Source: Tubulanus polymorphus
Taxonomy: Eukaryota > Nemertea > Palaeonemertea > Tubulaniformes > Tubulanidae
DNA: 64,000 bases
Direction of reading: 5' to 3'
Assembly (NCBI RefSeq): GCF_964204645.1
Contig: NC_134030.1
Span: forward strand, 21,643,210 to 21,707,209
Shown here: one piece after another, positions 1 through 64,000 of the stretch
Layout of the letters: the number at the start of each line of letters is the position of its first letter
How positions within the stretch are numbered: position 1 is the stretch's first letter
Position numbers and translations under genes: made by a program
The notes under the pieces: model-generated
The model's database searches: none
What the model was told of the DNA's origin: nothing
The model's input: the letters and a program-made list of their open reading frames with translations, nothing else

Positions 1-824
1 CCCACTGCCAACTGGAATCTATTACGCTACGACAAGATGAAGGCCATCAAACAGTGATGAAAAACATATGGATTCATTTCACGGTTTAACTTCCTGCGTT
101 ACAGTGAATCGTATGGTGGTGGAAAAAGGAAGCATCGCCAATTTTCAATCGGAAAAACCTCAAACAACCGACCTCCTCTTCTAGCTGACCCCATCTTATT
201 ATTTCTAATATTTTGAAAATTTAAATAAAAAAAACGTGAAACTCACTTTATTTCACCGATTCGATTGCGTGGCTGTGCGAATTACTGCCTTTTTAAAGAA
301 GAAATCGATCAAAATTGGTGTCGAACTCAAATTTCCATGGGCGCGGCCATTTTGAAATTAATGCAGCCAAGGGTTCGAATCCTGAAAAATATACTCACAC
401 CACAAAGGCGTAACAACGAGATCAAACGGAGCATAATCACGCAGAGAACAGAGAACAGTTCAATTTAGTGATGGAATATCCCATTTATTATTTCGTATAT
501 TCAAGGGGCCTGAAAATTTGATAATGACTTGTTAGACTGGTTACCGGTCTCTATCTTCAATTATCTTCATATTGAATGGGACAGGCAACCAGTCTAATGA
601 CTTGTGAAATTCTAGGAGCCAAATTCGGATAGGGCGGGTAGCGATGATGTGAGCCATGACATCTAAAGTGTCGCATTTCACATTATTATAATGCGGACGC
701 GGACATGAAAACCGGACTAATGAAAAACCGGGCCATGATTCGGCCGGGGATACGTTATCCTCACTGCCTTTTGGCTTGCCGTTGGCTCTAGTCCAGCCGA
801 GGCAAAAAACCCATTAAAACAAAA
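1..824. other. Intergenic, no gene seen
   Basis: No convincing exon. Around 533-598 two short arms (TAGACTGGTTACCGGT and, inverted, ACCAGTCTA) form a small inverted repeat that recurs near 16,355-16,397 and 36,344-36,380. A tRNA B-box-like string (GGTTCGAATCC) lies near 370 without a clear A box. Confidence 0.5.
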
Positions 825-950
825 ACAGCGCGAGATGACTTCAAAATAAAACAGCGCGAGATGACTTCAAAATAAAACAGCGCGAGATGACTTCAAAATA
901 AAACAGCGCGAGATGACTTCAAAATAAAACAGCGCGAGATGACTTCAAAA
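825..950. repeat. 26-bp tandem repeat, five copies
   Basis: Five nearly identical units beginning ACAGCGCGAGATGACTTC at 825, 851, 877, 903 and 929. Confidence 0.95.
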
Positions 951-2952
951 TGTGGTGAAAGGCACCGCGTGATTTATCAATTCGATTTGAATTAACAATT
1001 AAACTAGAATTCATCATCAAAAAAACTGCATCTTCTAAAAATATACGCGAAAAAAACATTGACATCAAAACAAACAGCGCGCGACCAAAATCAGCAGAAA
1101 TATCAGGAAATAGATTCAACCAAATAAACCAGAAACCCAAGTACCACAGGAATAGGGCCCGACCGGGAGCGGTGGGGTGGGGTGGGTGCTGTCTGAACCT
1201 GAAACCAGTTGTAAGTAAATGTCATTTGTATTTTATAAGAAGTAGAGTTCAACAGTTCAACTCTTCATCTTACTCAAATCACACTTAACTCACGAACTGT
1301 CAAACATTTTCAATCCAGTTCAATTGTAAATAAATGCAACTTTTACTGTTAAAAAGTTCCACTTGAAATTACAATTGTATTTTATATTAACAGCTGAAAT
1401 TATGTTCTAATTTATGGATTATCTAACTATTAACTAACTTTTCTAACTATTGAGGCAGGGTGAGGTTGATGTGAGGGGATACTGAAATAGAATATAAACG
1501 ATTAGACATATTATATACAGGTCGCACCTGAATTCTTCAGTCACTCTGTCATCATCATTCAACTTCAGGTTCAATCTTCTGTGACTAGGGGGTCTTGTTC
1601 TTCTCACTGAAATAGAACATACAGGCCGCACCTGAATCTGGCCACTCTGTTGTGTGCTGGGGGTGAAGACACGTACTCTGTGGCCTAGTCTTCTGGGGTC
1701 TTGTCTCAGCGATGACCCTGAAATTGTTCTGTTTATTTCAAGAAAAGTACATAATAGGCGTTGTTCTAGTAAAACAATGAATTTGAAGAAAAAAAAGGAA
1801 ATTCAGAAAAAAAGAAAAAAAAACACCTGCAAATATAGAAAGAAACCCTGGAAAAAAGAACCATGAAATACGGGATCCTGAAATAAAGATATTAGGCATC
1901 AAAGTAAAAAAATTGCTTCCTCCAACTGATGTCCACCTGAGATCTCCCAGGTCCCTCGCCGCGTATCGCACCCAAATTTATATTTACTTAAACTACCGCA
2001 TTTTATTTGATATTGTACTAATTTCTCTTACTTACTAACTCACCGAGTAAGTTCCTAATAAATAACTAAACCTATAAAACATAATTTCAGCTGTTAATGT
2101 TTTTCTAACTTACAGTTTATCCAATCCTGTGTGTGTAATGTATGAATCCAATGATAATCCTTGAGTCAATTTAGATACTTGTGTTTTTAACAACAGTTCA
2201 GCTTTTGAGAACAGTTTAAATTACATAATCCTGAACTAGTTTGAGCGAGATTCCATTCCAAATAAATCCTGAAAATGCAAGAAATTCCGAAAAAAATGTC
2301 GGCCAATAAAAATGCCATTTTTGAATTTACATGTATGTGAAATGAACCTACCGGGTTTGGATGGCGCTTAAAACCAAATACTGGAAAAGGATCCGAAATT
2401 GCGACCCACCGCGAAACCTACAAATAAAATCATACAATTTAGAAAAATAAATGAATTGATTTTTGACAGTTGTACAAAATACAGAGTTTTCACCGCTTTC
2501 AGAAAATATTTTGAAATCGTCAATAAAATTTTAACTAGAATTTTCATATTTGGGTCAGAAAATTGTTGAAGAAATCAACATAAAATTGATGGCGAATATT
2601 TCAATGTTTGACTTTATTAAAACTACAACAAACTCACCTTTACCAGTTACATCTTGAACTATTTAGAATATGTGTAACTCACAAGAGGTACATGTGATAT
2701 ATGTCTGATTTTACGGGAGACATGTGCGAGCACCTCTAGGTTTGAAGACATACCAGTTGTATAAGAGGTCTATCTATGGTACAACGCCACGTACGACAAG
2801 AATGGTCGAACAATGCGTTACATTTTACATTATCTAACTATTGGGGTCAGTAAACTTACACATGTCGAACTGTTATAATCCATCTTCGCTCTATAAACTG
2901 CGGAGCTTTACTAAAATCACGATTGGTAGAACACTATATCCGTGTTGACGCG
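951..2952. other. Intergenic, no gene seen
   Basis: AT-rich sequence with an A-rich patch near 1,780-1,860. The short open frames have no recognisable domains and no matched splice sites. Confidence 0.5.
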
Positions 2953-3130
2953 ATGAGGAGAGAATCCCACAATGATAATAAAAAGTCCGAAAATGAAACT
3001 TCGAGATAGTAGTTTATTTCAACGTTTCGACTATATCCTAATAGTCATCTTCAGGAATAATGAGATACTACAGAAATTATGAGATATATATACAATCCTT
3101 TTTATTATCATTGTGGGATTCTCTCCTCAT
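2953..3130. mobile_element. 178-bp foldback element with perfect 33-bp terminal inverted repeats and a hammerhead-like core
   Basis: Bases 2,953-2,985 are the exact reverse complement of 3,098-3,130. Between the arms, at 3,021-3,055, the minus strand reads CTGAAGA, one base, a 6-bp hairpin (GACTAT/ATAGTC), then GAAAC, the order of a hammerhead ribozyme core. The same string is the core of the satellite at 61.7-62.9 kb. A non-autonomous element related to Penelope-like elements or retrozymes is the favoured reading. Confidence 0.7.
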
Positions 3131-4117
3131 TTACTAAAATCAATCCATTCTCAACTGCGTATGAAGAATATATATATCGGGATATATCATCATGTAGGTC
3201 CCATCACAGAGACTTAAAGAAGCGATTGATTTGATTCAGAAAATTGAGTAATTATTCGGTATTTAGTGATTTCATTTCGTCAAAACCGGGTCCAGCTCGC
3301 AAAACATCGTCATCGTTGATTGGACGCATAATTAGTGATTCTCAACGGTGAATGGCTAACTGATACAAAATCTGCATATCTAAGTGAATAGCTAAACTGG
3401 TTAGAACCGGTTTAAGCGCGCATCACGTGACCTCGTATTGGCCGAGAACAAATGAATGACATCGGACATATTTCACGAGACTATTGATTAATCATCTACT
3501 TCTGAAGGTCACTAGAATCATTGTCCATATCAGAATCTTATCAAAACTATACAAACTTATTTCATGCAGAAAAAACTCACAAATTTATCAGAATTAAATT
3601 GTTTCAATTCATATCCCCTGTAAAACTAGGCGTTTTTTACAACTACAAATGATTATTCTGCGGATTTTGAACCATCCATTCAAACTGAATTTGAATTTTT
3701 TAACGTCGAAGTTAAATGTTTGAAGACGAGTGACTGGCTGAGAAAATTAACCGAAGTCTTACACCTCAACCACCACACTTTTCGATAGCTCAGTTGCTGG
3801 GTCAGAGGTCACAGCTTCCATTTCCAAGGATAGTTCTTTATTTCACAGCAACTAAAGGGGTCTATTTCACACCAAACTATACTGAGAAATATTGAAAACT
3901 ACATATATGAAGATTTCGGATCCAGGAAATGAAATCGTTTCTCAACCGACTTTTCAATACGATAGCTCAGTTTTCGGCCAAAGGCACCCTCAATTTTGTA
4001 AAAAAAACAATATTTCTTAACTAGACGCAAGCAGTGTTCCAAAACAAAAACGCATGCCTAGATATTGCCAAACGCTGACGCCAACCCTATGTCGGCTGTA
4101 ACTCTAATCCTAGCCAA
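3131..4117. other. Intergenic, no gene seen
   Basis: No exon, RNA gene or tandem repeat that I can support. Confidence 0.4.
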
Positions 4118-4190
4118 GACGCGAACCCGGGACCGCCTTCTTGACAGCCGAACATGCGAACCACTAGACCATACACCAGTAGTGACAATC
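4118..4190 (-). repeat. tRNA-like SINE head
   Basis: The minus strand carries an A-box-like string (TGGTCTAGTGGTT) followed about 30 bases later by a B-box-like string (GGGTTCGCGTC). The anticodon and T arms do not fold cleanly, so this is read as a tRNA-derived SINE or tRNA pseudogene. A related copy on the plus strand is at 15,612-15,680. Confidence 0.5.
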
Positions 4191-4419
4191 AGATTTTGTA
4201 AGTTCGTCTGGTTAGTGTGGTGACTGGTGACCACTCAGTTGTGGTGACAGTGACCAGTCAGGCGTGGATACTCTTTTCAAATCTTGGCATTTCAAAGGAT
4301 AAACTGATTCCACATCGTGTAATTTGTGTGAATTAATAAACAAAATTCATTGAATGATAAAACATTATTCTGTAGTTTATTTCATGACTCTTTTTTATGG
4401 CCACTGATTGGCGACCTGT

Positions 4420-4830
4420 GGAATGGAGCCAAATTTGGATGGGTACCCAAGACAAACCCTGGCCGCAAAGCCTCCTTGATTTCTTTGGCGGACAGGTTAA
4501 CGCTCAGCGGTCACCAGTCTATACTTCTAGCCAATCAGATACGTTGTTTTGCTAGCAGGTTTTCTTTATCAATAGCACGTCTCATCTGATTGGTTAAAAA
4601 TTCAAATTCCACGATTGAGAGTATAAGATATCCTCGGTGAGGACTGTTTCTTATGAAGAGGTTCCATGTGCCAATCGTCACTAGCAAGAACAACAAGACA
4701 TCAAATATTCAAATTCCCTGATTGAATTATAAGATATCCCCAGTGAGGGCTTCTTCTTATCAAGAGGTTCCTTGTGCCAATCGTCACCAGCAAGAACAAC
4801 ATGACATCAAATATTCAAATTCTCTGACTT
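4420..4830. repeat. Dispersed repeat followed by a tandem duplication of about 108 bp
   Basis: 4,430-4,600 has an inverted, diverged counterpart at about 39,990-40,160 (shared CCAATCAGA, CAGCAG and AGACTGGTGACCGC strings). 4,608-4,718 is repeated at 4,716-4,828 with few changes. Confidence 0.65.
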
Positions 4831-5014
4831 TCAACAAACCTGTCAGAATTCCCCGAATTTGCCTGCGGGGAAAATCAAATATGGAATTCCCCGAGCTTCA
4901 AGAACCATCGGAAAATAAGTTTTCAACTAAAGAATCGACTCATAATTTCAATAATAATAATTTTAATATCATTATCACTTTAAATAATAATCAACAAACT
5001 TGACAACAACTAAT

Positions 5015-5128
<114 letters not shown>

Positions 5129-5394
5129 TTAATCATAATAGCATCGGTCGACTAATTCGTTCTGATTATTTTAATTAATGCCATCTTTATGAGATTAAAC
5201 TGTCCAGCAGCTAAAAAACAAAATCACGCTCTTCGGAAAATTCATGATATTTTTCAGGCAGAAGTATATTCGAACTAAAAAGTTGAATTCGGGGTTGGCG
5301 TGATATCTGTTGAGACAATGACTGATAATATTTGAGATCTAAAACCAAGGACCAGTTACACAGAGCATAGATTTACGTTTAAGACCGTAAACAG

Positions 5395-5870
5395 CTTTCA
5401 AAAACTGATCATCCACACTTCACATGTGTTCAATGCTTCATCTGAGACATTTCTAACTGAAAATGAACTACAAACACCAGATATTAGACATTTTAACAGC
5501 ACACTTTCAAAAACTGATCATCCACACTTCACATGTGTTCAATGTTTCATCTGAGACATTTCTAACTGAAAATGAACTACAAACACCTGACATTTTATCA
5601 GCTCATTTTCAAAAACTGATCATCCACACTTCACATGTGTTCAGTGCTTCACCTGAGACATTTTTAATTGAAAATGAACTACAAACACCAGATATTAGAC
5701 ATTTTATCAGCACATTTTCAAAAACTGATCGTCCACACTTCACATGTGTTCATTGCTTCACCTGAGACATTTTTAATTGAAAATGAACTACAAACACCAA
5801 ATATTAGACATTTTATCAGCACATTTTCAAAAACTGATCGTCCACACACTTCACATGTGTTCATTACTAC
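5395..5870. repeat. Tandem repeat of 102-110 bp, five copies
   Basis: Units start with TTTCAAAAACTGATC near 5,396, 5,506, 5,608, 5,718 and 5,828. The open frames here (5,463-5,889) are by-products of the repeat. Confidence 0.9.
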
Positions 5871-6164
5871 AGACTTCTCAACACTCTAGCTGCAGATTAA
5901 TATCTACTGTGTAACTGGACCCTGAGGTTGATTTAAACCACTGATGAAACTCAGTGAAATAATAATCATCACAGTTATTCATTTCACTAATTCACTATTC
6001 ATCTCTTGACAGTAAAATGCAATTCAAATCTTCATTTCAAAATCGCAATTTTTGCCAGCATCAGAATTTCTTCATCTGAGAATTTTTATTGTCAGGCAAA
6101 AAAAAAACTAACAATTTTCTCTTTTATGAATATATGTGATGTAACAGGAATGTAATTTTCAGTA

Positions 6165-6405
6165 TTTTCTAAGACCAGTCTAAACTCAGTTTGGTTCTAT
6201 AATCAATCTATCAACTTAAGACCGGTCTTAGCTCATTTTGGTTCCAAAACCAATCTAACAACTTGAGATCAGTCTAAGCTTATTTGATTCTATAACCAAT
6301 CTTAAAACTTAAGACCAGTCTAAGCTTATTTCAGTTCAATAGCCAATCTAACCACTTTAGACCAGTCTAAGCTCATTTTGGTTCTACAACCAATCAACCA
6401 ATTTT
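6165..6405. repeat. Imperfect repeats of the AAGACCAGTCTAAGC family
   Basis: About four to five degenerate units of 55-60 bp. They share AAGACCAGTCTAAGCTCATT with the centre of the MITE family at 12.1-12.7, 29.5, 43.0 and 45.4 kb but lack its GGGGCC ends. Confidence 0.7.
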
Positions 6406-7147
6406 AAGTACAACATATCTTAAATATCTTGGGAGACAGTCCCCGACACACATGCGCATTTGTTCCTTGCACGGCTAAAAATATCACAAACAAATTCATA
6501 CTTTAAAACATATTTTCTACAGTTAAATAAATAAATATAAAGATTGTCTTTTAATTAATAAACAATTGATTGATAATTCAGTGGAAATGCAATTAAATAC
6601 ATAGTAGTAGTAAGTACATAGTAGACTGTGCTATACCCAGCGCCAGATCAACTCAAGTGCAAGCTTGAAATGGTGCATTTTTCAAAGACGCCTTCAGGCA
6701 AGCCTTTTGAGTTCTTCAATTCTCTACTCCTCAGTGGCCTTAACGCAAGCGAGTTCCCCGATTCTCAAATGGAATGAAATATTCGCGCAAGGCACCTACA
6801 GATCAGTCATTCCTGGTTTTTTAACGAGGGTTAAAGTAGCAAATTTCATATTTCAAGGAAGCGTCTGCATCACTTTCATAACCCAAATAACTGCAGACTA
6901 CTCCTAAATCAGTTTATATCTCAGTAAACTGTTAATAATTCTGTCGTTTTGTAAACAAATTTCGATTTGCCAAAAATCGGGCGAAGAAAAAATCCTCTCC
7001 TGTAAAACTAAAAACATTTCATCGCCTACTTCTCGAAATTGAAGGAGTTTTAGAAGATTTTCAGCCTTTTGCCCAAATCAAAGGAGTTTCGAGCACGTTC
7101 AAAAAGAATTTTCAGTTTAGAAGGAGTTTTTAAGGAATCGAGGAGTC

Positions 7148-7262
7148 GTAGGGACCCGTAGGGACCCTGTCACAGCAGTCCCCGTAGGGACCCTGTCACA
7201 GCAGTCCCCGTAGGGACCCTGTCACAGCAGTCCCCGTAGGGACCCTGTCACAGCAGTCCCGA
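7148..7262. repeat. 26-bp tandem repeat, four copies
   Basis: Exact units starting GTAGGGACCCTGTCACAGCA at 7,158, 7,184, 7,210 and 7,236. Confidence 0.95.
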
Positions 7263-7642
7263 TGCCACCGAGTACAGCAGAGTCTACCATCACCTCCTAC
7301 TCATAAATATTCACGAATCCGCAGTTATTCGTATAAAAGCTGTGGCGTCAATACATTTTTTTTTCACTTTTCGGGAGTAAATTATCAAATTTCGATACAA
7401 AACGAAAAAAGCCTCCAAAAAAGTTATAATAAATACAAATCGCCGTTGATAAGTTGGATGATATATGTGTATATCGATTGTTATGTTTTGAAACGATGCC
7501 GTCCTTCCCCCCATGATGTCATACTACGCTTAATTTCAACTCTAACTCAAATCGACTTGATCCCAGTCGAAAAAATATCCGATTGTTCTAAATCTTGAAT
7601 ATAAAGTGTCAAGTTTTTTTTTCAAGAATTTTGAAATATTTC

Positions 7643-7943
7643 TTAACCCTTCCAGTGCTGACTAATTAATACCCTAAAGTGCTGGAGATAATTTGAACAT
7701 TTTGAAAAATTCCACCGTAGTTGAATGACGGGAATACCGCTATAATGCTTCTACACCGCAGTGCGATGTATCGTTAGTCACTTATATTTAAATTCGTTTG
7801 ACAGGCGCTGCCATCTTTTGCCATCTTTAAGTATAGATAACGAAACATTACTGACAACATCAATGGATGTGATGCGGTGTACTAGCAAAGTCAATCACTG
7901 ATTTATACACCGCACTGCGGTGTAGACACACTGAAAGGATTAA
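7643..7943. mobile_element. piggyBac-type MITE, copy 1
   Basis: TTAA flanks both ends (7,643-7,646 and 7,940-7,943). Inside them the ends are inverted copies, CCCTTCCAGTG against the complement of CACTGAAAGG. A second inverted pair (CTACACCGCAGTGCG / CGCACTGCGGTGTAG) lies subterminally. TTAA target duplications with CCC-type ends are the signature of piggyBac-derived elements. There is no coding capacity. A second copy sits in an intron at 25,572-25,846. Confidence 0.85.
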
Positions 7944-8374
7944 GAAATACACACGTAAACCCTCTCCCCCTGTATCCTATGTATTAGGTGTATCGGATCT
8001 AATAATGGTCAACTTTCCCCTAGTTTTAGTAGTAAATACCTGATATAGGTCTTAATAGGACCAGCGCAGACGGACGTCCGAACTAAAACATCCTTCAATA
8101 CGGTGTAAAATGGATTAAAAATCGAAGTTATAGTTCAACTGCTCGTTCTTTCTGGACCTATGTACCACCAAAACTGACTGAGCAAGGCCATCTCCATCCG
8201 CCCCCTCCCTCAAGCTAAGTAGCAATAGACATTAGCAAATTACGCGGCCTCGTGCCACACCACTCAACATAAGATATGAATTTCAATAACTAAGGAAAAT
8301 CACTTAAATACACCATCACTCAATAAAATCTCTGCGGTTACTGCCTTGACTGGCGGAGGTAGAATCCATTTCGA

Positions 8375-8665
8375 CCTACCATAGATTGAAAATCCTCTCA
8401 ATCGCCAGAGCAGGAACTCTCTCAAATGGTGATATTTTGAACTCGCAAAAATCCTCAATCGCCAGAGCTGGAATCATCAGAAGCCAACATTTCGTACTCG
8501 TAAAAATCCTCGTTCCTCAATCGCAAGAGCAGGAATTCCCAAATGGCATTGTTTCGGACTTACAAAAATCCTCCATAGCCAGAGCAGGAATCTTCAACTG
8601 TCGCTAGATGAAAGAACCTCAACTGCTCCAGAGCAGGAATTCTCAGATGGCAATTTTTCAAACTG
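8375..8665. repeat. Tandem repeat of about 60-65 bp, about five copies
   Basis: Degenerate units carrying CAATCGCCAGAGCAGGAA, just beyond the end of the transporter gene's coding sequence. They may lie in its 3' UTR. Confidence 0.8.
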
Positions 8666-8673
8666 ATAAAACT

Positions 8674-11600
8674 CTAAACTAAACACGGTTGTTGACTGTG
8701 ATTGTTCATGCGTTGTTTCTCATCTTGTTCTTGCTCTTCGCGGATTTCTTGACGCCGCGCCTCCCAGCGCGCGATCCGCCGCAACGGGAAACAGATGACG
8801 CCGGCGACGACCAGCACACCGCCGGCCATGTAGAACGAGTAGTCGTAGTTACCGGTCGCGTCGAACAACGAACCTGAAATAAATAACAATAATAAATACA
8901 GCTGCAAAGCAGCGATAATGGGTTTTCTGCAAAGCGGCGATAATGGGTTTTCTGCAAAGCAGCGATAATGGGTTTTCTGCAAAGCAGCGATAATGGGTTT
9001 TCTGTCTAGCAACATCCTTAATGATGATAGTAGTAATAATAACAATCAATATAGCTGCAAAGCAGCAATAATGGGTTTTCTGTCTAGCAACATCCTGAAT
9101 GATGATAGTAATAATAATAACAATCAATATAGCTGCAAAGCAGCGATAATGGGTTTTCTGTCTAGCAACATCCTTAATGATGATAAGGCTAAACAACTCA
9201 GTTAACTAAATAGATTGCATGACATATAATACGCAATTTTAAACGGGCTGAGAATGAATGCTGCTGTATTTTAAAAGAAAATTTTAAAACCGATCATGGA
9301 AATGTATTTTTCGAGGTTGTCCAATCGCATCGCCCTTGTCCCTTCCTTCCCCCCGCGGGTACGTACCGGCTATCGGGGCTCCGATGAACGTGGACAGACC
9401 TTGACACAGAGTGACCAAACCAAACGCGCTTGTTAGTTTCTCGAGACCCATCAGTTCAACCATAATTATCGATCTCAACGACACAAACGCAGCTGAAAAC
9501 ACAAATACAACATTCAATTTTTCAATGTTAAAAAAACCGAATGAACAGAACTTTATACGAGAAAATATGTTTTCTTTACATTACGCTAGCGAGCGTATCA
9601 AAAATGCAGTACCGGCACACACTACTAGATGGCGTGACTTAACAGGCAGTTTTAAACACAGCAACACCTTGTGGACGTTCACTTGCCACAAGTGGAATCC
9701 TCTATTGCAGCAGAAGTTGATGACCTACTGCACACTAGCGACACCTGGTGGATGCTCACTTGCGACAAGTGGAATCCTCTATTGCAGCAGTAGTTGATGT
9801 CCTACTGCACACTAGCGACACCTGGTGGATCCTCACTAGCCACAAGTGGCATCTTCTATTGCAGCAGTAGTTAATGATCTACTACACACAAGCGACACCT
9901 GGTGGGCGAGATACTTACCGATGCACATTCCGAAGACACAAGCATACACGGTCAGTAACGGGTAATTAACGCAGAACGGAACGAGAACGGTAGCGACGCC
10001 ACCTATTACCAGCGCGACGTTATTAATCAGCAGACAATCGGCCCACGGTTGATCGGATACCCAGCCGCTGACGACCCGCCCGACCGTGTTCGTGATACCG
10101 AGTATCGACAGCAGGAAAGCCGCCCGTTCGGTATCGATCTCCAGTTGCTTAGCGACGGCGGGCAGGAAAATAAACGGCACAAAGAAACCTGCAAGTAACC
10201 GAAAAGATCTTTTATATTCAGTATATTCATTAAGAAATACGGATTCCGAAAATGTGCTAAATTTCTAAGGGGATAATCCTCCATTTAACAAATCTGTTTC
10301 AGCACATATTGCGATGACCTCAACAGAACGACCGGGATCCTAGAATCTTATGACCCTAGCATCCTTCCCTGTGTCCCTCTGCCTCTTTTAACTCCACAAA
10401 AATTTCACCCTCTCCACAGGCGGCCACCCTTTCACTTTTTGCATCCAATGCTCTCAAAATCAGCCGCTCATTACGATATCTGCTGTACTACTACACATCA
10501 AAGTCGATTATTGCTATGGAGAGGATAGCAGCGATATCACACGTAAAACACTGGACTGCACCAAAATTCAGCTTAATTTTCGAGTCGCTTCGACTTTTCA
10601 GCAACCACTATCAGGACAGCCACATTCATTCGACTTGTTTTTACCCTGACTATTCCATGACATGGAGCATTGTTTTCCCTGACTTTATCTTTATCTGCTA
10701 AGAATTCAATCAATTAAAACAATCAAATACCGTTTACGTAACACATATGGAAACTCTTTGATTTTACGCACAATCTACAAACAAGTTTTCCAACAAATAA
10801 ACACTTTTCTCCCAATATAACTTTTCCTTGATTTTGATCATTTTCTACAAAATTCCCCGACTCTTTTGAAGAAAAGAAAATTCCCCGATAATCAGGTAAG
10901 TGGCAACCCTGACTACGTTATACATCTGCTAAAGAATGACGGCAACCGTAGCTAACAACTTACCGATCATACAGAGAAAACAGCACAATCCGTAAACGAG
11001 AAACGTCAAACTGGCGAGTAAACTAAAATCGAACATTCCCGCGAACATCGCTTTAACGGCCCTGCACCGACCGGCTGGTTCCGACGTACCGTCGACGGAC
11101 TCATCCAGCGCCAAGTCCGGTATCGTAGTGATACTGCGCACGTACGACTCGACGTCCGGCTGCGCCTGGAACTCGGGCAGACGACTGACCGAGCCGGCGT
11201 AGAATATATCGCGACGGTACAGAGGGCGCCGCATGTCGAGTTCGATGCGCTCGATGTCACGGCACGAGCGATGCGAGTGAATCCAAACGTCGTCGCAACT
11301 ACGAAACAACAAACAGTGATCGGCCGCGCTCGCCGCAGCCTGCCCCGGCGCCGACGCCTTCTCGTTCTCCGATACGGCGCGTACGCGACATCTCCGGCGC
11401 GTCGACGCCACCGCCGGCGGCTGTTTACCGTCCACCATATCCCCGGCGCTCAAGAATAGTTTATTCGCGCTGCCCGAGGTGGCGCTACCACCCAATTCTT
11501 CTTTAATGCGCGTCAGAAGCGGGTTTTTCGGCGCCGAGAGACGATTCGCGTCTTTGTTGAAGTCGTCGTTTGTTTCGACAAATGCTTCTAATGGGAACAT

Positions 11601-14307
11601 GGCTCCATCTGGTGACGGGAACGTGGCATCATCCGATGACGGGAACGCTCCGCCGTCTGCTATCGGAAAGGCAACTCCGTCACCGTCATCTTGATGGTGC
11701 GGGCTACAATCGGGTGTCGAATCGCCCGCTACCGAATTTGGCACGTAGATTATCTTACCCTCGCCCGCGTCCAGCTCGGGCGAACTCGGGCTCGACGACG
11801 TCGGCGACTCGACGCCCGCGACGGGCACGTCCGGGCCCGGCTCGAGCGGGCGGAACAACGCGCCGGCGACGCAGCCGTTCAACACGACGCCCGCCACGAT
11901 CCAGGTGGCGCCCTTCCAGTTGTATTCGTCGAGCAGATACTTGACGAGCGGCGCGAAGATGAAGACGCCGATACCGGAGCCGCAGACGGCGATACCGGTC
12001 GCGAGCGCTCGACGCTTCTCGAAATAAAACCCGACCATCACGATCGAGGGCAGATACATCAAACCAAATCCAAAACCTACGAAAAAAACAAAAAACAGAA
12101 AATCAGAAAGTGAACAGTCAGCGGTCTAGACCAGGGGCCGGTTCCATAGACAGGACTTAGACTTAAGACCAGTCTAAGACCAACTTAGTTTTATAGCCAA
12201 TCTAACAGCTTAAGACCAGTCTTAAGATTTAAGACCACTTTTGGACTTAAGTCTTGACTATGGAACCGGTCCCCTAGTAAGTGACTGCACCCTGTTGATA
12301 TTGACCAGTCTCAAATTCAAACCGGGTTGAATTGATAATTACCTAAGTCGCAATTCAGGTAATTAAGGGAATTAATAGCGACGTGTTGGGACAGCGGAAA
12401 AAAGTAAGGCAGTCTAGACCAGGGGCCAGTTGCATAGTCATGGCATAGACTTAAGACTAGTCTAAGACCAACTTAGTTCTATAACCAATCTAACAACTTA
12501 AGACCAGTCTTAAGATTTAAGACCAATTATGGACTTAAGTCACAACTGTGCAACTGGCCCCAGGGGCTTAGACTAAAGTCATGGCTTAGACTAAAGACCA
12601 CTCTATGACCAACTTAGTTCTATAGCCGATCTAACAACTTAAGACCAGTCTTAAGATTTAAGACCACTTTCGGACTTAAGTCACGACTGTGCAACTGGCC
12701 TATGGGTCCTTTCAGATGGGTCATCCCTGGAGGAGGTCCTAACTGTACTGATTCATTTTGAGCATACAACTTAAATTTCTTATCGCCAATTTCTCAAAAA
12801 TTGAACGAGTTTTAAAGATGTTTCAGGCATTTTGCTCAAATTAAAGGAGTTTCCTTTAAAAACGCATTTTCTATTTAGGAGTTTAAAGCTGTACGGTTCC
12901 ATAGTCGAGAGACTTCAGCTCAAAAGTGGTCTCGAATCTCAAGACTGGTCTTAAGTTGGTTGGTTATAGAACTTCGGTCTTTGATTGTTGTCAAGTCAAA
13001 AATTATTTTTTGAAATTTTGGGGGGCCCTAACGACCCCAGAATTACTAGATCATCAGAAACCATCGGAAGAGATCATCAGAGACCCTCTAGAAGTATGAA
13101 AACCCGTTATTTTTTTAAATTAAGTTAGCACAGGCTAGCGATTTGAAATTCATTAAGTTAGCACGCAAAGAGTTAAGTCATAATCATGGAACAGACATCA
13201 GACTTCAAAGATTCTTAATTCTCATATGAAAATCTTGCAGAAAATTTTCATGAATTTCAAAACTATTTTCAAGCACTCACCTCCTAAAGCGCCGTAAATA
13301 CAAATCAGAACGTCGATGTTCGGAGACAGCACGCTCAACGAGAATGCTAGCGACGCAACAATACTACCGACAATCGTTACCACGCGACAACCAAATTTAT
13401 TCGCCAGACCACTAACCACCGGACCTGCCAAAAAAAAATTATATCAACAATTCAACTCACTTACCAGGGATGCATTTTGAAATGAAGGGTTCAGTTTATC
13501 TCCAAAACTTGCAGTTAAAATTAGTTCATTTTCAAATCAAGACTCAAAGTTTGACTGGACTGCAATCGTAGAACTGGGTTCTGAACTGTGGAACTGGGTC
13601 CTGAACTGTAGAACTGGGTCCTGAACTGTGGAACTAGATACAGAACTGTGGAACTGGATTCACAACTGTGGAACTGGATACAGAACTATGTCCAAAACTG
13701 TGGAATTGGGTTCAGAACTGTATAGAACTGGGTTCAGAACTGTGGAACTGGGTTCAGAAATGTGAAACTGGATTCCGAAATGTGAAACTGGATTCAGAAC
13801 TGTGGAACTGGATACAGCACTGTGGAACTGGATACAAAACTGTGGAACTGGATACAGCACTGTGGAACTGGGTAGAGAACTGTGGAACTGGATCCTGAAC
13901 TGTGGAACTGGATACAGAACTATGTCCAAAACTGTGGAATTGGGTTCAGAACTGTATAGAACTGGGTTCAGAACTGTGGAACTGGGTTCAGAACTGTATA
14001 GAACTGGGTTCAGAAATGTGAGACTGGATCCTGAACTGTGTATAAAGTGATACTCACCCATAGATAAATACATTCCGTTTAACACAGATCCGACGATTGC
14101 TGTTTTACCCAAACTCTCTCCGTAATAATCAATAAATTCGATCATGAATAATCCGAATGAGAAGCAGACGCCGTCGACGAGAACGTTTACGAGAAACGAC
14201 GCGAACGCCACAACCCAACCCCACCCACCATCCGGTGGTATCGGTGGCGATGGTATAACCGGCGCGCCTTTCTTGTTGTGCGTACAGCTGGTGTTGTTCT
14301 CTGCCAT
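8674..14307 (-). CDS. SLC16/monocarboxylate-transporter-like 12-TM carrier
   Basis: Six coding exons: 14,307-14,058, 13,424-13,281, 12,076-10,964, 10,188-9,919, 9,492-9,367 and 8,873-8,674 (stop TAG at 8,676-8,674), 2,103 nt in all, 700 residues. Every coding intron is GT-AG and phase 1. The start ATG follows a 59-bp 5'-UTR intron (acceptor at 14,309, donor at 14,367). The MCT signature DGGWGWVV is at residues 26-33, followed by the first membrane segment. The family pattern YFEKRRALA is near residues 149-157. TM1-6 and TM7-12 are separated by a hydrophilic Ser/Pro/Asp-rich loop of about 260 residues (212-475), much longer than in MCT1-4 but seen in orphan members such as MCT9, 12 and 14. SLC16 proteins move monocarboxylates or other small substrates across the plasma membrane; the substrate cannot be read from sequence. 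The C-terminal tail is charged, Glu/Gln/Arg-rich and ends PCLV. Confidence 0.95.
8885..9195. repeat. Nested tandem repeats in the last transporter intron
   Basis: Three-plus copies of a 26-bp unit (GCAAAGCAGCGATAATGGG), then longer units of about 88 bp adding TCTAGCAACATCCT and an AATAATAAC stretch. They sit directly behind the acceptor of the terminal exon. Confidence 0.9.
9640..9908. repeat. Dispersed repeat of about 80 bp, copy cluster 1
   Basis: Three to four units with ACTAGCGACACCTGGTGGAT, CACTTGCCACAAGTGGAATC and CTATTGCAGCAGTAGTTGAT, in transporter intron 9,493-9,918. The same family occurs at 23,350-23,715 and, inverted, at 48,185-48,420. Confidence 0.9.
12125..12710. mobile_element. 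Three tandem copies of a TIR MITE of about 145 bp
   Basis: Copies at about 12,130-12,274, 12,418-12,562 and 12,562-12,705, in transporter intron 12,077-13,280. The ends are inverted copies: GGGGCCAGTTGCATAGTC on the left, the complement of GACTGTGCAACTGGCCCC on the right. The centre carries TTAAGACCAGTCT in both orientations, so the unit is close to a palindrome. Further copies are at 29,468-29,612, 43,030-43,177 and 45,335-45,662. Confidence 0.85.
13560..14045. repeat. Minisatellite with GTGGAACTG core in transporter intron
   Basis: About 24 units of roughly 19-20 bp (GAACTGTGGAACTGGATTCA and variants), running almost to the donor of the first coding exon at 14,057. Open frames on both strands are repeat artefacts. 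Confidence 0.95.
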
Positions 14308-14446
14308 CCTGGAATTAAAAAAAACGGGAAACAAATGATGATTATGTTTCATGTTAAAAAGACTTACCGGGTACTGTACATCGGTGCCAGTTTCTAGTTA
14401 CAGTTGAACTTCGTGTTCATTTCTGATGTTTTAATTGGAGTCAAAT

Positions 14447-14770
14447 TTTGAACTGTGGAACTGGATCCAGAACTGTGGAACTGAGTCCTGTTCTGTGGAA
14501 CCGAGATCAGAACTGTGGAACTGAGTCCTGTTCTGTGGAACTGAGTTCAAAACTGTGGAACTGAGTCCTGTTAAGTGGAACTGAGTCCTGTTCTGTGGAA
14601 CTGAGTCCTGTTCAGTGGAACTGAGTCCTGTTCAGTGGAACTGAGTCCTGTTCTGTGGAACTGAGTTCAGAACTGTGGAACTGACTTCAATACTGTGGAA
14701 CTGAGTCCTGAACTGTGGAACTGACTTCAATACTGTGGAACTGAGTCCTGAACTGTGGAAGTGGATCCGG
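14447..14770. repeat. Minisatellite with GTGGAACTGAG core upstream of the transporter
   Basis: About 17 units of 19-20 bp (CTGTGGAACTGAGTCCTGTT and variants), just upstream of the 5'-UTR exon. Solitary core copies continue to about 14,930. It shares its core with the intronic array 400 bp away but differs in the rest of the unit. Confidence 0.95.
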
Positions 14771-15611
14771 GATCTGGTTTCACAGTTGTGAGTTAGAGTT
14801 AACTTTTAGTTTAAGTTAGTGCATTTTCAATGTTTTATTTAACTCACAACTGTGGAACTGGACACTGGAGTCCAAACTGTGGAAATGGGTTCATAAAACT
14901 GTGGAACTAAATCCTGAACTGTGTAACTAGAACCAAAATTAAATAAGAGCGGTCTGAAAAGTACCTCCTGCATTTTAAGACAGCAAAAAATAAATGAAAC
15001 GACCAATTTTTTTATCATTGAATACCAATGAGTTCATCGAGATAAGAGCTAGGCCTATAGTATACATACATGGCCTAGATGTAGAGATAATAATTCGTGA
15101 CCTGCCGGTCTATAAGGGGGTCAAAGGTCTAAACTCCTAAATTCTTCCACTATGAAACTTGTGACATTTGGGTAGGCCTAATACCAGATCATCCCACAGG
15201 ACGGAGCCACCGGGCACTTGGAATTTTACAGACTTTATGCCAAGCGCAAAAGTATCAGGAGACTTTAGTGACAGGGCCTATACCCTAATCCCCTCACCAA
15301 GGGATCAGTTATTTAGATTTCAGACCAGTTTAAGCTCATTTCAGTTCTATGGCCACCGGCAACCTAATAACTTAAGACCAGTTTAAGCTCATCTTAGTTC
15401 TATAGTTAATCTAACAGCTAATCTGAAGGCCGCGAGCGGGTCCCCAAAGCTGCCTTGTCGAAACGGAAAAGTGTCAAACTTTGTTAGGTTTAGGGTTAGG
15501 CTTTCGATATGGTTAGGGTCTGGAGGTCTAGGGTCCGTTTTACAGCTAGGATGATAGGGTTAGGATTAGGATTAGGTTGCGAGTGCCGTAGTTAAAACAT
15601 TCCGTAGACTT
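14771..15611. other. Region upstream of the transporter, no gene seen
   Basis: Presumably contains the transporter promoter (minus strand), but I see no defensible TATA or initiator. Partial copies of the AAGACCAGT repeat family lie at 15,318-15,420. Short GGTTAG-type strings near 15,485-15,580 are irregular. Confidence 0.4.
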
Positions 15612-15680
15612 CCATGAGTGTCAGTGGTCTAGTGGAAAGAGGCTAGCAATATTCCGGCTCGGGTTCGAACTCTGTCCGCT
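15612..15680 (+). repeat. tRNA-like SINE head
   Basis: An A-box-like string (GTGGTCTAGTGG) and a B-box-like string (GGGTTCGAACTC), 27 bases apart. It matches the minus-strand copy at 4,118-4,190. Confidence 0.55.
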
Positions 15681-16408
15681 CTATTTTTTCTAACTCTGTT
15701 CTCCACACTTTCCTTGAATTTTCTAAGTGGCGCACCTCAGTGCGCATGCGCGGCGTAAATCAGCCAATCAGAGCGTACCATTATTAGCAAAATAGCATTA
15801 GGCCTATCAAGATCAGGAATAATGCCAAAATATTGGCAATCACCTTCCATATAGTAAGTTAAAATGAAAAAATTCAGTGAGTGATCTTTTATTAGCGCTT
15901 ACCTGGTTCTTCCTTCTCTGTTTCTTTTCTCAAATTAATTGCTCTTTCCGATCAGATCAGATTTTGGTCCACAGAGATAGGGTTGGGGTCCAAATTAGGT
16001 CCGACCAGCGCCGTGCTGCACGGCACAAATCACAATTCGATTTTCTTGGGCGAAGAACACAAAGAGGCCGGTCGGTGATGTTGGCCTAGAACTTGAAGAC
16101 AAGGGGACCAACCACGGCACCTGTCACTAGGGGGCGCCACGGGTTTAGGAATCCTTTGAGATTGAAAGTGTCATCTTCGTTCCGCCGTGACGATCTGAAC
16201 TGACTGACGACGCCTGTTGACCTGGTATGACCTGACCCGGTCGTCTACTAGTAGTGGTCAATCAGCTGTCATCCGGCTTCCCAGGGTCCCTATTAGGTGC
16301 TAATCAGCATAGTCAGGTTTAAAATCCCACCAGGTGGCGGTAACGCACGGAAATATAGACTGGTTACCGGTTTCTATCTCCCAGGCTACCAGTCTAATAT
16401 TTTATCAT

Positions 16409-16737
16409 AGGCGTTTTTACAAGCATTCGATTTTTGCGATCGATCGCAGAAACGCATTAACGAGCACCGATATTTCACGATCGGCGTTTTTACGAACACG
16501 ATTTTCGATCGATTTTTGCGATCGACCAACTCGCTCGGAGCGATTTGATTTCCAAGATGGCGGCACCGGTAGTTGACGTAGATGCAATCTTTTTCTCAAC
16601 GTCGCCATGTTTATGTCATGTGATTAGCCAAAACCATCGTCATTTTTACGAACGCTCGATTCGACCGCACGCGGCACGATCGGAGCAAATCGTTCACGAA
16701 ATCGATTACGAAAAATCGGATGCTCGTAAAAACGCCT
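16409..16737. mobile_element. 329-bp TIR MITE
   Basis: The left end AGGCGTTTTTACAAGCATTC and the right end, read in complement, AGGCGTTTTTACGAGCATCC, extend as diverged inverted repeats for about 36 bp and include CGATTTTT and ATCGAT strings. There is no coding capacity. The open frames on both strands (16,334-16,766) lie across it. Confidence 0.8.
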
Positions 16738-17815
16738 TGGGCTATGGGCGGGTGGTTTACTGGTAGGGTCGGGCTATGGGACGATTAACCGGCCAGATCT
16801 GGCTTTAAACCGAGAAGGCCTTCGTGCCAGTGGTGCATCCGACCATCGTGGCCCCTGATCCACTTGAGCTCGAAAGACGCCGGTCCTCGACCCGGCAGCT
16901 AGCCTGGAACTGAAGTGATTATAACAGTATGACCCGGCGGCTGCGGAGAAACAAGGCTTTATTCAGGGCTGTAGCTAGCATTTAGGGGGCAGAACCCGAA
17001 AAGGGGCACTGGTACTAAGATATAACCCTATGAATAATATTTGGGAAAAGGGCACTTTTCCAAAATTTCTTGGCAACTGCCCCTGCTAAATACGGACCCC
17101 TGTTTCTATCTAGCACCGATTCAAAACAAACAACTATTAAACAAGCTTTATTATCTTTCGTTACAAACAGATACGTCTGAAATTGGTTTAACAAACGAAC
17201 AACATTGATTAGGTTGGTTTACCGAAAAACTTTACAGGATTCATCCAATGAAAAATGTTGCAAATTCAATCATCTGTTGTCATAATTTACAATATTTTCC
17301 AACAACATATTACTTGATCGATAAAAACCGAAAAAAATTGGACAATGACATCATGAGACCGAGGACACACTGCTCATATCGATAAAACCTTAATGAACAA
17401 GTTAATCAGCATTTTATAAATCATTGAAAAACAACATTTTATTCAATTATACCTTGATGAAGACAATTTTGAGATACGAAAAAAACATATTGAAAAAATG
17501 GACATCATAATAAGCAACGCCAAATTGTAAGTTTCTGCTGTGAACCATCAAAGAAATTTGAAAACGACTGATCTTCGTCTGGCCTCTACCCCTAGACCTG
17601 TCTGGTATGGTTGAACCTGCCAGGAGATATTATACCCCCACCAGCATAGCTCTCAGGATCATATGGAGGCACACAAGCTACTACACCACGTCAAGGTGTC
17701 AGTCACGTAGTAGGAGACCGTTTATAAAGTTAGTTATATAGCAAAGCTATTTCAACAAAGAGTAAATAAAACCTTCAAAAATTTTCTTTTTGTGCGTGTA
17801 CTTTACAAACGATCC
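16738..17815. other. Intergenic, no gene seen
   Basis: AT-rich. 16,926-16,955 holds a fragment (GCTGCGGAGAAACAAGG) of the Harbinger-like MITE end found at 61,511-61,542. Confidence 0.4.
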
Positions 17816-18500
17816 CTTAGTAATTTAAGTCCTCATCTTCCATAAAACAATTATATTCACGTAAGTGAATCGGTGGGTGCTACTTCAATGAAAGCTTGGT
17901 CTTTCATCAGTTATTTAAAGCATTCTATTAGTTATTATTTAGTATGTTTTTTTTAATTTAGTTGTTTTTGGTTTATGCATGAACTCATGAGTCCATGGTT
18001 TATGGTTATTTGTTTGTTTATTTTGTTTATTACTAACTGAGCTCATAGAATGCTTTAAAAATAACAACAGAAAAGATCTCGAGATGCTGGCGTACTTAGA
18101 GGAGGTTGTTTTATGATAATGAAGAACCTTATATACTAAACATGTTATAAAATTATGTTTTACATTCTTTTTAATTATAAAATACACAATACAAATACCA
18201 GATTTTAGTAAGTCCTCACATCCATAAAACAATTAGTATTCACGTGTAGAGTGAATCATCGGTGGACATTTCAATGAAAGCTTGATCTTTCATCAGTTAT
18301 TCATTCAAAACATTCTATCATATCAGCCATATTTCGGTGTGTTTAATTTAGTTTTAGTTGATGGTTATTTCTTTGTTTATTACTAACTGAGCCGATAGAA
18401 TGCTTTTAAAATAACAACAAGAAAAGATCTCAAGTTGCTGGTATACTTAGAGGAGGTTGTTCTATGAATGAATGGACCTTACGTATTTACTAAACATGGT
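17816..18500. repeat. Direct duplication of about 390 bp with internal inverted repeats
   Basis: Two diverged copies, about 17,830-18,130 and 18,215-18,480. Each contains CCATAAAACAATTA, TCAATGAAAGCTTG..TCTTTCATCAG and an inverted pair (AGCATTCTATTAG / CATAGAATGCTTT), and ends with AGAGGAGGTTGTT. Mobile origin is likely but no defined ends were found. Confidence 0.75.
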
Positions 18501-18829
18501 ACATCATATTGATGAATATCTGATTACCTGGTAAAAGCCTGATTTATATCAATTGATATCGATTATATCCAGATTTCACACTCACATTTATTTAATTCCA
18601 TCACAATCATACCGCATTCACACTGTTAAAGGGGCCCCGTTTACAAAAGCGCTATAACGTCACTGCAGTTCCTGAATCATTGTTTATAATCCACTATCGT
18701 CTTTGCAGCTCCTGGATCAATGTTAATGAAATCCATGTTTGCAGCTCCTGAATCAATGTAGAAACTATCACCATAGAAGAAATCCACGGTTGAGTCTCGC
18801 TACAAGCTCCAGGATGAAGAAACTTGAGT

Positions 18830-19385
18830 TCATTTGAGTAGACCTGGAAATAGAAGAATCAGAGACGACAGAAGTATGTTGATTGTTGGGGGTTAGAGGC
18901 GAGGGTACTCGGGAGGGGGCGTTAGGAGGTCTTTGAGACTCCGGTGTTTGGTTTGTAGACAGTAGCTACCTGTTGGGAGTGAAAGAGGGTTTGATTATGA
19001 AATCGGAAATCGAAGTACAGATATAGTTGTGTGATCGGTAGTCAAATTTACAGAAATTGTCGGAAAAATCGAAGTACATACGGTAATTATTGAAAATTAT
19101 TGAAATCTACCCGGCAGCTAACCGTCAGGCCCATTATGATGACACAGAAATGATATATCAACTTAGCTTTATTCGTGATGCCAGGTTCAGTTTTGACGGG
19201 GCTCTTCAGGCTGGTGCTTGATGATGCTGTGGTGGCGTCTTCATGGGCTGTCTCTACGGCGGTTGAATCTGCGACATCTTTGTGTGTTGGATCTCGTGGT
19301 GCCTCGATGTCGGGTTGACGGAGGTCTTTGAGTAGACCTGGAAATAGAAGAATCAGAGACGACAGAAGTATGTTGATTGCAACTT
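18830..19385 (-). pseudogene. Penelope-like element fragments
   Basis: The minus strand at about 18,905-18,975 reads TKHRSLKDLL, matching KHKSLKDLL in the better preserved element at 35.2-36.1 kb. The sequence around GACCTGGAAATAGAAGAATC occurs at 18,842 and 19,337 and again at 35,620. Small, out of order and non-functional. Confidence 0.6.
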
Positions 19386-19590
19386 CCCTAGCAGCTATCC
19401 CTCAGGGCTTGCATGATAACCCAGAAATGACAAATAAACTTAGCTTTATGTGATGTCTTCACGGGCTGTCGTCAGATCCCAGCGGCGGTTGAATTCCTGG
19501 AATCTTTTCTTTTTTCTTCGTCGTCTTCCTGGCATCTTCGTCATCGTTTTCTTCAGGTCAACCTGAAATGAGAGAAAAGAGAGAACGGAG

Positions 19591-20430
19591 ATGAAAACCT
19601 GGTACGGAACAAAACTAATGTCCGAAAGCGTTGGCTCCCCGGCGCCGGTCACGTGCCGAGAACGACAGCTGACGAGTCAGCCAGGAAACACTCGTCCCTA
19701 CGTGCCTTCGCACGGGGAACGCAAACCAGGGCTCCAACACCTCACATTCACCTACCTACAGGATGTGCCGGGCAGCATCAATAACTGACACATCTACCAG
19801 ATCGCTAAAGACAAAAGAGAGTAGCGCTAACTGAGTCGAACTAGAGTTAACTAGTTGCCGATCGAGAACAAATAGAAGTGCCCGGAAAACCAAAGGTCAA
19901 CAATGGCCAGAACTAGAGTTAACTAGTTGCCGGAGAACAACTCAGGAGAGAAGTTCTGCCGGAAAACCAGGGCGACCAATGGCCAGAACTAGAGTCACTC
20001 TAGTTGCCGGAGAACAACTCAGGAGAGAAGTTCTGCCGGAAAACCAAAGGTCAACAATGGCCAGAACTAGAGTTAACTAGTTGCCGGAGAACAACTCAGG
20101 AGGGAAGTTCTGCCGGAAAACCAAGGCGACCAATGGCCAGTTAACTAGTTGCCGGAACACAACTACAGTCCTGCCGGAAGGGTGACCAGTATCACACCAC
20201 TCAATCTTTTACCCTTAGTAATCCGATAGATTCGACAGTCATTGACGTCACTCAGTACACACTGTAGGCAGATAATGATGCGAGGCATTGTCGTCCTGGT
20301 TTGCATTCCCTGTGCGAGGGCACATAGAGACATTATTTCCTGGCCGACTCTTTCCTGACGTTCTTGACAAGTGACCGGCGAAGGGGAGCTGACGCTTTTG
20401 GACATTAGTTTTGTTCCAGCAAACGTTGAA
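19591..20430. repeat. Inverted pair of paralogous segments flanking a 77-bp tandem repeat
   Basis: 19,600-19,790 on the plus strand and about 20,430-20,225 on the minus strand align over about 190 bp (shared GGAACAAAACTAATGTCC, GCTCCCC, CGCCGGTCAC). Between them, 19,850-20,165 holds about four units of roughly 77 bp (AACTAGAGTTAACTAGTTGC, GAGAACAACTCAGGAG, TTCTGCCGGAAAACCA). Confidence 0.75.
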
Positions 20431-20639
20431 ATTCGACAGAGAAATCGGCCCTGAAAAATAGAACGGGTTAAAGCTGAAAAATAGAACGGATTAATTAACA
20501 CAGAACAGTACAGGACAGCACGGAGACGAACAGTAACACATAAAACATAAAGACGTCGTTCCTCAGGAAGCAGGAACAGGAGCGGGAGCGGGAGCGCAGC
20601 GAAGATCGCCAGGAGGAGAATCCACGGTAGCATGTTCAC
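20163..20639 (-). CDS. Possible small secreted-protein gene (uncertain)
   Basis: Not recognised. The minus strand opens at 20,639 with a strongly hydrophobic N-terminus (about residues 3-25, Leu-rich) that would pass as a signal peptide. Two TATTTTTCAG acceptor-like sites lie near 20,451 and 20,473. Read in another phase from the first of these, the sequence continues through the segment duplicated at 19.6 kb. The uninterrupted frame is 158 codons, but no clear donor links the hydrophobic exon to the acceptors. It could be a chance frame inside a repeat. Confidence 0.25.
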   Translation of the reverse strand: MNMLPWILLLAIFAALPLPLLFLLPEERRLYVLCVTVRLRAVLYCSVLINPFYFSALTRSIFQGRFLCRISTFAGTKLMSKSVSSPSPVTCQERQERVGQEIMSLCALAQGMQTRTTMPRIIICLQCVLSDVNDCRIYRITKGKRLSGVILVTLPAGL

Positions 20640-21694
20640 AGTGTGAGTAAGCTGAGGTGAATGACTGGCCTAGCGATTCTACTTACTGTCGACCGGTGGT
20701 GTATTTCAATATTGACCAATAGGCAGCCGCGCTGTTTGTCTCTTATTGTGAATGGGGGGTTTACTGAAGTTTGCGGAACGTTACGCCGAGTACACACGCG
20801 ACGTCACCTCTGTATACATCCAGCATATAAACCAGACACGGGTCCCATTCAGATATTGATCTATAGAAATATCTCTGAATTGTCGAAGTAACCGCATGAT
20901 AAAACACTGGACGCGGCGTCACCTTTATACACTCGGCATAGGCCTATACTATAGTATATGGCATAATCTTTAGCTAGGCCACGCAAAGAAATACCCTGTT
21001 TCTCATCAGCTTTTTTGGAAAAGTGACGAGGTTGGCAGGTTTTTATTTTGACCCTTCTTTAAAATGTAAATAAAAAGCCTCATTCAAAATTCCAGAAGTG
21101 ACGAGGGTCTGGAATTCCTCAAGGGCCATACGACTTACGAGTTACGAATTACGAGTTACGTTTTACGAATTACGACTTACGTTTTACGAGTTACTAATAC
21201 ATTTCCTTCAATACGTTACGACTTAAGATTTACGACTTACGTTTTACGAATTACACGGCTTCAGATCCGAAGGGCGCGTTATTCAAAAAACGGGACTTCG
21301 GAATGAACTCGAATTGTCATTCCAAACAGAATAATAATTAACAAAAGTATCTATTGTAGATAGTGAGATCACGGCAGAAAATCCTGCGCGGTGACCAGCC
21401 GGTCGGTACGGCGTCAAAATCTATCAAATGTTGACAAAATTAAATTACGCACACTGCGCACGAGACGATCTTCATTTCAATAGACTCTTAGCTGGAAATG
21501 ACTTTTTAAAAGCCACGGGGCGGTGATATAATTTGACCCTCAGTGATCCCGATCCCTATAAAACAAGTCTTTTTTATGTTTTCAACAATTTAGAAATGTT
21601 TATCTAAGGTAGAAAGTCTAGATAATTCAAAATCCAAAGAAGCAAAAACAGTACAAATCTCATTTTAATAATATGTATTATATTAATTCTATCG
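20640..21694. other. Intergenic, no gene seen
   Basis: 21,128-21,256 is an irregular array of TTACGAATTACGAGTTACG-like decamers. A TATA-like string (GCATATAAACC) sits near 20,823 without an identifiable transcript. Confidence 0.45.
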
Positions 21695-22130
21695 AACGTT
21701 TTCGGGAGTTACATTATCCCTTCTTCAGGCATAGCGCAAGTGATTACATTTACATATCATACTGGTATTTATATAGAATAAGACGAAGTTAATTACAAAC
21801 AATTTCAAATTACTGAGTTACAGGATAATTATGATATAAAGATAATTTATTACACACAATATGAATTACTGAGTGAAGATATTTGACTAGTAGTTAATTA
21901 TCTAAAAACATTGAGAATGAATCCTGACCCGTGTTCGAATAGTTGTTGTTGATTAAGGGAGGGCTGTTGAGTTTTGATAAAAAGTGCTTTTCTAATTTTG
22001 CAATTTAAATCAGAAGATCCTTTATCTAGAATTTTGAAATTCTTTTCGCTTAACGAGACCTGACAGTCACGGCAATTTGACAGATCATATTCGAGTTCTT
22101 GAATTTTACTAGGAAATAAAGTTTTAGTTT
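21695..22130 (-). mobile_element. Penelope-like element 3' fragment with hammerhead-like motif
   Basis: The minus-strand frame from about 22,128 to the stop at 21,898 contains NCRDCQ, then RKALFIKTQQPSLNQQ, the typical end of a GIY-YIG endonuclease domain in retroelements (an I..K.P.LN motif following a Cys-rich stretch). About 170 bases further on, at 21,729-21,695 on the minus strand, CTGAAGA, a GGGA/TCCC hairpin and GAAAACG form a hammerhead-like core, as expected in the terminal repeats of Penelope-like elements. It is truncated upstream (no reverse transcriptase) and lies 270 bp before the ZDHHC start codon. Confidence 0.65.
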
Positions 22131-22400
22131 TTAGTTTTTAAAATGAAGTTAAACGCTTTCGGCGTTTAAAACATCCGAATTGATCGGATTCTATGATGGA
22201 CCAATTCAATTCAATTCAATACTTTATCGTTCCGTATGTATACAAGAAAACGCGTTGGTTACGAATACGATAAAGTAAACACAATATACATAATTATAGA
22301 AACAAATAAAAACAATTAGGCAGCATGAAATTTGAAGTAAGTGAGAATAAATTTAAAATAAACGTCGGACCGTCAACTAGCGCCACCTGCGTGAGACTGT

Positions 22401-28152
<5,752 letters not shown>

Positions 28153-28711
28153 CACGTCTCAACGGCGACTTCTCCGGTGTAGAACCGCTTCCTGACGAGA
28201 CGCATTTCGGGAAGACATTTTTCAAAGCTATTTTTCGTGATAAGAATAACATGGATTTCTGTATGTGTGTATTAGTACGGTAATCGCTCGGAAATTTTAG
28301 ATCGATAATCGTTACTCCGGTAGATTGGCTCCTGACTTGCCGCGCGGTCGATTGGCGCGGATTATCGCGTGCTTTCACCATCGCGATTGCCGACGAGTTG
28401 ATTTCGTAGGATTCTCGCGTGACGCAAAATAATCAACATTGATTCTGGTTCGGTCGACATGGATTCTAGGAGTTATATCATTGAATCAATGTTCGCGGAT
28501 CATAAATCAATGTTAGTAGGATGTGAGTTATTAACATGCGAGCTAAATTTTCGTTCATTTCGCGGTGAGTTAACTCCGAGAGTTAAAGTCTCTCGACTCG
28601 AAAACCGTGGAACCGGATTCGGAATGTGTCTGTCTCGGAAAACAAATCGAGACAGAATCAGAACTTCGAGATGTATGTTATCGCATGTCCAGTAATTCAT
28701 GTGATAATGAC
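28153..28711 (+). other. Probable ZDHHC 3' UTR and flank
   Basis: No second gene seen. No canonical AATAAA within the next kilobase, so the transcript end is not placed. Confidence 0.4.
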
Positions 28712-28956
28712 CCGGGCCCAGTTTCACAAAAAGGATTAATCCCTAAATCGATTTAAGATAAACTAAATGAATGAAGATATTAAATCGATTTAAGAGTTAA
28801 ACCTTTTTCGTGAAACCGGGCCCAGGGCTCGGTTTCGCAAAAAAGTTATACTCAAATTTTTGGTGTAATTGCCAATGGTTACTTCATGTTTTCAACGAGG
28901 ACAACAATTCAAACTTAACCGTTTTAGGCTTAAACTTTTTCGTGAAACCGGGCCCA
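28712..28956. mobile_element. Two adjacent palindromic MITE copies
   Basis: 28,712-28,812: GGGCCCAGTTTCACAAAAAG at the left, its complement form CTTTTTCGTGAAACCGGGCCC at the right, and two AAATCGATTTAAGA motifs inside. 28,811-28,954: a diverged second copy sharing both ends. A partial copy (AAATCGATTTAAGAGTT, CCAGTTTCAC) is near 40,403-40,445. Confidence 0.75.
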
Positions 28957-29464
28957 GTAGTCACTCGGAAGTCGATTGTGGTGAAAATTCAACATTGGTC
29001 CCGTGGAATCTGAGTCAACCTTTTAATGTTACTGAAACGCAACATTTTTTACGCCCGTTGTAACTCGATGGTTATGTGGACTTTTTTCGACGCAGTTATT
29101 AATTTTAATGTTTGTATTTTTTTCTACCCGGTCCGCGCGCGAGTCTATCTATATCTTGTGATGTAAAGTGAATCTGACTTTCTATCAATGCAAAAAAAAA
29201 CACTCAGTTTTTATTATTCGATGTTTTATGTTTGAAAAACAAATGTTAAATGTTATATATGTATAATTGTCCACTGAAATTATTTATATACGCACAGTGT
29301 GACTGTATCAAGATTTCGGAGTCTGTTGATTGACTCTTGAGTCAGTGGAAAAGTCCTGTTCACACGACTCCTCAATAGTCGGTGAGTTCTATTATATTGA
29401 CTCTCAGAGTCAGAAAATTCACGGAATAGTCGCGCTAAGATGACTCCAGATTCTGAGATAAGTC

Positions 29465-29614
29465 CCTGGGGCCGGTTGCAGAGTCATGGCTTTGACTTAA
29501 GACCAGTCTAAGACCAACTTAGTTCTATAGTCAATCGAACAACTTAAGACCAGTCTAAAGATTTAATACCACTTTTGGACTTAAGTCACGACTGTGCAAC
29601 TGGCCCCTGGAACT
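29465..29614. mobile_element. GGGGCC TIR MITE, single copy
   Basis: Same family as 12.1-12.7 kb: GGGGCCGGTTGCAGAGTC at the left and GACTGTGCAACTGGCCCC at the right, about 145 bp. Confidence 0.85.
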
Positions 29615-30690
29615 GAGTTTATATCAAAGTCGATGAAATTTCCCTGGAACTGGGTTCTATTGAGGTTCATGACTCTCTCAATACAGGGCTCCCATTGAAA
29701 TAACCGAAGTCATGTATGCATTCCAAATATTGTAAAATCTAGGTTGACTCAACAGTCTCAAGTTAGCTCATTTCTGATGTAAACATCTCCATTGCAGTAG
29801 TTATACATGTAGTTTGACTCCAAACAAGTGTTAAAGCTAGAGTCAAAGTTATAACTGTCTTACAGGGTTCTTACAGGTTTTAGAAAGTTTCGGAAAATGG
29901 GAATGTTTTTTTCCAGACCCTCGAAAATCTGTGGTATGTTTTTCTTTGCTCGTTGGCTATGGAAAAGAGAAGGAAAATTAGAAAATGGTCTCAAAACAAA
30001 ATGTTCCATCTATTTCGAATTTTAGTCTATGCGCCTAAAATTTGATAACAAACTTTATAAAAACACTTGGTCAATGGTATTGATGATTGGCACTTATTTA
30101 CTTTTAATGGGCCTATATTGCATGTTAAACGTTTTTTTTTTTATATCCTCAACCCGCTAAGCGCCGCGCAGGGAATTATAAGCGGGTTCGATGTTTCTTT
30201 TTTCCAATGGAGGAGAGACCAGGGAAGAACCTTCGACCAAGAAACTCTGTCGCCGCTGAACCCCGGATTGACGAAACCATTGACCGGGTTGGCGATATGT
30301 AACTTAGGGGTTCTGGAAAATTGTAGTTTGAATATGGAAAAGTTTTGCTGAATGAGATAATACACTTATGGCGATAAGGATGATGTTTAATTTAAGGGGT
30401 TTATGGAATTATTGTCATCTGAGTAATGAGATGAAATCAGGAAACTTGCAGGAACTCTGGTACGTATTTTGCGGTACTAGGGTTAGGGATAATAAGGTAT
30501 AGTTGTTGTTCCGGTAGTGGATCTAATTCATTTATTTATTGGTTTCATAATTTTTTTGATTTTTGATCCGTTCGTGGATACTCGATAGCGTGAAAGTAGG
30601 AAATGTATTTATATTCTTTGAGTTGGCGCGAAATCTGAAATAACCAACAGAAACAAGTACATGTATTTCCACAGTTGTCGTCTCTGGAGC
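29615..30690. other. Intergenic, no gene seen
   Basis: No supportable exon or RNA gene. Several GAGTCA-type strings near 29,330-29,460 and 29,690-29,850 are irregular. Confidence 0.4.
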
Positions 30691-30694
30691 AAGT

Positions 30695-31212
30695 TCCGCA
30701 GTTGTGATCTGTGCAGTCAATTCCACAGTTGTCTGTAGACACAGTTCCACAGTTGTGTTCTGTGCAGTCAATTCCACAGTTGTCTGTAGACACAGTTCCA
30801 CAGTTGTGTTCTGTGCAGTCAATTCCACAGTTGTCTGTAGACACAGTTCCACAGTTGTGTTCTGTGCAGTCAATTCCACAGTTGTCTATAGACACAGTTC
30901 CACAGTTGTGTTCTGTGCAGTCAATTCCACAGTTGTCTGTAGACACAGTTCCACAGTTGTGTTCTGTGCAGTCAATTCCACAGTTGTCTGTAGACACAGT
31001 TCCACAGTTGTGTTCTGTGCAGTCAATTCCACAGTTGTCTGTAGACACAGTTCTACAGTTGTGATCTGTGCAGTCAATTCCACAGTTGTCTGTAGACACA
31101 GTTCCACAGTTGTGATCTGTGCAGTCAATTCCACAGTTGTCTATAGACACAGTTCCACAGTTGTGATCTGTGCAGTCAATTCCACAGTTGTCTGTAGAGC
31201 AATTTCTGCAGT
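30695..31212. repeat. 51-bp minisatellite, about ten copies
   Basis: Units of TTCCACAGTTGTGTTCTGTG followed by CAGTCAATTCCACAGTTGTC and TGTAGACACAG. Each unit contains the TTCCACAGTT core twice. Open frames on both strands with repeating Cys/Thr/Val patterns are artefacts. Confidence 0.97.
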
Positions 31213-31924
31213 TGTGAGTTGAATTTGATAATATAGTCTAATAGTCACAAATAAAAACAATTTCAAGAAGAAGAAAGTTTTAAGTGGAAATTTTGGAACT
31301 GGTTGCCAGAGGGGGATTGGTTGAGTTGAATCTGATCTATTTAGATTGAAACCTTAATAAGTAGTAATTTAAACTGTCAACTGACGAAGAACAAACATGA
31401 TCGCACGACAAATTATTCAAGAAAAGTATATAATCCATATTTTATCGAGGGTTTTCCTCTGGTATCTTAGGTTCGCGAAGCTAGAAATCTGTAGAATAAT
31501 CCTTTAATCGTTTTGTTATGAAAAAACTCTCTTAGAAACTTATGTTTGTTTTGTAAAATTTGTTATCATTGCTAAATAAAGTTTTATAATATATATTGAT
31601 GAGAATTGTGAGAATTTGTGTCAGATTATTGTTTGATTGCGGAGGTTTTCTCTGGTTCATCTGTCCTTCCTTTAAATGGGCTTTTTGTGATGTTAGAATA
31701 TAGGGTGTCGTAGCATTGAGATTTTACCCCGTATTGGTGGCCAAACACAATGGTTAGTAGAATAACCACACTGAAACGTGGTGAACGGTTATTACCCACT
31801 ATGTACAAATTAAACATATTTTTATTTTTAAAATCGAGAATTTACTTTATCAAAAAATGAAAATACTCGGATGTTTCGATCTTACCCTAGATATCATCGT
31901 CAGGTGTGAACCTGAGCTTCAATA

Positions 31925-33045
31925 TGTCGTGAGCTACTTCAACTTCCACAGTTTTCGGTTCAGTGGACCCAGTCCTACTGTCCCAGACTCCACTTCCACA
32001 GTTTTCGGTTCAGTGGACCCAGTCCTACTGTCCCAGGCTCCACTTCCACAGTTCTCGGTTCAGTGGACCCAGTCCCACTGTCCCGGACTCCACTTCCACA
32101 GTTCTCGGTTCAGTGGACCCAGTCCCACTGTCCCGGACTCCACTTCCACAGTTCTCGGTTCAGTGGACCCAGTCCCACTGTCCCGGACTCCACTTCCACA
32201 GTTCTCGGTTCAGTGGACCCAGTCCCACTGTCTCGGATCCACTTCCACAGTTCTCGGTTCAGTGGACCCAGTCCCCACTGTCCCAGACTCCACTTCCACA
32301 GTTTTCGTTTCAGTGGGCCCAGTCCTACTGTCCCAGACTCCACTTGCACAGTTCTCGGTTCAGTGGACCCAGTCCCACTGTCTCGGATCCACTTCCACAG
32401 TTCTCGGTTCAGTGGACCCAGTCCCACTGTCCCAGACTCCACTTCCACAGTTCTCGGTTCAGTGGACCCAGTCCCACTGTCCCAGACTCCACTTCCACAG
32501 TTCTCGGTTCAGTGGACCCAGTCCCCACTGTCCCAGACTCCACTTCCACAGTTCTCGGTTCAGTGGACCCAGTCCCCACTGTCCCAGACTCCACTTCCAC
32601 AGTTCTCGGTTCAGTGGACCCAATCCCACTCCCGGACTCCACTTCCACAGTTCTCGGTTCAGTGGACCCAATCCCACTCCCGGACTCCACTTCCACAGTT
32701 CTCGGTTCAGTGGACCCAGTCCCACTGTCCCGGACTCCACTTCCACAGTTCTCGGTTCAGTGGACCCAGTCCCACTGTCTCGGATCCACTTCCACAGTTC
32801 TCGGTTCAGTGGACCCAGTCCCACTGTCCCAGACTCCACTTCCACAGTTCTCGGTTCAGTGGACCCAGTCCCACTGTCTCAGACTCCACTTCCACAGTTC
32901 TCGGCTCAGTGGACCCAGTCCCACTGTCCCAGACTCCACTTCCACAGTTCTCGGTTCAGTGGACCCAGTCCCACTGTCCCAGACTCCACTTCCACAGTTC
33001 TCGGTTCAGTGGACCCAATCCCACTGTCCCAGACTGTTTTTGTTC
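31925..33045. repeat. 51-bp minisatellite, about 22 copies
   Basis: Units of CTTCCACAGTTCTCGGTTCA followed by GTGGACCCAGTCCCACTGTC and CCAGACTC, with a few short variants (for example 32,615-32,700). Same TTCCACAGTT core as the array 0.7 kb upstream, but an otherwise different unit. Frames of up to 419 codons are open only because the unit length is a multiple of three. Confidence 0.97.
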
Positions 33046-33209
33046 ACTCTTTTAACACGAGTCAATTAAACTTTAAAAGAGAGGAAACTGGAGCTATTAT
33101 AACTGTGGTTTTTTAACTCTAGGGAATATTATTCAGAAAAGCATTTTCCCTCCGCCAAATATTACGACATATCTCTAGAGGCTTTAGATCTAGACAGTGA
33201 GACGTTAAT

Positions 33210-33590
33210 CGCAACGCTGCGCTCTACCATCCTCCCTCTGCAGGGACTCGAACCTGATGGCATCGCTACACTCAGCCACGGCACGAACCCCTGCATCAGT
33301 AGACCGGGTGCGCAGGTACATGCGCAGCTTTCCGAACGAAAACTGGCGGCACCAATCAGATTGCTCGTTGTATAATCGTTGAGGCAAATTTCAAGGAAGA
33401 ACTATAAATGGGAAAACCCGGGATAAAATAAAACGGGATTTCTGATTGGCTAAAAATCACATCATCTGAACTGCGCATGTATCTGCGCACACGGTCGATT
33501 ATGGCACTGGGTTTCGTGCCGTGGCAATCTCGATGCCATCAGGTTCGAATCCCTGCCGGGGGAGGATGCGCTCTACAAGCGGCGGTTTTG
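33210..33590. repeat. Foldback repeat with tRNA-like arms
   Basis: 33,217-33,283 (minus) and 33,514-33,585 (plus) are inverted copies: CGTGCCGTGGC, GATGCCATCAGGTTCGAATC and CCTGC..GGAGGATG. The GGTTCGAATC string is a good Pol III B box. A second inverted pair (TGCGCAGGTACATGCGCAG / CATGTATCTGCGCACA) lies inside. Single-arm relatives occur at 43,235-43,320 and 44,630-44,690. Confidence 0.75.
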
Positions 33591-33639
33591 TCGTGGTACT
33601 GAATGTAGCCAACCCGGCAGATATCCTTAAAACACTTTA

Positions 33640-34382
33640 CCACGAACCTTGCCGATGAGCGAGTCGTAATCGACCTGTGGGCTCAGTGACAAACAAATTT
33701 GCAATCGGCGGAAAATGCTCGACAAACGCTTAAGGAAATGATCTGTAGCGGTTTTTAGATTCTGGAGCATCGACGACAAAGATTCTTGAATCTACTACAC
33801 ATAATGAGATTAATGGAAAATGAAAATGCGCATGAATCGCTTTGTATGCGTGGCCACCGCCTTATTTTTCATCTAGCCCATCTACTTCCCTTTGACTCTT
33901 AAAATAGAAAAATACACGGACCCTTGTCCGTCACGGTCTTGGTACTCGCCTTGCTTAAGCACAGTAAAATCTACCTGTTTTGTAATAAATTATCGAGTCC
34001 AGTTGTCGGGTTGATTGCACCCTGCGCAATCGTTCTGATAGTCAACACGGGTAGGGGCCCTGGTCGTAACGACGTGACTTCGATAGCGTAAAAATCTAGG
34101 CGCCTCCATATCATCCTCGCCGCAGAAACAAGCGCTGAAAGGCGGCTCGAATCCGGGTCATTTCGACGAGTATAACATTCCTGATTCTAGAGATGCCCGG
34201 TTCGTTTTCAAGTGCGTTCCGTACGCGCTGCCAGATGCGTTAATTTGGGAGTTAGCGATGGATATCGCTGTGATCACCAGCGATTTAGATTCATGCGTTA
34301 ATTTCATGCTGTATTCTATTGTCAATAAACAGTTTCGACAAACTATGAAGCAAATGATAGCTGTAGCGGTCTTTAGATTGTG
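33640..34382 (+). pseudogene. GPCR-like C-terminal remnant, two partial copies
   Basis: A frame ending at TGA 34,380-34,382 reads DLDSCVNFMLYSIVNKQFRQ near its end, preceded by a hydrophobic stretch. This resembles the seventh membrane segment of class A GPCRs (D..S.VNF.LY in place of NPxxY, then a basic amphipathic helix 8). Upstream of about 34,170 the frame no longer looks like TM6 or a loop and no splice site connects it to more receptor sequence. A diverged second copy of the last 70 bases lies at about 33,700-33,800 with stops. Best read as relics of a retrocopied or duplicated receptor gene; a genuine last exon of a gene outside the window is less likely. Confidence 0.45.
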
Positions 34383-35174
34383 AAATAACGACGACAACCG
34401 ATTCTCTTGACATTACCACGCTACGCACCCATCCAGCGGAACTTCTATTCCAGCAAAGAGGATTAAAACCAATAGATAAAAATTTTGAATGAATCCATTA
34501 AACCTTCGAAGGCCTGGAGTAGGCTACACTGACGTCCTGTCCAATGATGATATCAGGCCAAATAACCACGATTTCCGAAGTACATTTTCTCTTCGACATT
34601 TTAGCGCGCAAAATGAAATAATTTAAGTTTTTGTGCGGTGATTTGTGCGCGTTCTCGTGGAGGATGAAAAAATATTGATCTATGTCTCGAATCAGCCGCC
34701 ATAGCTACAGAAATGAACTGATTACAAGTTCTTGCAGTTTAGAAAAGTGTTGGACCTGGGCGCCATTCGAGTCCGTGCCGGTGTATTTCCGCCCTAACGG
34801 GGTTTTTTTTACAAATCAGCCGAAATAAACTTGAGAAGGGGGATATTTATCGAAAATGTGAGCTTTGGGGAATTCCGGGAAATCGAAATTCCAATTTTTG
34901 GGGCTTGCACTGCAGCAATAAATCTACATTTCATTGCAATTTGGGTAATGTTTTAGAGCATCCACGAAACGGAAGTGATATTGGAAGAAACAAAATGGCT
35001 GCCTTTTTAATCGCTGAAGGGTTAGGGCCTAGATGGTCCAGGGTTTAGGGTCAAGAGGGTCCAGAGGGTTAGGTTTAGAGATAGAGGTTACGGGACCAAC
35101 CGAAGGTTTGGAGACCCCACTAGTGCACGGGCAACGGGTTATCCCTGTAAAAAAGTAGTAAGAGTTAATTGTTG

Positions 35175-36075
35175 TAGTGAGGCGGTCTACGGGACGTTGA
35201 TCCCTCGGGGCGTGTTCGTGTCGAGTCGTCGTATCCAGTCTTGTTCGGCTGCTTCGCGGATCGGTCTCGTGGAGCCTGGTAGGTGTTGGAGACCGTACAC
35301 CCGAAAGTGTTGGCGGGTGTGGTCGACCTGGTTGAAGTGGTCCGAGACTGGAGTCGAATTCTTCGTTCTGATGCGAGACGTGATGTGTGACGCGTTCTCG
35401 TAGAGACATTCCGGTTTGGCCGACGTACAGCATGTTGCACTTGGTGCATTCGATGCAGTATATAATTTCACGGGTCGCGCAATTAATTGTGCTGCGGATC
35501 GCGTGCATTTTGTTGTGGCTGCGGCAAACGGTTGTTTCTCGGACGAGTGGACACGTACGACATCTCGGTGTTCTGCATTTATTGGTGCCTCGACGTCGGG
35601 TTGACGGAGTACTCTGAGTAGACCTGGAAATAGAAGAATTGGAAACAACGGAAGTATTTCGGTTAAGATGCGATGAAGAGGGGATTCGGGGAGGGGGTGG
35701 CTCTGTGGGTTTGAGCTGCGACGAAGTTAAGGAGATCTTTGAGACTCTTGTGTTTGGTGTAGGCGGAAACCGTGGTTACCTCGCCGTAGCCAGTTCCGTA
35801 AATCTGGTTCGGATGTTACGGGCTAGGGTTCGGTTGGCTTCGGAGTGAGGTAAGATAAGCGGTAGACGCTTCGGCGGTTCCGGCGTTGGCCCGTTGTTGT
35901 TCTCGTAGATCTCGTTCGGCGTGGTGCCGTAGAGCTTGGCTTTTGATGTGTCGCAGTTCGCGGTCTTTGTAGCCACGACCTCTGAGTACTTTAAGGAGGG
36001 TTCCGGACGCTGCGTGTAGGTCCGAATCGTTATTGCAGATGCGCCTGAACCGGAGAATTTGACTTTTAACTGGGT
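35175..36075 (-). pseudogene. Degenerate Penelope-like retroelement (RT C-terminus and GIY-YIG endonuclease)
   Basis: Reading 3' to 5' on the plus strand, the minus strand first shows VKSQILRFRRIC and RGYKDREL (about 36,070-35,900), the region after the reverse-transcriptase core. It then shows ILPHSEANRTLARNIR and KHKSLKDLL, then a Cys-rich linker CRTPRCRTCP (about 35,575), YCIECTKCNMLYVGQTGMSL (the GIY-YIG core in its YV.QTG form, near 35,440-35,475) and, in another frame, HFNQVDHT..RVYGL and the ending WIRRLDTNTPRGIN. At least two frameshifts and the lack of the RT palm show that it is dead. A tRNA-like string (GTGTTCGAATCCC at 36,121-36,133) abuts the 5' side. Confidence 0.85.
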
Positions 36076-37640
36076 TGGGTACAGTGGTTAGAGTAAAACG
36101 CTCGTACGCGTACCGATCTTTCGTGTTCGAATCCCAATTTTTCGGTGTTATTTCTAAGTCCCATGTATTCGCGCATGCGCATTGGTTGTTTCGTGGATGC
36201 TCTGAAACATTAAACAACTTGCTATTTCATTGAATTTTGGAAGCGTTAACCAGTCCGAAATCGCCATTTAGGCAGATGAGCATGCGCATTACGGGAGGTC
36301 AGCCCGTGATAGAAGCGAAATGGACAGAACTATGAGTCACACTTGTAGACTGGTTACCTGGAGACCGATAACCAGTCTAAAGGGGAAAACCCAGAAGCTA
36401 TTGATAGCGTTAACAACCCTGGCACAAATTCCATTTAGATTTATTGGCAGAGCAGAATTTTGACCGTTTTTTTAATGATTATTCGAACACGACAGCAAAC
36501 TAGTGACCTTTATTCACTTATCTTTCATTGAATAGTGAGTTTCAAACCCAAACTTAACATGAGAACAGGATAGGTGGGCCTGTTTAACCGCTATTTCGAC
36601 CCCTCTAGTCAGTCAGACTACGCCCCACATCCAGTTTTCATCAACTAGAAATGCTTCAATTTGAAAGTGAAACTAGATAAAGTCTATTTTTGTCTGACAC
36701 CGATTATTTAGGGTTATTTCCGCTAAAATTTTGAATAAATAGACATTAGGATTCAGTTCCACAGTCGTTAGTTAGAGTTATAAACTCTTAATAGTCTTTC
36801 AGACTAAAATTGACCTCATCCTTTTAAAAGAAAAAACTGACGCAAATCTAATACTTTCATCCTCGTGGCCTTAGTTAAAATCAGTGACATTGTCAACGAG
36901 TGATCGTCTCTTAGTTTTGAGTCAAATCTTATCTCAGATCTGTGAACGGTCGGACTCTCGTATTTGGGCCATATGCCACAAATTAGGCAAACTATTTTTC
37001 AACGATCCGATGAATTATTATTTTTCTGACTGAACTTCGCTTACCTTCTTAAACCTCTCTACTACAGATAGCCAGAGCCGGAGGGAATACCTCCCCTTCA
37101 GCCTCGGCCTGTCAGGCCTACACTAAAATGATTAGCGACGAACTCGTACGGAATCGGTGATTTTTATCTAACGGAAGTTCGATGACACGCCATCTTGTGG
37201 CCTATTCCCCGGTCCCGAATTTTGTTGACAGAATTTTATCAGTACTGATAACGGAAATTTAGAAATAATTCCAAATATCCTCTGATAATCACCGTCGGCA
37301 GTCGAGTTTTATCGGCGGTTAGATTTAAACGCGATCAAACAAAACCCGCGACTGAATTCTATTGATAACGAGCACGTGCCAAATTTGGCCCGGAACAACT
37401 GTTCACACGGGTGCCAAATGGGCCCGAGCCTGTTTGGCCCAGGCCAAATTTGGTACCGACCAAAAACGTCGGACCAGCAGGGTCTTAGCCAGAAATGAAT
37501 ATGTACCTATCAAAATTGGAACATCCGAAATAATCAGCCAGTCCAACTCAAGTGGTGCCGCAGGCGACACCCGAGGTGCCCGAGCCTAATTTTAGCACCA
37601 GAAAAATGATTGCATTTGAATTACAAGTTCTTATATTTCT
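36076..37640. other. Region upstream of the Ig gene, no coding exon seen
   Basis: Presumably contains the Ig-gene promoter and non-coding first exon. An acceptor-like TATATTTCTAG ends at 37,642, 23 bases before the start codon, which suggests a spliced 5' UTR. A small inverted repeat (TAGACTGGTTAC / AACCAGTCTA) is at 36,344-36,380. Confidence 0.4.
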
Positions 37641-37665
37641 AGGTTGTATGAATGGATGAATCAAT

Positions 37666-37771
37666 ATGAGGAATCAGTCGAGGAATCTGCAGCAGTGTTT
37701 AGTGATCATACTGTTGATTCTAATCCCGAACAACAACAATCCACAAGGGTTTAGAGTCAAGAGAAATACCG
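37666..37771 (+). CDS. Ig gene exon 1: signal peptide
   Basis: The ATG at 37,666 is the first in-frame start after a stop at 37,657. It encodes 35 residues with a polar N-region, the hydrophobic core CLVIILLILIP (11-21) and a basic RVKR string (30-33) resembling a furin-type site. The donor ACCG|GTAAGA leaves one base, giving phase 1. A different frame across the same bases ends in a TAG within the exon and has no start, so it was not chosen. Confidence 0.8.
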
Positions 37772-40700
37772 GTAAGATACTTTGACACCAGTGCAAGAAC
37801 ATTTCATCGGAGTATCGTGGAAAATGTATTACGTAAAATAAAACTTAAAGGGCAAATGCCATCAAAATAGAATATTGTGTAAAATTCATTTTCAAATGTG
37901 ATGTATTCACAAATATCAAATATGGAACTGGTTTGAATTTTAACGTGATAAAACGACGCAATAAATCGCGAGAGACGATTGGAGTTGTACTGGACAGTGT
38001 GAATGTATTGAATTTTAGTTCAGCCATTACTGAGAAATATGACTTTTAAATCGCTTAGATTTAGCGCTGTAGGTCAGTGAATACCGTGAACAAATGATGT
38101 TTATTTTATTGATCATACATAGGCTACGCGTACTAGCGCGCACATGTGCTTGTGTTGATTGTCGTAGTTAACATCATAAATAGCGCCACCCGTCGGTTGA
38201 ATATGAACTATACGCACGGAGTGAAGGATAAATAGATAACTATTCCGCTAACTATTACGACTAATTTGTGCTCCTTTTTTCAATAAGTCACATCTCGGGT
38301 CGCTATATGTACTAAACTAAAGTTTCTTCTGGTAAAAAAATCGCGGAAAGTACAATTTTGATGGCATATGCTCTTTAACACCAGACTTGGAAACTTGTAT
38401 TTGAAGTACACAATGATAGTAGCTTATCAACCACTTGAACTGGTAAGGCAAAACAAAAATGATACCTTGTTTCTCCGCGCAGCGGCCGGGTCGTTTTATT
38501 GTAAAATATGATAATATTTGTAAACAGTTCATTTTTATAGCTGCCCGGGGTCTGTTCACAACCTCTTCACTACTGCAGATAAGGTAATGCCCCTCACCAG
38601 GACTGGACAGTGTGAATGTATTACCGGGTACAAGAATATTACGTATATTGTGTATTTGATATTTCAGCACCTGATGGAGTTGTACTGAACAGTGTGAATG
38701 TATTACCGGGTACTAGAATATTACGTATATTGTGTATTTGATATTTCAGCACCTGATGGAGTTGTACTGGACAGTGTCAATGTATTACCGGGTACAAGAA
38801 TATTACGTATATTGTGTATTTGATATTTCAGCACCTGATGGAGTTGTACTGGACAGTGTGAATGTATTACCGGGTACAAGAATATTACGTATATTGTGTA
38901 TTTGATATTTCAGCACCTGATGGAGTTGCACTGGGCAGTGTGAATGTATTACCGGGTACAAGAATATTACGTGTATTGTGTATTTGATATTTCAGCACCT
39001 GATGGAGTTGTACTGGACAGTGTGAATGTATTACCGGGTACAAGAATATTACCTATATTGTGTATTTGATATTTCAGCACCTGATGGAGTTGTACTGGAC
39101 AGTGTGAATGTATTACCGGGTACAAGAATATTACGTATATTGTGTATTTGATATTTCAGCACCTGATGGAGTTGTACTGGACAGTGTGAATGTATTACCG
39201 GGTACAAGAATATTACGTGTATTGTGTATTTGATATTTCAGCACCTGATGGAGTTGTACTGGACAGCGTGAATGTATTACCGGGTACTAGAATATTACGT
39301 ATATTGTGTATTTGATATTTCAGCACCTGATGGAGTTGTACTGGACAGTGTCAATGTACTACAGGGTACAAGCATGTTACTGTCGCAGGAAGGTAAAACT
39401 GTTAGTATTACCTGTAAACAGAGCAGCTCTACAGCAACTGGTGTTGAATTCCAGCTACTAGTGAACAGTGGAGCAGGAGGCACCTGGACTCTGTTACATA
39501 CAGCATCAGCACCAGTTTGGGATATTGTACTTGACGCTGGAAAACAGTATAAATGTGTAGCCAAGAATTCTGCTGGAAAGAAGGAAAGTCAAATCTACCA
39601 ATCGGATGTAATCAGTGAGTATTGCCCGTTCTTTTTGACGTAAAGACACAGGTAAACACAAAAAAGTTAAGAGGAAAATCGATCATAGCATGATTGAAGA
39701 AGCCATGTTTTCACATGTGTATCCATAATAAGGGTGGCTCCAAACATGTCTGAATCACGGCAATATGACCAGTCTTAGTTTTCATTGCTATTGTGGATGT
39801 TTTCATTTTTTGATACGGATTCTCTGTGGTTTGATTTCATTCGTCATAAATGTTCACTAATTCATCGTTGTAACTGAAAACCATGTGAAACTGAGAGAAA
39901 CTGTTAATTTAACTTAAGAACCATCCGCGCTTGCCAGGGATTGATTGCTTCCTTCTGAAACTCACTCCCTACCTGGCCAGTCCAATACATCTCCCGAGAT
40001 TTCTTGGGCACATAGGTTGCGGAAGCCAATCAGACACATTGTTTTTACCAGCAGATTCGCTTCGCGTTTGGTTGGCTGGATATATAGACTGGTGACCGCT
40101 TATTGGGCAATGCAATTGACCAATGAAGGGTTTGCGGCCAGGGTTTGTGTTAACGTGAGCTTAAGCGGGCGGCAATCGAACCCTGGCAAGCGAGGATGAT
40201 TCGAACAAAATGCAAAGGACCTGAAACCTCACTGTTTCAGCTCTTAAAAATCGTTCTAATATTTTCATTTATTTGTGTAGAGTTGCCATTTTAAATTTGT
40301 ATTTCATCAATAAAACATAGAGACCGATAATACTTTCATCAGGTGAATGAGTCAAGTACTATCTGTCTCTATGTTCTACTGATTCATTCATTCAGTTCAT
40401 CTTAAATCGATTTAAGAGTTGATGCTTTTCGTTTGCCAGTTTCACTCCGATATAGATTTGATTTGTGAATGTTTTCATGTAAATCTATTATAGGTATAAA
40501 GATAAATGAAAATCCGTGTAAGGCAGCTCAATTCCAACCATCACTGGCTTGTACTTGTAAAGCCACTAGTAAGATTGGTAATCCAAACATCAAAGTAAAA
40601 TGGTATGCTGATGGAAAACCTAATGATTTAACGGAAATTGACAATATCCGCGATCAAGGGGTAAATACTCCGCTGAAAGATGGAATTATCAACAGGAATC

Positions 40701-43700
40701 AGATAGGTTATGAAGCTGTGAAGAAATCAACATTTATTCAATGTCGATTGAGGAAATACAATGAGATACAACTACAGAGACCACTTCAATTTCAAATACT
40801 ACATCAAACTGTGATGGATGTTACGTGTAAGTAAAAAAGACATGTTTATGCCCCAGGCTTGATTTTAACTGAGAGGGGATAGATTTACCCGCGTCGGAAT
40901 ATGCCGTCGCTGCCGCGAGTGACGTTGACAGCCTGGAGGACGCAATTGTTGACCGATTTTTTTCAAACTTGGTACACAACTGGGGCATCACTTTGGCCAG
41001 AACCATATCATAAAGTGGGTCGATGCGGTTCACATTATGGTCACCAGGGGCCGCCATGAGAAACGACGTTAACAGTCTAGAAGCCGCTGTTGTCGACCGA
41101 TTTTCTTAAAACTTCATACATGAGTAGGGCTTCACTTGGGGGAACCCTATTTGAGATTAAGTTGATGCGATTTAAATTATGGCCACCAGGGGAAAACAGC
41201 CCAGAGGCTGCAACTGTTGATCAATTTTTTGATACTTTCTAACGCATTTACCACAAACCCTGTAACTTCACGTGTGGCGGTGAATTTCGGGTCGCTTTGC
41301 CTCATTCTAGTTATGAGAGAATTTCCAGACAATATCATATTGACGTCTGGTATGAGTTAAGGATATTTATACAGGAATGTCCCTGTCATATTTTAGATTG
41401 CCCGACAAACGACTTATGTCGCATGAGACCTGAACAAGTTTCAGGAGTCACTCAAACGTGTCCCCTGATAATCAAACATTAATTAAACATTTATGGGAGG
41501 GTTTAAGTAAAACTTTGTACTGCCCTGGCTTTTGTACAGCCTGATATCAGCCAAACACCTGCCACCACGAATGATATATTTTTCCATATTTAATGGATGA
41601 ACATTTTCTCATAGTTAAACGGGTCCAGTAGAAATATGAAAAGATGATAAAATGATTAAGTAAATAATTAATGATATCTAAAAAGTACATTTATATCTTT
41701 TTCTTTCAGATTTTCCCGATAGAATTCAAAGACGAGGTACTTTCACCGGACAACCTGATATTAAAACTGAAGGAGAAAATGTAGACTATATTTGTAGAAC
41801 AGAAGGTGGGAGGCCCGATCCTACAGTGATATACCAACAGAAGAGAAGAGGTTCTGAACAATGGGAAGCAATTCCTCCTGATCCACAAACTAAAAGAGTA
41901 GCACTCAAAGGGCATTTAAAAGGTTTTGACACGACCTACAAGTTCAAAGCTAATTTCAAACAGCACAATGGAACGTCATTTCGATGTGCTGTAAAGGAGA
42001 ACCTTACGTTTCCAGAACCTCAGCAATTTAATCCAATCATTGTTCATTGTAAGTAACAGATTTATTTGTTGTATTTGAGAAATCTTCCTAAGAATAACAG
42101 CATGGGTGGATCTAGGATTTTTCAAAGGGGGGGGTCTGCGAGACGGGCGATCGAAAATAATTTTATAAAATTGTGAAAAATCCTCGGGAAAATGGTGGAA
42201 TTCGATGAAATCTTGCTGCTGAGTCATAGTGCTGCGGTTACGATGAAGTGATGATAATTCTAATGAGATACCCACACGATTCATGGGGAAATGTATTTAT
42301 CTAAAATGTGTCATTATAATTTACAATTTTGGTTGTATCTTAAACGTTTTCGCAATCGCAAAAATTCAGATTATTTTGATTGGTTAAATGACCGTTTATC
42401 GGACACAGACTATAAAGTTTAGCGGAATGGCTGTAACCGAACGAAAAAGAGGGTCTCATGACAAATATGGGTCGGATCTTCACTGATATAATGACATATA
42501 CACAGCGCTGGGGTGATAGCTGCGCTACTGTAAGATCTGATTCTGAGGCAGAGAAGTACCAATCTCATGGGGCCTACTGCAAATAATCTCAAACCATTTT
42601 CATCTTCGGTTTTCCATAGACAAGTTTTTGAAAATGGCTCATAGATTTGAGTGGAAAGGTCAAACTATCAGATAGTTTTTTTTTTTTTATCGTGGGTTTT
42701 TGTCGACCATTTTCATCTTCTTAATTCAACAAACAGTGCGAGTTATCAGAAACGCTTCATAATTTCGATGTGAAAAGATTTGCTGATCTCGCGCTGAGAC
42801 ATGCTTGCTCGTGGGGGCGGGGGTTTCACGGTTGCGAATTTGATTCCTCAACCGAGTCAATCATGACCTAGCGCGCCGATATCTGCCGAACTGCCGTGAA
42901 GATTAGAGCTATTTACATGAAAAGACCTTTTACAAATTTTTCGGGAGGCATTAGAGGGGGTACAGCTAGCCACCCTATTCACCCCCTAGATCCGCCCCTG
43001 ATAAATGTATAAAGTTTTCCCTGCTACGATACCCCAGGGGCCGGTTGCATAGTCATGGCTTAGACTTAATACCAGTCTAAGACCAACTTAGTTCTATAGC
43101 CAATCTAACTACTTAAGACCAGTCTTAAGATTTAAGACCACTTATGGACTTAAGTCACGACTGTGCAACTGGCCCCAGGCCTTTGTAGACCTATCCGCCC
43201 TTAGTATAGTCAGGAGCGTGGCAGGAATTTCACAATGTCAAGTTCCAATCCCTACCAAGGGAGGAACGTGGCAGAGTCTCACGATGTCATCAGGTTCGAA
43301 TCCCTGCTGAGAGAAGATGGGTCTACTATGACAGGGCTTAAGAACTGTGCTAGGTCAGATATTACTTTTACTAATGTTTTGTTTGTTTTTCAATCAGATT
43401 TTGCTGCACCAGTTTACAAGAAATCCAGTGAAAATGAAACAAATGCAGCGTATATTGTAACAGTCAATAGTAACCCATTGACTCAACAAGTTACATGTGA
43501 CCCTCCAGCTGTCGTTCAAAAACTATCAAACTCTCAGTGGAATATAACGATACCTCTCGTAAATAGTACCACAACTGACTATAGAGGGCAGTGTTTGGCT
43601 GATGGTAACAAAGAAAGGGTCATTGATGTCGCTGGTTATCATCACGCCGGTCCAACTGATGAACCAGGTAAGATTCCGCGTCAGAACTGGACTTGTTGAC

Positions 43701-46700
43701 CCCACTCAGCGCGGGACTTAGGCAAAACGTTTTGTGAAAAACGTGTTTTCTGTTTTGGCGAAACAAATGTTATTTCGTGTGCGGCTAGGTTAATTCTCAA
43801 TTTGAAGCTAAGCTCAGGTCCGTATCATGTTGTCGGAAACGGTCTGCGATGTTTTCATCGGGAATTCTGAAAATTTGATGCGTTTTAGGCGCATTTCCAG
43901 CGAATGTTAGTGAATAGAGTTCATATGAAAAAGTCGCTGAAACACAATGCGTAATCTAATGAATTTTCTTTGACAAAATTAGCGGAACTCGGGATCTTCG
44001 TGGGTTCGCACCCAACACACCCCCCTTGGGTACGGGCCTGATACTATTTCTAATTACAGGGAATATCATGCAGGTGTGAAGTGGCCTAGTTTACAAAGTA
44101 GACCTACAAATCAAAACACGCTCAGTAAAAATGAGACACCGCGTGTGGAAAGTTGTTTATCGATACTTTGGTTTTTTGGATTTTGTACGTAATGTGTCTT
44201 CGATGGTGATTTCTAGGTCATTTCTGCCAACTTTTCAATGATTGAAAAGTTGTATTTTTGAAGAAAAGTTTGATGTACTTTTTTGACATGATGAAGGTGA
44301 AGTTCCTTGTTCCTTTATATTGTTTTACCAATGTATGTGTTATTTTGAATCGCGCCAATATTTGAATTTATAAAGTACTTTGGTAAACAAGGGTCAAGGA
44401 GTATGAACAAGTTCTATTTTCTAAGACCTAATCAAAATGGCCGTAGCCAATCAGTGATGAGTATTACTACCACTGTTCTTACGACTAGATGACCGCGTCA
44501 TAATTCGACCTGAGCTTAGTTTAAGTCGTCTAAATCTAAAGCCATCATCTGGGTAGTCACATAACTGTGGGTCAATTTTTGTTTGCAATTTAATTCACGA
44601 AAATTGTAAAAAAGATTTCGATACGTCAACATAGTGGAGTCTTGTGATGTCATCAGATTTGAATCCCTGCACAGGAAGAACAGGATGACTTGACTCTCAG
44701 TATTAACTGAACTCAGCGTATTACATTCAAATAATACTTTAGCATTTTCTACTTTCTATTTCGAAACTGTTTGACCCGATCGAGGAACTGTTAGTTGTTC
44801 GCATTTCGAAAACAACTTATTTACTTTATTTAGACGCTATTTGAGCTTTGAAATTATGGAACAATAAATTTTTGTTTGACCTAGTTAATTATTCAATTCA
44901 ATTGCTGTTACTTTTATCAATAGTTACAATAGAATAATTTCTAGCTTTATATAATTCAATTGCTGATTTGTTTGAATTTCAGTTCCAGATGAAGGGATTG
45001 GGGGAATAGTGTTTGGTGTACTGATATTACTGATTCTGATAATACTGTTTATACTGTGTCTTTGTGGCTGCTGTAAGTTTGACCTAAAACCATCATTTAA
45101 TCTGAAAAACAATAACAGACAAACTTGAAATAAAATACTGTGTTATTTCTAATTGACAGTGCGGTGCAGAAAACCTGATGATCAACTGTGTAGATGTGGA
45201 AATTGTAAGTCCTGTAATAATTCATTATACATAATGCTTAAAATTGAAAAAAATAGTTTACAAGGCTGGAGGGAGTCAAGGGTCCCAAGGTGGTACACAG
45301 TTGATTCTCGATTCTCAGTCAAAATTTTAAATTTCGGGACCCTAGTTGCAGAGTCTTATTCAAAAAGTGGTCGTAAAGTATTAGACTGGTCTTAAATTGT
45401 TAGATTGGTTATAGAAACCAAAATGAGCTTAGACTGATCTTAAGCTGTTAGATTGGCTATAGAACCGAAATCAGCTTAGACTGGTCTTAAGCTGTTAGAT
45501 TGGTTATAGAAACCAAAATCAGCTTAGACTGATCTTAAGTGGTTAGATTGGTTATAGAACTAAAATGAGCTTAGACTGGTCTTAAGCTGTTAGATAGGCC
45601 ACAGAACTAAAACTGTCTTAAACTGGTCTTGAATCTAAGCCATCACTGTGCAAATGGCCCTATTACAAAACATTTAGTTCATTGTCGATTGAAATGATTG
45701 TACACTGACAAGACTGTTCCCGACAGTGGCAGATAATTGAGAGTTCATGAGATCTGAAATTATAGCCTCACCTCTAGATATGCTTGATATTGCATACATG
45801 GGTTCAAGATCAATATAATTTTGTGTGCTCGCATTTGAACGGAAAAATGATAATTCAAAAAATAATTAGTCACTCCAAACATAAAAATACTGTATTTTGT
45901 TTTCCAGTGCTGTGTATCTATAGAAAACCTGCTGATAAACTGTTTAGATGTATTTGTCGCACCGAGGACTCGTCGGACGATGAACTATGTGTTTGTTGTT
46001 GCTGTAAGTGTCATAGAAAAATACCATCGTAGAATCGTAGAAAGGATTATCGCAAATTAGAATAATTTGTTTGTTTGTTTTAAGTGACTTGCAAATTACC
46101 TGCTGCCGATGAACCTGATAGTAAGGATGCCTCCTCAGATGAACTGTGTCATTGTTGTTGCTGTGAGTTCTATATATAAACTGATAATGATTAATAGTCA
46201 GTAACTGTAGAATAAACTGTTGTATTATTTCTATTTGCAGTGGTGTTGAGAAGTGAGCCGTGTACATGTAATTGCTGTAAGTTGTATTAACATTGAAAAC
46301 ATTGATGATTGATCCTGCAAAATTAACTGTTATTGTCATTGGACATTCATACAATTGAATTCAAAGTCTAAGAGTGTTTGAGAGTCTTCGTTCACAGTTG
46401 GTATTGATGTTAATAATCTTCAGACCGAGTTCATCGTAGATGATTAAAATCAGTTTTGTTTAAACACGAGAAAGTTTCACAGTATCATCAGTTCAATTGT
46501 GGCCTCAAAATGAATCATAGCATTAGCTACGTTTATGGATAGCATTAATATTATCCTATTTCTCTGGTGGATCAGTTGGTTAGGTTTTGTTGTGTGTCAG
46601 GTGATTGTGCTTCATGTAAATAAACAGTATTTCTGTTTTCTAATTAACAGTACCGTGTTTGTGTCCGAAATCTAAAGATGTGATTGAATTGTTGCGTTGG

Positions 46701-49700
46701 ACAAGTGAAACCTGGTATGAAAAAGGTAAGATTCTCTCACATGATTTACTGCGCATATTCTCAGATATCGGTTTGATAATGTTTAGGTGTTGTTTTCTCT
46801 TTGTAGATCATGAGAATTGGGTGAAAACACGTGACCAACTGCAGCCGGGTATTTATAGAATTATTAACCCTTTATTTCTATAACATGTAGAATATCTCGC
46901 ATGAATACAGTTCATAGTTTTAGAAATCATCCACTAATCATCTGAATGATATACATGTACAACAGATATTGCTTCATTTGTATCACACAATCACAGTTGT
47001 AATTTATAACCTCGAGTTAATGCTTTTGCTAATCACTTCAGTAGTTCAAAGATTGTCATGATTGCAATCAAGATGGCTGACTGGTGGCTATTTTTGTTTG
47101 GCAAAATAAGCTATTTTTTCTAATTTTTGAAGATTTTTTTATCAATTTTTGTAAGGTTTATTTGCGGCCTAAAAATTGGCATAATTGTCCAGATGGCTGA
47201 CTGGTGGTCATTTTTGTTCGCTGAAAATGAGTTTTTGCACATTTCAAAGGTTTCTTGAGAAATATCAAAGATGTTTTGATATTTTGTATGAACACTGTAT
47301 CTAGCTGTTCACGTGTCTTGAGGGTTGATGTATGCGTGTATCAGCTCCATGGTAGCCATTTTTCTTCCCAAAAATAAATACTATTTGCACATTTATTAAG
47401 TTATCTATAGAGAAACTTTAAAGATGCTTTCATAAATTTTTCCCGATGTTTGGTTTATACATGTATCTACCCTAGACATATCAGCAGTTCTGAAATTTGA
47501 ATCATCGGAATCAAGATGGCCGACTGGCGGCTATTGTTTGGTAACATCAGCACTTTTTGCACAATTTACTGACTCATATGTGGAACCAGCATGTTATGTT
47601 TTATTGTTTGTTTTTGGTAGATGTTTAATGCAATTAACTCACAATTAACTCACAATTTCTATCTGTGAAGCACATTTGTAATAATGGCCTCCTAGATTAA
47701 CTCACTGGATACAATGGAAACTCGTTTACGCAATGAAATAAACCAAATAATTTGGACCAAGAAACTTTTAAATTTTTCCATGCATTTCAGGTGTCATCTC
47801 TTAGGGCTACAGTTATTTTGGCTCACGTGGCAACCTATCAATATATTATCATATATTATACATTATGTAATTGTTCTTTATTGATGAAATTAACATTACA
47901 TTACTTAAACATTTATTCAAACCGTAAAAGATGACTGCCTCCGAAATCTCCCTATGACATCATCAAATTGCTTCTAGTGTTCGGTTCTATAGACCACTGC
48001 CAGATGGGAGAAAATGATCCAATCAATTTGATGATGTCATAGGGGGATTTAGGAAGAAGCTGAGTTGTAAAACGAGGTTCCGCTGTACACAGAAGGCTTT
48101 ATATACAAGATGGTCGTTTCTCAATATTTTTCTATCGTGGAAATCTTCTTCTGACCAGAAACTGGTCAATTACGTCATCACTTGGCGATCAATGATTCCA
48201 CTTGTGGCAAGTGAGGATCCACCAGGTGTCGCTAGTGTGCAGTAAGACCAATAAAGGATTCTGCTCACAGCAAGTGAGGATCCACCAGGTGTCGCTAGTG
48301 TGGAGTAGGACATCAACTACTGCTGCAAGAGAGGATTCCACTTGTGGCAAGTGAGGATCCACCAGGTGTCGCTAGTGTGGAGTAGGACATCAACTACTGC
48401 TACAATAGAAGATTCCACGTGAAAATGAACTATATGTGAGAAACACCCTTAATTAAAGAACGCTTTTAAATGTCGCTTTTTCATTTATATTCGTAGCTGG
48501 AGACTTTGAGGTCATTGAAACATTCAGTGCAGGTATAATCATTGTAATATCATTTGACTTGAAAAAAATATGAATTCAAAATGTTCGTTTGTAAAACAAC
48601 TGTTTGTTTGTGACGTCAGTGATTTCATTTGAAACTTAATTTACTATGAATTATCTATTTCTCTTTTATAGAAATTGTAAGAATTATTGTTGATGTTTAC
48701 GGAACTGAGAATGATTGGGTGATAACAAGAGATAAGGATAAACAAGGTAAGAGGAGTGAGAGGTAAGAGTAGTGAGTGGTAAGTGTAGTGAGTGAAAAGA
48801 GTAGTGAGAGGTAAGAGGAGTGAGTGGTAAGAGTAGTGAGAGGTAAGAGGGGTGAGTGGTAAGAGTAGTGAGAGGTAAGAGGATTGAGAGGTAAGAGGAG
48901 TGAGAGGTAAGAGGAGTGAGAGGTAAGAGTAGTGAGTGGTAAGTGTAGTGAGTGGTAAGAGTAGTGAGAGGTAAGAGTAGTGAGAGGTAAGAGGAGTGAG
49001 AGGTAAGAGGAGTGAGAGGTAAGAGTAGTGAGTGGTAAGAGAAGTGTGTGATAGGTGGAGAGTGTTGTGTCAGTAATCGTTGAGGTGATGTGGGTCTCTG
49101 ATGCCAGGGAGGAACAGAACTGGAACAGCTTTCGTTGGTTGGTTCCAATCATGGATACTGTCTGTCTCTAAATATGACACTTCTGCCTCCTATCTTCATC
49201 CAACAGTAATTCAAACTGTTTGATGCACAGTTTATTTGAATATTGAACAAATACTTTCTATATTTCATTTCAGCAATAGCTATCAGAGAATTCCTGTTTG
49301 GACAGTTATCACATGATCAAAGTAAGTTATTGTTTACCTATAGTTTGTTTTAACTTCATATACATGATTACATGCACATGTGTGTTTGTTATGTGAACAT
49401 GTACATGTGAGTTATCCATACATGTACATGTCAGTTATGGGAACATGTACATGTTACGTTTAAATGGACTTCTGAGTACTTCTGCATACATGTACATACA
49501 TGTTAGTAATACATACATGTATGTACATGTATGTGCACAAGTAGATGTGAGTGATGTTAACATGCACACGTGAATTCCTGTAACATGTTGAGTTCACTTG
49601 TGCAAATGAGTTCAGATTACATGGAGTTTGATCAATATATTTTCAGGTATGTTAGATTTGGTGAAAGAAATCCTAAGTAAGTTTACGAAACGACTCAATA

Positions 49701-52700
49701 TTTCCTCTTCAACTCGAATCTTGGATTCAAATGTGTTTATAATTATCTATTGACAGGAAAATACGCGAGAATAAACAATTTAAAAACGAAACTATCAAAT
49801 GAGATCGGTAAGAGTTGATTGAATACAGTAATTGATGTAATGAGTTTATTGATTATTATTCTACTGTCAACTCATTTTGTAAATGTATTACAGATACATT
49901 ACTGAACAAGAAGAGGTCAATAGATGGCGCTGATGCAGTTTACAATAGAGATGAAGGTACCGCACTATTATTCACTGATATTCACTGTTCACAGCTAGAG
50001 AGTTTGTAATCTGTAAACCTGATAGAAGCGGCCGGTAGAGAGTTTTTAATCTGTAAACCTGATAGAAGCGGCCGGTAGAGAGTTTGTAATCTGTAAACCT
50101 GATAGAAGCGGCCGGTAGAGAGTTTGTAATCTGTAAACCTGATAGAAGCGGCCGGTAGAGAGTTTGTAATCTATAAACCTGATAGAAGCGGCCGGTAGAG
50201 AGTTTATAATCTGTAAACCTGATAGAAGCGGCCGGTAGAGAGTTTGTAATCTGTAAACCTGTTAGAAGCGACCGGTAGAGAGTTTATAATCTGTAAACCT
50301 GATAGAAGCGACCGGTAGAGAGTTTGTAATCTGTAAACCTGATAGAAGCGGCCGGTAGAGAGTTTGTACTCTGTAAACCTGATAGAAGCGGCCCCGGAAG
50401 AGAGTTTGTAATCTGTAAACCCGATAGAAGCGGCCGGTAGAGAGTTTGTAATCTGTAAACCTGATAGAAGCGGCCGGTAGAGAGTTTATAATCTGTAAAC
50501 CTGATAGAAGCGGCCGGTAGAGAGTTTATAATCTGTATACCTGATAGAAGCGGCCAGTAGAGAGTTTGTAATCTATAAACCTGATAGAAGCGGCCGGTAG
50601 AGAGTTTGTAATCTGTAAACCTGATAGAAGCGGCCGGTAGAGAGTTTGTAATCTGTAAACCTGATAGAAGCGGCCGGTAGAGAGTTTGTAATCTGTAAAC
50701 CTGATAGAAGCGGCCGGTAGAGAGTTTGTAATCTGTAAACCGGGTCAGGGTCAAACTTAAGTTATAGCAAAATAATGAGACATATATTGATTTCTTCAAG
50801 TGGTTAATGTTTTAACATGTTTCAGGTGAAATTCATGTTAGTTTTATTACGCAATTGAATGAAGAGAAAAGACCCCTGACAGACAAAGAGAAACAGTTCA
50901 ACAGAGATGGTGAGTAAAACTATGAATTCTATCTCCAGTTGAGTTCCAGTTTGATGTTTGCGCACAGCGAATTGCCAACAAGTTTTAAAAGTGCTTTATT
51001 CTGACACAAAGTATCAATTTTCACTGAAAATGCATTTTGAAATATGTCTTCCAATGATTCGCAAAATTAAGCGAGTGGTTAAAGAGCTACTACTTTATGT
51101 GAATCACTGAGCTTATACTGGAAGCTAAAAACATTTTATATATTGTAGTTTTTGTCAGTTTCAAATCCTCAGTAAACGGTTTTAATGTATTTGCATATTT
51201 TCAGTTGCTTCAGCAGTTGAAGCTATTGTTGATTTGTTTGCTAAAATGTCCGGTAGGTTCCATAAATCATTTCAGTAAAAATACTGTGGAGTTTGTTGTG
51301 GAATCATTGAATAATTGATTGTGTTTATTTTTACTGTAGATGCTGAATTATGTGAACGAGGAATATTCAACATAAAACGTAGGTTTTAATTCTCATTTTA
51401 TCCTCAAATGTTTATAAATACATGTGCTCTATAATCTACTTTACATGTACATGTGAGTTCTCTGTACATGTACATGTCAGTTCTCAATACACATACATGT
51501 TAGTTCTCTGTACATACGTATACAACTGAGTTACGTGTACATGCGACTTTTCTTACTTGTGAGTTCTGAGCGAAATATTTTCTTCAAATACTTTTTCGTT
51601 ATATTTCAGCTACTGTTGAAATTGCTGGTAAGTTGTAATATTCACTATGATGTTTAAACTGGAGTCTGTTCATTTATAACTGAAATATCACTGTATCTTT
51701 TTATAGAAATGTTTGTGAAAGATACACTTAATAAAGAAGTTAAACAACAGAATGGTGAGTGTTCAGTTAATCTAGGAATCTATCAAGGGAGGAGGGCTTA
51801 CGACTATAAACTGATTACAAATTAAAAATATTTTGTCTAATTACAGGAAAACTAGTCACACAAATAGAAAACCAGAAAGTAACTGATGAAACAAAGATAG
51901 GTTTGTTATACGATAAACTAATTATCATAATTTATCCATAATTTATTGAAATATTGTCAGTGAATCTTGTTTATTAAACTATCTCCCGGTACTGAAAACA
52001 TGTAGTTAGAAATTAACCCCGCGATAGTTATACCTTTATGGTTGGTATTACAGAAATGGGAGTGGCTGACCGGGACCGTTCTGTGAGCAAAGATATCTGT
52101 GGTAAGACTGAAAATGTTGTTCTTTCCTTATTTTTCACGCTTATTACAAATCATTTCCTTAATGAAAAATCCGAAGTACAATAAAACCAGCTAGACCCGG
52201 TGATGTAGAACAATTGGTAACTTTGTCGAAATTCATCCGCTTTGTGGGAAATTTAAGGTTTTATAAAACCCGATAACCCAGATGTATATGGATGAAATTC
52301 TAGTTTGAACTGATCTGATCAATATTCATGTTATTTTATTCTATTCATTTGTAGAATCAGTTTTATTGGCGTCAAGTTTGCAGAAATTAGAAGAGAACAA
52401 ACATTCTACAGAACTAGATAAAAGTAAGTTTAAACTTTCTTTGTCCCTAGAACTAAATTTACCGAGTATTTGATGACCATGAATTGAAGATGAAATTTAT
52501 CGATGTCATCGGATTATCAGAAGCATCTGTTATGATTCAGAGCCAAGTTTTAAGTGGTGTTAAACTAAGAATGTTGCTAGGTGACAGTTTGTATCGATAT
52601 GAATAATCTTCAGACTGAGTTCATCGTAGATGATTAAAATCAGTTGTGTTTAAACGCAAAGAAGTTACCCAGTATCGTCAGTACAAAATCAATCAGTTTT

Positions 52701-55700
52701 AAGAAACCGTGTTTGGATTGTCATGCATACATCACATTGGGTAGCTCTGAGAATATCCAAATCATATCATTAGAGGCTAGCTGAGGGTGATTTCTGTCCA
52801 AATGTTCCATTTTGGGAAATTATTTTTTCATTTATTTATTTCATTGTTCAACTATATTTTCAGGTATTTTTGAAATAAGCCGAGATGTTTTAGGTAAGAA
52901 CTAAATATTACTAACAAACTATAAATACCGAGGTCTAGGGTCGAGAGCAGACGCTTTAAAAGAAATTTCTAGCGGACAAACTCTCAATTTTCTGATAAAA
53001 AACTTGTTGGATTGAATTTTAATCAGATATTTGAAAAGAAGTTTAGATTAGAAGTATTGATTTTAGCAGTAGTTGATGCTGTGTTTGATCAAACCTAATC
53101 ATGAATTATTCTTTTTTTCAGAAATGAAATTGAAAATCGCAGTTTTCAAATCTATCAAAGGTAAGAGGTCTCTGTATGGAATATACATCAGAGTCAGCAG
53201 GGTTTGTTCTATCATTTTCCAAGATTCAACCTGAGCTCAATTTGTTTTCTGAGAACTCAATTTCAGTTCTGATGTCATTTTCCTGGTAATTTATCTTCAC
53301 GAATCACTTCTAGAATTGTACGCCGGACGAGCTGAAAGATTTCAGAAAGAACTCAAAGAGAAACTGAAACAAGAGGAAAATGAAGAGAGAAAAAATGAGG
53401 AGGAATTGAACAGAATAATTCACAGTTCAGTTTGTCAGGCGTTTAAATATATCACTGATATGAATGAAAGTAAATATCGATTTTATATATCAAATTATAA
53501 ATGTCACATATTATGTGTGAATGAATGCACATGTAACATGTTGGTTCTTTGATACATTTCAGAAACTCTGATGGATAATAAAGTTGTAGGATATGGAGGT
53601 TTGTAAATAGTTCAATCACAAACCAGTTTTTATCATGAATAATCAGTTTGATTTTCTCTATTTATATTTCAGTGAGTCCAGAAGAGATAAGTGAGTTCTG
53701 ATTGATATTTATAAGTATTCTCAGTAGACTGCGCGCTTGCCGCTGATTTCATGTTGTAATTCGTCATAGTTACCTGTTTATAAGTTGTTTGTTTCTATAT
53801 TGATAGATTCTAAACTACATGAATTAGCCGATAAAGAGTTTAAAGATAAGAAAGGTACTGTACACATTACAAAGTGTGAAATTCAACATGTTTTATTTTT
53901 AAATCTTATTGATGTTTAATATCAATGTTTATTACAGTCGGTAGATTTAATCAAATAAAGACACCTGAAGAAATAGTGACTCTAACACTGAATATACCGG
54001 CACAACTCCGCACTGGTAAGTGACTATACACTGAAACTGTGCAGAATGTAAATATTTCACTGAGTTGAGAATCAGGCAACTCAGTTTGTCACAAACTTCC
54101 GAATGTGTATTTATACAATTTTTACAGTGTTGGATTCAGCTGAAAGATATCGCGTTATTCTGTGGGATAAAGCAGGTATTGTATATAGTATAGGAATTGC
54201 TAGTGTTTTATGAGTATATTTTATACCTGGTCTTTTTAACAATACCTGTAATTGGAAATCTATCCCTGAAATCCGGAAACAGTCCCCCTCAACAGATGAT
54301 GAAATCTTCCTTTACTGCAAGGAAGAATCTTTGAAATCGCTTGGAATACCAGTCCCTGCAAAACAGTCCTCTAGCCCCTGATTTTGAGGAATGCGCCATG
54401 AAAGTAACGATCTATCAGTGGATTATGAGGTTTATCTATCTTCAGAAAAAAACTTAATATCTGAAAGCAACAGTTTAAAAAGTTCCTAGTTTATAATGAA
54501 ACCAAGCTCAATGAATGTTGTGTCTATGTTTGCTGTTTTATATATGAATTTCAGTGGAATATTTCAAGGACGAATTCATTATTGCAATACAATCTGATGA
54601 ATCATTGAAAACTGCTACTCAAACTGCTTTAGATAACAGTAAGTTACATCTACAGTAAACTACATTTACATCTACAGCAAACTACATTTACATCTACAGT
54701 AAACTACATTTACATCTACAGTAAACTACATTTACATCTACAGTAAACTACATTTACATCTACAATAAACTACATTTACATCTACAGTAAACTACATTTA
54801 CATCTACAGTGAACTTTATTTACATCTACAGCAAACTAAATTTACATCTACAGCAAACTAAATTTACATCTACAGTAAACTACATTTACATCTACAGTAA
54901 ACCTAAATTTTACATCTACTGTATTACATCTACAGTAAACTACAATTACATCTACAGTAAACTACATTTACATCTACAGTAAACTACATTTACATAAACA
55001 GTAAACTACATTTACATCTACAGTAAACTACATTTACATCTGGTTTATTCCCATCTCGGGGAAAGGGCGAAATCGGAAGGGGCAAAATGGATAGACACCC
55101 TTACATCTACAGTAAATTTGTTATACATCTACAGTAAAATGCAATTACATCTACAGTAAACAATAAGTTTCAATTATCCTGTTAAGATTTTCATTGAAAC
55201 TTGTTTTTGTTTTTTTCAGATTCAAGAAACTTGAATGATTTATTGAAAAAAGAATTTTTGATAGGTAAAATTGTCTGTCTATTGAAATAATTGTTTTTTT
55301 TTACGAATAAATAATGAATCAATATCACTGCTATAAATTCATATAAGGCCAAAAAATGATCTTGTTTTTCCTAAATGCCGGGTTATTTTTTAAATTCCAA
55401 TATAATCTGTAAGCTGTTCATTTCTAAATCTGTTCATTTCTGGGTCTGTTATTAGCTTGATCATGTGTCTAAAAAAAGTTTTGAACAGCGGCTAAAGGGC
55501 TACCAAGCCCAATGAAATGCTTGTAATAATACTACTACATGGGAGATAGGCGGCCGGCAGGGTCAACTTTTAAGCCCAGCAGAAATGAGAAACAAGGTAT
55601 CAATTTTTTAGCCTTAACAGCTGATTTTACTGTGTAAAACAATTAAATGATTTTCTTCTATTTTTAGTTAATAGAATTTATCGTGATGTCAAATTCAAAA

Positions 55701-58700
55701 TACAATCAATTCCTACAGGTTTGTAGTTTTAGTAATTCACTATCAATTCTTGCATCTAAAATGTTTAATACATTTTCACATGTTGAAGTTTTGTCATATA
55801 TCACATCATGTCATTTCATATGACAACATCATCTGATATATATATGCTTTTAAAACATTTCAAAAATCATTTGTTTATTCATTCTTCATGACTGATTCGA
55901 TGCTGAATTCATATTCAATGTCTATTTGTGATTTCAGAGGAATTAAAGGAACGAGGAATCGTAGCTTATAGAAGTGAGTTAAATTCAAATATTTGTTCAT
56001 CAATTACACATTTTCAAGCTTCCCAATACCCCTAAACTACCTCTAAACTCCTATTAATAGACTCCTAACACTAACTTCCTAACACTAAACTCTTAACACT
56101 AAACCTCTAACACTAGACTCCTAACACTAGACTCCTGACACTAAACTCCTAACACTAGACTCCTGACACTAGACTCCTAACACTAGACTCCTGACACTAG
56201 ACTCCTAACACTAGACTCTTGACGCTAGACTCCTAACACTAAACTCCTAACGCTAGACTCCTAACGCTAGACTCCTGACGCTAGACTCCTGACGCTAGAC
56301 TCCTGACGCTAGACTCCTGACGCTAGACTCCTGACGCTAGACTCCTGACGCTAGACTCCTGACGCTAGACTCCTGACGCTAGACTCCTAACGCTAGACTC
56401 CTAACGCTAAACTCCTAACGCTAGACTCCTAACGCTAGACTCCTGACGCTAGACTCCTAACGCTAAACTCCTAACGCTAGACTACTTACGCTAGACTCCT
56501 GACGCTAGACTCCTAACGCTAAACTCCTAACGCTAGACTACTTACGCTAGACTCCTGACGCTAGACTCCTGACGCTAGACTCCTGACGCTAGACTCCTGA
56601 CGCTAGACTCCTGACGCTAGACTCCTGACGCTAGACTCCTGACGCTAGACTCCTGACGCTAGACTCCTGACGCTAGACTCCTAACGCTAGACTCCTAACG
56701 CTAGACTCCTAACGCTAAACTCCTAACGCTAGACTACTTACGCTAGACCCCTGACGCTAGACCCCTGACGCTAGACCCCTGACGCTAGACCCCTGACGCT
56801 AGACCCCTGACGCTAGACCCGTGACGCTAGACCCCTAGCAATAGACCCCTAGCAATAGACTCCTGACACTGGACTCCTGACACTGGACTCCTGACACTGG
56901 ACTCCTGACACTGGACTCCTGACACTGGACTCCTGACACTGGACTCCTGACACTGGACTCCTGACACTGGACTCCTGACACTAGACTCCTGACACTAAAC
57001 TCCTAACACTAGACTCCTATAACTAGACTCCTAGCAATAGACTCCTAAGACTAGACTCCTAACACTAAACTCCTAACACTAGAATCCTAACACTAGACTC
57101 CTAACACTAGACCCCTAACACTAGACTCCTAACACTATACTCTTAACACTAGACTCCTAACACTAAACTCCTAACACTAGAATCCTAACACTAGACTCCT
57201 AACACTATACTCTTAACACTAGACTCCTAACACTATACTCTTAACACTAGACTCCTAACACTAGACTCCTAACACTAAACTCCTAACCCTTAAACTCCTA
57301 ACCCTTAAACTCCTAACACTAGACTCCTAACACTAAACTCCTAACCCCTCAACTCCTCAGCTGAGTCTCAATGAAATGAGCAAATATTACAATCTTAAGA
57401 ATAAGTTATATAGATATAATGCATTGAATAATGATACAATAAATCGAATACTGTAATTATATTAGATTAATGTATTCTACAAATAAATAAGAATTTTCCA
57501 GATTTAGATTTTAATCAGAAGTAAGAATTATATGGTTAAAGTGAACTGTATAAGTTTACCAGTTCAGATCTACCGGTACTCAATGTTTATATATCCGGTA
57601 TTTGAATTATTGTTGTTTTTTGTTTTTCAGTAAAAGACGAAACAGCGCGTAAGTACTGATAACAACTGATTCGTTAAACTCTACATAAATAAATAACACA
57701 ATATGATATATCCTATATTGAATAGAAGCGGTTCTTATATAGCTCTGAATTCTGTGAAGCTGTTCATGAAATACTTCCTTTAGGATTGGAAAGAATAACA
57801 TGTTTCTCTCTCCCTGCAGTAATCTATTGTGTTTATTCTGTTTCAGTGAAACACATCAAACCAATTATTGCTGACAGAATCCAATATTTTGAAGGTGAAT
57901 ACATTGTATTGACTGTTAAGGGTATTAATTAACAAGTTAAACCAGTACAGAGTAAGGGTGAAGGTCGACTGTATTTTGTAGGAGGATATTTGGCGCTATT
58001 GCAGCATAAATAGTTTAAAACATCAGTCAATGTTGTAATAGTTTCTATTTTCTAAGTTGTTTTGCTCCTCATTAGGTACATTGTAACATGTATAATTACA
58101 GATTCGCTAGAGACTGTTTTAGAAGAGAAATGTAAAAAGGCTCTCAGTATGTGGTCATCAAAACACTGGAAATATGATATATCTACTGCGAGTAAGTTCA
58201 CAGAGAAATCAATTTGTGATTTATAATATTGTATAAAAACTTGTCTATTGTTTATTACATATAGTGTCTGAACTCAGTGAATTTACCAGTAGAACTTTAA
58301 AGACAAACACAGGTTATTGGAAACAAGTCAAAGAATGTTTTGGTAAATAATGAATTCTTGTTCACTGAACGTTTTATTAAATGATCTGATTTTTAGGTTT
58401 TGAATAATAATTATTTGTTCTGTTTGAATAGGAGATGAAATTAACGGTGAAACAAATACAACTGAACTGACAGAAATAGGTGAATATAAAAAAATTCAGA
58501 TAAACAGAAATATAGTATTGAATTCATTGAAGATGAAATTCATCAATGTAATCGAATCTTCACAGAGACCTGTTTTGATTCAAAGCAATATAAACTAATT
58601 TTAAACTAAGAGCGCTTGAAACCCTTTGGTCTCAGTTTGAATCAATGTGAAAATTTATTGTTTATAGTTACTGAATGTTTGGGTGAATGCAGTAAAACAA

Positions 58701-60379
58701 TGCGTGATAAATGGAACACTGGTGAGTACCCCTCATGAGTACTTCTCATGAGTACCCCTCATGAGTACCTATCATCAGTACCTCTCTTGAGTACCTTATT
58801 CAAATGACCACCGAGCGTCTTGAGTACTGTTAAGTACAGGACTTGAATACAAATTGTAATTCGAGCAGGAAAGTTGATTGAGTACCATTTATTAACTGTC
58901 AGGATATGTAATTAGTGTGGTGAGTACAATGAGTACCAAATACAGACACTCAACTGAGTACCCGGCCCCGGTACCTGAATTGTGTAAAGACATTTAAATG
59001 ATGTAATTCATTGATCAAGTTGAAACAAACTGCAAACTGAACCAGTTTATTTGTGAACTAATGTTTCATGATTTGATATTTTTAGACTATTTTAAAAACC
59101 GAAAGATGATTGTAGAGACAGGTAAATATTGCGTAGCTCTGATATTCAGCCCAGTACTGCCCCCTGGTGACTTTATGAGATGTAACTATTCTGTTATTTG
59201 TATTTTAGACGAGATTGTTGATGAGATAAAACGCGAATATTTTCAGACTCCCGAATTTAGAAGTAGGTTTCCAGTAAAATCAGAACCTGTTTCAACAACC
59301 AGAACTCAAATATTAATATCTGTATGTATTGTATTATTATTTATAGGATCAGTTGAGACTGCAGTGAATGAAGCTATCAAGAATTCAGGTAATTAAATAT
59401 TCTTCATAAATATGAATTCTGTGTTTGAATATTTCCAATTAGTCGAATTTAGATTTTGAATTGACTTCAGAGAAGAGCTTGGCCAAAGGTGTATTTTCAC
59501 GATGTAAACATGTATTTACTGCAGGTCAAATTCAGATTTTGAAATGACTTCAGATGTTTAGTGAATGTGTATTTTTTTCAATGTAAACTTATATTTTACA
59601 GAAAAATCACAAGCCGGCAAAAAACCGAACTATGAAGTTGCAGGTTTGTAACATTTCTGGTAACGAATTTGACCTGATGGATTTCACAGATTAGAAAACA
59701 AATTCCCTGGGAAAAAACAAATTCCATTTTAAATATGTCAACTATTTCGTTCCATGGTTTCCTGTCGTTACTAGGGTGGTAGTCACCCTTGTTGATGATT
59801 TACCCCTAAGGGTAACTTTGAATCGCGGTCTATGAAATCAGGAAGATTATGTAATATTCTGTTCAAAATTATATCTTATTATTTCAGAGAAATGGATAGC
59901 TGATGAAATGAAAGGTAAATTGACTGATGATAAATACTCAGTTTTATGATGAGTTTGTGTTGATGTTTACAGAATCATTTCTAATTTCAGGTTTCACGGT
60001 TAAACCATCTGAAATTTATGGTATGTGATATTGTTTTATATCTATATATGTTGTATGGGTGGCTCATCAGTCAGACAACTGGGCGAGAAATCGAGTAACA
60101 ATTCACTAAAAATCCTGATGTTTTTTTTTTCAGAGCGTAATGAATTTGCTAAACTTGCACAACCAAAAGGTAATGAATAGATTATGTGTGTTAAAACTGA
60201 TGTTATCGATTTTGATAATGTTTTATAATGTTAAACGTAATTTAATTTCTATTTCAGTAACGAGAAAATCAAGAGAGTTGATAAATGAGATACGTGCTAT
60301 AACAGATAAAGGTAATCAATATTGACTTCTATAAACATTTTACTGACTCAATATTTCCATATTCATGGATTCATGTTTC

Positions 60380-60410
<31 letters not shown>

Positions 60411-63400
60411 CGTGTCTTATGGTCCCCAAACCGGGAAATCAGGAATTGCAAAATAATATTTCATCATGGCTCAAAATATTTGCGTTGTAAGTTGATAGAT
60501 TTTCCTCTCATTCTGGAAGTATTTTGAAAATTTATTTTGCGCTTCAACTTTCTTCACCAATCTTTCTTGAAAATCACCTACATCAGCCAATCACCGGTAA
60601 AATGTTGACGTCACTGTAGTGTATGATGTAATCTGCTAAATCTGGAAAATGAAATCAACACCCATGAAATACTCGGGTTTATTGACTTCATGTAATTGTG
60701 AGAACTATCCATAAATTCTGTTTTGAGTTCGATCACAAACTTGTTTGGTCTTTACTTCTTTAGATTTGAAGTTTATCTGATGTTATATGTGAATGATACA
60801 ACTGTTTATAGTTTGTATGCATCAGTTCATATATTGTTTTCATTTCATTTTTCAGGCGAATTAAAAAAGCTCGGTTTCCTGGTAGAGGAGTCGAGTAAGT
60901 AAATTATACAGTCATCACTTTCTGATTTAGACTAGGATCGAGAGATGAAATAGTTTGACATACAATAAATCGACAAAATTAAGATGAAATTAAGTTTCAT
61001 TTTCTCTGGTTTGTGGGAGATCCGAAGTATATGATTAAACCGGTTTAATCCGGATCACTGGGGGAACCGGTGAAATTCATCTGGTTTATGAGAAATCACG
61101 ATTTAAAATCGTATTCTGTGAGATACAAGTTGATCGTTTAATAAATAGTCATAAAACTGAACGAAATCTTTAAGAAACCAAGAAATCGGATTTAACTGAT
61201 ATTGATTCAATGAGTTTGATTTGTATTTAGTGTTCTAATTTCCACTGAACAGTTTAACACATCATCAACAACTATTTCATTTATTTAGGGAAACCAACAA
61301 TATCCAATTCAAGACATTAGGCTAAAAAAAATTGATACCTTGTTTCTCCGCTCTGCTGAGCCTAAATGTTGACCCGGCCGGCCGCCTATCTACCCTATAC
61401 ATTACTTTTTTAAAAATCGTGATCAATTTTACCATAACAGACCCGGCCGCTATAGAAATGAACTGTTTATAAATTTTATCATATTTTACAAAAATGACCC
61501 GGCCGCTGCGGAGAAACAAGGTATCATTTTTGTTTAGCCTTATTCTTACGTTTCGTGTAGAATCCTTCCACACATCTTCAGAGTTTATTTGAAAAATATA
61601 TTTATAATTTACTGATATTCATCAAGACTGGAAATAGTCTTAACGGTTTACAACAATGATCAACAGTGTTTGATAATGCAATTCAACTAAGAGTCTAGAA
61701 TGTTTCCTTGAGCTAGTGTAGTTTATCCAACGTTTCGACTTGATCCTAAGTCATCTTCAGGAATACTGTATTCCTTGAGCTAGTGTAGTTTATTCAACGT
61801 TTTGACTATATCCTAATAGTCATCTTCAGGAATACTGTATTCCTTGAGCTAGTGTAGTTTATTCAACGTTTCGACTTTATCCTAATAGTCATCTTCAGGA
61901 ATTCAGGAATACTGTATTCCTTGAGCTAGTGTAGTTTATTCAACGTTTCAACTATATCCTAATAGTCATCTTCAGGAATACTGTATTCCTTGAGCTAGTG
62001 TAGTTTATTCGACGTTTCGACTATATCCTAATAGTCATCTTCAGGAATACTGTATTCCTTGAGCTAGTGTAGTTTATTCAACGTTTCGACTATACCCCAA
62101 TAGTCATCTTCAGGAATACTGTATTCCTTGAGCTAGTGTAGTTTATTCAACGTTTCGACTATACCCCAATAGTCATCTTCAGGAATACTGTATTCCTCGA
62201 GCTAGTGTAGTTTATCCAACGTTTCGACTTGATCCTAAGTCATCTTCAGGAATACTGTATTCCTTGAGCTAGTGTAGTTTATTCAACGTTTTGACTATAT
62301 CCTAATAGTCATCTTCAGGAATACTGTATTCCTTGAGCTAGTGTAGTTTATTCAACGTTTCCACTATATCCTAATAGTCATCTTCAGGAATACTGTATTC
62401 CTCGAGCTAGTGTAGTTTATTCAACGTTTCGACTTTATCCTAATAGTCATCTTCAGGAATACTGTATTCCTTGAGCTAGTGTAGTTTATTCAACGTTTCA
62501 ACTATATCCTAATAGTCATCTTCAGGAATACTGTATTCCTTGAGCTAGGGTAGTTTATTCAACGTTTCGACTATATCCTAATAGTCATCTTCAGGAATAC
62601 TGTATTCCTTGAGCTAGTGTAGTTTATTCAACGTTTCGACTTTATCCTAATAGTCATCTTCAGGAATACTGTATTCCTTGAGCTAGTGTAGTTTATTCAA
62701 CGTTTCAACTATATCCTAATAGTCATCTTCAGGAATACTGTATTCCTTGAGCTAGTGTAGTTTATTCAACGTTTCGACTATATCCTAATAGTCATCTTCA
62801 GGAATACTGTATTCCTTGAGCTAGTGTAGTTTATTCGACGTTTCGACTATACCCCAATAGTCATCTTCAGGAATACTTAAGTGTTTGTGAAATTCCAAGT
62901 ATAAACATTATCTAGAACTAAGAGCCTTATCAATTAATAAGACGTGATAGAAACTAGGGGTAATAATTAATGATGTAAGAACAGTTACAAATTTGAAGCA
63001 GAACAAACTCAAAGGGTTCTAATATGATATAGTAGTGAATATAAGTTTATGAAGTCGAATGACTTTAGGATGTTTGCAGTTGTTCGGTGTTTGGTTTATA
63101 TTGTGTATTTATTTATAGGGCTTAGTAGAAATCTAAGTAATGAAACTGCTGGTGAAGGTAGATCGGGTACTGGCCGACCAGTGAGTGGTGTGTCGAGCAG
63201 TGGCCGACCAGTGAGTGGTGATGGTGGATCACTTGGTGGTGATGGTGGATCACTTGGTGGTGATGGTGGACCAGTTGGTGGTGAAGGAACAGTGAACGAT
63301 GAACCTGCTGGTGGTGTTAGTCCGACTAGTGACACTGTGTTCACTGGTGGTGGTGGGTCGCCTTATGGTGGTCAGGGTGATGGTAGTATACCTCCTAACT

Positions 63401-63459
63401 ATGATCGTCGATCTAGTGGTGGTAGCGGGCAGGATCCTGGGGGTTTATCAAACTCTTAA
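37666..63459 (+). CDS. Ig-domain type I membrane protein with a long micro-exon-encoded tail (whole gene)
   Basis: Not recognised as a named family. About 54 coding exons thread together with every junction in phase 1 and all internal exons a multiple of three, giving 4,218 nt and about 1,405 residues. Order: signal peptide (1-35), four Ig-like domains (36-446), a membrane segment (about 452-471), a Cys-rich juxtamembrane stretch (477-586), a long hydrophilic, mostly charged tail (587-1,292) with one clear coiled-coil exon, and a Gly/Ser-rich end (1,293-1,405). The first 446 residues would be extracellular and the rest cytoplasmic. It could be an adhesion or immune-type receptor; no enzyme domain or ITAM/ITIM-like motif was noticed. 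Micro-exons may have been missed in the larger introns (46,849-48,496; 54,639-55,219; 60,312-60,855). Segment entries follow. Confidence 0.82.
38430..38560. mobile_element. Harbinger-like MITE fragment in Ig intron 1
   Basis: 38,440-38,510 contains AATGATACCTTGTTTCTCCG and GCGGCCGGGTCG, the same end and interior as the complete copy at 61,317-61,542. Confidence 0.65.
38595..39323 (+). repeat. 82-bp tandem array duplicating the Ig1 splice acceptor and exon start
   Basis: Nine acceptors, each TATTTGATATTTCAG followed by CACCTGATGGAGTTG, end at 38,667, 38,749, 38,831, 38,913, 38,995, 39,077, 39,159, 39,241 and 39,323, exactly 82 bp apart. Only the last leads into the complete Ig1 exon. The others read about 22 codons into the next copy and then meet TGA. 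A partial copy (GGAGTTGTACTGGACAGTGT) also lies at 37,980. Confidence 0.97.
39324..39614 (+). CDS. Ig gene exon 2: Ig-like domain 1
   Basis: Residues 36-132. The first cysteine is in VSITCKQ and the second in KQYKCVAKNSAG, the usual F-strand Y.C pattern. The exon starts with the final copy of the duplicated 82-bp unit. Donor ATCA|GTGAGT, phase 1. Confidence 0.88.
40494..40826 (+). CDS. Ig gene exon 3: Ig-like domain 2
   Basis: Residues 133-243. Cysteines in LACTCK, the core Trp in VKWYADG, and the second cysteine in FIQCRLRK. The spacing is that of an I- or V-type Ig fold with the Trp retained. Acceptor TATTATAG, donor ACGT|GTAAGT. Confidence 0.88.
41710..42048 (+). CDS. Ig gene exon 4: Ig-like domain 3
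   Basis: Residues 244-356. First cysteine in VDYICRTEGGRPDP, second in SFRCAVKEN. The Trp position is taken by Tyr (VIYQQ). Two NxT sites (NGT, NLT). Acceptor TTTCTTTCAG, donor CATT|GTAAGT. Confidence 0.88.
42101..43000. mobile_element. hAT-like TIR element of about 900 bp in Ig intron 4
   Basis: The left end reads CATGGGTGGATCTAGG and the right end in complement CAGGGGCGGATCTAGGGG. No transposase frame. No convincing 8-bp target duplication was seen. Confidence 0.7.
43025..43180. mobile_element. GGGGCC TIR MITE, single copy, in Ig intron 4
   Basis: GGGGCCGGTTGCATAGTC to GACTGTGCAACTGGCCCC, about 148 bp, as at 12.1-12.7 and 29.5 kb. Confidence 0.85.
43398..43667 (+). CDS. Ig gene exon 5: Ig-like domain 4
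   Basis: Residues 357-446. Cysteines in QVTCDPP and YRGQCLADG. Two or three NxT/NxS sites (NET, NIT, NST). Shorter and more diverged than the other three. Ends with a linker (GPTDEP) before the membrane segment. Confidence 0.8.
44983..45072 (+). CDS. Ig gene exon 6: transmembrane segment
   Basis: Residues 447-476: a short acidic stalk (VPDEG), then about 20 consecutive hydrophobic residues (IVFGVLILLILIILFIL), then CLCGC on the presumed cytoplasmic face. A single membrane pass after the Ig domains implies a type I orientation. Confidence 0.9.
45160..46725 (+). CDS. Ig gene exons 7-11: Cys-rich juxtamembrane micro-exons
   Basis: Exons 45,160-45,204, 45,908-46,003, 46,085-46,162, 46,241-46,276 and 46,651-46,725. 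Each starts T|TG or T|TA, so each begins with Leu, and each has a Cys close to the start (LRCRKP, LLCIYRKP, LTCKLP, LPCLCP). The first four end in Cys clusters or a CRCGN-type end (CVCCC, CHCCC, CTCNC). With exon 6 they hold about 23 cysteines. DELC precedes the cluster in exons 8 and 9, so these exons look like products of tandem exon duplication. Cytoplasmic Cys clusters next to a membrane segment are typical S-acylation sites; metal binding is an alternative. Confidence 0.8.
45335..45662. mobile_element. Expanded GGGGCC-family repeat in Ig intron 7
   Basis: Ends GGGACCCTAGTTGCAGAGTC and GCACTGTGCAAATGGCCC. The centre is amplified to about five units of GACTGGTCTTAAGCTGTTAG with GGTTATAGAA. 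Confidence 0.75.
46807..49956 (+). CDS. Ig gene exons 12-18: charged tail, part 1
   Basis: Exons 46,807-46,848, 48,497-48,532, 48,672-48,746, 49,274-49,321, 49,647-49,676, 49,757-49,807 and 49,894-49,956, all phase 1. Exon 12 (ENWVKTRDQ) and exon 14 (ENDWVITRDKDK) are clearly related, so this part arose at least partly by internal duplication. Exon 12 has the weakest donor (GTATTT). No known domain. Confidence 0.72.
48185..48422. repeat. Dispersed repeat of about 80 bp, copy cluster 3 (inverted)
   Basis: Three units in the opposite orientation to 9.6 and 23.4 kb (GATCCACCAGGTGTCGCTAG, GATTCCACTTGTGGCAAGTG), in Ig intron 12. Confidence 0.9.
48744..49055 (+). repeat. Minisatellite built from the exon 14 splice donor
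   Basis: About 18-20 units of roughly 16 bp (GAGGTAAGAGTAGTGA, GTGGTAAGAGTAGTGA). The first unit is the donor itself (CAAG|GTAAGAGGAGTGAG), so the array presents about twenty GGTAAG sites in a row. Open frames on the minus strand are artefacts. Confidence 0.95.
49985..50748. repeat. 40-bp minisatellite in Ig intron 18, about 19 copies
   Basis: Units GTAGAGAGTTTGTAATCTGT followed by AAACCTGATAGAAGCGGCCG. The 171-codon minus-strand frame across it is an artefact. Confidence 0.97.
50826..54015 (+). CDS. Ig gene exons 19-33: charged tail, part 2, with a coiled coil
   Basis: Exons 50,826-50,909, 51,205-51,252, 51,340-51,378, 51,610-51,627, 51,707-51,754, 51,847-51,900, 52,054-52,101, 52,355-52,423, 52,864-52,893, 53,122-53,160, 53,314-53,469, 53,563-53,598, 53,673-53,690, 53,807-53,854 and 53,938-54,015. 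Sizes are 18-84 bp except exon 29 (53,314-53,469, 156 bp), which encodes a Glu/Lys-rich heptad-like helix (residues 861-912; ERFQKELKEKLKQEENEER), the best coiled-coil candidate. Exons 22 and 31 are only 18 bp. Several exons start G|AA ATG (Glu-Met). Donors are strong (GTAAG, GTGAG) except GTTTG after exons 24 and 30. No catalytic or binding motif was recognised. Confidence 0.72.
54128..60894 (+). CDS. Ig gene exons 34-53: charged tail, part 3
   Basis: Exons 54,128-54,175, 54,555-54,638, 55,220-55,264, 55,668-55,718, 55,938-55,973, 57,631-57,648, 57,847-57,894, 58,102-58,191, 58,265-58,342, 58,432-58,479, 58,668-58,721, 59,086-59,121, 59,209-59,262, 59,347-59,388, 59,602-59,643, 59,888-59,914, 59,991-60,020, 60,134-60,169, 60,258-60,311 and 60,856-60,894. 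All are phase 1 and 18-90 bp; eight exons in the whole tail are exactly 48 bp. Exon 47 has two in-frame acceptors six bases apart (AGGATCAG). The encoded sequence is rich in Glu, Lys, Thr and Ile with no recognised domain. Individual very short exons, especially 57,631-57,648 and 59,888-59,914, are the least certain. Confidence 0.7.
54645..55165 (+). repeat. 22-bp minisatellite next to the exon 35 donor
   Basis: About 19 units of ACATCTACAGTAAACTACAT, the first starting seven bases inside the intron (AACA|GTAAGTTACATCTACAG). Each unit repeats a CAGTAA string like the donor. A non-repeat insertion lies at 55,041-55,105. Confidence 0.95.
55440..55620. mobile_element. Harbinger-like MITE fragment in Ig intron 36
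   Basis: AGATAGGCGGCCGGCAGGGT and GAGAAACAAGGTATCAATTT match the interior and right end of the copy at 61,317-61,542. Confidence 0.65.
56035..57362. repeat. 1.3-kb minisatellite of a 14-bp unit in Ig intron 38
   Basis: About 95 units of CTAGACTCCTGACG and variants (CTAACG, CTGACACTGGA, CTAACACTAAA), grouped in homogeneous blocks: CTAACACTAGA at both edges, CTGACGCTAGA in the centre, CTGACACTGGA near 56,860-56,990. G-poor on the plus strand. Confidence 0.97.
58722..58800 (+). repeat. Short array seeded by the exon 44 donor
   Basis: The donor GGTGAGTACC is followed by four to five copies of CTCATGAGTACC/T. Confidence 0.85.
61289..61320 (+). CDS. Ig gene alternative last exon 54, ended by a transposon
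   Basis: Acceptor TTTATTTAG then A|GG AAA CCA, phase-compatible with exon 53. It encodes RKPTISNSRH and stops at TAG 61,318-61,320. That stop is formed by the target duplication and first base of the MITE inserted at 61,317. Using this exon gives a protein of about 1,302 residues without the Gly-rich end. Confidence 0.5.
61317..61542. mobile_element. Harbinger-like MITE, complete copy
   Basis: TTA flanks both ends (61,317-61,319 and 61,540-61,542). The inverted ends GGCTAAAAAAAATTGATACC and GGCTAAACAAAAATGATACC (complement) continue into CTTGTTTCTCCGC. A 3-bp TWA duplication with GG-type ends fits PIF/Harbinger MITEs. There is no coding capacity. Confidence 0.85.
61690..62880. repeat. Satellite of about 70 bp, about 17 copies, with a hammerhead-like core in each
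   Basis: Units TATTCCTTGAGCTAGTGTAG, TTTATTCAACGTTTCGACTA and TATCCTAATAGTCATCTTCA. On the minus strand each carries a self-complementary GGAATACAGTATTCC arm, CTGAAGA, the GACTAT/ATAGTC hairpin and GAAACG. Two or three units have changes that shorten the hairpin (for example CTTGATCCTAAG at 61,738-61,750). It lies between the two alternative last exons of the Ig gene. Confidence 0.95.
63119..63459 (+). CDS. Ig gene last exon 55: Gly/Ser-rich C-terminus
   Basis: Acceptor TTTATTTATAG then A|GG CTT, phase-compatible with exon 53. It encodes residues 1,293-1,405, ending GLSNS and TAA at 63,457-63,459. It contains SGRPVSG and DGGSLGG repeats and a PPNYDRRSSGG segment. Low complexity, probably disordered. 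The bases just after the stop repeat CGTCGATCTAGTGGTGA from within the exon, so the exon may itself be repeat-derived. Confidence 0.72.
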
Positions 63460-64000
63460 CCGTCGATCTAGTGGTGACCGGAGGAGTGGTTATGGTAGAT
63501 CTACCTACCGCTGATATTGTGTTGTCAATGTTTAACCTCACCTGCTGTTTGACCTGTTTGCGTATTGCGTATTGTTTTAGAATTGATTGCTTTGCGTCAC
63601 CCGGTAGAAAATACGCTTCAATCTTGCATGTTTCAATATTTCAAAAACCGGAACTATGTTATACAGAACTTAAACCTCATGTTAATTTCGACCTATTTAT
63701 ATCGAATCTCAGTTCATTTGAAGATTGATAATTTTTCAGGAATTCTTTTTTATTCACAATCTCATAAACTCGTTTTGTAGTTTCTAAATATCGCTATTCG
63801 TGTTTTTTCCTCTCGTGGCCAAATTCACCCAGAATGTCATAGCTTTTAAAAGAGAAAATGTCTGGGGCGCGCCCCCGGGCCCATGGCCTTCGACATCTGA
63901 AACAGTTCAACTGCAGAGACTCAATTGCCCCCCCCCCTCTTTGGGTCTAACTCACGACTGTGGAACTGGGTCTAATTCATGACTGTGGAACTGGGTCTAA
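63460..64000 (+). other. Probable Ig-gene 3' UTR and flank
   Basis: No further exon seen. No canonical AATAAA was found. The window ends inside a GTGGAACTGGGTCTAA minisatellite (63,945-64,000) of the same core family as 13.6, 14.4, 30.7 and 31.9 kb. Confidence 0.5.

Follow-up and report, generated by a model that had tools for sequence, protein, structure and literature searches.

A predicted immunoglobulin-type receptor gene with a tail of symmetric phase-1 micro-exons, and its tandem family in Tubulanus polymorphus

Structure of the predicted gene

The window, a 64,000-nucleotide stretch of Tubulanus polymorphus DNA, holds a predicted gene that joins an immunoglobulin (Ig) head to a tail of very short exons (Table 1). 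The curated model has 54 exons and encodes 1,405 residues plus a stop. All 53 introns are phase 1 and have GT-AG ends, and all 52 internal exons are divisible by three. The start (37666), stop (63459), exon number, protein length and uniform intron phase of an earlier sequence-only reading were thereby reproduced, as was its claim that the symmetric layout spans the Ig exons and the entire tail. The boundaries of e2, e9, e10, e42 and e45 were placed by eye in this model. Downstream of the transmembrane exon lie 47 short exons (e7-e53), including the 43 tail exons e11-e53 (18-156 nt, median 48 nt), which hold 52% of the coding sequence (2,193 of 4,218 nt). The range of 18-90 bp first proposed for the tail exons held for 42 of these 43, and failed for e29 (156 nt) and for the Cys-rich e8 (96 nt).

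Table 1. Exons of the predicted gene and the associated minisatellite, in window coordinates. Exons e11-e53 are based on the curated model and paralogue mapping.
Feature	Position	Strand	Description
e1	37666..37771	+	Predicted signal peptide MRNQSRNLQQCLVIILLILIP..., ends in phase 1; similar reading in 4 paralogue stretches
82-bp minisatellite	38602..39380	+	9.5 copies; matches in all five paralogue stretches
e2	39324..39614	+	Ig-like domain 1; Pfam, paralogues; ends placed by eye
e3	40494..40826	+	Ig-like domain 2; Pfam, paralogue mapping
e4	41710..42048	+	Ig-like domain 3 (C2-set_2); Pfam, paralogue mapping
e5	43398..43667	+	Putative Ig-like domain 4, by position and cysteines
e6	44983..45072	+	Transmembrane exon, mean hydropathy 3.67
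e7	45160..45204	+	Cys-rich juxtamembrane; both ends mapped in 2 paralogue stretches
e8	45908..46003	+	Cys-rich; no full and one partial copy in five paralogue stretches
e9	46085..46162	+	Cys-rich; one full paralogue copy; end placed by eye
e10	46241..46276	+	Cys-rich; two mapped paralogue copies; end placed by eye
e11	46651..46725	+	First K/E-rich tail exon
e12	46807..46848	+	
e13	48497..48532	+	Length varies by 3 nt; e13-e14 join makes a stop in one paralogue
e14	48672..48746	+	
e15	49274..49321	+	
e16	49647..49676	+	
e17	49757..49807	+	
e18	49894..49956	+	
e19	50826..50909	+	
e20	51205..51252	+	Opens possible old repeat set e20-e23 (48/39/18/48 nt)
e21	51340..51378	+	In possible set e20-e23
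e22	51610..51627	+	18 nt; in possible set e20-e23
e23	51707..51754	+	In possible set e20-e23
e24	51847..51900	+	
e25	52054..52101	+	
e26	52355..52423	+	
e27	52864..52893	+	
e28	53122..53160	+	
e29	53314..53469	+	Longest tail exon; genome-wide tail marker
e30	53563..53598	+	
e31	53673..53690	+	18 nt; opens block duplicated in paralogues
e32	53807..53854	+	
e33	53938..54015	+	
e34	54128..54175	+	
e35	54555..54638	+	Cassette marker, 0-3 copies per array gene
e36	55220..55264	+	
e37	55668..55718	+	Opens set e37-e40 (51/36/18/48 nt) resembling e20-e23
e38	55938..55973	+	In set e37-e40
e39	57631..57648	+	18 nt; in set e37-e40
e40	57847..57894	+	In set e37-e40
e41	58102..58191	+	
e42	58265..58342	+	Start placed by eye
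e43	58432..58479	+	
e44	58668..58721	+	Closes block present twice in one paralogue
e45	59086..59121	+	Placed by eye
e46	59209..59262	+	
e47	59347..59388	+	
e48	59602..59643	+	
e49	59888..59914	+	
e50	59991..60020	+	e50-e51 join makes a stop in one paralogue
e51	60134..60169	+	
e52	60258..60311	+	
e53	60856..60894	+	
e54	63119..63459	+	Terminal exon, G/S-rich, repetitive; unmatched by nucleotide search of paralogue stretches

Gene models with free phase were run at different exon penalties. Exact recovery reached 48, 45 and 35 of the 54 exons, and the same runs added 42, 15 and 5 exons beyond the curated model; 49 exons were exact in at least one run. The free-phase DP favoured class 1-1 exons (69 of 96, 50 of 66 and 38 of 46). 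A chance test of the tail region used splice-site scores alone, with generic, hand-set matrices. It returned 37 strong non-overlapping exons on the plus strand, 27 of them phase 1-1, against nine on the minus strand (two phase 1-1) and a mean of 16.2 in ten dinucleotide shuffles (3.3 phase 1-1). Chance open reading frames were rejected on this result. Every copy of the 82-bp minisatellite carries the e2 acceptor and the 5' part of e2, a possible 42-nt exon of class 1-1. Several gene-model runs, phase-1 runs among them, predicted such mini-exons; these were left out of the core model for their weak donors, and the e1-e2 join works without them. An alternative last exon chosen by eye (61290-61320) was rejected, having no convincing match in three aligned paralogue stretches. 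In three paralogues, e54 has shorter terminal counterparts in the equivalent place (47, 40 and 67 aa against 112).

In a Pfam scan of the whole ectodomain, profiles of the immunoglobulin superfamily matched e2, e3 and e4, the stretches matched best being e4 for C2-set_2 (E 9.4e-8), e3 for Ig_2 (4.8e-6) and e2 for ig (2.1e-4). No Pfam Ig match was found for e5 up to E 1, or for two paralogue copies of e5 up to E 10, so its Ig-like label is based on position and cysteines. The four Ig exons first described therefore stand as three with Pfam matches and a fourth, e5, without one. The Pfam scan of the product gave no FN3 match up to E 1. By simple hydropathy, the peaks fall at residue 455 (3.67) and at residue 11 in the signal peptide, and one strongly hydrophobic segment lies outside the signal peptide. 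The predicted layout is that of a type I receptor, with signal peptide, Ig domains and a single transmembrane helix.

The tail encoded by e11-e53 has 730 residues, is rich in K and E and probably helical, and is followed by a low-complexity end. The Pfam scan found no domain in it, and the best match among PDB sequences (E 0.54) was not meaningful. ITIM-like and YxxM motifs, sought with regular expressions, do not occur in the tail, and an ITIM-type tail was rejected on this result; the single ITIM-like match of the gene lies in Ig domain 2. A search of viral contigs found no relative. Searches for taxon markers found no COX1, innexin or GH6 and one connexin match below the cut-off, with prokaryotic controls that give no signal for innexin, connexin or GH6.

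The tandem family

The gene belongs to a large tandem family. The genome search found e5 in 25 close copies, the gene's own among them, a count that omits four matches at 49-50%; 24 of the 25 lie on one contig (C6), forming a clustered family of Ig-type receptors in the sense used for Alr. In another family search, which bears on e4 and on the B loci below, 24 of 67 matches were counted as close. Genes of the window gene's family (A genes) alternate along the array with B loci, in which an Ig exon and a Tyr-rich open reading frame were present in all four examined. The B loci are candidate receptors.

The tail marker e29 was found in 18 places, and 17 of them have a same-strand e5 located 6-10 kb upstream. 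Head and tail are thus parts of one gene, in agreement with the sequence-only reading. The same distribution bears on the alternative of two genes, a short Ig receptor ending past the Cys-rich exons and an adjoining micro-exon gene with its own start. For eight of the 25 close copies of e5, the 20 kb that follow contain no e29, and a stretch at 18.35 Mb of C6 has the head, transmembrane and Cys exons with none of e11-e53 matched, as separate genes would predict. However, separate genes would not readily account for the 17 linked copies; e11 has no in-frame ATG, and the free-phase models run unbroken from head to tail, although one stop exon was required in them and the last one was chosen. For these reasons, two genes are considered very improbable.

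Paralogue comparison

Five stretches, one without tail exons, made up the paralogue set. Of 270 exon-stretch pairs, 201 gave a match, and in 197 of these both exon ends could be mapped; e8 and e54 were the only exons without a fully mapped copy. The aligned splice sites had GT in 200 of 201 cases and AG in 189 of 201 (the acceptors of e6 and e37 were each non-AG in three paralogues). Exon order was collinear, and all 193 internal mapped exons were open. The mapping thus supports the frames and splice sites of the model. A best match was accepted anywhere within a stretch. As a result, matches from two adjacent genes are combined in the 22.76-Mb stretch, those to e2 and e3 in the 21.756-Mb stretch belong to the next gene along, and copies of duplicated cassettes are not kept apart.

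Net lengths were measured between anchored exon ends under two gap settings. Of the 197 exon copies, 31 had changed in length, and every one of these changes was a multiple of three; of 126 changed intron flanks, 23 had changed by a multiple of three. Counted as distinct changes, 18 of 18 in exons and 14 of 87 in intron flanks were divisible by three. With the stiffer gap penalty one of these 31 changes, that of e8 in a single stretch, was not divisible by three. Raw gaps within the alignments had no exon bias (multiples of three in 31 of 100 exon and 72 of 399 intron-flank gaps), a result we assume to arise because loose gap costs allow paired gaps that offset each other. The dN/dS values, which inherit the mixing noted above, were 0.54-0.63 in five comparisons of the Ig exons and 0.58-0.81 in four comparisons of the tail; the transmembrane and Cys-rich exons gave 0.58-1.92, with just 4 synonymous differences each. 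These estimates show moderate purifying selection, the upper tail value of 0.81 amounting to weak constraint.

That weak constraint is also what would be expected if the array were mostly decaying, with exon-like remnants of repeated duplication and little function left. One of twelve array members has neither e29 nor e35 matches, and when the paralogue tails were concatenated two of four contained a single stop where adjacent exons meet (e13-e14 and e50-e51), so that in these genes an exon is skipped, another site is used or the gene is damaged. However, general decay is difficult to reconcile with 193 open exons out of 193, or with 31 changed exons all kept in frame when most changed intron flanks were not, and we give it very little credence.

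Cassettes and exon phase

The tail grew through duplication of exon cassettes, and exon gain and loss between paralogues was seen directly. For example, one paralogue has five exons of e31-e39 twice, in order, and another has eleven exons of e31-e44 twice, in order. Over the twelve genes of the run, the cassette marker e35 was absent from one, single in three, double in seven and triple in one, all counts being lower bounds. Within the window gene, e20-e23 and e37-e40 may be an old four-exon repeat; their HHalign probability of about 22% was the best of 55 segment pairs, and a self-seeded repeat HMM, circular for its seeds, matched the e20-e21 region at i-E 0.08-0.55.

With every intron in phase 1, the reading frame survives the duplication, loss or movement of single exons and of exon series alike. 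Evolutionary gain and loss of exons and cassettes can therefore explain the symmetry without splicing diversity, and we infer that in-frame duplication, and not selection for such diversity, caused the uniform phase.

The same symmetry of all 52 internal exons would suit a tail that generates diversity by splicing, in which combinatorial skipping, the inference of the sequence-only reading, would yield a large set of in-frame intracellular isoforms of one receptor. Such a gene would parallel Dscam on the intracellular side. In the window gene, the 903 forward joins between its 43 tail exons produce no stop codon. None of these exons ends in T, although T takes codon position 1 in 18.5% of tail codons and ends 7 of 10 pre-tail exons; over five tails, with the paralogue lists holding exons that passed a similarity cut, 4 of 218 end in T. 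Skipping does vary the products of schistosome micro-exon genes (MEGs; PMC4015677). However, joins that create a stop are present in the tails of three paralogues out of four (9 of 1081, 12 of 595, 0 of 741 and 9 of 1431), and the avoidance of T may be a by-product of donor strength or of shared exon ancestry. Very short introns point to intron definition, and the 21 of 53 introns that are 116 nt or shorter favour it over exon skipping. Thus, a splicing-based generator is rather unlikely, and programmed exon skipping is possible.

Discussion

The locus is probably a functional gene for a fast-evolving recognition receptor, from a family of type I Ig receptors that is duplicating rapidly, with tail length varied by in-frame exon cassettes; the earlier observation of a gene with Ig head and micro-exon tail is confirmed, and its interpretation is supported in part. 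The outer part would consist of a signal peptide and three clear and one probable Ig domains, followed by one transmembrane helix. The inner part would consist of a Cys-rich juxtamembrane stretch, a K/E-rich, presumably cytoplasmic tail of 43 micro-exons and a low-complexity end. Phase-1 exons duplicated or lost in frame would have built this tail and would still be varying it. From the Ig domains and the tandem expansion, the head may serve cell-surface recognition (immune or self/non-self), and the tail may act as a helical scaffold built of modules, or as an arm for docking.

Several known systems share part of this layout. First, arthropod Dscam1 is an Ig receptor gene with many isoforms made by mutually exclusive splicing of Ig exons. 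The exon layout of the window gene could likewise yield many isoforms; unlike Dscam1, it has one exon per Ig domain and no FN3 match in Pfam up to E 1. Secondly, tropoelastin and the PEVK region of titin have long runs of small symmetric exons of one phase that permit in-frame choice and repeat expansion, but these are structural proteins, neither receptor tails nor a tandem gene family. Third, vertebrate paired-receptor clusters such as KIR and LILR are tandem Ig receptors, resembled here by the A genes alternating with B loci. Paired receptors carry Tyr-based signalling motifs, whereas the A tail of the window gene has no ITIM-like or YxxM motif. The Alr allorecognition family of Hydractinia, marked by allelic polymorphism and by homophilic binding that decides fusion, reportedly belongs to the Ig superfamily. 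Its 40 Alr and Alr-like genes are clustered on one chromosome (PMC11876637), a likeness in layout to the tens of related Ig-type genes here; the portion available of that paper mentions no micro-exon tail, whereas the window gene has a predicted one.

The MEGs of schistosomes share part of the layout as well. They combine a signal peptide with numerous tiny symmetric exons, removable without frame change and up to 75% of the coding sequence (PMC4015677), against 52% for e11-e53, all symmetric, in the window gene. Their products, of which splice variants were sequenced, are small and apparently secreted (PMC4015677), whereas the window gene encodes 1,405 residues with Ig domains and a transmembrane helix. 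Unlike MEGs, its micro-exons would lie on the inner side and its copies form a tandem array. Among the matches listed from open-licence papers, no family combines an Ig head with a symmetric micro-exon tail, consistent with the initial view that this layout is undescribed.

Textbook diversity of Ig receptors varies the outer part. A broader proposal places diversity inside the membrane, with tandem Ig receptors whose cytoplasmic tails each hold some 43-60 interchangeable micro-exons and vary by cassette number between genes and by skipping within a gene, and which alternate with Tyr-rich partner receptors; we regard it as unlikely. A receptor family with an inner tail of frame-neutral exons, and with members that differ by whole cassettes, would offer signalling a novel route to evolve or diversify. 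The array itself, with 18 places of e29 and 0-3 cassettes per gene, is a natural experiment on the origin and spread of symmetric exons.

Gene model

The gene was rebuilt by dynamic programming with free choice of intron phase; the score combined codon use with splice-site strength under generic, hand-entered matrices. Class 1-1 exons dominated the free-phase models, making up 69 of 96 exons under a loose exon penalty and 50 of 66 and 38 of 46 under stricter penalties. These runs recovered 48, 45 and 35 of the 54 curated exons (e1-e54) exactly, and 49 in at least one run. They also proposed 42, 15 and 5 exons beyond the curated model, 24 of these 62 being class 1-1. The curated model, in which e2, e9, e10, e42 and e45 were set by eye, runs from an ATG at 37666 to a stop at 63459 with 53/53 introns in phase 1; it encodes 1,405 residues, the same figure as in the sequence-only reading. 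By splice sites alone, the tail region contains 27 strong 1-1 exons, compared with 2 on the reverse strand and a mean of 3.3 in ten shuffles.

Exon conservation in paralogues

Each exon with 60-nt flanks was aligned to its best match in each of five 40-kb paralogue stretches. Matches were found for 201 of 270 exon-stretch pairs, and both ends were mapped in 197 (49, 44, 7, 48 and 49 per stretch), with copies from neighbouring genes or cassettes mixed in places because the best match was accepted anywhere in a stretch. The donor GT was kept at 200 and the acceptor AG at 189 of the 201 aligned positions. Of the twelve AG misses, three were unmapped exon starts and the others fell at e6, e13 and e37, nine in all, in three stretches apiece. 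All 193 internal mapped exons were open in the expected frame. Length changes occurred in 31 of the 197 mapped exons, and all 31 were multiples of three (18 distinct, nine in tail exons); for changed intron flanks this held in 23 of 126 (14 of 87 distinct). Under a stiffer gap setting there was one exon change, at e8, out of frame, and raw gap counts within the paralogue alignments had no multiple-of-three bias in exons. The dN/dS values were 0.54-0.63 for the Ig exons (five comparisons) and 0.58-0.81 for the tail (four). From these splice sites, open frames, length changes and dN/dS values we conclude that the micro-exons are coding, in phase 1 and under moderate constraint.

Linkage of head and tail

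The genome was searched with the 5' half of the tail, e11-e29. The long exon e29 was located in 18 places, 16 on contig C6, of which the window is 21643210-21707209, and a single one on both C9 and C19. At 17 of the 18, a same-strand copy of the Ig exon e5 precedes e29 by 6.0-9.9 kb, the C19 place being the only one without it. This spacing agrees with the earlier proposal that the Ig exons and micro-exons belong together, and on genomic sequence head and tail are read here as one gene. For eight of 25 close e5 copies, no e29 follows in the next 20 kb; therefore, some family members are short-tailed or truncated. For example, the 18.35 Mb stretch has Ig, TM and Cys exons, and none of the tail exons were matched there. 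An NLR-like frame, with NACHT at E 1.3e-14 and weak LRR matches, lies about 13 kb beyond this member.

Organization of the family

The assembly (eukaryote, 267.8 Mb, 77 contigs) contains at least 67 matches to the domain exon e4, at least 24 of them at 73-100% identity with itself counted, at least 32 to e2 and at least 29 to e5, at least 25 of the last at 76% identity or more (24 on C6, one on C9). Of the markers sought to place the animal's phylum, COX1, innexin and GH6 were without a hit, and connexin had one weak hit. Twelve genes of the close type (A) form a run at C6 21.68-22.10 Mb. From the second A gene on they are interleaved with ten more distant Ig copies (B) with 51-53% identity to e4, in the order AABABABABABABABABABABA. 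Four of the five fetched stretches contain a B-type Ig exon and, after it, a Tyr-rich open frame in which repeats occur (e.g. KDTTPYMDMGAGK); in the four loci read, exon and frame are neighbours and only putatively one gene. These frames carry 3, 10, 3 and 3 copies of YxxM, a PI3K-binding motif; the frame with 10 has 682 codons.

Features in the window and in related stretches (L035, L039 and L044 are further sequence pieces)
Feature	Location	Strand	Details
MFS transporter exons	9839-12125	-	MFS_1 E 9.4e-15 and 5.2e-8, two frames
DHHC palmitoyltransferase exon	23719-24804	+	E 2.2e-13; runs into 54-bp minisatellite
Perfect (TGA)130 array	26582-26971		390 bp
GIY-YIG-type frame	35029-35775	-	E 0.001, below cut-off
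82-bp minisatellite, before e2	38602-39380		Matches in 5/5 paralogue stretches at ~89-98% identity; each unit has a 3' splice site plus a possible 42-nt exon of phase 1-1
Reverse-transcriptase-like frame	L039 about 7218-8669	-	By eye, paralogue stretch
NLR-like open frame	L039:510-3299		930 codons; NACHT E 1.3e-14, NLRC4_HD2 3.4e-5, weak LRR
B-type loci	C6:21.72-22.10 Mb; L044:3643-4242; L035 from 4853		One Ig exon each; Tyr-rich frame downstream in four read

The GIY-YIG-type and reverse-transcriptase-like frames together suggest Penelope-like retrotransposons, our presumptive label for both. The proximity of the DHHC exon to a gene whose juxtamembrane exons are Cys-rich may be coincidence.

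Variation of the tail

Exon order is collinear among the paralogues. The 21.716 Mb stretch carries two ordered copies of e31, e32, e33, e35 and e39; the 21.942 Mb stretch does so for eleven exons of e31-e44 and has a third e35. Along the twelve-gene run, where counts are lower bounds, there is at least one e35 in three genes, at least two in seven and at least three in one, with none counted in another; in the window gene e35 is present once. Two exon sets of the window gene, e20-e23 (48/39/18/48 nt) and e37-e40 (51/36/18/48 nt), are similar by HHalign, with an E of ~0.001 in a single comparison and a probability of only ~22%, the top result among 55 segment pairs. The exon sizes that the two sets share add support to a possible older duplication. 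By nucleotide alignment, three of the four tail-bearing stretches gave no match to the Cys-rich e8-e10. The terminal exon has an equivalent place in three paralogues and is far shorter there (40-67 residues vs 112).

Exon skipping would be a further source of tail diversity. In the window gene none of the 903 possible joins among tail exons makes a stop, because no tail exon has T as its last base (0 of 43; 4 of 218 over five tails). T stands at 18.5% of first codon positions inside the tail, and it is the final base in seven of the ten exons that precede the tail. However, stop-making joins are present in three of four paralogue tails, and 21 introns of the window gene are 116 nt or shorter, a size at which skipping is less usual. 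On balance, skipping seems a rather improbable generator of the diversity. Two paralogue tails have a stop at a neighbouring-exon joint (e13-e14; e50-e51), and therefore skipping, another site or damage is to be expected there.

Relation to known systems and nature of the tail

In the available text of the respective reports, symmetric micro-exons are common to MEGs (PMC4015677) and the window gene, and clustered receptors to the Hydractinia allorecognition complex (PMC11876637) and the A gene family; the combination of the two appears in neither text. Judged by title or abstract start, no described family with this combination was among the open-licence literature matches listed, which does not prove it unpublished.

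The tail (e11-e53) has 730 residues, with 12.3% Glu, 11.2% Lys, 1.9% Pro and 2.9% Gly. Hydropathy gave no strong hydrophobic segment in it, and searches returned neither a Pfam domain (best E 0.32) nor a relative among PDB sequences (best E 0.54). Neither an ITIM-like nor a YxxM motif was found in the window gene tail. We infer that the tail is probably helical, and that it may serve as a scaffold or docking arm.
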